A DNA stretch of 64,000 nt, taken from Dactylorhiza incarnata. Its lineage: Eukaryota > Streptophyta > Magnoliopsida > Asparagales > Orchidaceae. Below, in pieces: positions 1 through 64,000 of this stretch. The DNA is taken from contig JAWHQI010000099.1 in the NCBI GenBank assembly GCA_033032865.1, positions 2,241,001 through 2,305,000 on the forward strand. Direction: 5' to 3'. Every line of letters begins with the position of its first letter. Positions within the stretch are counted from its first letter, which is position 1. Below the pieces are notes generated by a model. It saw only the letters and a program-made list of their open reading frames with translations. It was not told where the DNA came from and did not search any database. A program made the position numbers and the translations under genes.

Positions 1-1
1 T

Positions 2-334
2 TCGGCCTTGGCAGCTCAGGAAGCCATCTGGCTTAGGAGGTTGGTGGGAGACGTCCACAAGGAGGTTCGGGAGCCGACTCTGCTACGCGGTGACAACGAG
101 AGTGCTCTCAAACTGGTTACCAATCCAGTTTATCACGCGAGGACCAAGCATATCGAGATCGAGCATCACTTCATACGGGAGAAGGTGCTGGAGGGATCTC
201 TTTCGGTTGAGCATGTGCGGAGTGCGGACAACGTGGCGGACATCTTCACAAAGGCGTTGGCAAAGGGGCCGTTCACATGGCTAAGGAGCCTACTGGGGCT
301 AGTTTCAACTTCCCACTTTAAGGGAGAGTGTTGA
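2..334 (+). pseudogene. X polyprotein, C-terminal RNase H fragment (5' cut by window)
   Basis: An open frame enters from the window edge and ends at 334. It shows the final part of copia RNase H: the DNESA motif holding a catalytic aspartate, the HARTKHIEIEHHFIRE block, and the closing ADIFTKAL motif. In copia elements this domain removes the RNA template during reverse transcription. No stop or frameshift is visible here. The stop codon overlaps the first bases of the 3' LTR, so the reading frame runs through the purine tract into the LTR. Whether the rest of the polyprotein is intact cannot be judged. Confidence 0.85.
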
Positions 335-369
335 AATTGTTGAAGTGGAAGTTAGAGGACTTTTGGACT

Positions 370-1420
370 TGGGCGGTCTGGGAGGAGGTCGGGCGGTCTG
401 GCGTGACCGCACGACTTGGCAGTCTTCCTCTGCGGTCTGGCTTGTCTTAGCCTAGCTGCGGTCTCCTGGCTTGATCGCTGGTATCTGGGTCCAAGGCGGC
501 TGAAGGTGGAGGCCGCGCGGTCTGTCTCTGACCGCGTGGCGGGTTGTTCGTCTTCAGGTGCGCGCGGTCTGTGCGTGACCGTGTGGCGGGTTGTCTTCCT
601 CAAAGCTGTGGCGGTCTGGTGTGATCGCACAGCTTGTCCCAGGTTTCTCCAGAATGCGGTCAGGTGGTTGTCCAGGCTTTCTGGTGGTGTTCGCGGACTA
701 AGGGTCTTAGTCGCGCGGTCTCAGGTTGCGGTCTCAGGAGGAGACTGGTATACAAGCTGGACGTTGTTCGCGGTCTCAGGTGGAGACCGGCATGCGGACA
801 GGAGTTCGCGGTCTGTTGGCGAACTGGCTGTGTTCGCGGTCTCGGGCGAACACAGGGGGTGAACAGCTTCGGGCAGTCTGGCGATCTCTCTTGGAGTCGC
901 GATCTGCTGTGAGAGTGGCGGTCTCTCATAGTTGATGTTGAAGCTGGCGAGTTCACCAAAATGAAGCAGGAGTACTATTGCTGATCGCGCGGTGTGACCG
1001 GTCAGGTCGCGCGGTCTTGAGGGTGGTGATCCTATCTCATAGGGTGGTGACTGGATCAGGTCTCACGCCTATAAATAGGACCCATCAGCAGCAATAAAAA
1101 AGACACACCAAGTGTAAGCCGAGTTCTCTTCTTTCCTGCGGTCTCTATTTGTCTGACCGGGTGGTCTGCTGATTGAACTCCTCTTGTGCTGCTTCTGCGG
1201 ATAGTGTGGGCAGCAGCGATCACCTCTTCCTCTGAAAGTGTTCGGGCGGTCTGCGGCTTGGAGTTGTGGTGCTGGAGTTCGGGAGAATCAGGAGTTCGGA
1301 AGAAGGAGTGCGGTTTGGTGGTGTTCTGTGATCGGCAGGTCGTTGCGGTTTGGCAGCTTGCTCAAGTCACAGGGTGGTCGCGCGGTCTGAAGTCACAGGG
1401 TGGTCGCGCGGTCTGAGCGG
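370..1420. repeat. GCGGTCT/GACCGC motif cluster in X LTR
   Basis: GCGGTCT occurs many times across about 1 kb, often with its complement GACCGC a few bases away, so that many units can pair as short inverted repeats (for example GCGGTC-6 nt-GACCGC near 392-409). Spacing is irregular, so it is a motif cluster and not a simple tandem repeat. A role in LTR regulation or silencing is inference. Confidence 0.75.
1070..1078 (+). promoter_or_regulatory. TATA box of X LTR
   Basis: TATAAATAG lies in the LTR just downstream of the GCGGTCT cluster and about 550 bp before the LTR end, the usual place for the pol II core promoter of an LTR. Confidence 0.65.
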
Positions 1421-1626
1421 TCTTAAGCTATCTTCAGCTTTGTAATTTTCTCTTTGGAGTTTGTGCTGGCGAAATCATGTCTCGCCAAGCAAGCCTTGCC
1501 TTGTAATTGAAGTACTGCTATCAATAAAGATTTCTTGTTTGCCTCTATTTGCTTCTGGTTGTTTGGCTTGTGAACTCTTAGTTGACTAACTCCTGCTCGC
1601 TTCATAAAGATTCGAAAAATTTCACA

Positions 1627-2281
1627 ATTTCACTACAAGATACAAATAAAGAAGTGAAGTAAATAACAAGCAAACTCTCTCTTGAGATTTCTGGAGATGA
1701 GGATGAAGGATTGCTGAAGCACGAGCGAGGTTGAAGCGATCGTTCTTCGGATGCAGCGTGATGGCTTCCTTCTCCAGACTTTCTTCTTTGGCTTTGAGTG
1801 GGAGATGATGTTCGGCAGAGTAGCAGCACGAGAGTTTGGGCACAAGTAATGTCTCTGGAAGTTCTAACCCAAAACGAGAGAGAACACATTGTTTTATAAA
1901 TCTTGGAGCTAGAGCCTGCGGTAGCTGATAGCGCCCGCGGTAGCGTTCGTGTGGAGCGGTTACAAAACCATCAGCGGTGTGGTCCTGTGCACGATCTTGA
2001 GCTAGCGCCTGCGGTATCGCTAGCGATAGCGGTAGCGTTAAGGAACCGCTGAGACGGAACCGCTGAGACAAAACTGCTGAGATGATCTTGAGCTAGCGCC
2101 TGGCGTTAGCGCTAGCGCTGACGGTAGCACTCCATTCAGAAAGTTTGATTCCATGCTGCCTTATACCTGTGGAGTATTGCACCTATAGTTCTTGCACACT
2201 ATAAACACATTACACACAATATCAAATACAATATGGGATTTGTTATTCTCAAACAAAGGGATGTGACACACATGTCCAACA
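1627..2281 (-). repeat. Sire1 3' LTR, partial
   Basis: Matches 9646-10320 of the 5' LTR in the same orientation, with scattered substitutions and small indels in the GCTAGCG-rich part. The missing segment (equivalent to 9170-9645) should lie left of the window, beyond X. Minus-strand TATAAAAC is at 1891-1898. The 12-bp perfect palindrome AGCGCTAGCGCT is at 2108-2119, and two copies of GAACCGCTGAGAC lie at about 2043-2072. Confidence 0.9.
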
Positions 2282-2555
2282 ATCTCCCCCTTTTGATAAT
2301 AACAAATCCTCTAAGCAGGAAATCAACAATAGTGTTTATAGATAAGATAAGCAAGATAAACGTGCAACAATAGTAAATGATGCATGATAATGTGCATACT
2401 CCCCCTATCTTAATGCTCCCATACATAAATGCAATTTATGTGTTACTCCCCCTAAATGATAGATTTCATGAATTTATGTGTTACTCCCCTTATTTATCTT
2501 TATTTCTCCTATATAGATTTCTTCAATTAATTATCTCCCCCTTTTGATATTATCA
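2282..2555 (-). promoter_or_regulatory. Polypurine tract cluster of Sire1
   Basis: On the minus strand AAAAGGGGGAGAT abuts the 3' LTR start and is the plus-strand primer. Further purine tracts of the same form occur inward at about 2400-2406, 2445-2451 and 2534-2546, the last with nearly the same context as the first. Repeated purine tracts upstream of the 3' LTR are a known Sirevirus trait. Confidence 0.75.
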
Positions 2556-4106
2556 AAAGAAGGTGGGGTGAGGGTAGTAAGGAGGCATTTTAAAAAGATA
2601 AAGCATGATCGAGCTTTTGTAATATAGACAAAGATAAAGAATTTAAGTATAGTATTGAAGAGATTTCAAATAAATAGATAAGAGTTTTAGCATAGCGGAA
2701 GATTATAAGAAACATCTTTTTGTAAGCATGAAAAGCATAAGTAAAAATATGAGTTTTACTTCAAAATTGAAAGATGTTTTAACCTTTTGAAATCTCAAAG
2801 TTTTTCATAAAGATACCAAGCATGAAATAAACATATCAAAGAGAGATTATACTACAATGTTTCTTAATTGTAAATTCAAGAAATACCAAAACATTGTAGA
2901 GATCATGCTAGGTTATCTAGTGCATTTCTTATATAAAGAGTAGTATAAATAAAGCATTAGAATCCAATACTCATGAGAAGAAGTGTTATGAAAGATAATG
3001 ATGTGCACAAAAGTGTATTTTGGGCAATGTTAACAATGGATTTAAATCATCAAAATACAAGACAAATGTAAAGTAAAGTGCACAATGAAACACAAGTAAA
3101 TTACTTTCACACACTCTTAATGCACATAATTTTTAACAAAGTGGTGTAATTACCAAAGTTTGCACAAGACACTTTACTATTCTTTCCAAGGTGCTCAACC
3201 TCACAATGCTTACGAAGACTTATCAGGAGGTTCAAGTAGTGCTTGGTGGAGTTATATTTGTCTACATATATAATTTATTTGTTCATATTTGTGAGACAAC
3301 ATTCTCCGAATACACTTGTTTTGCAAACCCAATTTTTAACTTAACCACTTTTCTAAATTTCATAAGTGCAATTCAAATGTAGTGTAGGCAATAAACTTAT
3401 GCAAGTTTTAATTCATTGTACAAATACAATACTCAAGCAAGCATTTTTAGATTTAGACACACATGTTGATTACCAAAATAAGTGAGTGAAATGTATCATT
3501 ATCAATCAAAAAACATTTACTCATACTTAGAGGCATGCTAAGCTTGGTTCTACACATTTTTCAATACAATTGATGCACTTTAAATAGATATATCAAAGCA
3601 TGATAAGCAAAATAATGTTCATAGTAATTTGAAAGAATATGTTTTAACATTGTAAATAATTCTAAATAATAGAATTCATACATGCTTGATATTGGCAATA
3701 AAGATCATACAGTTTTTTTGTTTTGAATTTTTTTTTAATAAAAACAGAAAAATCACACAAACATATTTTTGTATTTTTGAATTTTGAATTTTTGTAGTTG
3801 ATTTTTCATAATTCAAATAAAACAAAAATAAAATAGACAGAAACACAAAAAATAAATTTGCACAAATAAACTAACATATTTTTGTTGATTTTTAGAAATT
3901 TTAAGAAACAGAAAAATCACACACCCACGCTAGCGCCGACGCTAGTGATAGCGCGGCAAACAGTACACGATTTTGTAGGAATTTTAAATTTTTGATTTTT
4001 GATAATGATTAGGGGTCTTAAGTGTAGTCTTATGCAGAAATTGTATAATATTCAGAGATGTTTTGATTGCTCAAATTGCATAAAACATTAGCGTTTTACA
4101 TGTTAT
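2556..4106 (-). other. Non-coding 3' region of Sire1
   Basis: About 1.55 kb of AT-rich sequence between the end of RNase H and the purine tracts, with no reading frame that I can support. It is homologous over most of its length to 61700-63840 in Sire2, so it is a conserved part of the element family. At 3925-3955 it holds a short GCTAGCGCC/GCTAGTGATAGCGC cluster like the one in the LTR. Confidence 0.7.
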
Positions 4107-6101
4107 TCATCCTAAGATGTCTAAGACTCCTAATTCCAATCTTAACATTTGAAACCTTGCATCGGGAAGAGGTTTAGTAAATATATCAGCAAGTTGAGAG
4201 TCTGTGCCAATGAAACTAATCCTTATATTTTCCTTTTTAATGTGATCCCTTATGAAATGATGACGCGCATCTATATGTTTGGATCTAGAGTGGTGAACCA
4301 GATTATTTGTGAGATCAATGGCACTTTTGTTGTCACATTTTAATTCAATAAGTTTAAGATGAAAACCAAAGTCCTCTAAAGTTTGGCTCATCCATAGAGC
4401 TTGTGCACAACAACTCCCTAATGCAATGTATTCGGCCTCCGTGGTGGAGAGTGCAACCGAATTTTGTTTCCTACTAGACCATGCAACTAATGAGGGGCCT
4501 AGAAAATGACAAGTACCACTAGTGCTTTTTCTATCAAGTGAACAACCAGTATAATCCGAATCGGAATAGCCATGCAATGTAAATGAATCATTATGTGGGT
4601 ACCATAATCCTAATCTAGATGACCCAATGAGATATCTAAAAATTCGTTTTACCACTTTTAAATGAGATTCTTTTGGATTGGCTTGAAATCGAGCACATAA
4701 GCATACGACAAACATAATATCGGGTCTAGTTGCACTAAGATAAAGTAGGGATCCTATCATACCTCTATATAAGGTTTGATCAATTGAAATTCCCGATTCA
4801 TCTTTTCCTAATTTAAGTGACGCACTCATTGGGGTAGAAGCATGTTTAAGGTTTTCAAATCCAAAACGTTTAAGCATATCATGGACATATTTAGTTTGAC
4901 ATACAAAAATACCATCAATTCTTTGTGATATTTGAAAACCAAGGAAATAAGAAAGTTCTCCTACTAGACTCATTTCAAATTCATTTTTCATCACTAAAAT
5001 AACTTCTTTACACATCTCTTCATTAGTAGATCCAAAAATAATATCATCAACATATATTTGTAAAATAATTATATCATCATTGTTGTGCTTAATGAAGAGA
5101 GTATTATCCACACTTCCCATAATATAACTGTGCTTCAATAAAAATGATGTAAGTCTTTCATACCATGCACGGGGCGCTTGTTTTAAACCATAATGCGCTT
5201 TTTCTAGTTTATAAACATGATTTGGAAATTTTTTATTAATAAAACTGGGGGGTTGTTCAACATAAACTTCTTCTTTTACAAACCCATTTAGAAACGCACT
5301 TTTCACATCCATTTGAAATAGTTTTATTCTTTTAAAGCTTGCAAATGCTAGAAAAATTCTTATAGACTCCAATCTAGCAACGGGTGCAAAAGATTCATCA
5401 AAATCTATCCCCTCGATTTGTGAATATCCTTGTGCTACTAAGCTTCCTTTATTTCTAGATATTCTAGACTCACCATCTAATTTATTTTTGAAAATCCATT
5501 TTACGCCTACAACCGGGTGATTAGATGGTCTTTCTACTAATTTCCAAACATTATGTCGCTCAAATTGTTCTAACTCTTCATTCATAGCTAAAAACCAAAA
5601 TTCATCGTTTAAAGCAGTAGAAAGATTTTTTGGTTCTATTTCAGAAACAAAGCAAACATTTGAATAAGATTCATGAAGAGAAGAGCGAGTTCTTACCCCG
5701 ATGGATGGTTCACCAATTATAAGTTCCCGTGGATGATCCTTTGTGAATTTTAAGATGCTTGGAGGTACATATTCATCTTTCTTGGCCTCCTCTTCTTCTT
5801 CTTTGGAAGGTTCTTCATCACCATGCTCCAAAGGAGGTAATAGATCATCCTCTTTGCCTGCGGAAAGTCTTTCTATACAAGGAACAAGCTCATCAAATTT
5901 CACATTAATTGACTCTTCAACTTTTCTAGTTCTTTTATTAAAAACTCTATAAGCTTTACTAGTTGAAGAGTATCCAAGAAATGTTCCTTCATCACATTTT
6001 TCATCAAACTTTCCCAAGCTATCTTTTGTATTTAAAATAAAGCATTTGCAACCGAAAACTTTGAAGTAAGATACATTACGCTTCTTTTGAAAATAAAGTT
6101 C
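4107..6101 (-). pseudogene. Sire1 reverse transcriptase and RNase H
   Basis: The longest open stretch in the window (636 codons from 6017; the frame stays open up to a TAA at 6102-6104). The copia-type reverse transcriptase includes [30 protein letters not shown] and the catalytic YVDDI. It is followed by RNase H with SDSDYTG, STTEAEYIA and the DNKSAIDL aspartate. It ends with ADIFTKPLP. All of this part is uninterrupted and the catalytic residues are present, so this half decayed least. It is the C-terminal part of the single gag-pol frame. Confidence 0.9.
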
Positions 6102-7175
6102 TTATGGTGTGAGATTTAAAGATGGGTGAAGCATGATTCTATTTATAACATAACATGATGTGTTTACGGCTTCGGCCCAAAAGGACTTAGGTAATTTATA
6201 TTCACATAACATAGTGCGTGCTAGCTCTTGAAGTGTCCTATTCTTTCTTTCTACAACACCATTTTGTTGTGGTGTGCGTGGTGCGGAGAACTCATGTTTT
6301 ATGCCTAACATATCACAATAAGATGTAAATTTTTCATTTTCAAATTCTCCTCCATGATCCGAGCGAATGCATTTAATTTTTAAATCACTTTCATTCTGAA
6401 TACGAGTACATAATTTTGAAAATTCACAATACGCTTCGGATTTGGATGAGAGAAATATTGTCCAACAATATCTAGAAAAATCATCTATTAAAACATATGT
6501 ATATAATCTACCACCAAGACTTGCGGTGCTAACGGGATCGAAAAGATCCATATGAATTAATTGCAAAGGTCTTGTAGTAGAAATAACATTTTTACTTTTG
6601 AAAGTGGATCTAGTAATTTTACCTTTTTGACATGGTGAACAAAGTGAAGGTAAATATCCATTTAATCTAGGCAATCCTCTAATTAAATCTCTTTTGGCAA
6701 GTTTTACAATAAGCTTTGTGCTAGCATGTCCTAGCCTTATATGCCAAAGTTCAAGTTCATCATTTTTGGTAATAAAACATTTTAAAGATGATTTTGAAAG
6801 ATCATGAAATGAAACTATATAAACATTGTGTATTCTTGGTGCAGTTAGTAAAATATTATTTGTAATAGGATTAGATATTTTGCATAGATTAGTAGAAGAT
6901 TCAAATAAAACATCTAATCCTTTATCACATAATTGGCTAATTGAAATAAGATTATGTTTTAGCCCTTTTACATAAAGAACATTTGATATAGTGAAGGATT
7001 CGTTACCAACTGTACCAATTCCCATGATCCTTCCTTTTCCGTGGTCACCAAACGTCACGATCCCTCCCTTCTTCTTTTCTAGATTAAAGAACTTAGCTTT
7101 ATTGCCCGTCATGTGCTTGGAGCATCCTGAATCCAAGTACCACACGTCTTCATTGTCCTTAGCCTGCCTGCACAT
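6102..7175 (-). pseudogene. Sire1 protease and integrase
   Basis: Starts with the copia protease active site, WYLDSGCSKHMTG. The H-H-C-C zinc region of the integrase follows (LWHIRLGHAS...CSPCQKGK), then the catalytic core with aspartates in HMDLFDP and RSDHGGEF and the glutamate in GVVERKNR. Both ends are in-frame stops: TAG at 7176-7178 separates it from gag and TAA at 6102-6104 from the reverse transcriptase. The neighbouring segments are in the same frame, so these are point nonsense mutations. Confidence 0.9.
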
Positions 7176-7850
7176 CTAGAAAGAATATGAGAGTAAAGAT
7201 CCGGATACACAAGTAGAACCTCCCATAGAATAAGTGGAAGCCTTAGGTACCCAGATTTGCTTTAAAGTATTTTGTTTTATTTTCCTACAAGAACTAGTTG
7301 TGTGACCCAACCTATAACAGTTTGCACACGAAATAAAGGGGGTTGAGACCCTTTTCTGGAAAATTTTCTTGCTGGAATAAATTTGATTTACAAAAGGAAA
7401 GCATTTTGAAAAAGAAATTTCATGTTTCTGGGCTGAGGTGCTAGCGCCGGCATTAGTGGCTAGCGCCGGGCGGTAGCCCTCACCTCGATATCCGAGCCCA
7501 AACTTTCCAGAACCATGGCACTGGTTCCCTAAAATCATGTCCAGTGATTTTTGTCCTATTCCAAATTTTTTAATGGCCATGGTGAGATCATGAACTTGTG
7601 CTTCAAGTAAAGAATTTTCTTTCACAAGCATGACACACCTATTTTCAAAACCTTTTTTATTATTTTTGATTTGCAAAAGAGAGGCTTCTAATTTCCTTTC
7701 TAATTCCCCCTTCTCTTTTGTAAGAGTTTTGGCATGAGAGAGGGCTTTAGAAAGTGACTCTTCTATATCTTTTGCCAATTTAGTGGAGTGATCACATTCT
7801 TGACAAGAAACCTTTCTCTTTTCTAAACCAATTACCTTTTTGGAAAGCTT
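7176..7850 (-). pseudogene. Sire1 gag, C-terminal part with second zinc knuckle
   Basis: Begins with a charged, heptad-like stretch that suggests a coiled coil, and carries a CCHC zinc knuckle (CANCYRLGHTTSSC, spacing 2-4-4). Gag of this group forms the particle and binds RNA. The frame differs by one base from the upstream gag part: a single A appears to be missing from an A run near 7850. The 3' end is the TAG before the protease. A GCTAGCGCC cluster at 7438-7475 lies within the coding sequence. Confidence 0.8.
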
Positions 7851-8704
7851 TGATTTTCTTTAATAAGAGATTCATTTTCACGATTTAATAAAATACTATC
7901 TTTCATATTTTTATCAAAAGCTTTGCAAGTTTCAAGAAATTCATTAAACAATTCATCATAAGTGGGAGGAGTTACCTCAGTGTCACTAGGAACACTGGTG
8001 TCATCGCCGTCGTTTCCACGTCCCATGAGGCACATGTTTTCTTCCTCATCTTCGCTTGATGAAGACCTGCTTGATTCTTCGGAGGAGGAGGAAGAGGAGT
8101 CATCCCATGTCTTTGCCTTTAGCACCTTCCTCTTTTCTTTCCCTTTGTGCTGTTTCTCCTTTTTCTCCTTCAAGAATTTTGGGCATTGGCTCCTTATGTG
8201 CCCCGTCTTCCTACAATGATAGCATTTCGGTGGAGGTCTCTCTTCTTCATTGTCGCTCTCTTTTTCCTTCTTTGAAGATGACCCTTTCCATCTTTCACCT
8301 TTTTGGACAAATTTCCGGAAAGTGTTTCGCCTTTCCGGATTTCGCATGAACTTTCGGAAGTTCTTCACCAAAAGACTTTCTTCATCTTCATCCTCATCCT
8401 CTTGGCACTCCTTTGATTTCAATTCCAACGCCTTCTTCTTTGGCTCCTTGTTGTATTCATCATGTTGGATTTTGAGTTCTACCTCATGGGTTTTGAGATT
8501 CCCAATGAGTCTCTCAACTTGGAGCGTCCTTAAGTTGTGCGACTCCGAAATAGTCGTCACCTTCGGGTTGAATTTTGGAGGAAGAGAACGAAGGATCTTA
8601 CGGACCAAGTCGCCATTTGAGAAAGTCTTTCCAAGAGCTTTTGAGGCATTGACGATCTTGGTGAAGCGCGTGTACATACCATCAACATCTTCGCTTTCAT
8701 CCAT
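7832..8704 (-). pseudogene. Sire1 gag, central part with first zinc knuckle
   Basis: 290 codons after a stop. Its start is typical of the middle of copia gag (DVDGMYTRFTKIVNALK-like helix, LRSLPPKF, ERLIGNLKTHE), then a lysine-rich stretch, a CCHC knuckle (CYHCRKTGHIRSQC), and an acidic-serine stretch. The ATG right after the stop is only the next methionine of the same frame, not a true start. It ends early because of the one-base shift near 7850. Confidence 0.85.
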
Positions 8705-9121
8705 TCAGAATTTTTCATATTCCGACTCCAGTTGAAAAAGCTTGGAATCTTTAACCTGCGATGTACCTTCATGAGTAACTTCCAAATGATTCCAAATTTC
8801 ATAAGCAGTAGTACATGCAGAAATTCTATTAAATTCATTTCTATCTAACGCACAAAATAGAGCATTCATGGCTTTTGCGTTATTTTTACATTTGAGTTTA
8901 TCCCGATCATCCCATTTATCTTTGGGTTTTTCTAACATAACCTCTCCAACTACAAATGTAGGAGGAGTGTATTCTTCTTCTACCATGTTCCAAACCTCAA
9001 AATCTAGGGTCATTAGAAAACAACGCATCCTATTTTTCCAATAATTATAATCTGACCCAGTAAATAGTGGAGGTCTACTAATTCCCTGACCCTCAAAAAA
9101 AGCGAGATCATAAGACGTCAT
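8705..9121 (-). pseudogene. Sire1 gag, N-terminal part
   Basis: 138 codons from the probable true start of the polyprotein, 34 bp downstream of the primer site. It shows the N-terminal copia gag fold (PPLFTGSDYNYWKNRM, FEVWNMVEE, then TAYEIWNHLEVTHEGT). The TGA at 8705-8707 lies in the same frame as the next gag part; a CGA to TGA change, common at methylated cytosines, would explain it. The start is chosen because it is the first ATG after the primer site and matches the family N-terminus. Confidence 0.85.
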
Positions 9122-9154
9122 TATTCATGGTTTTTAAACCATTTGGAATAACCT

Positions 9155-9167
9155 GGCTCTGATACCA
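9155..9167 (-). other. Sire1 primer binding site (tRNA-iMet)
   Basis: Minus strand reads TGGTATCAGAGCC, complementary to the 3' end of plant initiator tRNA-Met, two bases inside the 5' LTR end. It fixes the orientation and the LTR boundary at 9170. Confidence 0.9.
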
Positions 9168-9169
9168 CT

Positions 9170-10320
9170 TGTTGGATCTTAAAGCGCCCTTAGAGGGAGG
9201 TGAATAAGGGAATAAAATTCTTTTTATAATTTTTAAGATAATTACTAAGTTGTTTTTGATTAATAGGAAATAAGATGACAATTTAGTAATAACAATTTTG
9301 CAATAATGAAATTTTACGCCAATTGAGAGAAATCAAATAAACACAAATATAATCATGATTGCATTATATAAAAAAAGGTGTTTACAAAATTTGATTTCAA
9401 TATCGCTAGAAATCAGAGGCGTACAAAAGTGAATTTCTTTTCCTTTTCTATACCGACTTGTATCCCCATAAACCGGTTGTCTTTAGCCTATCCTTCCCCG
9501 GATAAAGCCTCAAGCTGCTCTAGCCAACCCAAACTCGGATATGGCCTCGAGCACCCCCTAGATCTAATCCCCAAGACCTAGTCGCCAACTCTTGCGGCGA
9601 ATTCCCCCTAAGCCGCGCAAGGACCTAGTCGCCAAAAACAAGGCGATTTCACTACAAGATACAAATAAAGAAGTGAAGTAAATAACAAGCAAACTCCCTC
9701 TTGAGATTTCTGGAGATGAGGATGAAGGATTGCTGAAGCACGAGCGAGGTTGAAGCGATCGTTCTTCGGATGCAGCGTGATGGCTTCCTTCTCCAAACTT
9801 TCTTCTTTGGCTTTGAGTGGGAGATGATGTTTCGGCAGAGTAGCAGCACGAGAGTTTGGGCATAAGTAATGTATCTGGAAGTTCTAACCCAAAATGAGAG
9901 AGAACACATCGTTTTATAAATCTTGGAGCTAGCGTCTGCGGTAGCTGATAGCGTCTGAGGTAGCTGATAGAGCCTACGGTAGCGTTCGTGTGGAGCAGTT
10001 GCAAAACCGTCTGCGGCGTGGTGCTGTGCACGATCTTGAGCTAGCGCCTGCGGTATCGCTAGCGCTAGCGGTAGCGTTAAGGAACCGCTGAGACGGAATC
10101 GCTGAGACAAAACCGCTGAGATGATCTTGAGCTAGCGCCTGGCGTTAGCGCTAGCGCTGGAGGTAGCGCTCCATTCAGAAAGTTTGATTCCATGTTGCCT
10201 TCTACCTGTGGAGTATTGCACATATAGTTCCTGCACACTATAAACACACTACAAGCAATATCAAATACAATATGGGTTTTGTTATTCTCAAACAAAGGGA
10301 TGTGACACACATGTCAAACA
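9170..10320 (-). repeat. Sire1 5' LTR (1151 bp)
   Basis: Runs on the minus strand from TGTTTGACATG (10320) to AGATCCAACA (9170). Minus-strand TATAAAAC is at 9911-9918. Upstream of it are clusters of GCTAGCG motifs, including the perfect 12-bp palindrome at 10147-10158, and GAACCGCTGAGAC-like repeats at about 10081-10122. The end section has the TTCACCTCCCTCTAAGGGCG block (minus strand) seen in related LTRs of this window. Confidence 0.9.
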
Positions 10321-10499
10321 TGGATGAGCCGAGAATTAAAGAGGAAAGAAAGAGAATGTCATCAGTAGATTACCTTTTCAAGTCATACTAGAAAGGGAAA
10401 GAAATTTGAAATTGAATAAAGAGAATAAAAGGAGAAGAGAAGAAAGAAAAAAAGAGAGAATTAATCCCAATCAGATGTTCTTCTTCTTGTTAGGGTTTC

Positions 10500-10576
<77 letters not shown>

Positions 10577-11275
10577 GAACCCTAACACAAAAAAGAGAAA
10601 AGAAAAGAAAAGAAAAGCTCTGCTGGTCTTCATCTGATAGAACAAAGAATCTGAAAGCTGCTCTGCATCACAATCTCATAGCAGCCAGATCCCAATTAGC
10701 TGAAGCACAAAGGATCTGACATACAAAGCACCTGCAATTCATCATTATCTAAAGCATGGGATAATCAATAGCAGATTCTGTGGAACATAATATGCTATTC
10801 TTCATACAGTCCTCTCAAGAATTCTGAGAACAGAATTCCTACAACCTTCTTTCTTCTCCTTCTTTCTCATTCTGTAAGAGAGTTTTATTAATCCCTCTTC
10901 AAAAGATTCAGTTGTTCAAGATCTCCTTATCAAAAGATCTTGTGGTTCATGATCTCCTTGTCAAAAGATCAGTGGTTCTTAGAGTCTCCTTATCAAAAGA
11001 CTCAGGCATTGTGGTGCATCCCTACCAGGTGGTAGAAGAGGGGAGTACCCACATTTTGGGGAACCTCTATACAAGATCTGTGTGTCTTCTGGTTGTAAAT
11101 TTTTTGTGCTGCCCCAAGTTCTTTCTATTATTTCTTGAACCTTAATCTACCTGTGTTCTTGTTCATCATAAATCCTTAGTTAAGTTTATTGTTTTCACAG
11201 TTAGGATATAAATAAATTTAAATCTCTATTCATCTCCCCTCTAGATGATTCTCAGATGCACACTGTGCACTTTCA
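10321..11275 (+). mobile_element. LTR A, 3' part (plus strand)
   Basis: The right-hand part of an LTR of the same family as D. It shares the TTTTATTAATCCCTCTT block, repeated AGTCTCCTTATCAAAAGACT units, a TACCCACATTTTGGGGAACC block and the end GTGCACTTTCA. The end at 11275 is followed by GTAGT, the expected target duplication, and then by the middle of LTR B in opposite orientation. Its left part should lie beyond Sire1, outside the window. It could be a solo LTR or one end of a full element. Confidence 0.7.
10505..10574. repeat. (TC)35 microsatellite
   Basis: Seventy bases of pure TC in LTR A. Its flanks (TTAGGGTTTCC on the left, AGGAACCCTAA on the right) are partly inverted to each other. 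Confidence 0.95.
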
Positions 11276-12628
11276 GTAGTCCACTCTTCTACGTCCCTGG
11301 TAAGATTGCACTAACTGTGCATGAGTCTTTTGACAAGGAGACTCTAAGAACCACTGAGTCTTTTGATAAGGAGACTCTTAGAACCTCTGAGTCTTTTTAT
11401 AAGGAGACTCTTAGAACCACTGAGTCTTTTGATAAGGAGACTCTTAAAACAACTGAATCCTTTAAAATAGGGATTCTTAAAACTCTTTTATAGTAGGTGA
11501 ATGAAGAAGAAGAAAATTAGAAGAGAATAGAACACTGCTTTCAGAATTCTTCAGAAGCTGTTTCTTGAATGTTGTAGCTTCTGTTTATCACAAGATCTAA
11601 ATATGATGAACCCTTACTTACAATTGTGATGATTGCAAGGGTTATGAGCTTGATCCTGATTCTCTGCCCTTTTGTTTTCTTGATGCTATGTAATGAGGAA
11701 GATGAAGCAGTTGTGTTCTTATTTTCCTGTGTAGATAAATCTTCTTGTATATTATATTAGAGTTGAAGAGGGAAGGAAGAAGAAGAAGAACTATTTCGAT
11801 AGCCAGAATAATAATCAATTCCTTGTCTTTTTCTTCTCCCCTCAGCATACTTATTCTCTTTCATTTGCATTTGAATTTCTTTCTACTTCTAGGGTGTCCT
11901 TAGAAGGAATGTCCATTGGACAATTGATGTTGCCTTCTATCTTTGTTCCCGACCCATCCATCTGTTTTGAATAAACTTCCAAGAATGACTTTGCTGCATT
12001 ACTGGAATACTCCATTCCATTCTTGGCAATAAACAAGTAGGTGCAGAATAGTCTTCAGCTTTGTAGACCTTCTGAAAAGGTATTAGAAAGGACAACAGAG
12101 AAACTTTAATTTATGTCTGTATTCGAAGCTGCGTCAATTTCATCATTCGTCAGATTGATGCACCTCTGAGTTCTTATCGAAGTTGCTTTGAATTCCTTCT
12201 TAGCTCTGGCTGAACTAAGATGTCGACGTTGAGTAGAGTCATTATCGACGTATTCGTCGAGTTGAAGACTTGGAATTGAACTTTATCTTCTGCGTCGAGT
12301 TGAATTCGAAGTTGTGTCGACTTCTAAGATGGCTTCGACAGGTACTTCCTTCTGCGTCGAGTTCCTTACGACGTTGTGTCGACTTGATTTGATACTTTGA
12401 TAGACAAATTGAATTGCTTCGACTTTTAGTCAGAGTTGCGTCGACTTTAAGTCGAAGTTGCGTTGACTTTAAGTCGAAGTTGCGTCGACTTCCATTCGAC
12501 GCAAGTCTTAACTTAACTGATTTTTTGATTATCTTGACTTGGCCTTGACACTCTAAGGTGAGTGTGACATCCTAGGACATCTAATGACCATTTACCCTTT
12601 CTATAAATCACAAGGGTTTTTCCCAACA
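11276..12628 (-). mobile_element. LTR B, 5' part (minus strand)
   Basis: Same family as D but inverted: from TGTTGGGAAAAACCC at 12628 it reads through the TCGACGCA cluster (12150-12510) and the GAGTCTTTTGATAAGG units (11320-11460) to the point where LTR A interrupts it. Its other end is therefore outside the window. It abuts E just after the E ORF3 stop; CATTA (12629-12633) is the expected target duplication. It is not the E 3' LTR, because the E 5' LTR has a different sequence. Confidence 0.75.
12150..12510. repeat. TCGACGCA/TGCGTCGA cluster in LTR B
   Basis: Many copies of TGCGTCGACTT, GTCGACG and GTCGAAGTTGCG with irregular spacing, built on the palindrome GTCGAC. The equivalent cluster in LTR D is at about 13872-14240, on the other strand. 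Confidence 0.75.
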
Positions 12629-12669
12629 CATTACTTCTTCTCTTTTCCTTTTGGCCGCTAGCTTTCATC

Positions 12670-13686
12670 TTATGCAATCTTTGCTTGAGCAGGGAAGTCA
12701 AAATCCCCTGCTCTAAATCTGTCCAGGAGAGGCCGATTTAGAGCAATTCTTATTTGTTGCCGAACTTTGAGGGCAAGCTCAAAGTTTGTTTCAACATTAG
12801 TCTCCTCCCCCTTTCTGTCTTCTTCAAATATTTTAAGTTCAATACCTTGAGAAGCAGCTGTCACAGAGATAGATAGGGTTTGAAATGCATTTTCCAAGTC
12901 AGTCTTCAGTTCATCCTTCATTTTCTCAGCTTCTCCTATTATAGTGGATGTTGTGGACCCCACGTAATCTTCAATATGATTTGAGGCCTTCTCTATCACC
13001 TCATTAGTTTTACTGACAAAATTATTGACATAGCTCATGTCTTTCTCTGAAAGTTTGAGACTTTTGTTCATGGATCTTAAAATAGTGTTCTGAGCTACCA
13101 CTGATTTTTCTGCTAGATCAAACCATTTGGTCATCTGGCTATATAGGTAGGATGTGTCTTTCTTTATGACTTGGATTTCAGTCATTACATCGTGCTTTAC
13201 TGTTGAAACTGACTTATCTATGTATTCTTTTATTGAGGCCATATGACCATCAATTAGTGTCTTGATTGAACTTAGGATAAGTTCATTGGAATTTGTAGAG
13301 GTGGAGGGTTGCATTTCAACAATCATGCGTTGTTTGAGCTTTTCTCGCAGACTTGGGGGTTGTTCAGATACCACTGGGGGTAAACTTTTCTCTTGTAGGT
13401 CTTGATTATCACACTCAGTCAGATTGGATGGCTCCTCTGCAGGGGTGGATGAGACTGTCTCATCCAGAGCAGGGACTGTTGTATGCTCCCCCTCAGTCTT
13501 ATCATCAGTCTTGTCAGCAAACTCTGCAGAAATGATCAATGTAAGCAGTATGAACCCCATCATCATCCTCATCATCATTATTATTATTGTCATCAGCATC
13601 TTCATCATCAGATAACTTCTTTTGCTGCTCCCCCTCCGATAGGGCATCTATCTTTTCTTGATCAGTTGAATCCAAGAAGTCTTGGG
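12670..13686 (-). pseudogene. E ORF3, C-terminal part (coiled-coil rich)
   Basis: After solo LTR D the ORF3 frame resumes (first codons at about 13686) and runs to a stop at 12670. An acidic Asp/Asn-rich stretch is encoded near 13560-13620; within or beside it a one-base shift moves the frame to the long open part. The remaining about 270 residues are rich in heptad-like Lys/Glu/Leu/Ile patterns (IKTLIDGHMASIKEYID, NEVIEKASNHIEDYV), consistent with coiled coils. I see no strong membrane segment. It resembles the extra 3' ORF (often called env-like) of some Sireviruses by position only; function is unknown. Confidence 0.6.
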
Positions 13687-13691
13687 AGTTA

Positions 13692-15265
13692 TGTTAGGAA
13701 AACCCCCTTTTGGTTTAACTTAACAAATTATGTATAGGTGATTTTACTTCCTAGGAGTATTACCCTCATTGTATAGTAAGGGTAAATTGGTCATTAGATG
13801 TCTTAGGATGTCACACTCACCTTAGAGTGTCAAGGCCAAGTCAAGACAATCACAAAATAAGTTAAGTTAAGACTTGCGTCGAATGAAAGTCGACGCAACT
13901 TTGGCTTGATGTTGATGCAACTCGGACTAGACGTCTAAGCAACTTATTCAGCCTGTCGAAGTATAAGTCAAGTCGACGCAATGTCAAAAGGAACTCGACG
14001 CAGAAGGTAGAGCTTGTCGAAGACATCCAAGAAGTCGACGCAACTTTGACTATAATTCAACGCAGAAGTCAAAGCTCAATTCCAAGTTTTCAACTCGACA
14101 GATACGTCGATAAGGAATCGACGTAACGTCAATATCTGAGTTCAGCCAGAGTTAAGAATTAATTCAAAGCTACTCTTATGTGAACTCAGAGGTGCATCGA
14201 TTTGAAGAATGATGAAGTCGACGCAGCATCGATACAGTCAGAAAAGGAAGCTTTTTCTGGTTTCCTTATCTGACCTTTTCAAAAGGACCAAAAGGCTAGA
14301 GACAGTTCTCCAACGGCTCGTTTATTGCCATGAATGGAATGGAGCTTTCTAGAACACAGCAAAATCATTCTTGGAAGATATTCAAAATTGATGGACTGGT
14401 CGGGAACAAAAGAGGAAAGGATAATTATGTGTCCAAAAGAATTCCTTATCAGGAACAACCCAATAAAAGAAAGGATTTGAAATCCCAATCATACAGAATA
14501 AGTATAATGTAGGGGAGAATAGGGTGTTCATCTTGTCTGTGGAATAGGGTGTTCATCTTCCTCCTCCTCAAACCCTAAGACAAGAATAAGTCTTCTTTCA
14601 ACATAATGAAAAGATACCAGCTGCTTCTTTTTCTTCATCTTACAGCATTTGTTTACAAGGAGTACTTACAGAAAAGGATCAATTCAAATAACCCTTGCAA
14701 TCATCACAATCATAAACAAGGGTTCATCATTTCAGATCCTGTGAAAGACAGAAGCTGCGGAAGTGCTTCTAAAGAATTCTGAAAGACAGAATTCTATTTT
14801 CTTCTTCCTCCTTTCTTCTCACTCTTCCTTCAATTGTAAAGAGTTTTATTAATCCCTCTTCCAAAGGAATCAGTGGTTCTAAGAGTCTCCATATCAAAAA
14901 ATTCAGTGGTTCTAAGAGTCTCCTTATCAAAAGACTCAGTGGTTCTAAGAGTCTCCTTATCAAAAGACTCAGCCACAGGTTGTGCAATCCTACCAGGGAG
15001 GTAGAAGAGAGGAGTACCCACATTTTGGGGAACCTCTATAAAATTCATGTGTCTTTGTGTGTGATTTTATGTGCTGTCCATACTTTAGTTTTTCTGTGTT
15101 TTATATTTCCAACAATATGTTTATACTTTATTCTGTCTTTGGTATTGCTGGTTGCATAATCACTTAGTGTTTTTATTGTGTGTGCATAAATAGGATAGAA
15201 AATATTTAAAACTCTATTCACCCCCACCCCCTAGAGAATACTCAGAGGCACACAGTGCACTTTCA
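13692..15265 (+). mobile_element. Solo LTR D with perfect TSD
   Basis: A 1574-bp LTR running from TGTTAGGAAAACC to GTGCACTTTCA, flanked on both sides by AGTTA (13687-13691 and 15266-15270). No internal sequence is present, so it is a solo LTR left by recombination between two LTRs. It splits E ORF3; removing it and one AGTTA gives a readable junction. It has the TCGACGCA cluster (about 13872-14240), and three AGTCTCC(T/A)TATCAAAA units at 14880-14970. Confidence 0.92.
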
Positions 15266-15270
15266 AGTTA

Positions 15271-16381
15271 TCAGGAATAATACTCAACCTTCTTTCAAGA
15301 TTAAAGATAATTTGATCAACCTTACACTGTAAATCACCAGGAGAATCCAATTGCTCCTCATCATTCCTTACTGAATAAGCAGGCACATTATGTGCATTAA
15401 TATCAACTTGTACTTACAGACGATTAGGAGCATCAGTTTGATCTTCAATATGATCTCCTTCATTTCCATCTTGCTTCTCTTTAGCAGCATCATCATCCTT
15501 ATTCTTCTCATTCTCATGATCTTCATGAACCACTTTATCTTGATTGCTTACTGATCCTAGACCATCATCAGCTGGAACATTCTCTGCAGGATCCAAGTCT
15601 AAATCCGAACAGACCATTCTAACCTTCTTGTGTCCTTTAGTTAACTTTCTTTTCTTATCCTTTATTTTAGAGGGCTAACTCATGGGGAGCACCCTTGTGA
15701 ACCTATCCAGAGTTCTAATATCCATTCTCTTTAGGTAATGGAGATTTGATCCTTTTGAGCTATCAAATTCTTCAGGATATGTATTCAGAAGGTAGAGAGA
15801 TAGAAGTCTTCCCAAGTTTGGAGTCTGCATACATTCTTTAATTCTTTGGAAGACCACAGCAGCCCATGAGGTCTTTTTCTTCATGACCACTCTTATCATC
15901 AACTCAAATATGTATTTTGATATGGTGTCATGAGAACCAGGTTTGCACATAATAGCTTTGCCCACTATGTCAGATAGAAGCATTCCTATTTTGTTGAATA
16001 GCTTCCTCATTAGTGAGCCTATTTTGGCATCACTATATTCACACCATTTTAGAGTATTCTCTTCGTCCTTTTCAGAAATATTTTCTTCCTCATCATGACT
16101 GCATGAGGGCAAGTGTAGGGCTTTCTCCAACTTTCTTGTATATATCCTAATCTTTACACTTTCAGTCTTGGACTTCAGAGAAGACTTGGAAGAAGATAAC
16201 CTAGCATTGTTGGTTCCATAACTTCAGTTCTGAGAATCACAGTGGGTTCTGACAGAAGATATTCCAATCCTTGCGCTTCTAGGAGTTGAATCACTTGCTT
16301 TATCTCAGCTTGAGCATGTTGAAATCCATTCCTTATTATTTCATAGTCTTTCAAGAGATCCTTTGAAATCTTTGGCGCCAT
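15271..16381 (-). pseudogene. E ORF3, N-terminal part
   Basis: Starts at the ATG at 16381 (MAPKISKDLLKDYEII). A frameshift at about 16140-16175 moves to the 16130-15675 frame (ENTLKWCEYSDAKIG, SWAAVVFQRIKECM), which ends at a stop but continues in the same frame at 15617-15414 with a very acidic stretch (NEKNKDDDAAKEKQDGNEGD). A TAA at 15414-15416 interrupts, and the frame then stays open to solo LTR D. So ORF3 was a protein of roughly 700 residues before decay. It does not match a family that I recognise with confidence. Confidence 0.55.
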
Positions 16382-16873
16382 TCTTTGATAAGAATGATTC
16401 GCTGAGATGGGGGGGGGGGGGAGGAAGGGTATCTTGACAGCTGAGTAGGGTTTTGGGTGTGTAAGTGATTTAATCAACATTGCTCTATTTATAGGGGTAC
16501 TATTTAAGTTTTCCTTAGAGAGAGATGTTATTTTGACTTAGTATTTAGTTGATTTAATTAACCTATCCCGTCTTAGAGGATCCACTGAGATGGAGAACTA
16601 AACCGCTGGGACAAGGTAATATTAACCGTTGAGACGACTTAGCTGTCTCAGCGGTTCAGTTGAGACTTTCTCAGCTAAACACACTACCTAGCAGTGAACC
16701 CTTTTAAATTGGATTGATTGTCTCCCTAATCATGTCACTAAGTGTTTCTAAGTATCAACATATCCTAGCAAAGCTTAAGATACAAAATAACAGGATGATA
16801 AACAATATGAAATGTTGATGACTATTTAATATTCAACATTCCTAGCTCAATTTTGAATAAATAAAACTTATCC
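16382..16873 (-). other. E spacer between pol and ORF3, with LTR-type palindromes
   Basis: A non-coding interval with a run of 13 G (16409-16421) and, at 16567-16675, GATCCACTGAGATGG, AACCGCTGGGAC, CCGTTGAGACG, GTCTCAGCGGTTC and related motifs. The same motifs occur in the E 5' LTR (29985-30180), so an LTR-type cis cluster sits just ahead of ORF3. It could act as an internal promoter or binding region; that is inference. Confidence 0.55.
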
Positions 16874-17476
16874 TCATCCAATGGCTTTTTTAAAGATATT
16901 AGCAACTTGATTGTCAGTGGAGACATGTTCAAGGAAGATATCTTTACTTTCTACATATTCTCTAATAAAAAGATACCTGATTTCTATATGCTTAGTCCTG
17001 CTATGAAAGACAAGATTCTTAGCAATAGATATTGCACTGGATGGGTCACAAAATAGTGGAGAGTGACTTACCTTAAGGTTGTAGTCATGTAGCTGGTGAT
17101 GTATCCACAGAATTTGTGCACAACAGCTCCCTGCAGCAATGTACTCAGACTCAGCTGTGGATATTCCCAAACTAGTCTGTTTCTTGCTACTCCATGAGAT
17201 CAATCTCCTGCCTAAGAATTAACAAGTTCCACTAGTACTCTTCCTATCTTCATTGCATCCTGCAAAATCCGTATCTGAAAATCCAATTAGTTCAAAATCA
17301 TTGTTCTTATGGTACCAAAGGCCAAGATGTTGGCTGCCTTTAAGGCGTCTAAAAATCCTCTTTGCGGCTGAGTAATGAGATTCCTTAGGGCATGCTTGAT
17401 ACCTAGCACAAACATATGTTGCATACATAATATCTGGTCTACTAGTAGTCAGATATAACAGGATCCAATTATGCAC
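16874..17476 (-). pseudogene. E RNase H region
   Basis: Two open stretches in one frame (17476-17219 and 17203-16874) separated by a short stop-containing gap. Motifs: [50 protein letters not shown], the aspartate in LFCDPSSAI, and FHSRTKHIEIRYLFIRE. The expected N of the DNxSA motif is changed. The end at 16874 is the pol stop. The frame differs from that of the reverse transcriptase, so there is a frameshift near 17460. Confidence 0.8.
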
Positions 17477-18252
17477 CTGTACATGGATTCATCAAAGGGT
17501 TTACGCTTCTCATCCTTGTCCAGGGAAATATTGGACCCCATGGGAGTTTTCATGGTTGAAGTAGATTCCATCCCAAACTTCTTGATAAGCTCTCTAGTGT
17601 ACTTGGTCTGAGAGATAAATATCCCTTCATCAGATTGTTTCACTTGGAGTCCTAAGAAGTACTTGAGCTCTCCTATACTGCTCATCTCAAACTCCCCCTG
17701 CATAAGATTGGCAAACCTTTTGCAAAGGTTGTCATCAGTAGACCCAAAAATTATGTCATCAACATAAATTTGGACTATGAGACACTTGTCATTTGTTTCC
17801 CTAAGAAACAATGTACTATTTATCTTTCCCCTCAAGAACTTGTTCTTGATGAGAAAGCTAGACAAGGTCTCATACCAGGCCCTAGGGGCTTGCTTTAGAC
17901 CATATAAATTTTTTCTAAGTAAATAAACATGGGAGGTTAGAGTTGGATGAACAAAACCTGATGGATGTTCCACATTTACCTCTTCCTTCAAATTTCCATT
18001 TAGAAAAGTTGACTTGACATCTATCTGGTATACCTTGAACCCCTTGTGGGCAGCATAGGCAAGGAATAATCTTATTGCCTCTAATCTTGCAACTGGGGCA
18101 AAGGTTTGGTCAAAGTCTGTACCTACTTCTTGCATATATCCTTTGGCTACCAGTCTTTCTTTGTTCTTGATGATGACACCATTCTCATCTAGTTTGTTCA
18201 TGTAGATCCACTTGGTGCCAATTATGTTGTGTCCTTGTGGTTTTGGCACCAA
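17449..18252 (-). pseudogene. E reverse transcriptase
   Basis: 267 codons covering most of the copia reverse transcriptase: [43 protein letters not shown], and the active-site [10 protein letters not shown]. It extends to the MYRCIIGS block and then shifts frame into the RNase H part. This segment contains no internal stop. Confidence 0.85.
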
Positions 18253-19169
18253 CTTCCATATTTTGCACCTTTTGAATTGTTGTAGCTCCTCTTACAAAGC
18301 TTGAATCCATAAGGTATCTTGGTTAGCTTCCTCAAATTTCTTGGGCTCAATTTGAGATAGGAAGCTTATGAATAGAGCTTCATTATGAGCCCTGCTTCTG
18401 GTGATCACCCTTTGTTACTCATCTCCAATAATCAAGTGCCTTGGATGATCCCTCAGATGCCTGGTTGCTGTAGGCAATCTGTCAGCATCCTGCTGCACTT
18501 CCTCGGGAGCAGCAGGTTCTTCAACAACCTGCTCATCTTCATCTTGAAGTGCTTCAATCTCTGAATTGATTCTGCTAGAGCTGGGTGTGTCTTGTATAGA
18601 CAGCTCTTGTATCTTCTTATCATTTCCTATCAAAACGGGAGAGCTGAACCAGCCCTAATAAAGTAGGCTAGTCTCATCAAAGACAATATGCATGGATTCC
18701 TCAACCATAAGAGTCTTCTTGTTGAATACTCTATAGGCTCTACTATATGATCTATATCCAACAAGAACACCAACATTGCATTTTTCAGCAAACTTTGTCA
18801 GTTGGAATTTTTAATTATTTAAAATGTAGCATTTGCAACCAAAGATTCTAAAATATGAAATTGTTGGTTGTTTGCCTTTCAGAATCTCATATGGGGTTTT
18901 CCAAGGGCCTTATCGATGGAAGCTCTATTTATAACATAACAAGCAGTATTGACTACCTTAGCCCAGAAATATTCTAGGAGTGAGGAGTCATTAAGCAATG
19001 TTCTACCAGCTTGTATCAAGGTCTTACTCCGACTCTCAGCCACACCATTTTGTTGTGGAGTCCTTGGGGAGGAAAACTCTTGGGCGATACCAAATTCTTG
19101 ACAAAACTTTGTCTTGGCCCCAGATTGAAATTTTGTACCATGGTCAATTCTAGTTTTAACCGCAGTACA
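18253..19169 (-). pseudogene. E integrase C-terminal half and linker, degraded
   Basis: Past a TAA at 19170 the integrase frame continues with an aspartate in RIDHGTKF and a glutamate in NGVAESRSK (the usual RK after the glutamate is altered), then the ACYVINRA block, before a frameshift near 18905. A proline/glutamate-rich linker with RHLRDHPRHLIIGDE (18633-18415) leads to the reverse transcriptase. Several stops and shifts make this the most decayed part of E pol. Confidence 0.75.
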
Positions 19170-19933
19170 TTATAGTTCATTCTGAATTTCCTTGACAAAG
19201 TTTATAAAGATATCTAAAGTATCTGATTTCTTCTTAAGGAAGAATACCCATGTATACTTTGAGTGATCATTAACAATCACTAAAGTATACAACTTCCCAC
19301 CTAGGCTTTGAATGGGCAAAGGACCAAACAAGTCCATATGCAACAAATATAGACATCTTTCAATGTCTTTGGAGCCAATGCTTTTAAAGGTGGCCCTAGT
19401 TTGCTTACCCATTTGGTATGCATTACAAGGATCACTTTTAACACATTTTAAATTTGGATTATTCCTGACAAGGTTTTTAGAAAATAATCTATACATTGTC
19501 TTGTAGTAAATGTGGACAAGTCTCTTGTGCCATTGAACACAAAGAGACTCACTCTCATTAGCTACAAGACATACACGAGAAAAAGAACTATTGCAAATAA
19601 AGTCTAAGCAATAAAAATTCCCACTCCTAGTGCCTGAGAGAATGACCTCTAAGTCAATTGACTTTTTGATCAAGCACTTGTCATTGTGGAATTCAATGAC
19701 ATGGCCCAAGTCATATAGTTTACTTATGCTTACAAGATTGCGATGCAACCCTTCAATATAAGCTACCCTTGTTATTGAAACTATGCCATTGATAATCATA
19801 CCATATCCTTTGGTGACTCCTCTATCAGAACCTTCAAAGATTACTTTTGGTCCCTTCTTCACAGGAGTGTAATCCTGCAGAAGACTCCTAGTTCCTGTCA
19901 TATGCCTTGAGCACCCACTATCCAAGTACCAAA
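19170..19933 (-). pseudogene. E protease and integrase N-terminal half
   Basis: Starts at the protease active site WYLDSGCSRHMTG, exactly where solo LTR C entered. It then carries the zinc-binding region (WHKRLVHIYYK...CNAYQMGK, with the usual GHA changed and a Cys spacing CNAYQ in place of CxxC) and the first catalytic aspartate (LHMDLFGPL) with the NDHSKYTWVFFLKKKSD block. The frame is open for 251 codons. Confidence 0.85.
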
Positions 19934-19977
19934 TGTTGGAACAACCCTATTTCTGATTTGGGCTAGGATCACTATCT

Positions 19978-21266
19978 TGATGGAGACGACGCACCACCAT
20001 ATGTTCGTGACCAGTTCATTGACGACGCCGACTCAACGCACTATTTTGATCGCTGCCGCAACACTACATTTGAAGACTTTGATGGACGATGCCGCAACAA
20101 CAATCATGATGTGCGCCATCGCCGCGACAACCATTTTGAAGAACGCCATCGCCGCACCATCACGACGAACGCCATCGCCGTTACAACCTTCGTCAGCGGC
20201 GCAAGATTATTAATTTATAATTATAATTATTTTATTATAATTATTAATTAAAATTTTATCTAGCTTTGTCTTTTATTTTTGGACTTGTTTATGTCCATGT
20301 TTATTTTAATTTTGGACTGCGTTTAGCCATGCCTATGTTATTTTAATTTCGGACTGCGTTTAGCCATGTTTGTTGGCTAGCCTATAAAAGGCCATCTTGT
20401 ATTAGATTTTTGATTATTGAATGATAAGAATTTTGAAACCCTAAAGCCTCCTTCCTCTCTCTAGCCGAACTCCCTCCTTCCCCCTCTTGAAATTTCGGCC
20501 CCCTCTCTCCCTCTCTTCCTCTCATTTTCGTTCTCCTCTATGACTCTTTCTCACATCCCTCTCTCTTTTCTCTCTTGCTTGCAACACGAAGGATCTTCTA
20601 TCCTTTTTTTTTCTTTCAAAGAATTCGGCCAACCAAAGTCTTCCTCTTTGAAGATTTCATTCAAGGTGCTTGGTGCTAGTTCGTGTGGATCTTGGATCCG
20701 GCGTGAATCGAATACGGTGGACGAGTTTCTCTCCAAATGATGCATCTCCGGTGGAACCGTTGAAGAACGATTTGGGCGAGTGCATGCTTGAGGATAATCT
20801 CATCTCAAGCGGGGTAACGAAATTTCTACTCGTGAGGTTTTCCCTCTTGTTATTTTCTTGTGGTGGTAAATTTTGGCGTGATCTTCGAATCACTTGGATG
20901 ATCGTGGTTTTCTTCGATTGATTTGTGTGATCTTCTTATTTCTTTAATTTTCGAAGAGGATTGACGAACCTCGACTTTTTGTTGGGAGAGATCTACCCTT
21001 TTTGAATCGTAATTTTTGGTAGATCTCTTTTGGTACAACTCAAGCTCGTTCGGACCGGGTGGGTTCTTTTAGTCGGGAAGAATATTGGTCAATAGCCATC
21101 TATTCAACCTCTAGCGGCCTGACTACCCATACGTTAGCATCTAATTGATAAATATTACGTTGCATGTACGTTGCGAGTAATTTTGTGCGAGTGTAAAGTT
21201 TGGAAGTGTTGAGGGAGAACGCGTGCGTATTCGTAGCGATCGTTTCGGAGAGCGTAGCCTGCATCA
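19978..21266 (+). repeat. G 5' LTR (1289 bp)
   Basis: Matches 23387-24696 with scattered substitutions and small indels. TATAAAAG is at 20383-20390. The first 240 bp are GC-rich with CGCCATCGCCG units; the middle has a CT-rich leader-like part. It ends GCCTGCATCA. Confidence 0.9.
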
Positions 21267-21267
21267 A

Positions 21268-21285
21268 TTTGGTATCAAAGCGAGG
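21268..21285 (+). other. G primer binding site
   Basis: TTTGGTATCAAAGCGAGG begins two bases after the 5' LTR; TGGTATCA-AAGC fits initiator tRNA-Met with one change from TGGTATCAGAGC. Confidence 0.75.
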
Positions 21286-21689
21286 TTTGTGTCAATTTCT
21301 TAATTGACGCATTCCTTAAATTTCTTAGAACGCCGGCACACACATTCTTCACACGATTTCGTGTTCAAAATTTCGAAATTTCAAAACAATTTAATTACTG
21401 GTCTGCGAATAGCGGCCTAAAAATTTATTTCTCTGCGAAAATCGAAAAAAACAATTCTGGGAATTCTACATATTTTATCTGTAAGAAAATCAAAAAAATA
21501 ATTTCATTACCCTAGTTATTAGGCGGGAATAAAATTAGATTTCATAAAATTTGGCCTGTTTAAAAATTCTGGTCTGCGAGTAGCGGCCTTAAAATTTTTT
21601 ATTTTTCAGCGAAAATAAAAAAAAATTTGCAAATCTGCGTACTATTTTCTAAAGGAAAATAAATTAAAAAACAAATTTAAAATCTGGAA

Positions 21690-21910
21690 TGTTAAATTCA
21701 AAATTTTGAAATTCACAATTCAAATTCAAAATTCAAAATTTTGAAATTCAAATTCAAAATTCAAATTTTTGAAATTCAAAATTCAAATTTTTGAAATGCA
21801 AAATTCAAATTTTTTGAATTTCAAATTCAAATTTTTTATATTCAAAATTCAAATTTTTGAAAATCAAATATTTCTGGAAATTCAAAATTTGAATTTTGAA
21901 TTTTTTTTTC
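21690..21910. repeat. AT-rich (AATTCAAATTTTTGAA)-type repeats in G leader
   Basis: Degenerate units of TTCAAATTTTTGAAATTC, self-complementary, so the leader could fold into many small hairpins. No coding potential is visible. It lies between the primer site and the gag fragment. Confidence 0.7.
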
Positions 21911-21972
21911 ATGTGTTCTAGTTAGAACGTTTGTGCACTTAGACTCGTATTGTCACTCCACTCACTACGAGT

Positions 21973-22251
21973 ATGACCTCTGACGTGAATGTTTCCCTTA
22001 GACAAAGGAATCGTTCAGTTGCTGAATACATGTGCCATTTTGAGGACATGATGGTTAGGTGTGATATTAGGGAGATGCCTGAGATAACCCTCTCACGGTT
22101 TCGTAGGGGGCTTAATCCCGACATTCAAGGTAAACTCCTCTGCTACTGTCACACTGACCTAGACACTTGCTATAATGTCGCGTTGGAAATTGAGAAGCAC
22201 CTAGCTCACAAGTCTAGGACTCGTTCGTTTGAGAAGGGAAATCCATCTTAG
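21973..22251 (+). pseudogene. G gag fragment
   Basis: 92 codons matching the core of gypsy gag (RSVAEYMCHFEDMMVRCDI, TLSRFRRGLNPDIQGKL, then a basic tail). This is the region that forms the capsid. The N-terminal gag and zinc knuckle are absent, and a stop comes at 22251. Confidence 0.75.
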
Positions 22252-22259
22252 GACCTTCC

Positions 22260-22465
22260 CCCTCTTTACCCCTGAGAGATAAGGACTCATTCTGGTCCGC
22301 TGACTCGAACTCGGTAGCTATCACAGTTAGGGATGCCATGAACCCGCGTGGTGAGAGTATTCTGGTCTGTGAGGGTCGTCCCACAAATGTTATACATGAT
22401 GCGGGGGCATGTCTGACCTCCATACTGTCGAGTGCCCTGCTCCGTCAGCGACCTCGGTCTAAGTA
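22260..22465 (+). pseudogene. G protease fragment
   Basis: A frame runs from 22280 to about 22465 with VCEGRPTNVIHDAGACLTSIL, which resembles the start of gypsy retropepsin (usually VIVDGGSCTN or similar). The catalytic triad reads D-A-G here, not D-S/T/G-G. It is cut off by a stop soon after. Confidence 0.5.
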
Positions 22466-22493
22466 AAGTCTCCTCCAAAATGTTCCGATCTAG

Positions 22494-23126
22494 TTGTTGA
22501 CTTTTCTGAAAAATTCTAAGTTAGTGTCGTTGATTGCGCCGACCGCTGACGGCGATGTCATTATTCAGGAAGATCATAGCGTTGATGAGGAGGTGGGTTA
22601 CCCTAGTGATATGGATGAGGATCTCCCCTCTGATCCAATTTTAAAATTGTCCGTTGATGCTGATATGGATGATGATCTCCCCTCTGATCTCACATGTCCA
22701 CACATTTCTAACGAACCACCAAATCGATTTACCAGTCTAGCGCCGAATGAAATCGTGTACGGTTATAAGGCAGCAGTGCCACTTGACTTGATTATGTTAC
22801 CTTCATCTTATGAGTCAAGTCAATTTGCACAAGACTTTGCCTCTCACGTTCATAATTTACATAAGCACATTAAGGACACGCTAGCTACTCAATACACATA
22901 TTATCAACCTTATGCTAACGTACATAAGAGAGCGTCTCACTTGAAAGTTGGCGATTTGGCTATGGTACGTCTCATCCACGAACGGTTGCCTTCGGGCACC
23001 ATAAAAAAGTTAGCAAATCGGCGAGCGGGTTCTTTTCAAATCTTAAAGCGATTAGGAGAAAACGCTTTTATTTTGGAGTTACCCACTGATTGGGAATCTC
23101 CCCTATTTTCAATGTTTCGGATTTAA
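22494..23126 (+). pseudogene. G integrase C-terminal part joined to short unrelated frame
   Basis: From about 22725 the protein is the C-terminal end of gypsy integrase: SLAPNEIVYGYKAAVPLDL, the long helix before VHKRASHLKVGDLAMVRL and the SH3-like barrel GSFQILKRLGENAFILELP. The first about 75 residues repeat an acidic unit (DMDEDLPSDP, DMDDDLPSDL) and may span the deletion junction. No catalytic core is present, and I see no chromodomain. Confidence 0.75.
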
Positions 23127-23371
23127 CGTCATATATTTCTCCACCACTTGAATTAACCGACTGTCCGTTTGGTTCCACTACATTTCTAATGGGTTGGGGG
23201 TGAGCTTGTGCCCAGTTCGCTCTCTTCTTCGGTTTCTACTGGAGGTACGTCTATTGTTGATGATGAAACTTTTTCTCCTTATTTGCCTAACGCATTTCCA
23301 AGGGTTCCACAGACCTTTGCTGTGTCTTACAGGTGTTTTTTGATGTCCCACTCATCGGTGATGAATGATTT

Positions 23372-23386
23372 TGAGTGGAGGAGGAT
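23372..23386 (+). other. G polypurine tract
   Basis: GAGTGGAGGAGGAT lies directly before the 3' LTR start TGATGACG, the expected site for plus-strand priming. Confidence 0.7.
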
Positions 23387-24696
23387 TGATGACGACGACG
23401 ACCCACCATATGTTTGTGACCAGTTCCTTGAGGACGCCGACTCGACGCACTATTTTGATCGTTGCCGTAACACTACATTTGAAGACTCGGATAGACGATG
23501 CCGCAACAACAATCATGATGTACGCCATCGCCGCGACAACCATTTTGAAGAACGCCATCGCCGCACCATCACGACGAATGCCATCGCCATTACAACCTTC
23601 GTCTGCGGCGCAAGATTATTAATTAATAATTATAATTATTTTATTATGATTATTAATTAAAATTTTATCTAGCTTTGTCTTTTATTTTTGGACTTGTTTA
23701 TGTCCATGTTTATTTTAATTTTGGACTGCGTTTAGCCATGCTCATGTTATTTTAATTTTGGAATGCGTTTAGCCATGTTTGTTGGCTAGCCTATAAAAGG
23801 TCATCTTGTATTAGATTTTTGATTATTGAATGATAAGAATTTTGAAACCCTAAAGCCTCCTTCCTCTCTCTAGCCGAACTCCCTCCTTCCCCCTCTTGAA
23901 ATTTCGGCCCCCCTCTTGAAATTTCGGCCCCCCTCTCTCCCTCTCTTCCTCTCATTTTCTTTCTCCTCTACGACTCTTTCTCACATCCCTCTCTCTTTTC
24001 TCTCTTGCTTGCAACACGAAGGATCTCCTATCCTTTTTTTTCTTTCAAAGAATTCGGCCAACCAAAGTCTTCCTCTTTGAAGATTTCATTCAAGGTGCTT
24101 TGTGCTATTTCGTGTGGATCTTGGATCCGACGTGAATCGAATACGGCGGACGAGTTTCTCTCCAAACGACGCATCTCCGGTGGAACTGTTGAAGAACGAT
24201 TTGGGTGAGTGCATGCTTGAGGATAATCTCATCTCAAGCGGGGTAACGAAATTTCTACTCGTGAGGTTTTCCCTCTTGTTATTTTCTTGTGGTGGTAAAT
24301 TTTGGCGTGATCTTTGAATCACTTGGATGATCGTGGTTTTCTTCTATTGATTTGTGCGATCTTTTTATTTCTTTTAATTTTCGAAGAGGTTTGGCAAACC
24401 TCAATTTTTTGTTGGGAGAGATCTACCCTTTTTGAATCGTAATTTTTGGTTGATCTCTTTTGGTACAACTCAAGCTCGTTCGGACCGGGTGGGTCCTTTT
24501 AGTCGGGAAGAATATTGGTCAATAGCCATCTATTCAACCTCTAGCGGCCTGTCTACCCGTATGTTAGCATCTAATTGATAAATATTGTGTTGCGTGTACG
24601 TTGCGAGTAATTTTGTGCGAGTGTAAAATTTGGAAGTGTTGAGGGAGAATGCGTGCGTATTTTCAGCGATCGTGTCGGAGAGCATAGCCTGCATCA
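23387..24696 (+). repeat. G 3' LTR (1310 bp)
   Basis: Homologous to the 5' LTR, with TATAAAAG at 23792-23799. It has a short extra duplication of a CCCCTCTTGAAATTTCGGCCC unit near 23890-23935. It ends GCATCA followed by TATCT. Confidence 0.9.
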
Positions 24697-24779
24697 TATC
24701 TACTAACTAGGATCAAGTTGACCCTAGTGTATAGTCTATGGGTCAAGAGTTTAGGCTGTTAGATCTCAAGAAAGCATTC

Positions 24780-25210
24780 TGGTTCTGCGTTCGACGAACT
24801 CCATACTGCGTTCGACAAATGGCTTGCTCTCTGCGTTCGACGAACGGCTTGCTCAATGCGTTCGACGAATGGCTTACATCCTGCGTTCAATGAACGACAT
24901 GCTCCTGCACTCGACGATCTTTAGTCTCAGCGTCTCAGCGGCTCAGCGGTCGATGATTTTATCCCGTCTCAGCAGTCGACGATTTTGCTCAGTTCAGCGG
25001 TCGACGAATTTGCCCGTTCGACGAACTGAGCTCTGCATTCGAAGAATAAGTATCAGATGTTCAGATCGACGAAATATGTTCTCAGCTCAACTAATTTAAT
25101 TCTTCCAACAAGATTCATTTGAGGTCGACGAACTCAACATTGCGTTCGACGAAAATCTAGAGATCGACGAAAATGTTGAGATCGACGAAATTTGTTGAGA
25201 TTGACGAAAA
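24780..25210. repeat. GTTCGACGAAC cluster in LTR C
   Basis: Repeated TGCGTTCGACGAAC, GTTCGACAA, GATCGACGAAA units with irregular spacing. GTTCG-A-CGAAC is an inverted repeat. GTCTCAGCGG occurs at 24932-24941, next to GCTCAGCGGTCG. Confidence 0.75.
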
Positions 25211-26432
25211 TTTCTCTACAGCAGATTTATTTCAGACAGATTATATTATTCATTCTCTTAACTCAGATCGTCTTCAGCAACGGATCTATTATTCCAGATA
25301 AGACATGATTTCTTCCTTATTATATTCCTTTCCATTCTCTTCCCAAGATTATAGCCGTTTGGCGGAAAAGGATATCATTAATTAAAAAGGAAAAGTTATT
25401 AAGTCTTGCGTGCAGTTCCAAGGAAATATTAAATGCAGATTATTTTATTCCTTATTCTGCTGATTCGAATTCAAAATCAGAGAGATATTGTAAAAAGAAA
25501 AAGGAAGAAGATTATTATTACAGTACAGCAAAATAGAAAAGAAGAATAGCTGACAGAGAAGAACACGATTTTCAGAAAAGTTACAGGAAGAAAGAAAGAA
25601 AGAAATATAGAAAAAGCTTCACAGATCTTCTTCTTCCTCAAGCAGCACCTCTTTGACTGAGAACATCAACACCATCTCTCAGATCTCTGCTGCAAGTTCA
25701 GATCTTCAAAAAACAACAAATAATCTGAAGGATTTATTCTCTCAGATTCATCAGCTACAACAAGATCATCAGATTCATCAGCTACAGCAAGATCATTTTA
25801 TTCAAGAGAAAGCTTCCATCCTCATATGTCAACAATTTTATATCAGACAGAGGAGCTTTTCTACATCAACAATCCACTAGAGTCTTCTCTCAGAATCTTG
25901 ACAGAGAAGAACATTCAAACCCTTCTTATCCCCTCTTGTACATGGTTATAACTCCCTTCAAATGTTAACCCATTGGTGGCAGGGCACCTAATCAAAAACC
26001 TGTGGTTTGGTTAGAGCACCTGATCAAAAGCTCCTTGGTGTGTGGACACCTGATCAAAAACCCCTTGGTGATAGGGCACCTGATCATAAACCTAGTGGAT
26101 CCTACCAAGTGTGGTAGAAGAGTAGACGTACCCAGGTTTATTGGGGAACTACTATAAAAATCCTTGTGTCGTCTGTGTGCTTGTCTATTTTCTGTGTGCT
26201 GTGCTGTGCTGATTTGTTTTCTTTATTTAGTTTTTATAAATCACTATGCATACACATATATATCACTATTTTAATTCCGCAATAAAATTAAGTTAAAAAG
26301 TTTTAATACTCTATTCACCCCCCCCCCCCCCTCTAGAGTAAATCTAAGATCTAACCTCACCTTCAATTGATATCAAAGCGTGGTTGATTATATCAATCAC
26401 TTTCAACTGATATCAATTGCACTTTCACCATA

Positions 26433-27375
26433 TTTCCCTTAGACTGGTACTTGAACTATCCTGCAAAATGTAATTCTTTTTCCATTAGGAGCCCAATTGA
26501 GTTTGGGTCCTAGGTTCTTGTTAGCATGAAAAGACACACTTCTATCTACTGCAGCTTTTGAAGGAAAACTTTTCTTTGCATTTGGCTCATTAGTGTTGTG
26601 CCAACAATTAATAGCAAAGTGCCCCCACTTTACCACAGCGCCAACATTCATGGATGTTGTACCTTCTTTTCTAAATACATCTTGAGGTGGAAGGAGCATC
26701 AGGATGTTTATGCTCAGTGAAGAAGGTAGCTGCATTCTTCTTATTCCTATTAGCAATCACTTGACTTGTTGATTGTCTATAACTTGTCTTAGCAGACTTT
26801 ATCTGATTGACATCAGCTGGTCTTAGTTTGGGAGCTAAGCATGAGTTGATGGCATCAGATACTGTACTGTTAGACTTGATTATAGGCCTAACAGTAGCTA
26901 TGGGTTTTGTTGTATGTGATTGAGAAGGGGTATCTTCCTTACCCTTGAATGTGGGGGCTGAAGTACCAAAAACAAATGGTCCATGATGGGCCATTTGAAT
27001 TTCCTTATGGGGAGCTTTCAAAGCACTCATCCCCATCCCCTTTCTCCTACTATAGTTGGGAGTATTCCCCTTACTATATGAGCTTCCATTCTTCCAATGA
27101 CCATACATGTTGTCATGGTCATACTTGTTAGAGGGAAGCAACACCTTTTGGAAGGCGGTGTGAGGCTTAGCATTAGCCTTGCCATTTCCTCCATTCCCAG
27201 CACTTACTGCCACTTTATTGAAACCCTGTCCTCTCCTATTTGTTTGGGAGGAGAAGGTGTCAAAGATGGGTAGTACTGATTTGGGCTTAGAGAATTGAGC
27301 CACTAAGCTTTTCTCCTTGAGAAGCTTCTCTTCAAGATCCTTAAGGACCTTGTTCTTCTGGCTTATGGTGCTCAT
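26433..27375 (-). pseudogene. E gag, C-terminal part with broken zinc knuckle
   Basis: A Ser/Gly/Asn/Lys-rich stretch (27375-26671) follows the heptad region KNKVLKDLEEKLLKEKSLV. Near 26620-26690 the DNA can encode a CCHC knuckle beginning CWRCGKVG and ending GHFAINC, but a run of G forces a one-base shift in the middle, so each open frame carries only half of it. The end (GKRITFCRIVQVPV, then a stop) is where solo LTR C begins. Confidence 0.7.
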
Positions 27376-27393
27376 ATGGAAGATGGTAATTCC

Positions 27394-28074
27394 CTATAGC
27401 TGACTAATTTCTCTACTCATCTGAGCCAGCTGGGTAGCTGACTTAGTGCATTCAAGCATTGCCTGCTGAAGAGAAGCAATTTCTAGAGATTCCCTCTTGG
27501 CTAGCTTCTTGCTCTTTTTCAGAGCTTCCAAGATGGCACCATACTTGTCAATCAATTGATTAACACCCACTTCAGATTCTGAACCACTATCATCATTAGA
27601 TAAAGTTGTTTCAGATTCTGGAATTGACTCATAATCAGAAGAAGAAATGAAAAGAGTTAATACCTGTTCAGGATCAGAATGATGTTGTCTGTCTTCACCA
27701 TCAGATATGGCCATTAAGACATAACATTCTTTGACATATTCATCCACCTTAATGTCACTGTCTGAAAATAGCAGAGGGACCCTGATGCCTATTTTAGCAG
27801 CTGGATAATCTTCAGCCTCAGCATCTGCAAATAGCCTTATAAAGGCTTCCTCTTCTTCATCAGAATCTGAAGATGGACATTCAGATTCACTCCAGCTCCT
27901 TTCCTTCTTTGCTAGAAAGGATTTTTCACCTTTCCTTCCCTTGTGGTGATGAGGCTTCTTATCACATTTTTCTTTTCTTTCTACTGGACAGTCAGCTATG
28001 ACATATATTGATGCAACAATAACAGATAACATTATTTGAAATATGTTTAACAGGTTTAGATTCATACCTGTCAC
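27394..28074 (-). pseudogene. E gag, middle part (acidic)
   Basis: Open for 226 codons with acidic-serine stretches (SESECPSSDSDEEEEAF, SNDDSGSESEVG) and a terminal heptad region. Its real frame starts at about ADCPVERK, the end of a zinc knuckle whose first half is read in the upstream frame (27992-28864). A frameshift therefore lies inside the first knuckle. A stop at 27394 precedes the C-terminal part. Confidence 0.7.
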
Positions 28075-28864
28075 TCTTGGGGTGCTGCCTCCCTGATTTA
28101 TTGTGTTTCTTCTTGGGATGTGAAGAGGAGGAAGGTCTGTTCTTCCACTGCTTCCTCTTCATCAACTTCTTGAAGTGCCTGGAGAAGTCAGCAGTCCTTC
28201 TTGGTGGAGAGGGAATTCTCTCTTTGCTCTTCTTAGTGCTCTCATCTTTGAGAGCCACAAATCTCTCCTTTGCATGAGTCCTAGTAGTGGTTTCCTCCTC
28301 CTTCCTTGCAGATAGCTGCATCTTATATGAGAGCAGCTTCCCAAACAGTGTGTGGGGAGGAGTCTCACCCAGCTTTGCCCCTTCCCTGATGGAACGGATT
28401 TTTGTATCCCAGTCTCTAGTTAGAGATCTTAGGAATTTATCATTCAACTCATAATTTTTGAAGACCCTCCCATAGGTCCTCAGCTTATTGACCACCCTGA
28501 AGAATCTTTCATAGAAATCAACTATGCTTTCCAGGCTGAGTTGCCTGAAGGCTTCATATTCCAGGTTAAGGAGGGATTTTCTATCATCCCTCACTTCATC
28601 AGTACCTTCCATATAAACTATAAGTGTATCCCACATCTCCTTGGATGTCTCACAGTGCACCAAATTCTGGAAGGTGGAATCATCAATTGCATTTACTATA
28701 ATGTTTTGTGCTCTCTTATCCACAGTAGCACGTGCAATTTCATCCATGGTCATTTCAGCATAGGTCTTGGGCAATTGATGGGGTAAATATGTGGTGGTGT
28801 CCTTTAGAAAGACAGAAGGGCCTTCCTTTACTATGATGTAAATCCTAGGATCAGAGGCTTCCAT
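27992..28864 (-). pseudogene. E gag, N-terminal part
   Basis: 290 codons with the copia gag fold (TVDKRAQNIIVNAIDDSTF, HCETSKEMWDTL, the SLLNLEYEAFRQ and DFYERFFRVVNKLRTYG helices, KFLRSLTRDWDTKI) and a basic Ser/Lys tail that ends in the first Cys residues of a zinc knuckle. The true start may be upstream of 28864, since the usual N-terminal segment that precedes this fold appears in another frame beyond the ATG. Confidence 0.8.
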
Positions 28865-29030
28865 AAACAGTCTTACCCTTTGCTTCCATATGCCAAAGGT
28901 CTCCTTTTTTGCATATGGGCAGTTTCATGGATCACATCTCCTTCTGACCTCCAGTGGCAGCCATTGGATTCAGAATAGACTGCTCCTAGGAGGATCTGAT
29001 CAGAATGTTAAGTCCAATTTGACCAACATG

Positions 29031-29042
29031 CCTCTGATACCA
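29031..29042 (-). other. E primer binding site
   Basis: Minus strand TGGTATCAGAGG, 11 of 12 positions as in the initiator tRNA-Met complement, two bases inside the 5' LTR. It proves that 29045-30326 is a 5' LTR. Confidence 0.85.
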
Positions 29043-29044
29043 CT

Positions 29045-30326
29045 TGATAGTTTACTTGGTAGTAGTCTAACTCACCTAGAGGGGGGTGAATAAGTTCCTT
29101 TGAAATTTTTTACTTACAGCAAGTACTTTTTAAGTGATTAAATAAAGTAATAGCAAACATACAGAAAACACACAGATGTTTTAGTGGTTCCCCAAGACAG
29201 TGTGTCAATGGGTAGTCCACATTCCCTCTAAACCTTTCTAACAGTGTGTTAGACAAGGCAAACTCCTCCAAATCTCAGCTCTAAGAGCTTACAACTCAGA
29301 TCCCTCAGGATCTCTCAGGTTTCCTTGAAAACCCTACCTTAGGCCAGCAACCCAACCACTCAGAGTTCTCCAACTCTTACAACTTAGAAACCCTCCTGGT
29401 TTCCTACCTCAGGCCTATCTAGAAGCCCTACCTCAGATCTCCTCTGAAATCCTATAGCTCAGGCTGGAAGTAGAGCCTTACAAACTCAGGCACAAAGCCT
29501 AACAAACTAAAAAAAATGAAGTTCTTACAGAGTTTTATATTTTTACTGTTACAACAGAAGACAGTGTAGATTAAACCTTCATCTTAGATCTTCTGTTGTT
29601 GAAGCACAACAGATGTTGTCTTGAAACAGGGTTGAAGCACAACAGATCTTCATCTTCAGTGGAGGAAAGAAGGTACACTTGTTCTTCTGGAAAGAATAAG
29701 CAAGAACAACATTATATCTTTGGAAGTAATTTGCTTGCGGCTTGAGAGGTGACTTTTCAGGAAGCAGATAGAGATTGATCTTGTGGATGTAGTAAGTTTG
29801 TTTTTATAAAATAGTAGTAGTTATTTCAGTTCTTATCCATCCTTGATCCAGTGACCTAACATCTTCTTTTATACCTCCTCCAATCTGCAACGGCTCCAAG
29901 GAGTGCCATGTCACAGTATGGACATAAATAGAAAAAATATTATCTTTGCTTTCTAGGCACTTGCGCCAAAAATGGATCCCGCCAATGAGACATTCATATT
30001 TGAAATTGTCTCAGCGTCAGAATAGACTTCATCTCAGCAGATCCGCTGAGACAGATAGTCTTCTCAGCTGGTTTTCTCTATATGCAACTCAGCTGAGACG
30101 GACTCCTTCTCAGCGACTAAACAACTGCATCTCAGCGGTTCAGCTGAGACCAAGCTGTTGTCTCAGCAGTTTTGTTAGTAAAAACCAGAGAACTATTCCA
30201 ATGTTTGGAATGACCTAACCATGCATAAGCATAATACATAAAGGCTTATCAAATACAATATGTACTTAGCTTTGAGTGTGAAGCATCTTTAAATCTAGGA
30301 AACATTGAAGGGCAATATTCCCAACA
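29045..30326 (-). repeat. E 5' LTR (1282 bp)
   Basis: Runs on the minus strand from TGTTGGGAATATTGCCC (30326) to AAACTATCA (29045). Minus-strand TATAAAAG is at 29866-29873. At 29985-30180, upstream of it, lies a cluster of CTCAGCGG, CAGCTGAGAC and CCGCTGAGAC motifs. Right of 30326 the sequence is F; AAATA (30327-30331) is the expected target duplication. Confidence 0.85.
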
Positions 30327-30394
30327 AAATATATAAATGAAATCATAGTACAATTCATAACATGAACTCAAAACCGATAAAGTCAGACTCACAA

Positions 30395-30406
30395 GCCTCC
30401 CACTAG
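30395..30406 (-). other. F polypurine tract
   Basis: Minus strand CTAGTGGGAGGC follows the RNase H frame, like the AGTGGGAG tracts of many plant copia elements. The LTR start expected just after it is not clear, as E enters about 70 bp further on. Confidence 0.5.
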
Positions 30407-30410
30407 AATT

Positions 30411-30882
30411 GATCATTTAGGTATCGCATACCAAGTGATCAAGTATGACCATCATACTTTCTATGTGGAAGTGCCTTTGTCAGTGGATCTATTATATTGT
30501 CATCAGTCAGTACCTTGCATATATTCACATCACCTCGATCGACAATCTATCGAATGAGATAGAACCGCCTAAGTATGTACTTCAATTACTGATGAGATCT
30601 AGGTTCCTTGGCTTGGGCAATTGCACCATTATTGTTACAGTAAAAATCTACGAGTTCAATAATGCTAGGAACTACATCTAACTCGTCGATGAATTTCTTA
30701 ATCCATACAACCTCCTTCGGCACTTCAAAAGCAACAATATACTTGGCCTTTATTGTAGAATCAGCTGCTATCTCTTACTTCAAACTCTTCCATCTTACTA
30801 CCTCCATTAAGACAAAACACAAAACCTGACTGGGATTTTGAGTCATCCATATCAGTTTGGAATCTAGCATCTGTGTAACTCT
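30411..30882 (-). pseudogene. F RNase H, C-terminal part
   Basis: Read in pieces on the minus strand: SYTDARFQTDMDDSKSQSGFVF, then KAKYIVAFEVPKEVVWIKKF, the CNNNGAIAQAKEP block (DNxGA aspartate changed) and NIIDPLTKALPHRKYDGH. Several stops and one shift. The first codons are completed on the far side of the CACTA insertion at 40707, where ELIVK is followed by the same reading frame. Confidence 0.75.
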
Positions 30883-30899
30883 CACTACAACAAACTGCA

Positions 30900-31120
30900 C
30901 CTGTTGTAAGGACTGAAATATAACTAAAACACAGTTTGTTACTAATAGTTATATTTAGTAACAAATTTTTGTTGTTGTTACAATAAAGTATTTTTTTGTA
31001 ACGAATATTTTAAATTTTGTTGCAATAATAATTAATTCGTTACTATAACTGTAAGTATTTGTAACAACACTAATGTTACGTTACAAATAGAAAACTTTTC
31101 TCACAATAAGTATCAATTGT
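30900..31120. repeat. CACTA 1 left subterminal repeats
   Basis: Several GTTACA/TGTAAC units, including TTGTAACGAATATT and ATTCGTTACTA. In the CACTA superfamily such short subterminal repeats bind the transposase-related protein that brings the ends together. Confidence 0.75.
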
Positions 31121-31661
31121 AACCACATCATGAAAGTTTTTTGTGACAAAGACATTGTCCTTACTAATAGTAATATTTTATTATTAAAGTTTTGTTACAA
31201 AAAATATATCATATTTTATTTTCAATTTTTGTACTATTTTATTATTAAAGTTTTGAATTACTATTATTTTTTTGAAAAAAATAAAAAAAAATTGTATGCG
31301 CGCGACAGTACCCCGCCTCGATAGTGCTCTAATGCGACGACAGTACTCCTACGGCTCGCAAACATCCGTGCGCGGCTGTCGCAGATATGTGGTACTATTG
31401 CGACATGTATTTTTGCGCGTACGGGATTTTTTTATAAATCTTTAACTTTTTATAAAAGTTTTTCTACCTCTCTCCCATGCAGCTCTATCTCTCTCTCACA
31501 TGAATGAATGAAATATACGGATGAAAATTTCCCTCCATAAAATTTTAAGCAAAACAAAACTAAAAATTAAAAATATATTAAATGTAAAAATGAATGCAAA
31601 TTAATATGACATTAATTTTTTAATATAATTTTGGAATTGAAATAAAATCACGCACGAACCC

Positions 31662-31868
31662 GCGCGCACGCAAATGCACTCTCGCGCGCACGCAAATGCA
31701 CTCTCGCGCGCACGCAAATGCACTCTCGCGCGCACGCAAATGCAATCTCGCGCGCACGCAAATGCACACTCGCGCGCACGCAAATGCACTCTCGCGCGCA
31801 CGCAAATGCACTCTCGCGCGCACGCAAATGCACTCTCGCGCGCACGCAAAAGCACTCTCGTGCGTGTA
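31662..31868. repeat. 22-bp tandem array (CGCACGCAAATGCACTCTCGCG)
   Basis: Nine copies at an exact 22-bp period (CAAATGC at 31671, 31693, 31715 and so on to 31847), nearly identical; the last copy reads CAAAAGC. Reading frames through it on both strands are repeats of one 22-residue unit and are not believable proteins. Confidence 0.95.
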
Positions 31869-32911
31869 GTTTTACTTTTTTTGCTTGAGAGTTAGCGCGT
31901 ATTGCATGTGTCGGGGCTCAAACACAGACACATGCACACGCACAGACACGGACAACCAATTAAACACACAAACATCCATTTGCGAGCTGTAGCAATGTCT
32001 TTCACGTACGGCCGCCGCCGTTGTCTCCCCTCTCTTCGACGGTCGCCACCGCCATCGTCGTTCTCTTTCTCGGTCGTCGCCGCGCTCCGTTCTCTTCCTC
32101 TAGTTTATTAAGTTTTGTCTATTTCCTTCCCTCTCACATTAATGAAATATATGGAGGGAAATTTCCCTCCATAAAATTTTGCACAAAGCAAATCAAAAAA
32201 TTTAAAACATATTAATATAATTTTTGAATAAAAATAACGATCGCGCACTGGCCCCGCATGCACACATATTTTTTCATTGTGCGCAGGGGTGAAATAATTG
32301 TACCCTTCGAGCGCCCATTTTTCGCTCGAGCACGTGCTTTTCACTCGGATGCGCGTTTTATTTCCCGAGCACGCATTTTTTTCAGTCGCGCACATTGCAT
32401 TAGCTCTATCTTTTTTGCTCGGGAGCATAAATAAATTTGTCAGCGCACACATTTTTGCTCGGGAGCTAGCGTTTTAATGAAAATATATGTCATATATATA
32501 TATTGATTGATGGATGACACGTGCTTTAATGAAAATAAATGTGTAATGAAATTCATAAATACATGTCAAAACAATTCATAAATACAATGCGTTGTTCAAT
32601 AAAATTTTCTTTTTAAATAAGATTTATGTTTTTTTTAAAATAAGAATTACCCCCGCTCAATTTTGTCCGCTCTCAGGAGCTCGATCAACTGACAGTGCAC
32701 ATGAGGCCCATGTTCCCCGCTCGACAATACCCCCGCCTCGACATTGCCCGACAGTGCACATGAGCTTTAAATAAGATTTATGTATTTTTAAATAAGGTTT
32801 ATCCGTATATGTATATTTTAAAAGTAAGAATTACCCCGCTCAATTTCGTCCGCTCTCAGGCGCTCGATCAACTGAATAAAAAATAATTGAATATTAATTT
32901 AATTTTCTCAC

Positions 32912-33680
32912 CGGACACACACACACACACATACAGACACATACAAACACAGACACGCAAACACAAACACAGTCACAGACATAGATACAGACTGACATAG
33001 ACACAGACATAGTCAAACACAAACACAAACACGCATAGACACGCAAGCAATGACACAAACACGCACAAACACACATAGACACAGACACAGACACACAATT
33101 AACACACATAGATACGCAAACATAGACACACTAGCACAGACAAACATGCATAGACAGACAAACACTCACACACAACCCAAATACACAGTCACAGACAAGC
33201 ACGTGTACATACAGACATAAACACATAGACACAAACACATTGACACAGACACAGACTTATATAGATACATGGACACATACACAGACACATGGACCGACAC
33301 ACATACGTACAGACACAGACACATACAGACACAAACACATGGACACAAACACAGACACATGGACCGACACATATACGTACACAGACACTCACAGACACAG
33401 ACACAGATAGTCACAGTCACAGACACACACACACACGCACACACAATAACGCCACGACACACACACACAAATACCAAAGACAAAGACACACAGACATTTG
33501 TGTACACACACACAAACACACACAAACAAAGACACACACAGACACAAACACATGCAGATACACGTAAACACACAGACACACATACATATAGATACAGACA
33601 CACACATGCACAAGCAAATATAGATTACACACAGACACAGACATAGACCCCATGCAACATGCACACAAACACACACATGC
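32912..33680. repeat. Long (ACACAG)-type low-complexity tract
   Basis: About 770 bp of ACACAC, ACACAG and ACATAG units with interspersed variation. All predicted Cys/Val or Thr/His-rich frames here come from this composition. Confidence 0.95.
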
Positions 33681-33689
33681 ACAATCTCG

Positions 33690-33780
33690 ATTTTGAGTTG
33701 AGCTCGAGTTCAATGAGCTCAATCTCGAACTCGAGTTCAATGAGATCAATGAACTCGAGTTTCCTTCTAATAAATTTTGT
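33690..33780. repeat. GAGCTCGAGTTCAATGA inverted units
   Basis: Three related units of CTCGAGTTCAATGAG(C/A)TCAAT in about 90 bp, immediately left of the inner CACTA end. Origin unknown. Confidence 0.5.
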
Positions 33781-33836
33781 GTCACTACTAGAAAAATGTG
33801 TTTTGGCTACACTTTTTTTTGCCAGGGTCCAAAATT

Positions 33837-33970
33837 CGTGGCTAATATACTGGTATTAGTCATGATTGCAAAAACTGTGGCTAATAATTATGTTTTAGCC
33901 AAGGTTGCAAAAAGCGTGACTAATACGGATGTATTAGCCGTGAAAAACTATAATCGTGGCAAATAATAGA
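33837..33970. repeat. CACTA 2 left subterminal repeats
   Basis: CGTGGCTAATA, GTGGCTAATAAT, TTTTAGCC, GTGACTAATAC, TATTAGCCGTG and CGTGGCAAATA within 135 bp. Confidence 0.65.
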
Positions 33971-34943
33971 ATATTTGCCAATATTAATTTATTTTTTTTG
34001 GAAAATAGAGCCCTTTGGCCACGGCAATTTCATTTCCCGCTTACCAAAACCTATCTCGTGCGCTCTCCTATCCCGTGAAAGGCGTGAATGCTCTCTCCTT
34101 TCGCCATTTCATCCCTTCCTGTTCCTGAAACCCTTTCTCCTTCTCCTCTTTGACGCAGCCATCGCCCGCCTGGTGTACCAGGTATCATCTCCCCCCAACA
34201 AAAATGTTTCCTTCTCCTCCATTTTCGCATCAAATCAGCTCTTGAACTAATCCAGGTATCTTCTACCCGTGGATCGTTTCTTCGAGCAGTAGCGTTTAGG
34301 GCTGGGGCGAACCTAGTCAAAAAATGCTCCACGGAGAACTCGCTCAGTCGGCCCTCATCCTCGCTTCGATTTCATTGGCTCACCACCTGCCAGCAATCGA
34401 TCTTCGCATCCTCTTCCATCGCCTTCATCGAGGATCGACTTTTGCCTTCGTCGTGTTCAGAAATTGTTTCGGTAATGGTGGAGTCAACCTTTCTTTGTAG
34501 AGTACTGGTTTTTTAGCTTAATATTGATCACTCAAGGTTTTGCATTTTTAAGAAGCTTTCGTTATTCAATTTGTTTTCGTTGAATCTCATGTAAATTTTT
34601 AATAGATCACTTTAGAAGGAATTTATATTGGAGAATTGATATGAAGACCATGGTATTTCCCATATTTATACAGAGTTTTCTCAATAAATGTCCAAAAAAG
34701 ATTTTGAATAAGCCATGTAGTCATAAGTACACTGGCATGTTCTTTGAACCTTAACCATTTTATGCACATATATTATTTGTTAAATAAAATAAATGAATTT
34801 CTTGTTCATTCAGCGGTAAATGTTTTGCACTCCTTGTTAAAACTCATAGTTCAATTTTCGATTCCAACATTTATATTTGTTTTAGCTTCGATTCAACATG
34901 ACATGCGTTAATCTAGCTTATAATTAAATGAAATACATCAACA

Positions 34944-35801
34944 ATGGAACAAAGTGGGGGGCAATCTACTTCTTTAGGTTATTTTGATAAAGTTCATGGA
35001 AATAACTACAAGGAAGCACATGAAAGGGCAATGGTGGAAGCAATGAATGGGCAGTTTAAGATTCTTGTTAGTCAATTTTTGGCATCAGAGGGACTTTCTT
35101 CCACTAATGAAGCCCATGTTGTTGGATGGCTTCATATCGTTACTTCTTTAGTTCTTTATCATGTGAAGGTGCACTTTTTTTTAAGCCTGATGCAAAAGAG
35201 GGAAGAGCTATGGATCCTGGATCCTATGTGAAAGTTAAATGTGTTGCATCTGGTGAGCGCAATCAAAGGTAATCATGAGTATTTAATTTTCTTAAGAGAT
35301 TACTAGGGGCAATGCACATACTCAACCATCACTAAGCGACAACGAGCAATATTGCCGCCGCACACCGCCGACGGGGATACTATGCGCACAAACATTACAT
35401 TTATATTTTTTTTATTTTTATGCTAGCTTTTACGATTCATTATATCATATAGATTTTAATTTTTATACATTTTTTCATTTTTTTCATTTTAAATGAGGAC
35501 CATGTCCAATAGCTGAGATTGTTTTGATAGACACATATTTTTCTTTATCATATCATATAGATTTTCTTTTCTTTTTTCATTCTCATTCAGTAAATCCTTA
35601 TAATGACCAGATATGTTTTGAACCTTTTATGTTCTCATTTTTTGGGGGTTATACAGTGAAGTGAACACGGGTTTAATTTTCAACAAAAATGCTGCTCACA
35701 AGCACATGCCAACAAAACGCAAAAGTCCCGGGCTTCTACTGGTCAAAGGAGTCATTGGGCAGTGTGAACTTGTGATGTCATCATTTTATTCAATGAATCA
35801 G
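34944..35801 (+). pseudogene. Captured FAB1C/D-like gene fragment (two exons)
   Basis: Exon 1 (34944-35268) encodes EAMNGQFKILVSQFL, the GWLHIVTSL block and, after a one-base shift in a T run (35175-35182), KPDAKEGRAMDPGSYVKVKC. It ends at a GT donor. Exon 2 (35657-35801) follows an AG acceptor and encodes GLIFNKNAAHKHMPTKRKSP and GLLLVKGVIG, then a GT donor. This is the conserved segment before and at the start of the chaperonin-like domain of plant FAB1C/FAB1D (PI3P 5-kinases lacking a FYVE domain). The kinase domain is absent. Introns are kept, so it was copied or carried as genomic DNA. It is a fragment, not a working kinase. Confidence 0.8.
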
Positions 35802-35881
35802 GTAGGCCATTCAAAACAGGCATTGTTGTTCTCCTTCATAAGCTATAATTTTTCTTACTTTTGGTTATATGTTTGATGCAG

Positions 35882-35983
35882 GAGATGGTATTTCTGTGCG
35901 AGTCCAGGCATGAGGGGTTCAAGTGCGTCGCGATGGGGCTTTCCGAGAGTGGATTGGTCTCCAAATTGCGGCCCAAGGACATA
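35882..35983 (+). pseudogene. Exon-like segment, origin unknown
   Basis: A 102-bp (34-codon) open segment between a TTTGATGCAG acceptor and a GTGAGT donor. It encodes EMVFLCESRHEGFKC and AMGLSESGLVSKLRP. GC content is higher than its surroundings. It does not continue the FAB1 sequence, and I do not recognise the family. Confidence 0.4.
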
Positions 35984-36537
35984 GTGAGTAGTTGCTTGCT
36001 TTCTCCCCAGCTATCGTCCTTTCTATTCTCTGTTTTTATTGCTTCTGTTGTGTCTCTGTCATATATTTCATGGTATATAAATGATATTTTACTTTAGTGG
36101 AGCAGAAATGATATTTCATGTTATAGTTTCAGTAGGGCTAGTTACAGGATTTATGTTGAATCAGCAATTGATAATCATTTGTTGGACACATTGGTGGTCG
36201 TTAATTTGGTCAATAATTTGTTATTTAGGAACCATACAAATGATATTAGCTTGCTTTCCAGTTATAACTGTGATATGAGATAATCATGATGGTTGATTTT
36301 TTGATTTTGTCACACTATTTCATATGCGATTAGGATTTAGGCTTTTGTTCAATTTCATTGATTTTCAATTCATTTGCATTCTTGCTGGTTGAAGGTTGGA
36401 CTCAGCAATTGGACTCTGGAACTTTCTTCGGAGATGATTTGGTGTCTGCCAACGCCGTGCCAAATGGATCTTTAGTTGTCATTTAGCTTTATAATCTATT
36501 GTCTCCTTTTTGCTAAGTTTATTTTCTTCTCTTGTAG

Positions 36538-36609
36538 TAATTTGAGAGATCTTTGTCTTCAAGGGGAACTTACATCAGAGATTGCAAGGCTTATTCACTT
36601 GAAGTCACT
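36538..36609 (+). pseudogene. Captured LRR receptor kinase exon
   Basis: A 72-bp exon between a CTTGTAG acceptor and a GTAAGC donor, in phase 2, encoding one leucine-rich repeat (NLRDLCLQGELTSEIARL then IHLKSL). Exons of exactly 72 bp in phase 2 are the standard LRR unit of plant LRR receptor kinases such as the MRH1-like group. Confidence 0.7.
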
Positions 36610-38487
36610 GTAAGCAACTCACCATATTCTCTTTTAATTCCAAATTATTCATATTTTTACTGAAGTTCTTCAATTTATGTTTAACCATTATATTGATAGA
36701 GATACACGGTTTATGAGTACATTTTTTAATATTATGTTAGAGTTTTAAATGCTATCTCATTAATATCTGGTGGAGCTTTTGGGTTAAATAACCGAATGTG
36801 TCCTTATGTGAACCTCATGCTGTGGGAAAAGGCTTTTTGGACCAAGATGCAAAAATGGTTTGAAAATATTCTGAAAGCTGAAAATATTCTGAAAGCTGAA
36901 AAATATTCTGAAAGTCAAAAGTCTGTTTTCTTGTAGTGTGTGCTCTTATTAGAAATTGAAAACTGGGAGTTCAAGTGAGATAGTTTTTCTCCCTAGGTCA
37001 ATGTTTATTCTCTACTATGATCATTCACTTCAAACCTTTCGTATGTTTTTCCCTGAATTTTTTTGGATTTCCTATACAATTCTTACTTCAAACAGAGTAC
37101 TACAACATTTTCTTTGCTTGGACCTGGCATAGGTGATTACCTACCTTAACATTGAAATTCTTTTTTTCTTTGTAACTGTTAGTTTGTGATATTTAAATTC
37201 ATGGATCATTCTTAGCTAAACCAGGGTGTCCTAATTAATTCTTATGTTGAGTTTCTTATTTACAAAGTTTAACTGTACTATTATAGATTAAAAAACATAG
37301 TAGTATTTGTGCGCAAGAGGTAGTTGTCGTTGTGATTTTTTAGATTGCTTTGACATCAAGGTGATGTAATTAGGTTTAGACATGTTTATATTTTCTTGTT
37401 GATCGGCTCTTATGTAGTATTTTCTTTGTTGGGTTTTAGTTTAAATCGAGTTTATAAAATTAAAAGTATTGCATGGAGTTGTCGATAAAGTTGGGTTGTA
37501 TGTATTCATGCCTCTTTTTTAGTTTTTGTTATTTTTATGCTTTATCAGTTGATTTTTTTCAGCTTTGAAAAACCATACAAATTTATTTCATTTTAACCTT
37601 GAACAAGATTTACAAGTTAGAATTTTGACTTCTTATAGACATTGTAGATCAACACGTTGAAGAGGGCGACCTGGATGAGAGGACAGACAAGGTGAACAAT
37701 GGACCTCTCCAATAATAGGGCTTCTCCTGTAGGACATTTCCTCAAGGCAACTATTTCGACTTCTAGATACTCTAAGGAGTTGATCCCTATCTCAACTTAT
37801 ATACTCATCTAATTGTTGCATTTTTACCAGTGCTCTACACACACATGACACTTAAAGTATATTTCATATTATCTTATATTTGATAGATATCATTTGCTAT
37901 TGTTGCTCTAATAAATTAAAATAAGCCAAACAATTAAAAAACAAATAATTTATCTTTCAGATTGATCATCTTATAAAAGACAATTTTCTTTTTTAATGAC
38001 TACTTTGATACCTTCATCATCTGGAGTGTTGTATCAACCTAGTATTGTTAATTTTTTGAAAGTGAAAGAGAAATGTTCTTGTTCTGATATTTAGGATTTT
38101 TTCCATGATTTGGGGCCTTGATATCATTTTTGGTTTTCTTTTTGTGTCTACTATTTGGTAGAACGATCCTACGAAGACATTTTCCTTCAGTATCAAATGA
38201 GCAGTAAGATTATCACATTTAAAAAGGAATCACCACCACGAATCAGTAAATCCTTACAGGTTTTTGATATGTTGACATAGAACTGCACTCATAGTCCTGC
38301 TTCTCAGTAGATAGATAATATTTTCTTACCCAATATAAGTTACAAAGTATGTTTTGATGTGGTTTATTTTTCCAATCTAGTAAAGTTCATCATAATTTCT
38401 AGCTGAAATATTATTTAGTCTGAAAGGTTGTTTATGGTTCTGATAGGAAATATCTTATAATTGCATGTATCTGTCCTTGAACAAAAG

Positions 38488-38616
38488 ATGGAGATTAATG
38501 TGAAATCAGATGATGATAGCAAGCCAGATGATGTTGATACATCTTTGCAGCCAGCTCAAGTTAATGGTTCCGATAGAAAGGCTGATGAGAGTGATGCCTT
38601 GATGGACGAAGCTCAG
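38488..38616 (+). pseudogene. Exon-like acidic segment in CACTA 1
   Basis: An ATG after ACAAAAG opens 43 codons (MEINVKSDDDSKPDDVD, then an Asp/Ser-rich tail ending LMDEAQ) before a GTAACA donor. The codon-like composition and splice signals suggest a captured first exon. I do not recognise the source gene. Confidence 0.4.
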
Positions 38617-40264
38617 GTAACAATTTGTGCGAAGTTTATGGATACTCCTGTTGACTCCTTTTTCTGATTGCTATTGTTAGAAGTTTCCTCACTCCACATT
38701 CGCTGAGGCCGTCCACATGATGCAGCTAGAAGCAGGGACAAACATACAGTTTGAATGAGAGTTTAAAAGGAAGTAAACCAAATTCTGTACAAGAATTTTC
38801 AATAAAATGTCATCAAGAATGTGTGCAAGCCAGGTCTGTTGAGGGAGAGGGTGCAAGCCAGGTCTGTTGTTCTTGATTCATTTGCATTTAGTTCTTTTAA
38901 GCACATAACTTCTGCAATTATGACATGTTTGCAAGCCTGCATCAAATTATCTCTTCCTCCATTGCAAATCTGACCTCCCAGATCCCCTAGGTTTTGTTGT
39001 TGTGGAGCTGTTGTTTCCGATCCAGCAAGGCAGCAACTGTTTTTATAGGTTCTTCCATTATTGAATCCAGATTTTTGCTAATTGCTAGTGCCCTTCTAGT
39101 TTTTGAATCCAAAATCTGGATACAGATTTTGGGCGCTCATGATGTTCATCTATTTTTGCTACTGTTCCTACAAGGAAATAAAAATCTTGAAGGCCCGAGC
39201 AAGCTTCTCCAGGTTCCATCCCATTATTCCAAGTTTCCTAATCCATTCTAGATTTTAGTTTTCTGTCGGGCTTAGTTCATTTTCTTGAAGTGTTGATCCT
39301 AAACAATGAAAACCATTGAGTTCTTAGTTTATCATACATGATACATGGGGCATTTTTTTTCAAGAGACTCTCATCCACTTTAAATTCCATGAGGAGCTTC
39401 ACACCTCACTGTTGCTGCATCATTTGTAAGGAGACTATGGTGAAGTAAGATATCAATATCTTTTTAGAAAAATTATTTTATATTGTTTTTACTTCATTTC
39501 TTCTCACAAAATGTCTCCACCTATGCAGATCTTCGAACGAAACATATTATAGTGAAGAACTCCATCTTCCAACCTCTAGAATCTCGATCATGGTAAGAGA
39601 CTATTCATCTTCAAAATTTTGGACAATTTTTTTGGGAAAAAGCTATATGTCATCGGAGAGAGAAAGTAAAAGAGGTGAGGGTTCTTCATTCTTATGTTCA
39701 TAGAATCAGTAAGTTCTTCATTTATCAAACATGGGGCATCTTTATTGTTAGATTTTCGATAAGTCTTGGTAAGAGTTATTGATTTTATTCTCATTCAAAT
39801 ATTGTATTGAAGCTTATCACATGCTGTTTCAGGGGATTACTGGCTAAATTGTGCATGTTGATTCTGCATCTTTTTATGTATGTATGGATGTGAGTTTGTA
39901 TGGATGTTTCTGCTCTCATTTATTTGTAGGGTGATCTTAATTGCTCTCTTTTATTTGTAGGGTGCTCGAGCATTGACTGGCAAGTGACGAAAGATTCATT
40001 AGTCAGAAAGTGATGGACGATTCATTTTTCGAAAAATGACGGAAGATTTATTAGAAATATGTTGATCTTGTAATGTAATATTGTATTATTTTAGAAGAGA
40101 TGATAATAACTTGTACTATATGTAATACTTTTTGGTGTGAATAAATACATGTTGATCTTGTTACAAAATATTAAATATATGTGTTTTCAAGATTATTATT
40201 TTTAATAATAATCTCAGGTACACAAAAAATAGAAATGGAATATTTTTGATATATAAATGAAGTG

Positions 40265-40690
40265 GTTGTAGTAAGAAGAATGAAAAACAAATGTAACGAT
40301 TTTTTCATTACTATTGTTTAATCTATTGTAACGAAATAATATTTATTATACTTTATTGTAACGAAGTTAGTTTATTTTTAGTGAGGAAAAAATAAAACAT
40401 TTGTAACGAAATAGTTTTAATCGTAACTGCTTTTTTGTGAGGAAAAAATAACATTCGTAACGAAATAATATTTATTGTGACCAATTTATTGTGAGGAAGA
40501 ATCTCTTTTTGGTGAGAAAGTATCATTTGTTACAATTACTTTATTTGTAACGAAATGCATACATTCGTTACAATAACCTTTAGTGTCGAGCTTTAGAGGA
40601 GGACCGTTACTTAAAGTTTTTTTCGTTACCAAAGAGTTTTTGTAACGAATTTGGGCACTTATTGTAACGAATTAGGTCCTTACTATAAGT
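40265..40690. repeat. CACTA 1 right subterminal repeats
   Basis: At least seven copies of (T/C)GTAACGAA plus inverted TTCGTTACA within 425 bp, denser than on the left side. Confidence 0.8.
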
Positions 40691-40709
40691 GCTGTTTGTT
40701 GTAGTGTCT

Positions 40710-41632
40710 TTACAATAAGCTCTTCCTCACCAACATATACTAAGAATACATCATTAGTCCTTCTCAATCACTTCATGATATTCTTGACTAACGTCCAATG
40801 ACCATCACCTAGATCCAAATAGTATCTTCTAGTCATGCTTAGTGCAAATGAGATATCAAGACGAGTACATGACATTACAGACATGACGATACAACTGCTG
40901 AGGCATATAGAATTAAACTCTTGTATCCTTCTCTACCTTAGATTTAGTACAGTGTGTCTTAAGAAGACTCACACCATGAGATATAAGTTAGTACCCCTTC
41001 TTAGACTCAAGCATGTTGATCTATTTCAACATCTTATCAATGTATATACTCTGAGTTAACCCGAGCAACTTCTTTGATCTATCTCTATAGATCTTAATAC
41101 TAAGTATATAAGTTACTTCACCTAATTTCTTTTTAGAAAAGCAGTTTCTTAGCATGTTCTTAAAAGCTTGTAGGATTGGAATGTCATTTGCAATCAATAT
41201 TATGTCATCTATATACAATATTAGGAATACAACTATGCTCCCACTAATCTTCTTGTAAACAGAAGACTCGTCTTCATTCTTGATGAAACCAAACTCTTTG
41301 ATTTTCTCATCAAATGAAGATTTTAGCTTCGATAAGCTTATTTCAATCCATAAATGGATCTTTGCAACTTACATATTTTAGTGGCTTTGTGTGGAGATAC
41401 AAAATCCTTTGGCTATGTCATATCACATCCTCGAGGAGGTTTCCATTAAGGAAAGCCATTTTGACATCCATTGGTCAGATCTTGCAATCATATCATACAG
41501 TAATAGCAAGCAGAATTCTGATGGAGTTAACCATGATAATTGGAGAAAGGTCTCAACATAGTTAATAGAATGAATTTGCTTAAAACCTTTAGCCACTAAT
41601 CTCCATTTGAATGTCTGTACATTCCCATCCAT
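40710..41632 (-). pseudogene. F reverse transcriptase, decayed
   Basis: The N-terminal part is at 41632-41423 (WRLVAKGFKQ, INYVETF), and the palm motif YIDDIILIAN lies at the 41218 end, followed by LGEVTYILSIKIYRDR. The frame changes several times and stops are common. The left edge joins the RNase H part across CACTA 1. Confidence 0.75.
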
Positions 41633-42560
41633 GTCAGTCTTCTTTTTGAAAACTTATTTTCACCTTATGGGTCATACCCCTTTAGATGGTTCCACTATGG
41701 TCCAAACCTGGTTTATATACATAGAGACTATTTCAGGTTGTAAGGCCTCAATCCACTTCTCAAAGTCTGGTCCACTTATAGGCATATTGATAGGTTGCAG
41801 GCGCATCATCATGATCCAGTAGAAACACATTACCAATTTGAGTCAGGAGAAATCCATATCTCTCAGACTCAAATTTTGGTCTACCTAATCTACGCAAGAT
41901 TCGTGTCTTTTGAGCAAGCTTTCTAGCTACAATAATTTGTAGTCCTTGCTTAGGTTCCATCACAGGTTCATTTATCATTTGTGGTTCTTGAACTTCTTCA
42001 AGATCTATCTTGGTAGTTTTTTTAGATATGAACTCCTTCTCCCGAAAAATATCAGTCCTTACGATAAACACTTTGTCCTCAGTGTGATTATAGAAATAAT
42101 ACCCTTTAGTTTCATTAGGATACACCACACAAGATAACATTTATCATATTTGGCCTCAATTTTGTCAAACATTTGACGTAATACGTATGTCTCACAACCC
42201 CAAATCTTTATGAAAGACATACTATGACGTTTCCCAGCCTATATCTCATATGGTATCTTTTGAACCATTTTAGTAAGAGCATAATTTATTGTAAAAGCAA
42301 CTATCTCTACAGTGTACCCCCAAAAGTATATAAGTAGGTATGTATGACTCATTAGATCGTACCATGTACAACAAGGTACGGTTTATCCTCTCACAAATAC
42401 CATTATGTTGTGGTGTCTTAGGTGGAGTGAATTGTGGTACAATTCCACAGTCTCTAAGATTGTCTTGAAACTCCTGACTCAAGTATTCGTCACCAGGATC
42501 AGATCATAGTGCTTTAACCTTTTTTCCTAGTTGGTTTTGTACTTCATTCTTGAACTCCTT
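41633..42560 (-). pseudogene. F integrase C-terminal part and linker
   Basis: The catalytic aspartate is in SDPGDEY (just before 42482) and the glutamate in NGICERINRTL (42482-42270). The post-integrase block GYYFYNHTEDKVFIVRTD is at 42140-41760 with an acidic linker. A stop replaces the residue before SDPGDEY. Confidence 0.7.
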
Positions 42561-42867
42561 GAACTTTTAAGGATTCAGATTTGTACTTCATAAAATACAC
42601 ATATTCATGTCTACTAAAATCATTAGTAAATGTAATGAAGTAGTAAACTCATATCTATCCATATAACTCGTTGGTCAGAATACATCACTATGTATTACAC
42701 CCAAAAGATCATCTGCCCTCTCAGTATGACTAGTGAAAGGGACTTTAGTCATCTTGTATAACAAATAAGATTCATATATCTTAAATGATTCATAATTAAA
42801 CGAGTTCAATAGTCCATCTCTATGGAGTTTGAAAATGTGTCTCATTTATATGGCCTAAACGTTAATG

Positions 42868-43450
42868 TCAGAGATATGTAGGATTAGTGTCATTTGTTTT
42901 TAATCTCTTTGTATCATTAATGTTACAGATGTGCTTGTCTAAGTTCAAAACATAAAGACCATTAAATATTTTTGTAATTCCAAAACAAATATCATTCAAA
43001 TATATAGAACAATAATTATTCTTAATCATGAACGAAGAGCCTTTCATGTCCAAACAAGAAATAGATATAATATTTATAGTAATATCATGTACGTAATAGC
43101 AGTTCAATAACACTATTACAAGCCCAATAGGAAAAATATATGAAAAGTTCCTACAATAATGACATCAACTCTTTCTCCATTTTCAACTCGTAGGCCTACC
43201 TCGCCTCTAGCCAACATTCTTCTCCTTATTAGTTCCTGAACATTTACACAAATGTGAGAACCACACCGAAGATAAATAAGTAGAAAGACTGACTTCTATA
43301 ATAAATATACCTGAAGTGGAATTCTCACTTCCTTTCTTCTTTCTCAGATCTTCAAGGTATAGAGGACAATTCCTCCTCCATTGCCCTTCTTTCCCATAAT
43401 GATGGCTCTTCGATGGGATCTTCCTCTAATACATAGAGGTTATGCTCTTG
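42868..43450 (-). pseudogene. F protease, zinc-knuckle end and pre-integrase part
   Basis: The end of a gag zinc knuckle (WRRNCPLYL) and a protease reading CGSHICVNVQELIRRR, GEVGLRVENGERV are recognisable near 43150-43440. The usual Leu-Asp-Thr/Ser-Gly before CGSH is damaged, so the catalytic aspartate is lost. NCYYVHDITINIISISCL and the GLYVLNLD block follow (43113-42868). Typical copia order, heavily mutated. Confidence 0.65.
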
Positions 43451-44640
43451 TTTGAGTACAATCCTCAAATTCTTATATCTGTTCCGGAAGTTCATCCCAC
43501 TGAGTTTGTTCTTCTCAAGGACAACTCACAAGGATAAGGTGTGATGTGTATTATTTGTCATGGATATTCTACAAAAGAAGGCAAATTTATATTTATACTA
43601 AATTTCAACATATATTTTATTTTAATAAGGTCTTTTATTAAAATTCTCCCACTATTTTCTTCAAATTAATAACCCTCAATATTAATTCGGAGGGTTTAAG
43701 CGAGCGGCTCTCTAGTGGGAAAAGATCCGTATTTCACCCCCCCCCCCCCCCCCATCATGAGTCAGCTTTGGATGATCATCCAAAGTGTCTATTTATGTAA
43801 ACAACTTTGTTAATTGTATCATCATGCAACACTTGTATGGTTGGTGAATAACCATTATTCGCATCCATCTTATGGTGTATGTCAAACATATGCATATAGA
43901 CACTCAACTTATGAGGTCACCTAGTTAAGTTAGACTCAATGTCAATAATTGAATATCACAATTATATGATTGCACCCCTCCAAGATAGATTAATGCACCT
44001 TGCTTTGGCAAGCTCACACGCCATCGATCAAGGTAGAAAGAGTGTCATCCATCAGAAGGCATCTGAACACTTAATATTCTTTTAAGGTATTTTTTATGAA
44101 AAATGATTAACATTTTAATTGTGCATATGTTTAAACATTTTAAACAAAATAAATGTTTAACATTTAATCATACACTTATTGAAATCATTTAAGTATAATA
44201 TGCATGATTAACTTTTAATCAAGAGTTCATTAAAACTATTTAAATAAGAGCATAAAGTTACAACATTCACATTGCAGATACATCTCAGATATACATACAA
44301 CATACACCAAAATATAAGGCGCTCCTGGTGGGGTTCCAAGGGGTTGCTCCCCTGGCGGTGGTCTCACTGACCAATCAGCGAGCTGGGTGACGGGGTAAAG
44401 CCCCGGTCATTTTTGAAAAAATCACCACCATTTTCCCATAGAAAATTCAACAACATTTGATGGTCTAAATATGATGTTTCAGAATCATTCTAAATCATTA
44501 GATTTACACGCACATATATTTCAAATCCATCTTCCCTTAGACAGTGGACTTGCTCATCTATCTGTATAACTGTGAAAAAACTTTATAGAAATAGACGGTT
44601 ACTGCGAAAGGGTAGAAAATAATTTTTGAATGAGAGGTTT
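43451..44640 (-). other. F 5' internal region without recognisable gag
   Basis: AT-rich sequence with a run of 17 C (43737-43753) and one GC-rich block (44318-44412, containing GACGGGGTAAAGCCCCGG). The gag N-terminal fold expected here is not visible in any frame. It may be deleted or too decayed. Confidence 0.5.
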
Positions 44641-44644
44641 CGTA

Positions 44645-44658
44645 GTCTCCAATACCAC
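44645..44658 (-). other. F primer binding site, mutated
   Basis: Minus strand GTGGTATTGGAGAC resembles TGGTATCAGAGCC with several changes. Its place directly inside the LTR supports the 44659 boundary. Confidence 0.5.
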
Positions 44659-45437
44659 TATTGGGTTTCATGGCCATCGAATGCGCAATGGAAATATAGG
44701 AAACCCTCGACAAGATCCATGTGAAACACAACAAATCAAGAAATGAGATTATACCTGCGTCGAAATCAGATTTCGAGAAGAATGACTAACGTTTGAGTTC
44801 AAATGTAGAAAAATATCTACATCTCTAAAGGTATCCACATTTATATTGTAAACACCTCGCAATCCGTCCAACAAACTCGGAGTTAGAAGATGATCATTTT
44901 TCTCTGTCACACTATGCTAGTACTTCCATTTTTGCAGAGATGTTTTCTTCTTGGCTTTATGGTATTAAGAACACTGAATCATAACTATGTTCTTCATGAT
45001 AAATTGGGCTATTTAAAGCGCGAACACGAGCACAAAAATTTGCTTCACGCGCCCTCGACACACCCATGAGTTTCGGGCGTGTGTCCCAAAAGTCGTGTCG
45101 GCTCATGCAAAATTGTCTCCCCGTGACTCTGGGATGCTTAACTTCCCACAAGCTCTTGGCGCATGGGTGTGTTACTTCAAAAGTCACGCCTTTTTCCCCA
45201 GAACTACTGCCAACCGTTATCCCAACATTTTGGCTTTACACGCCCTTGGCACATGGGTGTGTATTTCTAATACCGTAAAATGTAAATCAAATATATGTAT
45301 TAAGAACTTGGTTTCATAAACTAGCCGGATCAATTACTTCTAATTTCTGTATGTCCTTATGTGCGACCCTATAAGCTCACATTATGTTGACAGCAAGATT
45401 AATCATTTGACTACTTCTAGATCACAAGATTCCAACA
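44659..45437 (-). repeat. F 5' LTR (about 780 bp)
   Basis: Minus strand starts TGTTGGAATCTTGTG at 45437. The inner end reads CCCAATA, likely a mutated CCCAACA. A TTTAAATA box is at about 45011-45018. CATGGGTGTG and GGGCGTGTG units recur at 45060-45260. The right flank starts ATGCA. Confidence 0.6.
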
Positions 45438-46515
45438 ATGCACACAAATGGTATGTGCACATCAAAAAATTGTATTTACAGCCAAAATTTATATGTGCAC
45501 ACCTATATTAAAACTTGATAAAAGTTATAATAATTCTTACACATTAATAATGCAAAATGGATGAGAACAAAAAATATATATAACTTTAATGGGAAGCTCG
45601 CAAAACTGATTAAGGAAACTCAAAATAGCACCTGAAATCTGTCCACATTAGAATAGTTCAGGAAGGAAAGAAAACTCCCTCAAAATCCCCACTTTCACTA
45701 AGAACAATTGTGTTCTGGGTGATAAAAAGCAATTACAATAGACATAAACTTGATAAAATGCAAATAACAGACCCCAAAACACCTATAAACAACATCAAGA
45801 AGGAGAAATATACAAGGAAGGAAGTAGCATCGGGCTTCAGGATCCGGAAGGAGGCGGCTTCAAGTTCAGGAAAATTGTAATCAGGTTCATCCATCATCAG
45901 TCTTGATCGACTGGCCATGAATTTCTCAACTTCCGGATTAATCTGGGCGGCATTTGCATTTGATGAGTAAAAGAGAAAAATATATAATTTAGGTCAAGCA
46001 TAGGCATTTCATCAAACAATTGATATGCGTCTCATCGAACGACTTGTTTCGAGTGGATCAGTGGGTGAAAGCATAGAATTTGGTGGAAATATAAATGGGA
46101 GGGCAGTGCATACGAGGGTGAGGAGAGCAACAACAACAAATAGGGCGGCAGCACGCAGAAGAGCATGCTGAGGCGAGTCTGGATGACATTAACCATGGAG
46201 TACTGGAGTAGGAAAGGGCAGCCCATAATAGAGCTAATGACGGAACCAAGCATCCTTAATTGAAGAATGCGGGCATTGATGTGTGCGTGGAAGGCCTCGT
46301 CGACATCTTTGTGTTGATGAGTGGCTTACACGTAAGGGATTTTCTCTTTTGGGAGGAATTGAGTAAAAATGTTCATTTTGGTAAATTTGGTATATGAACA
46401 TAGCCAAAATTGACCTGCACATAACATTGCTGTAAAAATATTGCATTATGAAGCAGTATCATCACCCTCCTACAATTGCACAAAACAAAACCCCGGAGGT
46501 GGATGAAAATGTTAT
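45438..46515. other. Interval between F and the foldback element
   Basis: AT-rich sequence with no repeat that I recognise, apart from the gene fragment at 45733-46330. It may be the oldest sequence in the window that is not a known transposon. Confidence 0.4.
45733..46330 (-). pseudogene. Decayed membrane-protein gene fragment
   Basis: The upstream part (46330-46035) encodes HINARILQLRMLGSVIS and SMVNVIQTRLSML, then, after a one-base shift, a hydrophobic segment ALFVVVALLTLVCTALPF and PPNSMLSPTDPLETSRSM before a stop. The downstream part (45950-45733) follows a possible AG acceptor and encodes ASRSRLMMDEPDYNFPELE, SFRILKPDATSF and a hydrophobic C-terminus FLMLFIGVLGSVICILSSLC. Gene-like codon use and two membrane segments suggest an old plant gene. 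I cannot name it, and the two parts may not be from one gene. Confidence 0.45.
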
Positions 46516-46524
46516 AACTTATTA

Positions 46525-47036
46525 GGCAAAATACTCAAATTGGTCTCTTAACTTTGGGTCTAGTTTCAAATAGGTATTTTAATTTTCATTTGCTTCAAAT
46601 AAGTCCCTTTACTTTTGGCATGGTTTCAAATATGTCCTTTTAATTTTCATTTGCTTCAAATTGGTCCCTTAACTTTGAGTCTAGTTTTAAATATGTCCGT
46701 TAATTTTTATTTGTTTCTAATTAGTCTCTTAACTTTATATTTTATTTCATATAAGTTCCTAAATCACCATTATTCATATTACTAGGCATGACGAGACATT
46801 TTCGTGGCGTTGATAAATTGTTTATGTGACAATAAATAATTTTTGATAATTATCTAATAAAATTAATTATAATCATTTTCTAATTTATAATTTTTGTCAA
46901 CACACTATAAATTTATATCAATTTATTAAAAATAGCAAAAAATTAGGGATTATAAGAGTTAGCACGTCATTGAAATATTAAAAATAATGAAAAAACTTTA
47001 AACGTATCATTTTCTGTGACCCTTATTTATACTAAT
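46525..47036 (+). repeat. Foldback element left arm
   Basis: 512 bp. The outer part has four tandem units of the form AATTGGTC(T/C)CTTAACTTTG...TTTCAAATA. The inner part is AT-rich and pairs with 53955-54152. Confidence 0.85.
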
Positions 47037-47224
47037 TGTTATACATCCATAAAGGCCTTCGAGTGCGTCTAGAGAAAACTCCACTAAAGGGAGGTAGGGT
47101 CAACGGTCAACGCATGATCGCCCAAGTTGAAGAAACCGAACCCGCCATTTTCGCCGCCAACTGCCAGTGCGAGAACACGCACGAAACGCACGGAGCACGC
47201 CGCCATAGCCGAACCCCACAACTG

Positions 47225-47640
47225 GGGTGCGACTAGCCCGCACCCCACTAGTGGGGTGCGAATAACCGCACCCCCATAGTGGGGGGGTACGGCCAAACTG
47301 CACCCCTTGTGGGGTGCGGCCAAGCCGCACCCCTTGGGGTGCGGCCCAGCCGCACCCCTGCGGGGTGCGGCCAAGCCAAGCTGCACCCCCTTGGGTGCGG
47401 CCCGGCCACACCCCCTTGGGTGCGGCCAAGCCAAGCCACACACCCTTGGGTGCGGCCCGGATGCACCCCCTTGGGGTGCGGCCAAGCCAAGTCACACCCC
47501 CTTGGGTGCGGCCCGGACGCACCCCCTTGGGTGCAGCCCGGACGCACCCCCTTGGGGTGCGGCCAAGCCAAGCCACACCCCCCTCGGGTACGGCCGCACC
47601 GCGCCCCCCTTAGGTTGTGGCCGAGCCACTCTCCCCCGTA
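47225..47640. repeat. GCACCCC/GGGGTGC hairpin array in H 5' LTR
   Basis: About fifteen units such as GCACCCCTTGGGGTGCGGCC with the spacer AAGCCAAGCC. The halves GCACCCC and GGGGTGC pair, so each unit is a small hairpin. The 3' LTR has the same array at 52258-52625 with a slightly different copy number. Confidence 0.85.
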
Positions 47641-47714
47641 ATGGAGTTGGGGCAAATCCCCCCTCTTCTGACTCGCCGCTTACTCTTCGGGTTCTGGATT
47701 CTGCCTAGAACGCC

Positions 47715-48195
47715 TCCTAGCACATTCAGAACGCAATCGTGTTCATTGCGCACTCAGAGCTCCCACGCTCGTTGCGCGCTCAGAACGCCTCTCCATTCGC
47801 TCAGAACGCCTCTCCATTTGCTCAGAATTCTCTCGTGTTCATTGCACGCTCAGAGCGCTCCCACGCTTGTTGCGCGCTCAGAACGCCTCTTCGTTCACTC
47901 AGAACGCCCTCGTGTTCGTTGCGCGCTCAGAGCTCCCACGCTCGTTGCGCGCTCAGAATGCCTCTTCGTTCGCTCAGAATGCCCTCGTATTCATTGCGCA
48001 CTCAGAGCGCTCCCGCGCTCATTGCGCGCTCAGAACGCCTCACAGCGCGACCAGGACGCTTCCATGTTCGTTGCGGGCTCAGAATGCTTCCGCGCTCATG
48101 CGCGCTAGGAATGCTTCTGAGCGTTCTTAGAACGCGCCTAGTCGCTCAGATGGCTTCTCCGTTCGTTGCGCGCTCAAAACGCTTCTGAACACGCT
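47715..48195. repeat. GCGCGCTCAGAACGC array in H 5' LTR
   Basis: Repeated CGTTGCGCGCTCAGAACGCCTC and CATTCGCTCAGAACGC units with GCTCCCACGCTCGTT spacers. The 3' LTR array is at 52715-53170, and the inverted H2 copy at about 59560-59890. Confidence 0.85.
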
Positions 48196-48455
48196 CAGCG
48201 CACTTTCACATTTTGTCTTTCTAACATGCTCATATTTTGTCTTTCTAGTTTCTCAGATTGCAGGAACGGCTTGTCGCTTTTTTCGCCTTCAACAAAGCTG
48301 CCCGAACTACCCGAACTGCCCGAACTGCCCAGGGGCGAGACGGTCATTTATGAAAAATGGCGATCCGTGTGCTCCGAACCGGAAAACGTGATTCATCCGC
48401 CAGGTGGTTACGGTGGTTACAATGGTGAAATTACCGGGCTACCCCCGGCCAAAGC

Positions 48456-48463
48456 TATAAAAG
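48456..48463 (+). promoter_or_regulatory. TATA box of H 5' LTR
   Basis: TATAAAAG after the two arrays, conserved in the 3' LTR at 53442-53449 and, inverted, in H2 at 59284-59291. Confidence 0.75.
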
Positions 48464-48967
48464 GAGCCCAGAACCTTCATTTGAGAGGACCTTGCTTTCT
48501 GCACCCGGGAGAACTCCTTGAAGATTTTCACGGAATTCTCCTTTGGCGCTTGAAGATCTCCTTCGTGGACTTGAAGATTTCCCTCATCCCGAAAGGCGAC
48601 TCAGCAATCCCACTTTCGTTCCCCGGAGCATTCTCACTTTTGTTCCCACAGTTCTCAGAAGGAAAAAAGACTTAGTTTTCCGTGAGGTGGCCTGTCACCC
48701 CCGGAACTCCAACTCTCTCTATTATTGTAACGAGCGGCGGCCTATCGCGCTCAAATTCTAAGTACCTAACTGTAAGCTCTGAGAAGATAGTGAAGTTTGG
48801 TCGGCACAGCTCCGTCTACGTGATTTTTTACCCTTTACGGGTTTTCCACGTTAAAAAATCTGTGTACTCAACTAATCTTTAATTGACTGTTTGCGCGCTC
48901 GGTTCGCTTTCGTGCTAAGGTGGTTCATTTCGACCGGTCTAGCAGAGCACCCGAGCGACCCGCAACA

Positions 48968-48990
48968 GTTTGGCTCCATCTGTGGGGATC
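48968..48990 (+). other. H primer-site region
   Basis: TTTGGCTCCATCTGTGGGG starts just after the LTR. It resembles the TTTGGCGCCGTCTGTGGGGA leader common to several plant gypsy elements, with two CG positions changed. Confidence 0.6.
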
Positions 48991-49287
48991 GAATTCCCAA
49001 ATGCTGAGCAAAGGATTTCTGAACGCAGCGCCCGCTTCGCCTGAGTTCACGAAACCAGCAAGAGTGGACACCTCCCCCGAACTATCCGACGCATGAAGTT
49101 CCTCAATCCCTGAAGGCCCGGCGAAAAGAGCGCTCATCGCAGCACCCATCCAGCCCCAGCGGATTGGATCAACTAGCAAGTCGGCCCCTCTCATAGCGGG
49201 GCAGGATCTGAACGATGTCACGCACCAACAAAGGCGACCCCCACCCTGTCAAAGTCAATTTTGGCATACCCAGTTCCGTCGTGGCTA

Positions 49288-50139
49288 AAGCTCCAACACT
49301 TCAAGGAGTTCCACAGAGCAGAGGACCCATACGGGCACGTTAATCACTTCTTAACAACGGTGCGGACGTTCAGACTTCCCGACCAAATCATCTGCAAAAT
49401 CTTCACCAAGACACTGTGCGAAGACGCCCTCTGCTAGTATCAATCCCTGCCAAACGGTGCGATTCACAAATTCACTGAGTTGTCCCAACTGTTCGTTGAA
49501 TGGCACGAAGCGCGCGCACTGAGGATCCAAGAAGAAGAGCGAGAAGGGCCCGAGACGGACGAGTCGCCCCACCCAGGGGAAGCGGAGCGGAGCAAGCAGC
49601 AAGAAAAGATCTGCGCAAGCTTCCGCCGGGAGCATGCCCATGGATGGTTGGACTTCGCCTTAGATGCAGGCATAGGCAATCCAGCCTGTGAACTAAGGAG
49701 GGTGTTGATAACCCATCGCATCTCATTTAATATCCTATTCGTGGCAGCCGTGGTGCGTCTCAAACTCCTAAGCGGGAACCTCAAGCTCAGGGCCACCGAC
49801 GCAGAGCTCCCAGACGGAACTTTGGTACCCACCATAGGAGTCGTCACCCTCCCCGTCCAAGTAGGGATGCACTCAGAACCAGTCCAGTACGATGTTCAGT
49901 TCGTCATCGCAGAGGCAGACTCCCCCTACGATGCAATATTTGGGAGCCTCCTACCTGACGCCCTAGACCATGACGTTTCCATGTTTGGGCACATGGACAA
50001 CAAAGGGAGAATCCTCAGGGATGCAATTCGTGGCTTCAACACGGCCGCTGTCGGGCTCCCTTGGATCAACTACGACCCATCGCCAAACCAAATTCTGAGA
50101 AGCAAGCCGTGCGAGAGTGTCGCGCAACCCCCACATTAA
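49288..50139 (+). pseudogene. H gag core fused to protease-like region
   Basis: One frame from about 49288 to 50139 with an in-frame TAG at 49435-49437 (position of a conserved Trp in ALCWYQSLP). The first part is gypsy gag (FHRAEDPYGHVNHFL, FRLPDQIICKIFT, SLPNGAIHKFTEL). From about 49700 it resembles a retropepsin-like domain (LPDGTLVPTIGVVTLPVQVG, FVIAEADSPYDAIFG), but the usual active-site DxG is missing. No zinc motif lies between them, so part of gag is skipped or moved. Confidence 0.65.
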
Positions 50140-50191
50140 CAGAAAAAGCTGATCTTCCGGCACCGGCAAACCAACTGCAACTTGGGGATAC

Positions 50192-50572
50192 ATGTCACAA
50201 GAGAAAGGGACAGCAACATCAACTCGAGAAGGCCGTACCGCCCCTTCAGAACCAAGCAGACCGTTCCCGAGGACTAGCAAATCAAAGCTCCCGGATCTAC
50301 ACCCCGTTAAATGCCCCCAGCGAGCATATACTGTCCCTAATCTACAACAACAAATCATCAACTGGCCCAGACCGCTCCCCCAGCGTAGGGGAGATCAATC
50401 CCCGTTCTGCAATTTCCACAAAGGCCGAGGACACCGCACGGAGCACTGTGCCAGATTGAAAGAAGAAATTGAACACCTTGTCCAGTTAGGACACCTTAAG
50501 GCTTTCCGCAAAGAAGCAAAGAAGGATGCCACCGAGGGTCGGTCGCTGGGTCACCGCCGCCCACCATGCTGA
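50192..50572 (+). pseudogene. H gag C-terminal zinc motif region, displaced
   Basis: 126 codons in another frame; near the end CNFHKGRGHRTEHCARLKEEIEHL, with C-2-H-4-H-4-C spacing, is the C-terminal gag motif of Tat-like gypsy elements. In a normal element this precedes the protease. Here it follows the protease-like part, which suggests an internal rearrangement. Confidence 0.6.
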
Positions 50573-50747
50573 GCGACCGAAAGAGCTCGAGCAAGCACAG
50601 CGCAAAGGGAGCTTGATGTAACCTTCTCTCTCATTAAACTTGTATCAGAAACATTTGGCTCAGAAGCCGCAAGATTATACTTGCGCATGTATCAATGTTC
50701 ATTTTCTAATTATGTTTTACCTATCCTAAACTATTCTACTGCAGGAA

Positions 50748-51319
50748 CCCATTTGGGGCCCTGCCCCGGGGACTTTGCACCGCCGTCGATTGAAGGTTCG
50801 CCCTTCTCTTCCGCCGTCAAGTCCTGACGTCGTAGGGGCCTGCCCCCCTTATGTTCGCCCCCCGGTTTGAATACACCAGCTATTCACCGGCCACTTTGGG
50901 CCCCTCCCCCGGGGACTTTGCACCGTCGTCGATTGAAGGTTCGCCTTACTCTTCCGCCGTCGAGTCCCGGCGTCGTAGGGGCCTGCCCCCCTTACATTTG
51001 CCCTCGGTTTGAATACACCAGCTATTCATCGGCCACTTTGAGGCCCTGCCCCGGGGACTTTGCACCGCCGTCGATTAAAGGTTCGCCCTTCTCCTCCGCC
51101 GTCGAGTGCCGGTGTCGTAGGGGCTTGCCCCCCTTGCGTTCTCCCTCGGTTTGAATACACCAGCTATTCACCGGCCACTTTGGGGCCCTGCCCCGGGGAC
51201 TTTGCACCGCCGTCGATTGAAGGTTCGCCCTTCTCCTCCGCCGTCGAGTCTCGGCGTTGTAAGGGCCTGCCCCCCTTACGTTCATCCTCAGTTTGAATAC
51301 ACCCGCTATTCACCGGCCA
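50748..51319. repeat. 142-bp tandem array in H
   Basis: Period 142 bp (GAATACACC at 50869, 51011, 51153, 51295), about four copies, each with GGGGCCCTGCCCCGGGGACTTTGCACCG and CCGCCGTCGA. The period is not a multiple of three. It occupies the place where pol would be. Confidence 0.92.
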
Positions 51320-51330
51320 AATCTATATTA

Positions 51331-51722
51331 TAAAAGCCGCGAGCACAGACTCGCGCAAACTAATTTTCTATTACGTGAAAGCCGCGAGCACAGACTCGCG
51401 CAAACTAATTTTCTATTATGTAAAAGCCACGAGCACAGACTGGCGCAAACTAATTTTCTATTATGTAAAAGCCGCGAGCAAAGACTCGCGCAAACTAATT
51501 TTCTATTACGTAAAAGCAGCGAGCACAGACTCGCGCAAACTAATTTTCTATCATGTAAAAGCCACGAGCTCAGACTCGCGCAAACTAATTTTTTATTATG
51601 TAAAAGCTGTGAGCTCAGACTCGCGCAAACTGGTTTTTCTATTATGTAAAAACTGCGAGCTCAGACTCGCACAAACTAATTTTTCTATTATGTAAAAAGC
51701 CGCGAGCTCAAACTCGCGCAGG
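51331..51722. repeat. 45-bp tandem array in H
   Basis: Period 45 bp (51336, 51381, 51426, 51471 and on), about 8.7 copies of AAAGCCGCGAGC-CAGACTCGCGCAAAC-TAATTTTCTATTATG. GCGAG and CTCGC pair as a small hairpin in each unit. The period is a multiple of three, which explains the long repeated frames; I do not regard them as genes. Confidence 0.95.
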
Positions 51723-52079
51723 CTCATCCGGTATTTTGTAAAAGGCCATCAAGCTGTACAGGTATCAACGCTAAATAGCAAGCCAGCAACAATCCCAAAG
51801 TACGAACATCCTCCGCCGGCCATCTTGAAGCACCTTTCCTCAATCGACACTTTGACAACAACCAGGGCAGCAGGGCCACGAGAGTGCTATTGCAACGCAG
51901 CGCAGAGCGAGAAATGCCTAAACAGAACAAGAAAGCAAAAGCAACCACACACTCATCCTTCGACAGCAATTTCTACCCAAGGCACCACGAAGAGAGCAAT
52001 GATCGAAGCTGCCACAGAAAAATCGAAACCTCCGAACTCCTCCGCGCCGAAATTCAGACTCCGAAGGTTTGGGGGCTTA
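51723..52079 (+). other. H 3' internal region and purine tract
   Basis: No supported gene. It ends with GGTTTGGGGGCTTA directly before the 3' LTR, the probable polypurine tract. Confidence 0.55.
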
Positions 52080-53954
52080 TGTTATACATCTATAAAGGCC
52101 TTGGAGTGCGTCTAGAGAAAACTCCACTAAAGGGAGGTGGGGTCAACGGTCAACGCATGATCGCCCAAGTTGAAGGAACCGAACCCGCCATTTCCGCCGC
52201 CAACCGCCAGTGCGAGAACACGCACGAAACGCACGGAGCATGCCGCCATAGCCGAACCCCACTACTGGGGTGCGACTAGCCAGCACCCCACTAGTGGAGT
52301 GCGAATCGCCGCACCCCCCATAGTGGGGGGTACGTCCAAACCGCACCCCCCATAGTGGGGGGTACGTCCAAACCGCACCCCTTGTGGGGTGCGGCCAAGC
52401 CGCACCCCATGTGGGTTGCGGCCACGCCGCACCCCATGCGGGGTGCGGCCAAGCCAAGCCGCACCCCCTTGGGTGCGTCCCGGACGCACCCCCTTGGGGT
52501 GCGGCCAAGCCAAGTCGCACCCCCTTGGGTGCGGCTCGGACGCACCCCCTTGGGGTGCGGCCAAGCCAAGCCGCACCCCCCTAGGGTGCGGTCGCACCGC
52601 GCCCCCCTTAGGGTGAGGCCGAGCCACTCTCCCCCGTAATGGAGTTGGGGCAAATCCCCCCTCTTCTGACTCGCCGCCCGCTCTTCGGGTTTCGGATTCT
52701 GCCTAGAATGCCTCCTAGCACACTCAGAACGCTCTCGTATTCATTGCACGTTCAGAGCTCCCGCGCTCGTTGCGCGCTCAGAACGCCTCTCCATTCGCTC
52801 AGAACGCTCTCGTGTTCATTGCACGCTGAGAGCGCTCCCGCACTCGTTGCGCGCTCAGAACGCCTCTCCATTCACTAAGAACGCTCTCGTGTTCGTTACG
52901 GGCTCAGAGCTCCCACGCTCGTTGCGCGCTCAGAATGCCTCTCTGTTCGCTCAGAATGCTCTCATATTCATTGCGCGCTCAGAGCGCTCCCACGCTCGTT
53001 GCGTGCTCAGAATGCCTCACAGCGCGACCAGGACGCTTCCATGTTCGTTGTGCGCTCAGAACGCTTCCGCGCTCATGCGCGCTCGGAATGCTTCTGAGCA
53101 TTCTCAGAACGCGCCCAGTCGCTCAGATGGCTTCTACATTCGTTGCGCGCTCAGAACGCTTCTGAGCGCGCTCAGAGCACTTTCACATTCTGTCTTTCTG
53201 ACATGCTCACATTTCGTCTTTCTAGTTTCTCAGATTACAGGAATGGCTTGTCGCCTTTTTCGCCTTCAACAAAGCTGCCCGAACTGCCCGAACTTCCTGA
53301 ACTGCCCGAACTGCCCAGGGGCGAGACAGTCATTTATGAAAAATGGCGATCCGTGTGCTCCGAACCGGAAAACGTGATTCATCCGCCAGGTGGTTACGGT
53401 GGTTATAATGGCGAAATTACCGGGCTACCCCCGACCAAAGCTATAAAAGGAGCCCAGAACCTTCATTTGAGAGGACCTTGCTTTCTGCACCCGAGAGAGC
53501 CCCTTGAAGATTTTCACGGAATTCTCCTTCGGCGCTTGAAGATCTCCTTCGTGGACTTGAAGATTTCCCTCATCCCGAAAGGCGACTCAGCATTCTCACT
53601 TTCGTTCCCCAGAGCATTCTCACTTTTGTTCCCCACAGTTCTCAGAAGGAAAAAAGACTTAGTTTTCCGTGAGGTGGCCTGTCACCCCCGGAACTCCCTC
53701 TCTCTATTATTGTAACGAGCGGTGGCCTGTCGCACTCGACTTCTAAGTACCTAACTGTAAGCTCTGAGAAGATAGTGAAGTTTGGTCGGCACAGCTTCGG
53801 CCACGTGATTTTTTACCCTTTCCGGGTTTTACACGTTAAAAAATTTCTGTGTACTCAACTAATCTTTAATTAACTGTTTGCGCGCTCGGTTCACTTCCGA
53901 TCTAAGGTGGTTCAATTCGTCCGGTCTACCAGAGCACCCGAGCGACCCGCAACA
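52080..53954 (+). repeat. H 3' LTR (1875 bp)
   Basis: Same layout as the 5' LTR, with substitutions and repeat-number changes in the two arrays; about 56 bp shorter. Ends CCCGCAACA followed by CTAAT. Confidence 0.92.
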
Positions 53955-54157
53955 CTAATAATTATTAATTTTATATATTTTGGTGTAAATAAGTGTCACA
54001 AAGATTGTTACATTTTGAATTTCTTTCATTTTTTTATATTTCAATTGAGTGTTGACTTTAATAATCCCTAAATTTTGTTATTTATTTCTAATAAATGAAT
54101 ATAAATTGATAGTGTGTTGGAAAAAAAATCAAAAAATTTATAAATTATAAAAAAATT
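53955..54157 (-). repeat. Foldback element right arm, inner part
   Basis: Complement of 46876-47036 at clear but imperfect identity (shared CAACACACTAT, AATTTAGGGATTAT, CTTATTTA). It begins with CTAAT, the second copy of the H target duplication, and stops where the hAT element starts. Confidence 0.8.
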
Positions 54158-54502
54158 AAGCTTTTAAGAACCGGACCGGAGATCGAAACAGTGAGATCAA
54201 AGGTTCAAGGTCCGACTAGTTGGACCGGTCGGACCGGGGTCGAACTGTGATGTCATATTATACTATTATTTAATTTAGTAAACTTTTAAAAGTGTAAAAT
54301 TATAAAAAACTATATAATCATTAGAGCAAAAATTATGCTGTTTTCTCAAAATATATTACATATCATGAAACACAACATTAAATAACAATGTTTTGTGACA
54401 TTGTCATTTGTCACACAAAATGATTGGCTCAAAATAGTAATGATTGTCACTCAAAATGATTGTCGCATATTAGATAGTAATGAACTACTAATATTTAATT
54501 AT

Positions 54503-54736
54503 TTATAACCAATTTAAATCATAGCTTAATGAGTCAAATCCTCCGCCGAAGTCATTGCCAACACCATCAAAATCAACAATACGCTCATCTCCAAAATTCT
54601 CCAACTCTGTGTGCTCAACAAATGGTTCATTAATACAAATTTGTTCATCATATGCATGATCAATATATATAATTAAATTATGAAACAACATATATTTAAA
54701 CTATATAATTAAATTATGAAACAACATATATTTAAA
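54503..54736 (-). other. hAT 3' region with short acidic frame
   Basis: A 62-codon frame (VEHTELENFGDERIVDFDG, then a Gly/Asp-rich tail) in the same frame as the transposase end, after a TA-rich gap. It may be a last exon of the transposase gene. Confidence 0.35.
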
Positions 54737-57060
54737 CTATATAATTATATAAAAATATTGGCATGCACATATACACTTACTTTGAGTTGGTAGTGTAATA
54801 TTAATGTTTTGTTCTGCAACTATTGTGAGTGCGTCTTCATTATAAATTTCATTTTCTAGATCATCATGTGTGAGCTCCGGCACTGGTTCCTCCTCTACCA
54901 CCAAAAAGTCCATCAAATCAATAAATGTGTAATCTAATGGATCGTAACTCCTTTTCATACAAGTAAACCTAAAAGCCAACGTAGAACTTTGAAATATTAA
55001 AAAGATACAAAATATAAAACAATTTAATCTTAAAAGAGCTTTGAAATGACAGTTATACCGATTTCTAATATTAAGATTATATCGAACATATACATGATCA
55101 TTTAATATTTGGTGCTCCAAACGGTTTCTTCTTTTGGTGTGAATTTTTTTGAACACACTCCAATTTCTTTCACAACCCGAAGAAGATGATGTTTGGCTAA
55201 GAATGCGAATTGCTAATATTTGCAATTGAGGAGCACTAGATCTAAACATTCTCCACCATTCATCTAAATAAAAAATAGTTAAAAGATATTTATTAGATTA
55301 TGATATTTGAAAATTCAAAGATTGAAACATTAAACATTTACAAAATAAATTTGGGTGCTCACCAGGTTGCATTTTTGTCGCTAATTTGATTGCAAGTGGC
55401 TTTCCAAAACTTTCTAGTTGATCACAAAAAGTCTAACCTCCATCATTGCATCTTTTGGTTTGCTACATACATCCTTGTTTCCAATCAACTCAATCAACCC
55501 TTGCATCACTATAGTTTTTTGACAATAGTTATCTCTATCATATTGAAATGTTGGATTCAAAAAATATGCAGCAGAGTGTATCCCTTGACGAAACTGATTA
55601 TCCCATCTACTCTCGATAATACTTGTGTTGGCTTGTACAATCTTTTGTTATTTTTGAATAATTTTTTGATTGCTTTCCTTACCCTGTATAATCCATCATA
55701 AACATATCCAAGTGATGGCTTCTCATCAGCATCAACAATACGTAATAACCTTATGATAGGACCCGATATTTTTGTCATTATCAAGCAAGAAGTACAAAAC
55801 TTACTATCCAAAATAATTTAAGTTGCTTCTTTTCCTTTCACTGTTTTAGCTAGCTTGGAATCAAAGTAATATTTACTTATTATCAAAGCTTGTAAATCAT
55901 GCTTTTGATCATGCACACTCTTTAATTTAATAAAAGTAGTTGCAAATCGAGTTGCCCCAGGACGCACAATCTCCTTCCATCCATCTCTTTTTCTTAGCCA
56001 AGATAATAAGAAGATGTGATTATACACAAGTATAGTTACTTTTGAAGCTTTGTTTGCAAGATCTTTGACATGACTCATAGAACAAATTTCCTTTAAAATA
56101 ATATTCAAGCAATGAGCGGCACAAGGAGACCAATAAATATTAGAATACTTCTCATGTAGTAAAGCGCCCACCTTTTTATAATTTGTTGCATTATCAGTCA
56201 CTACTTGAACAATATTTGTAATTCCAACCCATTCAACTACTTCTGAGAATAGCTCACACAATGTTTTTGCATCCTTCTTAATATCAGAAGCATTAACAGA
56301 CTTCAAAAATGACAAACCACGAGGGCAAAAAACTAAGAAGTTTATTAATGTTCTACTCCTTACATCAGTCCAACCATCTGTCATAAATGTGAACCCAGTC
56401 TCCTTCCAACTAATTATGTAAGCTTCTGCAAATAATTTTTATTCCTCCCTACAATCTCTTAATAGATTGACTCTCATCATATAATATGTAGGCAATTTAT
56501 ATCTAGGGCCAATTGTAGTGATTGCATCTATAGTCTTTTTGCATAAATTGAGTTTAAGGCATTCATTGGTATGCAACTATCATAAAACCATCTAGCCACA
56601 TCCATATCAGTACGATGTACAACTTGCCTTGATGCCAAAACACTGTTAATAGATGGTTGCGATCCTGATGATGTTCTAGGAGCAAAATAATTATTAATTT
56701 CATTTATCTTCCTTTTACTTTTATCTTGTGCAACAAGATTTTGAGTTACAGAAATAGTAGATCCCTTCTCCTCCTCAATTATATGATCATCATATATACT
56801 TATATTTTCTCTTGACTCTTGAATCTCTTGTTTTTTTTCTGAAATCCCTTTGAGATACTCTTGCATTTGATGGCAAACATCATGTGGAACCTTTTTACAA
56901 GCCCCAATATTTCATTTAACCCCAGCTAAATGGTGTTTCATTCTATTAATTCCCCCGCCACTATAAATAGTTCCACAATGTAGACATTTGAATTTTTTCC
57001 CACTAGCATCTTTTACGAAACTGAAGAGTTCTCATCCTGGATCATTTTTTCACGAAAATG
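54737..57060 (-). pseudogene. hAT transposase, decayed
   Basis: From right to left: a BED-type zinc finger (KFKCLHCG, GGGINRMKHHLAG, then, past a TGA, GACKKVPHDV; 57060-56880); an acidic linker with ending WFYDSCIPMNALNS (56866-56528); DUF659 with TDGWTD and VTDNATNYKKVG, which hold catalytic aspartates (56384-56130); the region CAAHCLNIILKEI; a segment with VDADEKPSLGYVYD (55811-55557); and the C-terminal dimerisation block SSGCERNWSVFKKIHTKRRNRL with the catalytic glutamate (55249-55080). At least three stops or shifts separate these parts; some gaps could be introns. The enzyme would have cut and pasted the hAT element but is now non-functional. Confidence 0.85.
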
Positions 57061-57834
57061 TGTACAAATATTTGTAGATTCTACTCCTTCCATATTGGCA
57101 TATCTATTAAAAATGCATTACAACACTAAAAATTAATGAATACAAAATTAATAAATATTGTAGACACTTACAAACAATCTAGTGCAGCAAGATACAATAT
57201 TAATGAATAGCAAAAAAGATTATATAAGTGAAATTATACCTCCCTTGATCTAAGAACAAAATTACAGAAACTTCAAACTTCAGTTGTACTCCCTTGCAAC
57301 AAAAAGGAGAAATCCTGAAGAAAAGAAAATTTCATATTAGATCTACTATATTATACACATGTGGTAGAATAAACGAAATGTACACAGTAACTGATGAATT
57401 AGGCCTAAGCAACATTTTGATCAACATTTTGCTACTAAATGTACACAGGAACATTTGGATTTCTGGGTACTTACTAAAGTGACATTGCTTTGAAATCAAA
57501 ATGTTCCATAGCTATTTAAATGCAGAGATGTTGCTACTAAATGTACACAGGAACTATCGGTGCTACCTTAAGAAATGAACCTATCTGAGAGGAAGAATAA
57601 GAATAGAAACGAACCAAAATCGGTGCTACCTTAAGAAATGAACCATCGGTGCTCTGCGAACGAAACTTAAGAAATGAAGAATAAGAATAGAGGAAGAAGA
57701 AAAACCTATCGGTGCTCTGCGAGGAAGAACGAACTGGAGCTTATCGGTGTTCTGGGAGGAAGAAGGTTTAGTTTCGACTTTTTGCCCCCTTGCAGCTGCA
57801 TCTTCCAGCCTTCTAGTAAAAAGTACAAACTAAA

Positions 57835-58388
57835 AAGTAAACAATAAAATTAAAAAGTAATAAGTAATAACCCTAAGTTATCCCATCTAACTGAACCATT
57901 GGATTAAATCAGATGGACATAAGCTCACCCGCCCGGTTATAGGGAACCGACCACGGTTCCCAGGTTCCTGGTTTCCTAGTCAAATAGGCCAGTTCCCCGG
58001 TTCCGGGATGGGCCAACATGCTAGCGGGCAGAACACCATGACCGGACCGGCCGAGAGGCCGGTCATCGGTCCGACCAGCCGATCCAGTCCGGTTTTCTAA
58101 AGCTTGAAAGTAAACAATAAAATTAAAAAGTAACAAGTAATAACCCTAAGTTATCCCATCTAAGTGATCCATTTGATTAAATCAGATGGACATAAGCTCG
58201 CCCGCCCAGTTATGGGGAACCGGACACGGTTCCCAGTTTTCCAGTCAAACTGGTCGGTTCCCCAGTTCTGGGATGGGCCAACAAGCTAGCGGGCAAAACA
58301 CCATGACCGGACCGGCCGAGAGGCCGGTCGGCGGTCCTATCGGTCCTATCGGTCCGATCAGTCGGTCTGGTTCGATTTTCTAAATCTT
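57835..58388. repeat. 273-bp tandem duplication at hAT right end
   Basis: Two copies offset by 273 bp (CCCTAAGTTATCCCATC at 57871 and 58144), each with GGTTCCC, CCGGTTCC, and GACCGGACCGGCCGAGAGGCCGGTC, ending in TTTTCTAAA(G/T)CTTG. The second copy has a further TCCTATCGG doubling. The transposon end is thus present twice. Confidence 0.85.
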
Positions 58389-58390
58389 GG

Positions 58391-58732
58391 AAAAATAGTA
58401 ATTATTTTTATTAGATAATTACAAAAAATAGTTTATCATCACAAACACAATTCATTAATGTATCGTCATTACCTAGTAATCTGAATAACGATGGTTGATG
58501 AACATATTTGAAATAAAATATAAAGTCAAGAAACCAATTTAAAACAAATGAAAATTAAAGAACCTATTTGAAACTATGCCCAAAGTCAAGAGAACAATTT
58601 GAAGCAAATGAAAATTAAAGTATATATTTGAAACCAGGCCAAAACTTAATGGACCTATTTGAAGCAAATGCAAAGTAAAGGACCTATTTGAAACTTGACC
58701 CAAAATTAAGGGACTACTTTGAATATTTTCCC
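58391..58732 (-). repeat. Foldback element right arm, outer part
   Basis: Complement of 46525-46875, including the tandem TTTGAAACC/AAATTAAGGGAC units and the ATTATCTAATAAAA block. Confidence 0.85.
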
Positions 58733-58829
58733 ATCTTATTAATATAAACAAGTGAAGTGTACATACTATTTTTTAGTGTGATTTATCATTTAAAATTTAT
58801 TATGAATTACATGAAATTATTTTTATATA

Positions 58830-60605
58830 TGTTGCGGGTCGCTCGACGCTCTGGTAGACCAGTCGAATCGAACCACCTTAGCTCGAGAGTGAGCCGAGCG
58901 TGCAAATAGTCAATGAGAGAATTAGTAAATGACAAGAAGGTGTTTTTATCGTGGAAAACCCAAAAAGGGTAAAAAAAACACGCGGCTGGAGTTGTGCCAG
59001 CATAATTCCACTGTGTCGGTTTGTTACAAGTGAAAGTTGAGAATTCGAGGGCGACCGGCCGTCGCTCAGTAGTAGTAGAGAGAATCTCTGAGGGTGACAG
59101 GTCACCTCTCGAAAAGATAAGTACTTTTTATCGGGAATGAAAGTGAGATGCTCTAGTCGGCTTTCGGTGCCCAGAGGATTCCCAAATCGCTTAGGAAGAA
59201 TGCCTTCTAAAATGAAGGAGATCTTCAATGGAGCTCTCTCGGGCATAGAAAGCAAGGTGTCTTAAAATGAAGATTCCATGCTCCTTTTATAGCCGTGGCA
59301 GTGGTAGCCCGGTAATTTTGTCGTGGTAACCACCGTAACCACCTGGCGGGCGAATCACATTCACCGATTTGGAGCACACAGTTTGACATTTTTTTATATT
59401 CCCGTCTTGCCCCCCCCCCCCCCCCCCCCCGGGCAGGTTGGTCAGTTTAGGCAGTTCGGGCAGCTTTGTTGATAGCGTTGAGCGCAGTGAACAAGACGTG
59501 CAATCTATGAAATTAAGAAAGGTTAACTGTCGCGCGTGTCGGGAATATGGAAGACATTCTGAGCGCGTGTTGAACACAGAAGGCATTCTAAGGGAGCGGA
59601 GAACACGGAAGTCTTCTGAGCGCGCGATGAACGCGAAAGCATTCTGGGCGCGCGATGAACGCTGAAGTATTCTAGGCGCGCGATGAAAGCGGAAGCTTTC
59701 TGGGAGCCCGGTGAACGCGGAAGCACTCTGAGGGCGCGATGAGCACCGAGGCATTATGAGCGTGCTGTGAGCGCGGAGGCATTCTGAGCGCACAGTTAGC
59801 TGGGAGGCATTCTAAGCGTGCAGTGAGCGCGAAGGTGTTCTGAGCGTGCGGTGAGAGCAGAGGAGGTTTTTAGTGCAGGGTGAGCATGGATGCATTCTGA
59901 GTGCGCCGTGAATGGAGAACCAAGAAGTTACTCGAGCAACGCTGACGAGGCCTGACCATAAGAGGAAGAGTGTGCCTCTCAGGGGACGGGGGGCAGCTTT
60001 TGGCCGCACCCGCTAAAACCAGAGGTCGCACCCCTTAAGGGGGGTGCGGTTTGCCGCACCAAAGGGGAATGCGACCCCACGACACCCCAAGGGGGATGAG
60101 GAATGGGCCGCACCCTAGGGGCGCTGCCTTTGTCGCACCCTTAAGGGGAGCACACCCCCTTTTGGGATTGCGGCCTTGGCCTCACTCCTTATGTGAGGGT
60201 GCGGCCCTGGCTGCACCACATATATGGGGGTGCTGCCTTGCTCGCAGCCCCTATGGGGGGGGTGCGGCCTTGCTCCCACCCCCCATGGGGGGTGTGTCCT
60301 TAACCGCACCCCAAATAGGGGGTGCATCCTTGGCCGCACCCCATCAAGGGAGATGTGGCCTAGGTCGCACCATGGAGGGTTTGGTTGCATCGTGGTGGTG
60401 CGGCCCGACTGATGTGGCAGTCATCACATGGTGGTTTTGCTACCATTACTAGATGGTGGTTTTGCGTCAATCTCTCTGTGCAAGGATGGGCCTGTTGGAA
60501 TTGTATCGGTGAGCCGGTTGAGGTTGCTGCGGAAAATCTCATGTTTGGGCGAGCCCATTATGGTGAACTATATCAATTGCCCCCTAATTTTTTGGAGGTC
60601 GCTTT
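58830..60605 (-). mobile_element. LTR H2 (H family, inverted), cut by Sire2
   Basis: Begins TGTTGCGGGTCGCTCG on the plus strand, which is the complement of the H LTR end CGACCCGCAACA. It carries both H-type arrays (59560-59890 and 60000-60380), a minus-strand TATAAAAG at 59284-59291 and a run of 21 C (59410-59430). Its LTR start is missing because Sire2 enters at 60606. It is a solo LTR or the 3' LTR of a minus-strand H element. It is clearly diverged from H. Confidence 0.8.
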
Positions 60606-61686
60606 TGTTGGATCTATAGGCGCCCTTAGAGGGGGTGAATAAGTGTTTTAAAACTTTTAATATATCTTGATATACTTGAGATAATAAGTGATTAAAATAG
60701 AGAGAAATCAAGTAAAACAATTGAAATCAATTAGATACGTGATTTTATTAATAAGAAATTAAGGATTAGAAAACTTGATTTCTTATAACGCTAGAAATCG
60801 AAGGCGGATAATAAAATGACTTTTTCATTTTCTATCCTGACTCGCATCCCCACGAATTGGTGGCTTTAGCCTATCCTTCCCCGGATATGGCCTCAAGCCG
60901 CTCTAGCCAATCCTCCCTCAGATACGGCCTCGAGCACCCCATAGATCTACACCCTATACCTAGTCGCCAACACGAGGAAAATTCCTCCCTAAGTCCTACC
61001 CAGACCTAGTCGCCAACACGAGGCAAATTCTCTAAATGATTACAAGAATAATGATGTGAAATAACCAACAATAATATCAAAACTCCATCTTGAAGAACTT
61101 CTGAAGTTGGAGATGAAAGACCGTTGTAGAATAAGCATTGTTAAAGTGATCATCGTTTGGATCTGGCGTGAAGAAATCCTCCTTTAGAAACTCATGAAAC
61201 TTTGGGTGGGAGATCAACTCTCGGCAGTATAAGGCACTGGAAATTTGGCACTAAAACTCTCTCAAGGATGTGTGTTCAAAACGAGAGAAGATGGGTCCTT
61301 TTTATAGCCTTGGAGCTAGCGCATGCGCTAGCGCTACCGTCGGCGCTATCCTTATTTAGGCAATATTCTGCTTGTGCGTATCTTCATTCCAAGGAAACCT
61401 TTCTAAAAATCCCACGGTACCACCAGCACTATCAGCTACCGCCTAGCGTTATCGCCTTCTATACTTGCCTCCTGAACTTGCCTAATCAGAGCTAGCGCCC
61501 GCGCTAGGTGCTACCGCCGGTGCTAGTGGACATGTTAGAATTCTGGCTTCAAATTTGGGGGCAACCTTCTTATGTTATACTTGAGTTATATGAACTTGTT
61601 TCCTGCACACTTAAACAAATGAGATCAAATACACATATGATTTGTTATTCTCAAACCTAGGAGATGCGGAAGACCATGTTATAACA
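60606..61686 (-). repeat. Sire2 3' LTR (1081 bp)
   Basis: Minus strand from TGTTATAACATGG (61686) to AGATCCAACA (60606). Minus-strand TATAAAAAG is at 61298-61306. GCTAGCGC/GCGCTAGCGC motifs lie at 61313-61345, 61430-61460 and 61490-61530. Confidence 0.88.
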
Positions 61687-61945
61687 AACTCCCCCTTTTG
61701 ATAATAACACATCCATTAATGATAAACCTAAGAGATCAAATAACACTTGTGTATGTGTGTATGTGTGTGAGTGATGACTTAGGATAATTATCGTTTTAGG
61801 TATTTAGAATTGCTCCCCCTAAATACATGCTCCCCATATATGAATGCTCTCCTTATATGTAAGTTATCTTCTTAGTTATTAATCATGTTAGTTTTCTCAT
61901 TTAATAGCGATTATTATTTATCATGTTAGTTCTCCTCCTTTTGTT
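61687..61945 (-). promoter_or_regulatory. Polypurine tract cluster of Sire2
   Basis: Minus strand AAAAGGGGGAGT lies next to the LTR. Further tracts are at about 61812-61820 (TTAGGGGGAGC), 61832-61837 and 61930-61940. Same layout as in Sire1. Confidence 0.7.
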
Positions 61946-63861
61946 ATTAGAAAAAGTGGATAAGGAAGCAAGAGGCATAAAAAGAGGATTTTTGATAAAA
62001 AGTTAAGGCATGATCAGGCTTTTAGAGGAAATGAAATGATAAGGAGTTTTGAGCATAAACAATTTTCATAGAGGTAAATCAGAGTTCTTAGCATAAAAAT
62101 AATATGTGTTAGAACAACCAATATAGATTTTACCAAGCAAGTCTATCACTTGTTAAAGGTAAGAAATTTTAAGATTCAAGTGATGATGGACACAAAAAGA
62201 AGACTTTAAAAAAGCATGAATGTGCAAGGTAAAAGAGTATATGGTAATGATGCGGAAGACTTATAGAAATACAAGAAACATCTTTTTGTAAACATGATGA
62301 TTCATAACAAGAAAATATGAGTTTAAGTTAAAAAAACAAGATGTTTTTGTAAATCATTATTCATTTAAAATCTTTAATTTTGACAATAAAGTAACCAAGC
62401 ATGAAAGAAGGATATCAAAAAGAAACTACTACAATATAATTTCAATTCACAAATTCAAGACAATACCAAACATTGTAGTGATCTTGCTTAGGTTATCTAG
62501 TGCATATATATATATATGAAGAGTAGTATAGAATTAGCATTAGGATCCAATACTCATGAGAAGAAGTGTTATGGAAGATAATGATGTGCATATAAGTGTT
62601 TTTTGAAGAGAGTAAACAAATGATTTAATCAAAAATACAAGACATATGTAGAGTAAAGTGCACAATAAAACACAAATAATTTTACTTCCACACACTTCAA
62701 TGCACAAAAGAAAAAGTACAACTACCTAGGTGCTTTGCACACACAATGCTCATGAAGTCTTATCAGGGTGCAAAGTTGTGCTTGGGGGATCACACACTTT
62801 TATTTCAATATTGATTTTTCTTGTTGTGATCCGGTGTACTTAAGAATAAGTGGTGTAAAGAAAGAACTAAGGTTTGCACAAGACACTTTACTATTCTTTC
62901 CAAGGTGCTCAACCTCACAATGCTCATTAAGACTTATCATGAGGATCAAGTAGTGCTTTGTGGAGTTATCTTTATAAATTTATTTCATGATTTTTTTTGT
63001 ACAAATTTCTCTGAATACACTTGTTTGATAAACCAATGTAATTTTGAAAGCACAACCATTTTTCCTAATGATAAGAGTGCAAATAAAAGTAGTGTGGGTA
63101 AGATTATTATGCAATTTTAATTCATTGTACAATTACAATACATAAGTAAGCATTCTTAGATTAAAAACACATGTAGACTATGCCAAAATAAGTGAGTGAA
63201 TAAAAATCATTATCAACCATAAAACATTTACTCATACTTAGAGGCATGCTAAGCTTGGTTCTACACAACTTTTTGCAATACAATTGATGCACATGTGATT
63301 AGATATATCAAAGCATGATAAAAACAATGTTCAAAGTAGTTTGAAAAGATGAATTGCAACATTGTAGAAGGTCTAAATGATAGATTAAACAATGCTTGAT
63401 TTTCACAATAAAGTCCATACAGTTTTTTTGTTGATATTTTGAAAAAATAATTTTGATTTAAAGTTTGAACTCCTAAAATTGATCTTGGACTTCCCGAGGT
63501 CTACCCTGTGAGGGGTTCGCACTGGTACTAGGAGATGTGATAGGGTGACATCCCAAATCTCTCTTTTGCAAGATACATGTAAATAGATTAGTTAAGTTCA
63601 AAAAATAATTTTTGATATTTCTTTGTTTTATATTTTTATTTGATTTTTGCATATCGAAATAGAAATTAATCAAATAAACAAAGAAAGGAAGAGAAAACAA
63701 ATATTTTTGTAATTTGGCTTTTGTATTTTAATTTTTCAAAAATTAAGTAATTGCAGAAATGCAAAAATAAGTAGTACATATAATAGAGTATATTTGTAGG
63801 GATTCTTTAAAAATTGAAAAATACAGAAAATCATACAGGTGCGCTAGCGCAGGTGCTAGCG
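61946..63861 (-). other. Non-coding 3' region of Sire2
   Basis: AT-rich and aligned in order with 2556-3960 of Sire1 (shared GATAATGATGTGCA, GTGCTCAACCTCACAATGCT, TTAGAGGCATGCTAAGCTTGGTTCTACACA and others). It ends with GCGCTAGCGCAGGTGCTAGCG, as Sire1 does. One stretch (63475-63570) has no counterpart in Sire1. No supported gene. Confidence 0.65.
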
Positions 63862-64000
63862 GTGTAAACGAGTCGAGCTCGAGTCGAGCTTGGCAAAAAT
63901 CCCAAACTCGAGTTTGAGCTCGAGCTAAATATTTTGAGCTCGAGCTCGAGCTCCTCGAGCTCATCCTACTTGGCTCGAGCTCGAGACCAGTATATTGAGT
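63862..64000. mobile_element. TCGAGCTCG-rich insert, cut by window end
   Basis: Starts GTGTAAACGAGTCGAGCTCGAG directly after the Sire2 GCTAGCG cluster and continues with GAGCTCGAGC units to the edge. Short plant DNA transposons of the hAT type with TAAACGAG-TCGAGCTCGAG ends are common, and this fits one; the other end is not visible. Confidence 0.5.

What the first reader, a model, noticed from the sequence alone, without database searches (positions are those of the whole stretch)
329..61686. Every young LTR family here carries its own cluster of short CG-rich palindromes
X: GCGGTC/GACCGC; Sire1 and Sire2: GCGCTAGCGC; E: CCGCTGAG/CTCAGCGG; B and D: TGCGTCGA on GTCGAC; C: GTTCGACGAAC; H and H2: GCACCCC/GGGGTGC and GCGCGCTCAGAACGC. 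In X, Sire1/Sire2, E and H the cluster lies upstream of the TATA box; for B, D and C no clear TATA box was placed. The element families are otherwise unrelated in sequence (copia and gypsy). Conserved palindromes in Sirevirus LTRs are known; the same design with a different core in each family of one locus suggests convergent selection, such as binding of family-specific factors, or anti-silencing or methylation-sensitive sites.
Basis: partly seen in the sequence, partly recalled or inferred. Interest (0 to 1): 0.75.

Follow-up and report, generated by a model that had tools for sequence, protein, structure and literature searches.

The report
Family-specific promoter repeat arrays in retrotransposons
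Most of the short CG-rich repeat clusters seen in these plant jumping genes are a known promoter feature of one genus (Sireviruses), with three less expected points: similar arrays in two other kinds of element, one motif shared by three families, and a second set of the repeats plus a TATA box in front of an internal envelope-like gene.

Summary
The clusters are real, but the title overstates them. All 13 LTR copies examined have excess repeated 7-mers. Perfect CG palindromes exceed shuffles only in the two Sire1 LTRs; several motifs are direct repeats (X GCGGTC 20:2, C TCGACGA 12:0). H and H2 are one element's two LTRs. Gypsy family G (TSD TATCT, LTRs 93.75% identical) alone shows no CpG, CG-palindrome or fold excess.

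Sire1, Sire2, E, C, D and probably B are one genus, Sirevirus, whose family-specific, CpG-island-forming palindromic repeats before TATA were described in 2010 (PMC2829016). Most of the "convergence" is thus a known shared trait. Words persist while array positions drift; after insertion, array CpGs decay no slower than other LTR CpGs.

Less expected: X, a non-Sirevirus copia, and H, probably gypsy, carry such arrays, though that paper calls the motif Sirevirus-specific; GTCTCAGCGG is shared by Sire1, E and C; E's linker holds six hits of E's own LTR motif (one exact), then CTATAAATAG and, 113 bases on, an ATG of an envelope-like frame. This is a candidate for the internal env promoter that paper could not identify, seen in one of three linkers.

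The parts
329..1626 (+). X: 3' LTR of a non-Sirevirus copia element, inserted in the Sire1 3' LTR; stop of the RNase H frame 2-331 lies inside the LTR. Start inferred from one LTR only (searches used 330)
   Evidence: Sequence and frame; RNase H 50% identical to a Nicotiana protein given the name tnt 1-94, 35% to Sire1, 37% to E
372..1028 (+). X array of GCGGTC (20 sense, 2 antisense over the LTR; 5 of the 22 lie downstream of TATA)
   Evidence: CpG odds ratio 2.2; DNA fold z -6.2 on its first 400 nt
1069..1078 (+). X TATA box CTATAAATAG
1627..2281 (-). Sire1 3' LTR, cut by X
9170..10320 (-). Sire1 5' LTR, PBS at 9157
9931..10211 (-). Sire1 array (AGCTAGCGC, GCGGTAGC, three GTCTCAGCGG-type units); last motif 6 bases before TATA
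3925..3960 (-). Sire1 linker copies of the GCTAGCG motif just after pol; first CTATAAA after them is about 1.6 kb on, at 2341
60604..61686 (-). Sire2 3' LTR with array 61312-61577; last motif 6 bases before TATA
63834..63862 (-). Sire2 linker copies of the same motif; no CTATAAA after them in the linker, one TATAAA about 200 bases on in AT-rich sequence
11286..12628 (-). B: LTR kin to D, 3' part missing; array 12109-12519
   Evidence: CpG odds ratio 25.5
13692..15265 (+). D: solo LTR, TSD AGTTA (13687-13691 and 15266-15270), inside what I take for E's envelope-like region; array 13841-14291
   Evidence: sequence; CpG odds ratio 16.9
24757..26364 (+). C: LTR (ends within a few bases) with array 24776-25226 (TTCGACGAA, CTCAGCGG, TCGACGA, one orientation)
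   Evidence: CpG odds ratio 11.3
29043..30326 (-). E: 5' LTR (ends within a few bases), PBS 29032, TATA 29865-29874
29982..30169 (-). E array: 10 GTCTCAGCGG hits with up to 2 mismatches, both orientations, ending 107 bases before TATA
   Evidence: DNA fold z -5.7 for 29987-30197
16570..16666 (-). E linker: 6 hits of E's LTR motif after pol (1 exact, 2 with one mismatch, 3 with two)
   Evidence: 7 hits in the stretch 15271-16840, shuffle mean 0.56, maximum 4 in 200 shuffles
16485..16494 (-). Candidate internal TATA box CTATAAATAG, 75 bases after the linker repeats
   Evidence: 3 such 10-mers in the window against 0.23 expected (X promoter, this one, and 56961 in the hAT region with no known role)
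15678..16381 (-). Envelope-like frame pieces (16178-16381 and 15678-16223); ATG 16381 is 113 bases after the TATA start, another in-frame ATG at 16480 is only 14 bases after it. A further frame 12673-13647 lies beyond solo LTR D
   Evidence: no Pfam family above cut-off, no homologue for the two longer pieces; identity rests on position
19978..24696 (+). G: gypsy element, LTRs about 19978-21266 and 23387-24696, TSD TATCT; CG-containing direct repeats before TATA 20382; no CpG, CG-palindrome or fold excess
47037..53954 (+).
58831..60500 (-). H3: diverged relative of the H LTR with the same vocabulary; outer end approximate

Best explanation
The clusters are U3 cis-regulatory repeat arrays. In Sire1, Sire2, E, C, D and probably B they are the repeated motifs already known from Sireviruses: short family-specific words, partly symmetric, repeated in U3 and forming a local CpG-rich stretch, before the TATA box where one can be placed. 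I infer that they bind host DNA-binding proteins that activate the promoter, and that the array turns over by slippage while the word is kept in active source copies. In element E the same word is used twice: in the LTR, and with a TATA box in front of the envelope-like frame, where it may drive a separate env transcript. Shown: position, repetition, CpG concentration in the copia LTRs, retained vocabulary with drifting positions, the linker motif cluster with its TATA. Inferred: protein binding, activation, selection in source copies, env transcription.
For: Repetition above shuffles in 13 of 13 LTR copies. CpG odds ratio array against rest: B 25.5, D 16.9, C 11.3, E 5.7, Sire1 3.1, Sire2 2.5, X 2.2. 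Vocabulary kept between diverged relatives: Sire1 to Sire2 12 hits against 0.6 in shuffles, H to H3 43 against 1.3, although array identity is below the rest (0.465 against 0.706; 0.571 against 0.694). B to D, 34 against 0.8, says less because those arrays are 79% identical. The last motif ends 6 bases before TATA in both Sire1 LTRs and in Sire2, two independent insertions. Sirevirus signals. Known Sirevirus motifs: PMC2829016. E linker module.
Against: No TATA box could be placed for B, C or D. B/D lack the CGG-CCG signature. In B against D the array is more alike than the rest (0.794 against 0.744), unlike the other comparisons. Arrays also diverge faster than the rest inside the three LTR pairs, after insertion (Sire1 0.932/0.967, G 0.943/0.959, H 0.906/0.953), so fast change alone needs no selection. 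In E the densest window of repeated words, chosen without regard to composition, is not the array and holds no CpG; E's odds ratio rests on 5 CpGs against 4. Array bounds were set by hand. Control segments also show some repeat and hairpin excess. The internal TATA is seen in 1 of 3 linkers, and only 1 of its 6 motif hits is exact. No expression or binding data.
Confidence: 0.64

Rival explanations
1. The arrays are targets of host silencing: hairpin-forming repeats give small RNAs, and rapid turnover reflects escape from them.
For: DNA-fold excess in X (z -6.2), E (-5.7), B (-3.9), D (-3.2), H (-9.3, -12.7), H3 (-6.4), against -1.6 to 1.3 for the downstream LTR parts. Fast array divergence. 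PMC5311732 (passages) says the palindrome region of maize Sirevirus LTRs is a small-RNA hotspot that evolves rapidly.
Against: No fold excess in Sire1 (-0.8), Sire2 (-0.6), C (0.4) or G (-0.7). Does not explain the word shared by LTR and linker of E, or the equal distance to TATA in Sire1 and Sire2. Not exclusive of the best explanation.
Confidence: 0.35
2. Anti-silencing sites in the manner of VANC targets: an element-encoded or host protein binds the array and removes methylation.
For: VANC target motifs also form tandem repeats that differ between related elements (PMC5735166, passages).
Against: Array CpGs decay after insertion as fast as other LTR CpGs when pooled (40 of 156 against 29 of 122, p=0.78); the single pairs differ (Sire1 0.23/0.20, G 0.17/0.33, H 0.29/0.17). 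No VANC-like gene was looked for. The VANC motifs in the passages hold no CG.
Confidence: 0.12
3. Neutral slippage arrays: tandem duplication in U3 with no function; CpG richness is a by-product of the seed word.
For: Many units are directional direct repeats. G shows direct repeats without CpG, CG-palindrome or fold excess. Arrays diverge faster than the rest in two of three comparisons between relatives and in all three LTR pairs.
Against: Vocabulary kept between Sire1 and Sire2 and between H and H3 far above shuffles; placement before TATA in X (17 of 22), Sire1, Sire2, E, H and H3; the E linker cluster with a TATA box.
Confidence: 0.22

Closest known systems
Sirevirus repeated motifs (RM), Bousios et al. 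2010, PMC2829016 (section 9 whole, other passages read)
   Same: Short symmetric repeated words, different in each element, clustered in U3 before TATA, forming CpG islands; extra copies in the linker 5' of ENV
   Different: In E a TATA box follows the linker motifs (that paper could not conclusively identify an env promoter); B/D lack the CGG-CCG signature; C units are all in one orientation; GTCTCAGCGG is shared by three families; Sire1 has linker copies but no long frame in its linker; X and H are not Sireviruses, and that paper calls the motif Sirevirus-specific
U3 of the Tnt1 superfamily (PMC1838419 and PMC3316501, passages read)
   Same: Copia U3 is the fastest-changing part and defines subfamilies; BII boxes there bind defence-induced factors
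   Different: X has some 20 CG-containing half-sites, most of them in about 640 bases before TATA; no such motif was seen in the passages read
VANC target repeats of Arabidopsis VANDAL transposons (PMC5735166, passages read)
   Same: Short family-specific words in tandem arrays that turn over quickly
   Different: DNA transposons; the motifs shown hold no CG; an element-encoded binding protein is known there, none was sought here

Membership tests
Sirevirus (Sire1, Sire2, E, C, B/D) | PolyC-rich integrase signal near the LTR 3' end | tested here: met
   ATTCACCCC exact in D 15216, C 26313, E 29083-, Sire2 60632- and nowhere else in the window; Sire1 with a change; B lacks this end. That this word is the signal is recalled; the passages read give only its place and C-richness
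Sirevirus (Sire1, Sire2, E, C, B/D) | CA/A(T or G)TGG junction with TATCAGAGC primer site | tested here: inconclusive
   Primer site exact in Sire1 (9156), one mismatch in E (29031), two in C (26369); but gypsy G also matches with one mismatch (21271), so it does not discriminate; Sire2 is a 3' LTR, D a solo LTR, B cut
Sirevirus (Sire1, Sire2, E, C, B/D) | PPT octamer in several copies, AT/TG attachment site | tested here: inconclusive
   AAAGGGGGAG at 2284 and 2535 (Sire1, AT/TG) and 61689 (Sire2, TT/TG), also 12805; octamer recalled; not visible for C and D, not placed for E
Sirevirus (Sire1, Sire2, E, C, B/D) | Symmetric repeated motif with CGG-CCG signature | tested here: inconclusive
   CGG present in Sire1/Sire2 (GCGGTAGC), E and C (CAGCGG); absent from the B/D unit TCGACGCA; symmetry weak in C
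Sirevirus (Sire1, Sire2, E, C, B/D) | Motif cluster is CpG-rich relative to the rest of the LTR | tested here: met
   Odds ratios 2.5 to 25.5, p 0.034 to 2.7e-12, hand-set bounds; with density-chosen bounds E fails
Sirevirus (Sire1, Sire2, E, C, B/D) | TATA box shortly after the cluster | tested here: inconclusive
   Sire1 and Sire2 (6 bases), E (107); not placed in B, C, D
Sirevirus membership of X | Long linker between pol and 3' LTR | tested here: not met
   Stop codon of the RNase H frame lies inside the X LTR; RNase H 50% to P0078, 35% to Sire1, 37% to E, while Sire1 and E are 48% to each other
Tat-type gypsy (H) | Gypsy polymerase phylogeny | not tested
   The one H frame searched (49438-50136) has no Pfam family; the name rests on the recalled look of PBS and PPT

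The most novel reading that the evidence does not exclude
Repeat-array promoter modules are a general LTR device, evolved independently in Sirevirus, other copia and gypsy elements of one genome and tuned to family-specific host factors. In Sirevirus E the module has been re-used as an internal promoter that expresses the envelope-like gene separately from gag-pol.
Probability: 0.22. Interest if true: 0.65.

Novelty: new variant of a known kind. Interest (0 to 1): 0.4.

Why it matters
How Sireviruses with an envelope-like gene express it is not settled: PMC2829016 favoured an internal promoter but could not conclusively identify one. Element E offers a concrete, testable candidate of about 100 bases of repeats plus a TATA box. 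If X and H confirm that such arrays exist outside Sireviruses, the motif is not a genus trait but a general way for LTRs to gain and renew enhancers. The shared GTCTCAGCGG word suggests that one host factor may serve several families.

Tried and rejected
General word sharing among families: no excess. Shared CpG 8-, 9- and 10-mers in U3 were 95, 36 and 18 against 166, 52 and 15 expected from shuffles. Only words in three or more groups stood out: 2 ten-mers against 0.08 expected (3 of 300 shuffles reach it), 6 nine-mers against 1.5 (1 of 300), 31 eight-mers against 20.5 (9 of 300). This is post hoc, and both ten-mers hold the same core GCTGAGAC. With up to two mismatches the word also makes a cluster of three in B outside its array (11351-11417).

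Protection of array CpGs from decay: not supported for the pooled Sire1, G and H pairs; B/D was left out of that pool (0.50 in both parts, with only 2 CpG sites counted outside the array).

E linker module as a plain duplicate of the LTR promoter: only matches of 19-68 bases among the ten best, so shared words rather than a copied block.

Density-chosen bounds give CpG observed/expected in the densest 400 bases against the rest: B 1.71/0.10, D 1.31/0.15, C 1.76/0.33, H 1.41/0.89 and 1.42/0.90, H3 1.41/0.64, X 1.06/0.78, Sire1 0.99/0.63 and 1.11/0.80, Sire2 0.85/0.78, G 1.25/1.33 and 1.22/1.19, E 0.00/0.27. So H does show an excess by this measure and E does not, the reverse.

Outside copies: two scans of viral contigs with pol pieces of E and Sire1 found none. 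The envelope-like pieces 15681-16223 and 12670-13644 found no homologue at E<=0.001. The TM-like stretch in 12673-13647 is partly a CAT repeat, so it is weak evidence.

Papers: Bousios et al. 2016 is not held and is known only through PMC5311732 (passages). For non-Sirevirus arrays I used listings (titles and starts of abstracts): 12 of 28 papers listed; 3 papers; 12 of 41 listed; 2 papers; I read passages of PMC3601003 (which notes U3 tandem repeats in retroviruses and Tnt1), PMC1838419 and PMC3316501. For the internal env promoter one search listed 4 papers; I read passages of PMC2829016 and PMC3414828. This is no proof of absence: most subscription papers are missing.

Considered and dropped: the box CTATAAAA near the 3' ends of C and D as their TATA, because E has a related stretch without TATA there (my reading; no alignment run).

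Changed on rechecking: best explanation from 0.66 to 0.64, neutral rival from 0.20 to 0.22, novel case from 0.25 to 0.22, because arrays also diverge faster inside LTR pairs and the internal TATA is seen in 1 of 3 linkers, not 1 of 2.

Full report
What is there. The window is a nest of plant LTR retrotransposons. I mapped LTRs by self-comparison and by reading the sequence; some ends are good to a few bases only. X (329-1626, +) is the 3' LTR of a copia element inserted in the Sire1 3' LTR. Sire1 runs on the minus strand (LTRs 1627-2281, cut, and 9170-10320), as does Sire2 (3' LTR 60604-61686). G (19978-24696) is a gypsy element (Tf2-1-like domain) with TSD TATCT. D (13692-15265) is a solo LTR with TSD AGTTA. 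B (11286-12628, minus) is its relative, cut at one end. C (24757-26364, +) and E (29043-30326, minus) are further copia LTRs.

Is it more than chance? All 13 LTR copies have more direct repeated 7-mers than any of 200 dinucleotide shuffles. Inverted 7-mers exceed at p<=0.03 in 12 of 13, hairpins with 6-base arms at p<=0.04 in 12 of 13. Perfect palindromes containing CG exceed at p<0.05 in only 2 of 13, both Sire1; B, E, H3 and G have none. Of 16 non-LTR control segments (100 shuffles each), 5 reached the minimum p for direct 7-mers, 5 had p<=0.03 for inverted 7-mers, 5 had p<=0.04 for hairpins and 0 were significant for CG palindromes. The arrays are therefore real mainly by the size of the direct-repeat excess (2 to 20 fold; controls under 2 fold except a microsatellite and one more). 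"Palindrome" is right only in part: X, C and the CTCAGAA units of H are directional, while E and the GCACCCC units of H occur in both orientations.

CpG. Counting CpG against TpG+CpA, arrays exceed the rest of the LTR in B (odds ratio 25.5), D (16.9), C (11.3), E (5.7, on 5 against 4 CpGs), Sire1 (3.1), Sire2 (2.5) and X (2.2), but not in G (1.0), H (1.1, 1.3) or H3 (1.1) (bounds set by hand). With bounds chosen by repeat density alone, CpG observed/expected is far higher in the dense window of B, D and C, higher in H and H3 (1.41-1.42 against 0.64-0.90), moderately higher in X and Sire1, little different in Sire2, and not raised in G or E, where the densest window lies elsewhere.

G. G is the only family with no sign in all three measures (CG palindromes, CpG, fold). 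On each single measure some listed family fails too, and G's hairpins reach p=0.04 and 0.01, so it is a counterexample to "CG-rich palindromes in every young family", not to repeats before TATA: it has CG-containing direct repeats there.

Conservation. Between the related Sire1 and Sire2, array identity is 0.465 against 0.706 elsewhere; between H and H3 0.571 against 0.694; between B and D it is the other way, 0.794 against 0.744. Inside the LTR pairs, thus after insertion, arrays are also the less alike part: Sire1 0.932/0.967, G 0.943/0.959, H 0.906/0.953. Yet the words persist: the top 8-mers of the Sire1, Sire2, H and H3 arrays hit the relative's array 12 to 100 times against 0.5 to 1.4 in shuffles; B and D do so as well, but those arrays are 79% identical. 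In both Sire1 LTRs and Sire2 the last motif ends 6 bases before TATA. Within the Sire1, G and H pairs, array CpGs decayed in 40 of 156 cases against 29 of 122 elsewhere (p=0.78). Inserted copies thus show no protection, and the abundance of array CpGs has to come from the source copies (inference).

Which families? A polyC word that I take for the Sirevirus integrase signal is exact in C, D, E and Sire2, nowhere else in the window, and nearly so in Sire1. Primer sites fit in Sire1, E and C, but also in G, so they do not discriminate. Polypurine tracts fit in Sire1 and Sire2. By these signs Sire1, Sire2, E, C and D are Sireviruses, and B goes with D. The letters of the signal and of the tract are recalled. 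Bousios et al. 2010 (PMC2829016; passages, section 9 whole) described for 13 Sireviruses a symmetric motif, with few exceptions different in each, repeated in U3 and forming CpG islands in most of them, with TATA on average 37 bases after the island and with extra copies 5' of the envelope-like gene in nine of them. GTCTCAGCGG is shared by Sire1, C and E; general word sharing is not above chance.

What is left. First, X is not a Sirevirus: its RNase H frame ends inside the LTR, and its RNase H is 50% identical to a Nicotiana protein given the name tnt 1-94 (a name that may be generic) against 35% to Sire1 and 37% to E. H is probably gypsy by its ends (recalled, not tested). Both carry such arrays, while the 2010 paper calls the motif absent from classic copia elements. 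Second, E's linker holds six hits of E's own LTR motif at 16570-16666 (1 exact, 2 with one mismatch, 3 with two; 7 hits in 15271-16840 against 0.56 in shuffles, maximum 4). Then comes CTATAAATAG at 16485-16494 (3 in the window, 0.23 expected, the third at 56961 without known role). The ATG 16381 of an envelope-like frame lies 113 bases after the TATA start; another in-frame ATG at 16480 is only 14 bases after it, too near to lie in a transcript that starts some 30 bases on. The 2010 authors favoured an internal env promoter but could not conclusively identify one. In the linkers of Sire1 and Sire2 no CTATAAA follows the motif copies within 1.5 kb (Sire2 has one TATAAA about 200 bases on), so this is 1 of 3 linkers. 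The envelope-like frame has no database relative; its identity rests on position.

Mechanism. I infer promoter-proximal binding sites for host factors, renewed by slippage, with the word kept in active copies. A role as small-RNA target is a serious and compatible rival: fold excess is strong in X, E, B, D, H and H3, absent in Sire1, Sire2, C and G. Anti-silencing in the VANC manner (PMC5735166, passages) has no support here beyond the look of the arrays.

Limits. The host genome could not be searched, so every statement about families rests on one to three LTR copies.

Noticed in passing
7430-7484 (minus): Sire1's LTR motif (GCTAGCGC twice, GCGGTAGC once) also occurs inside the gag-pol region, within the frame 7179-7859.
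   Followed up: partly
46525-46890 and 58378-58732: Inverted repeats, 79% alike, built of 60-base units, flank a region with hAT transposase pieces (54743-55297 Dimer_Tnp_hAT, 55824-56438 DUF659); H lies inside it. Possibly one large hAT-type transposon.
   Followed up: partly
10709-12628: A plus-strand LTR end of the B/D family (10709-11285) abuts the cut end of minus-strand LTR B, tail to tail, as if by inversion or nested insertion.
   Followed up: no
50752-51720: Interior of H: four 142-base and 8.6 copies of 45-base tandem repeats; no long polymerase frame was found, so H looks non-autonomous.
   Followed up: no
31661-31864: 9.3 copies of a 22-base CG-rich unit (CGCGCGCACGCAAATGCACTCT) outside any LTR I mapped.
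   Followed up: no
63869-63990: GAGCTCGAG-type repeats in the Sire2 linker at the window's end.
   Followed up: no
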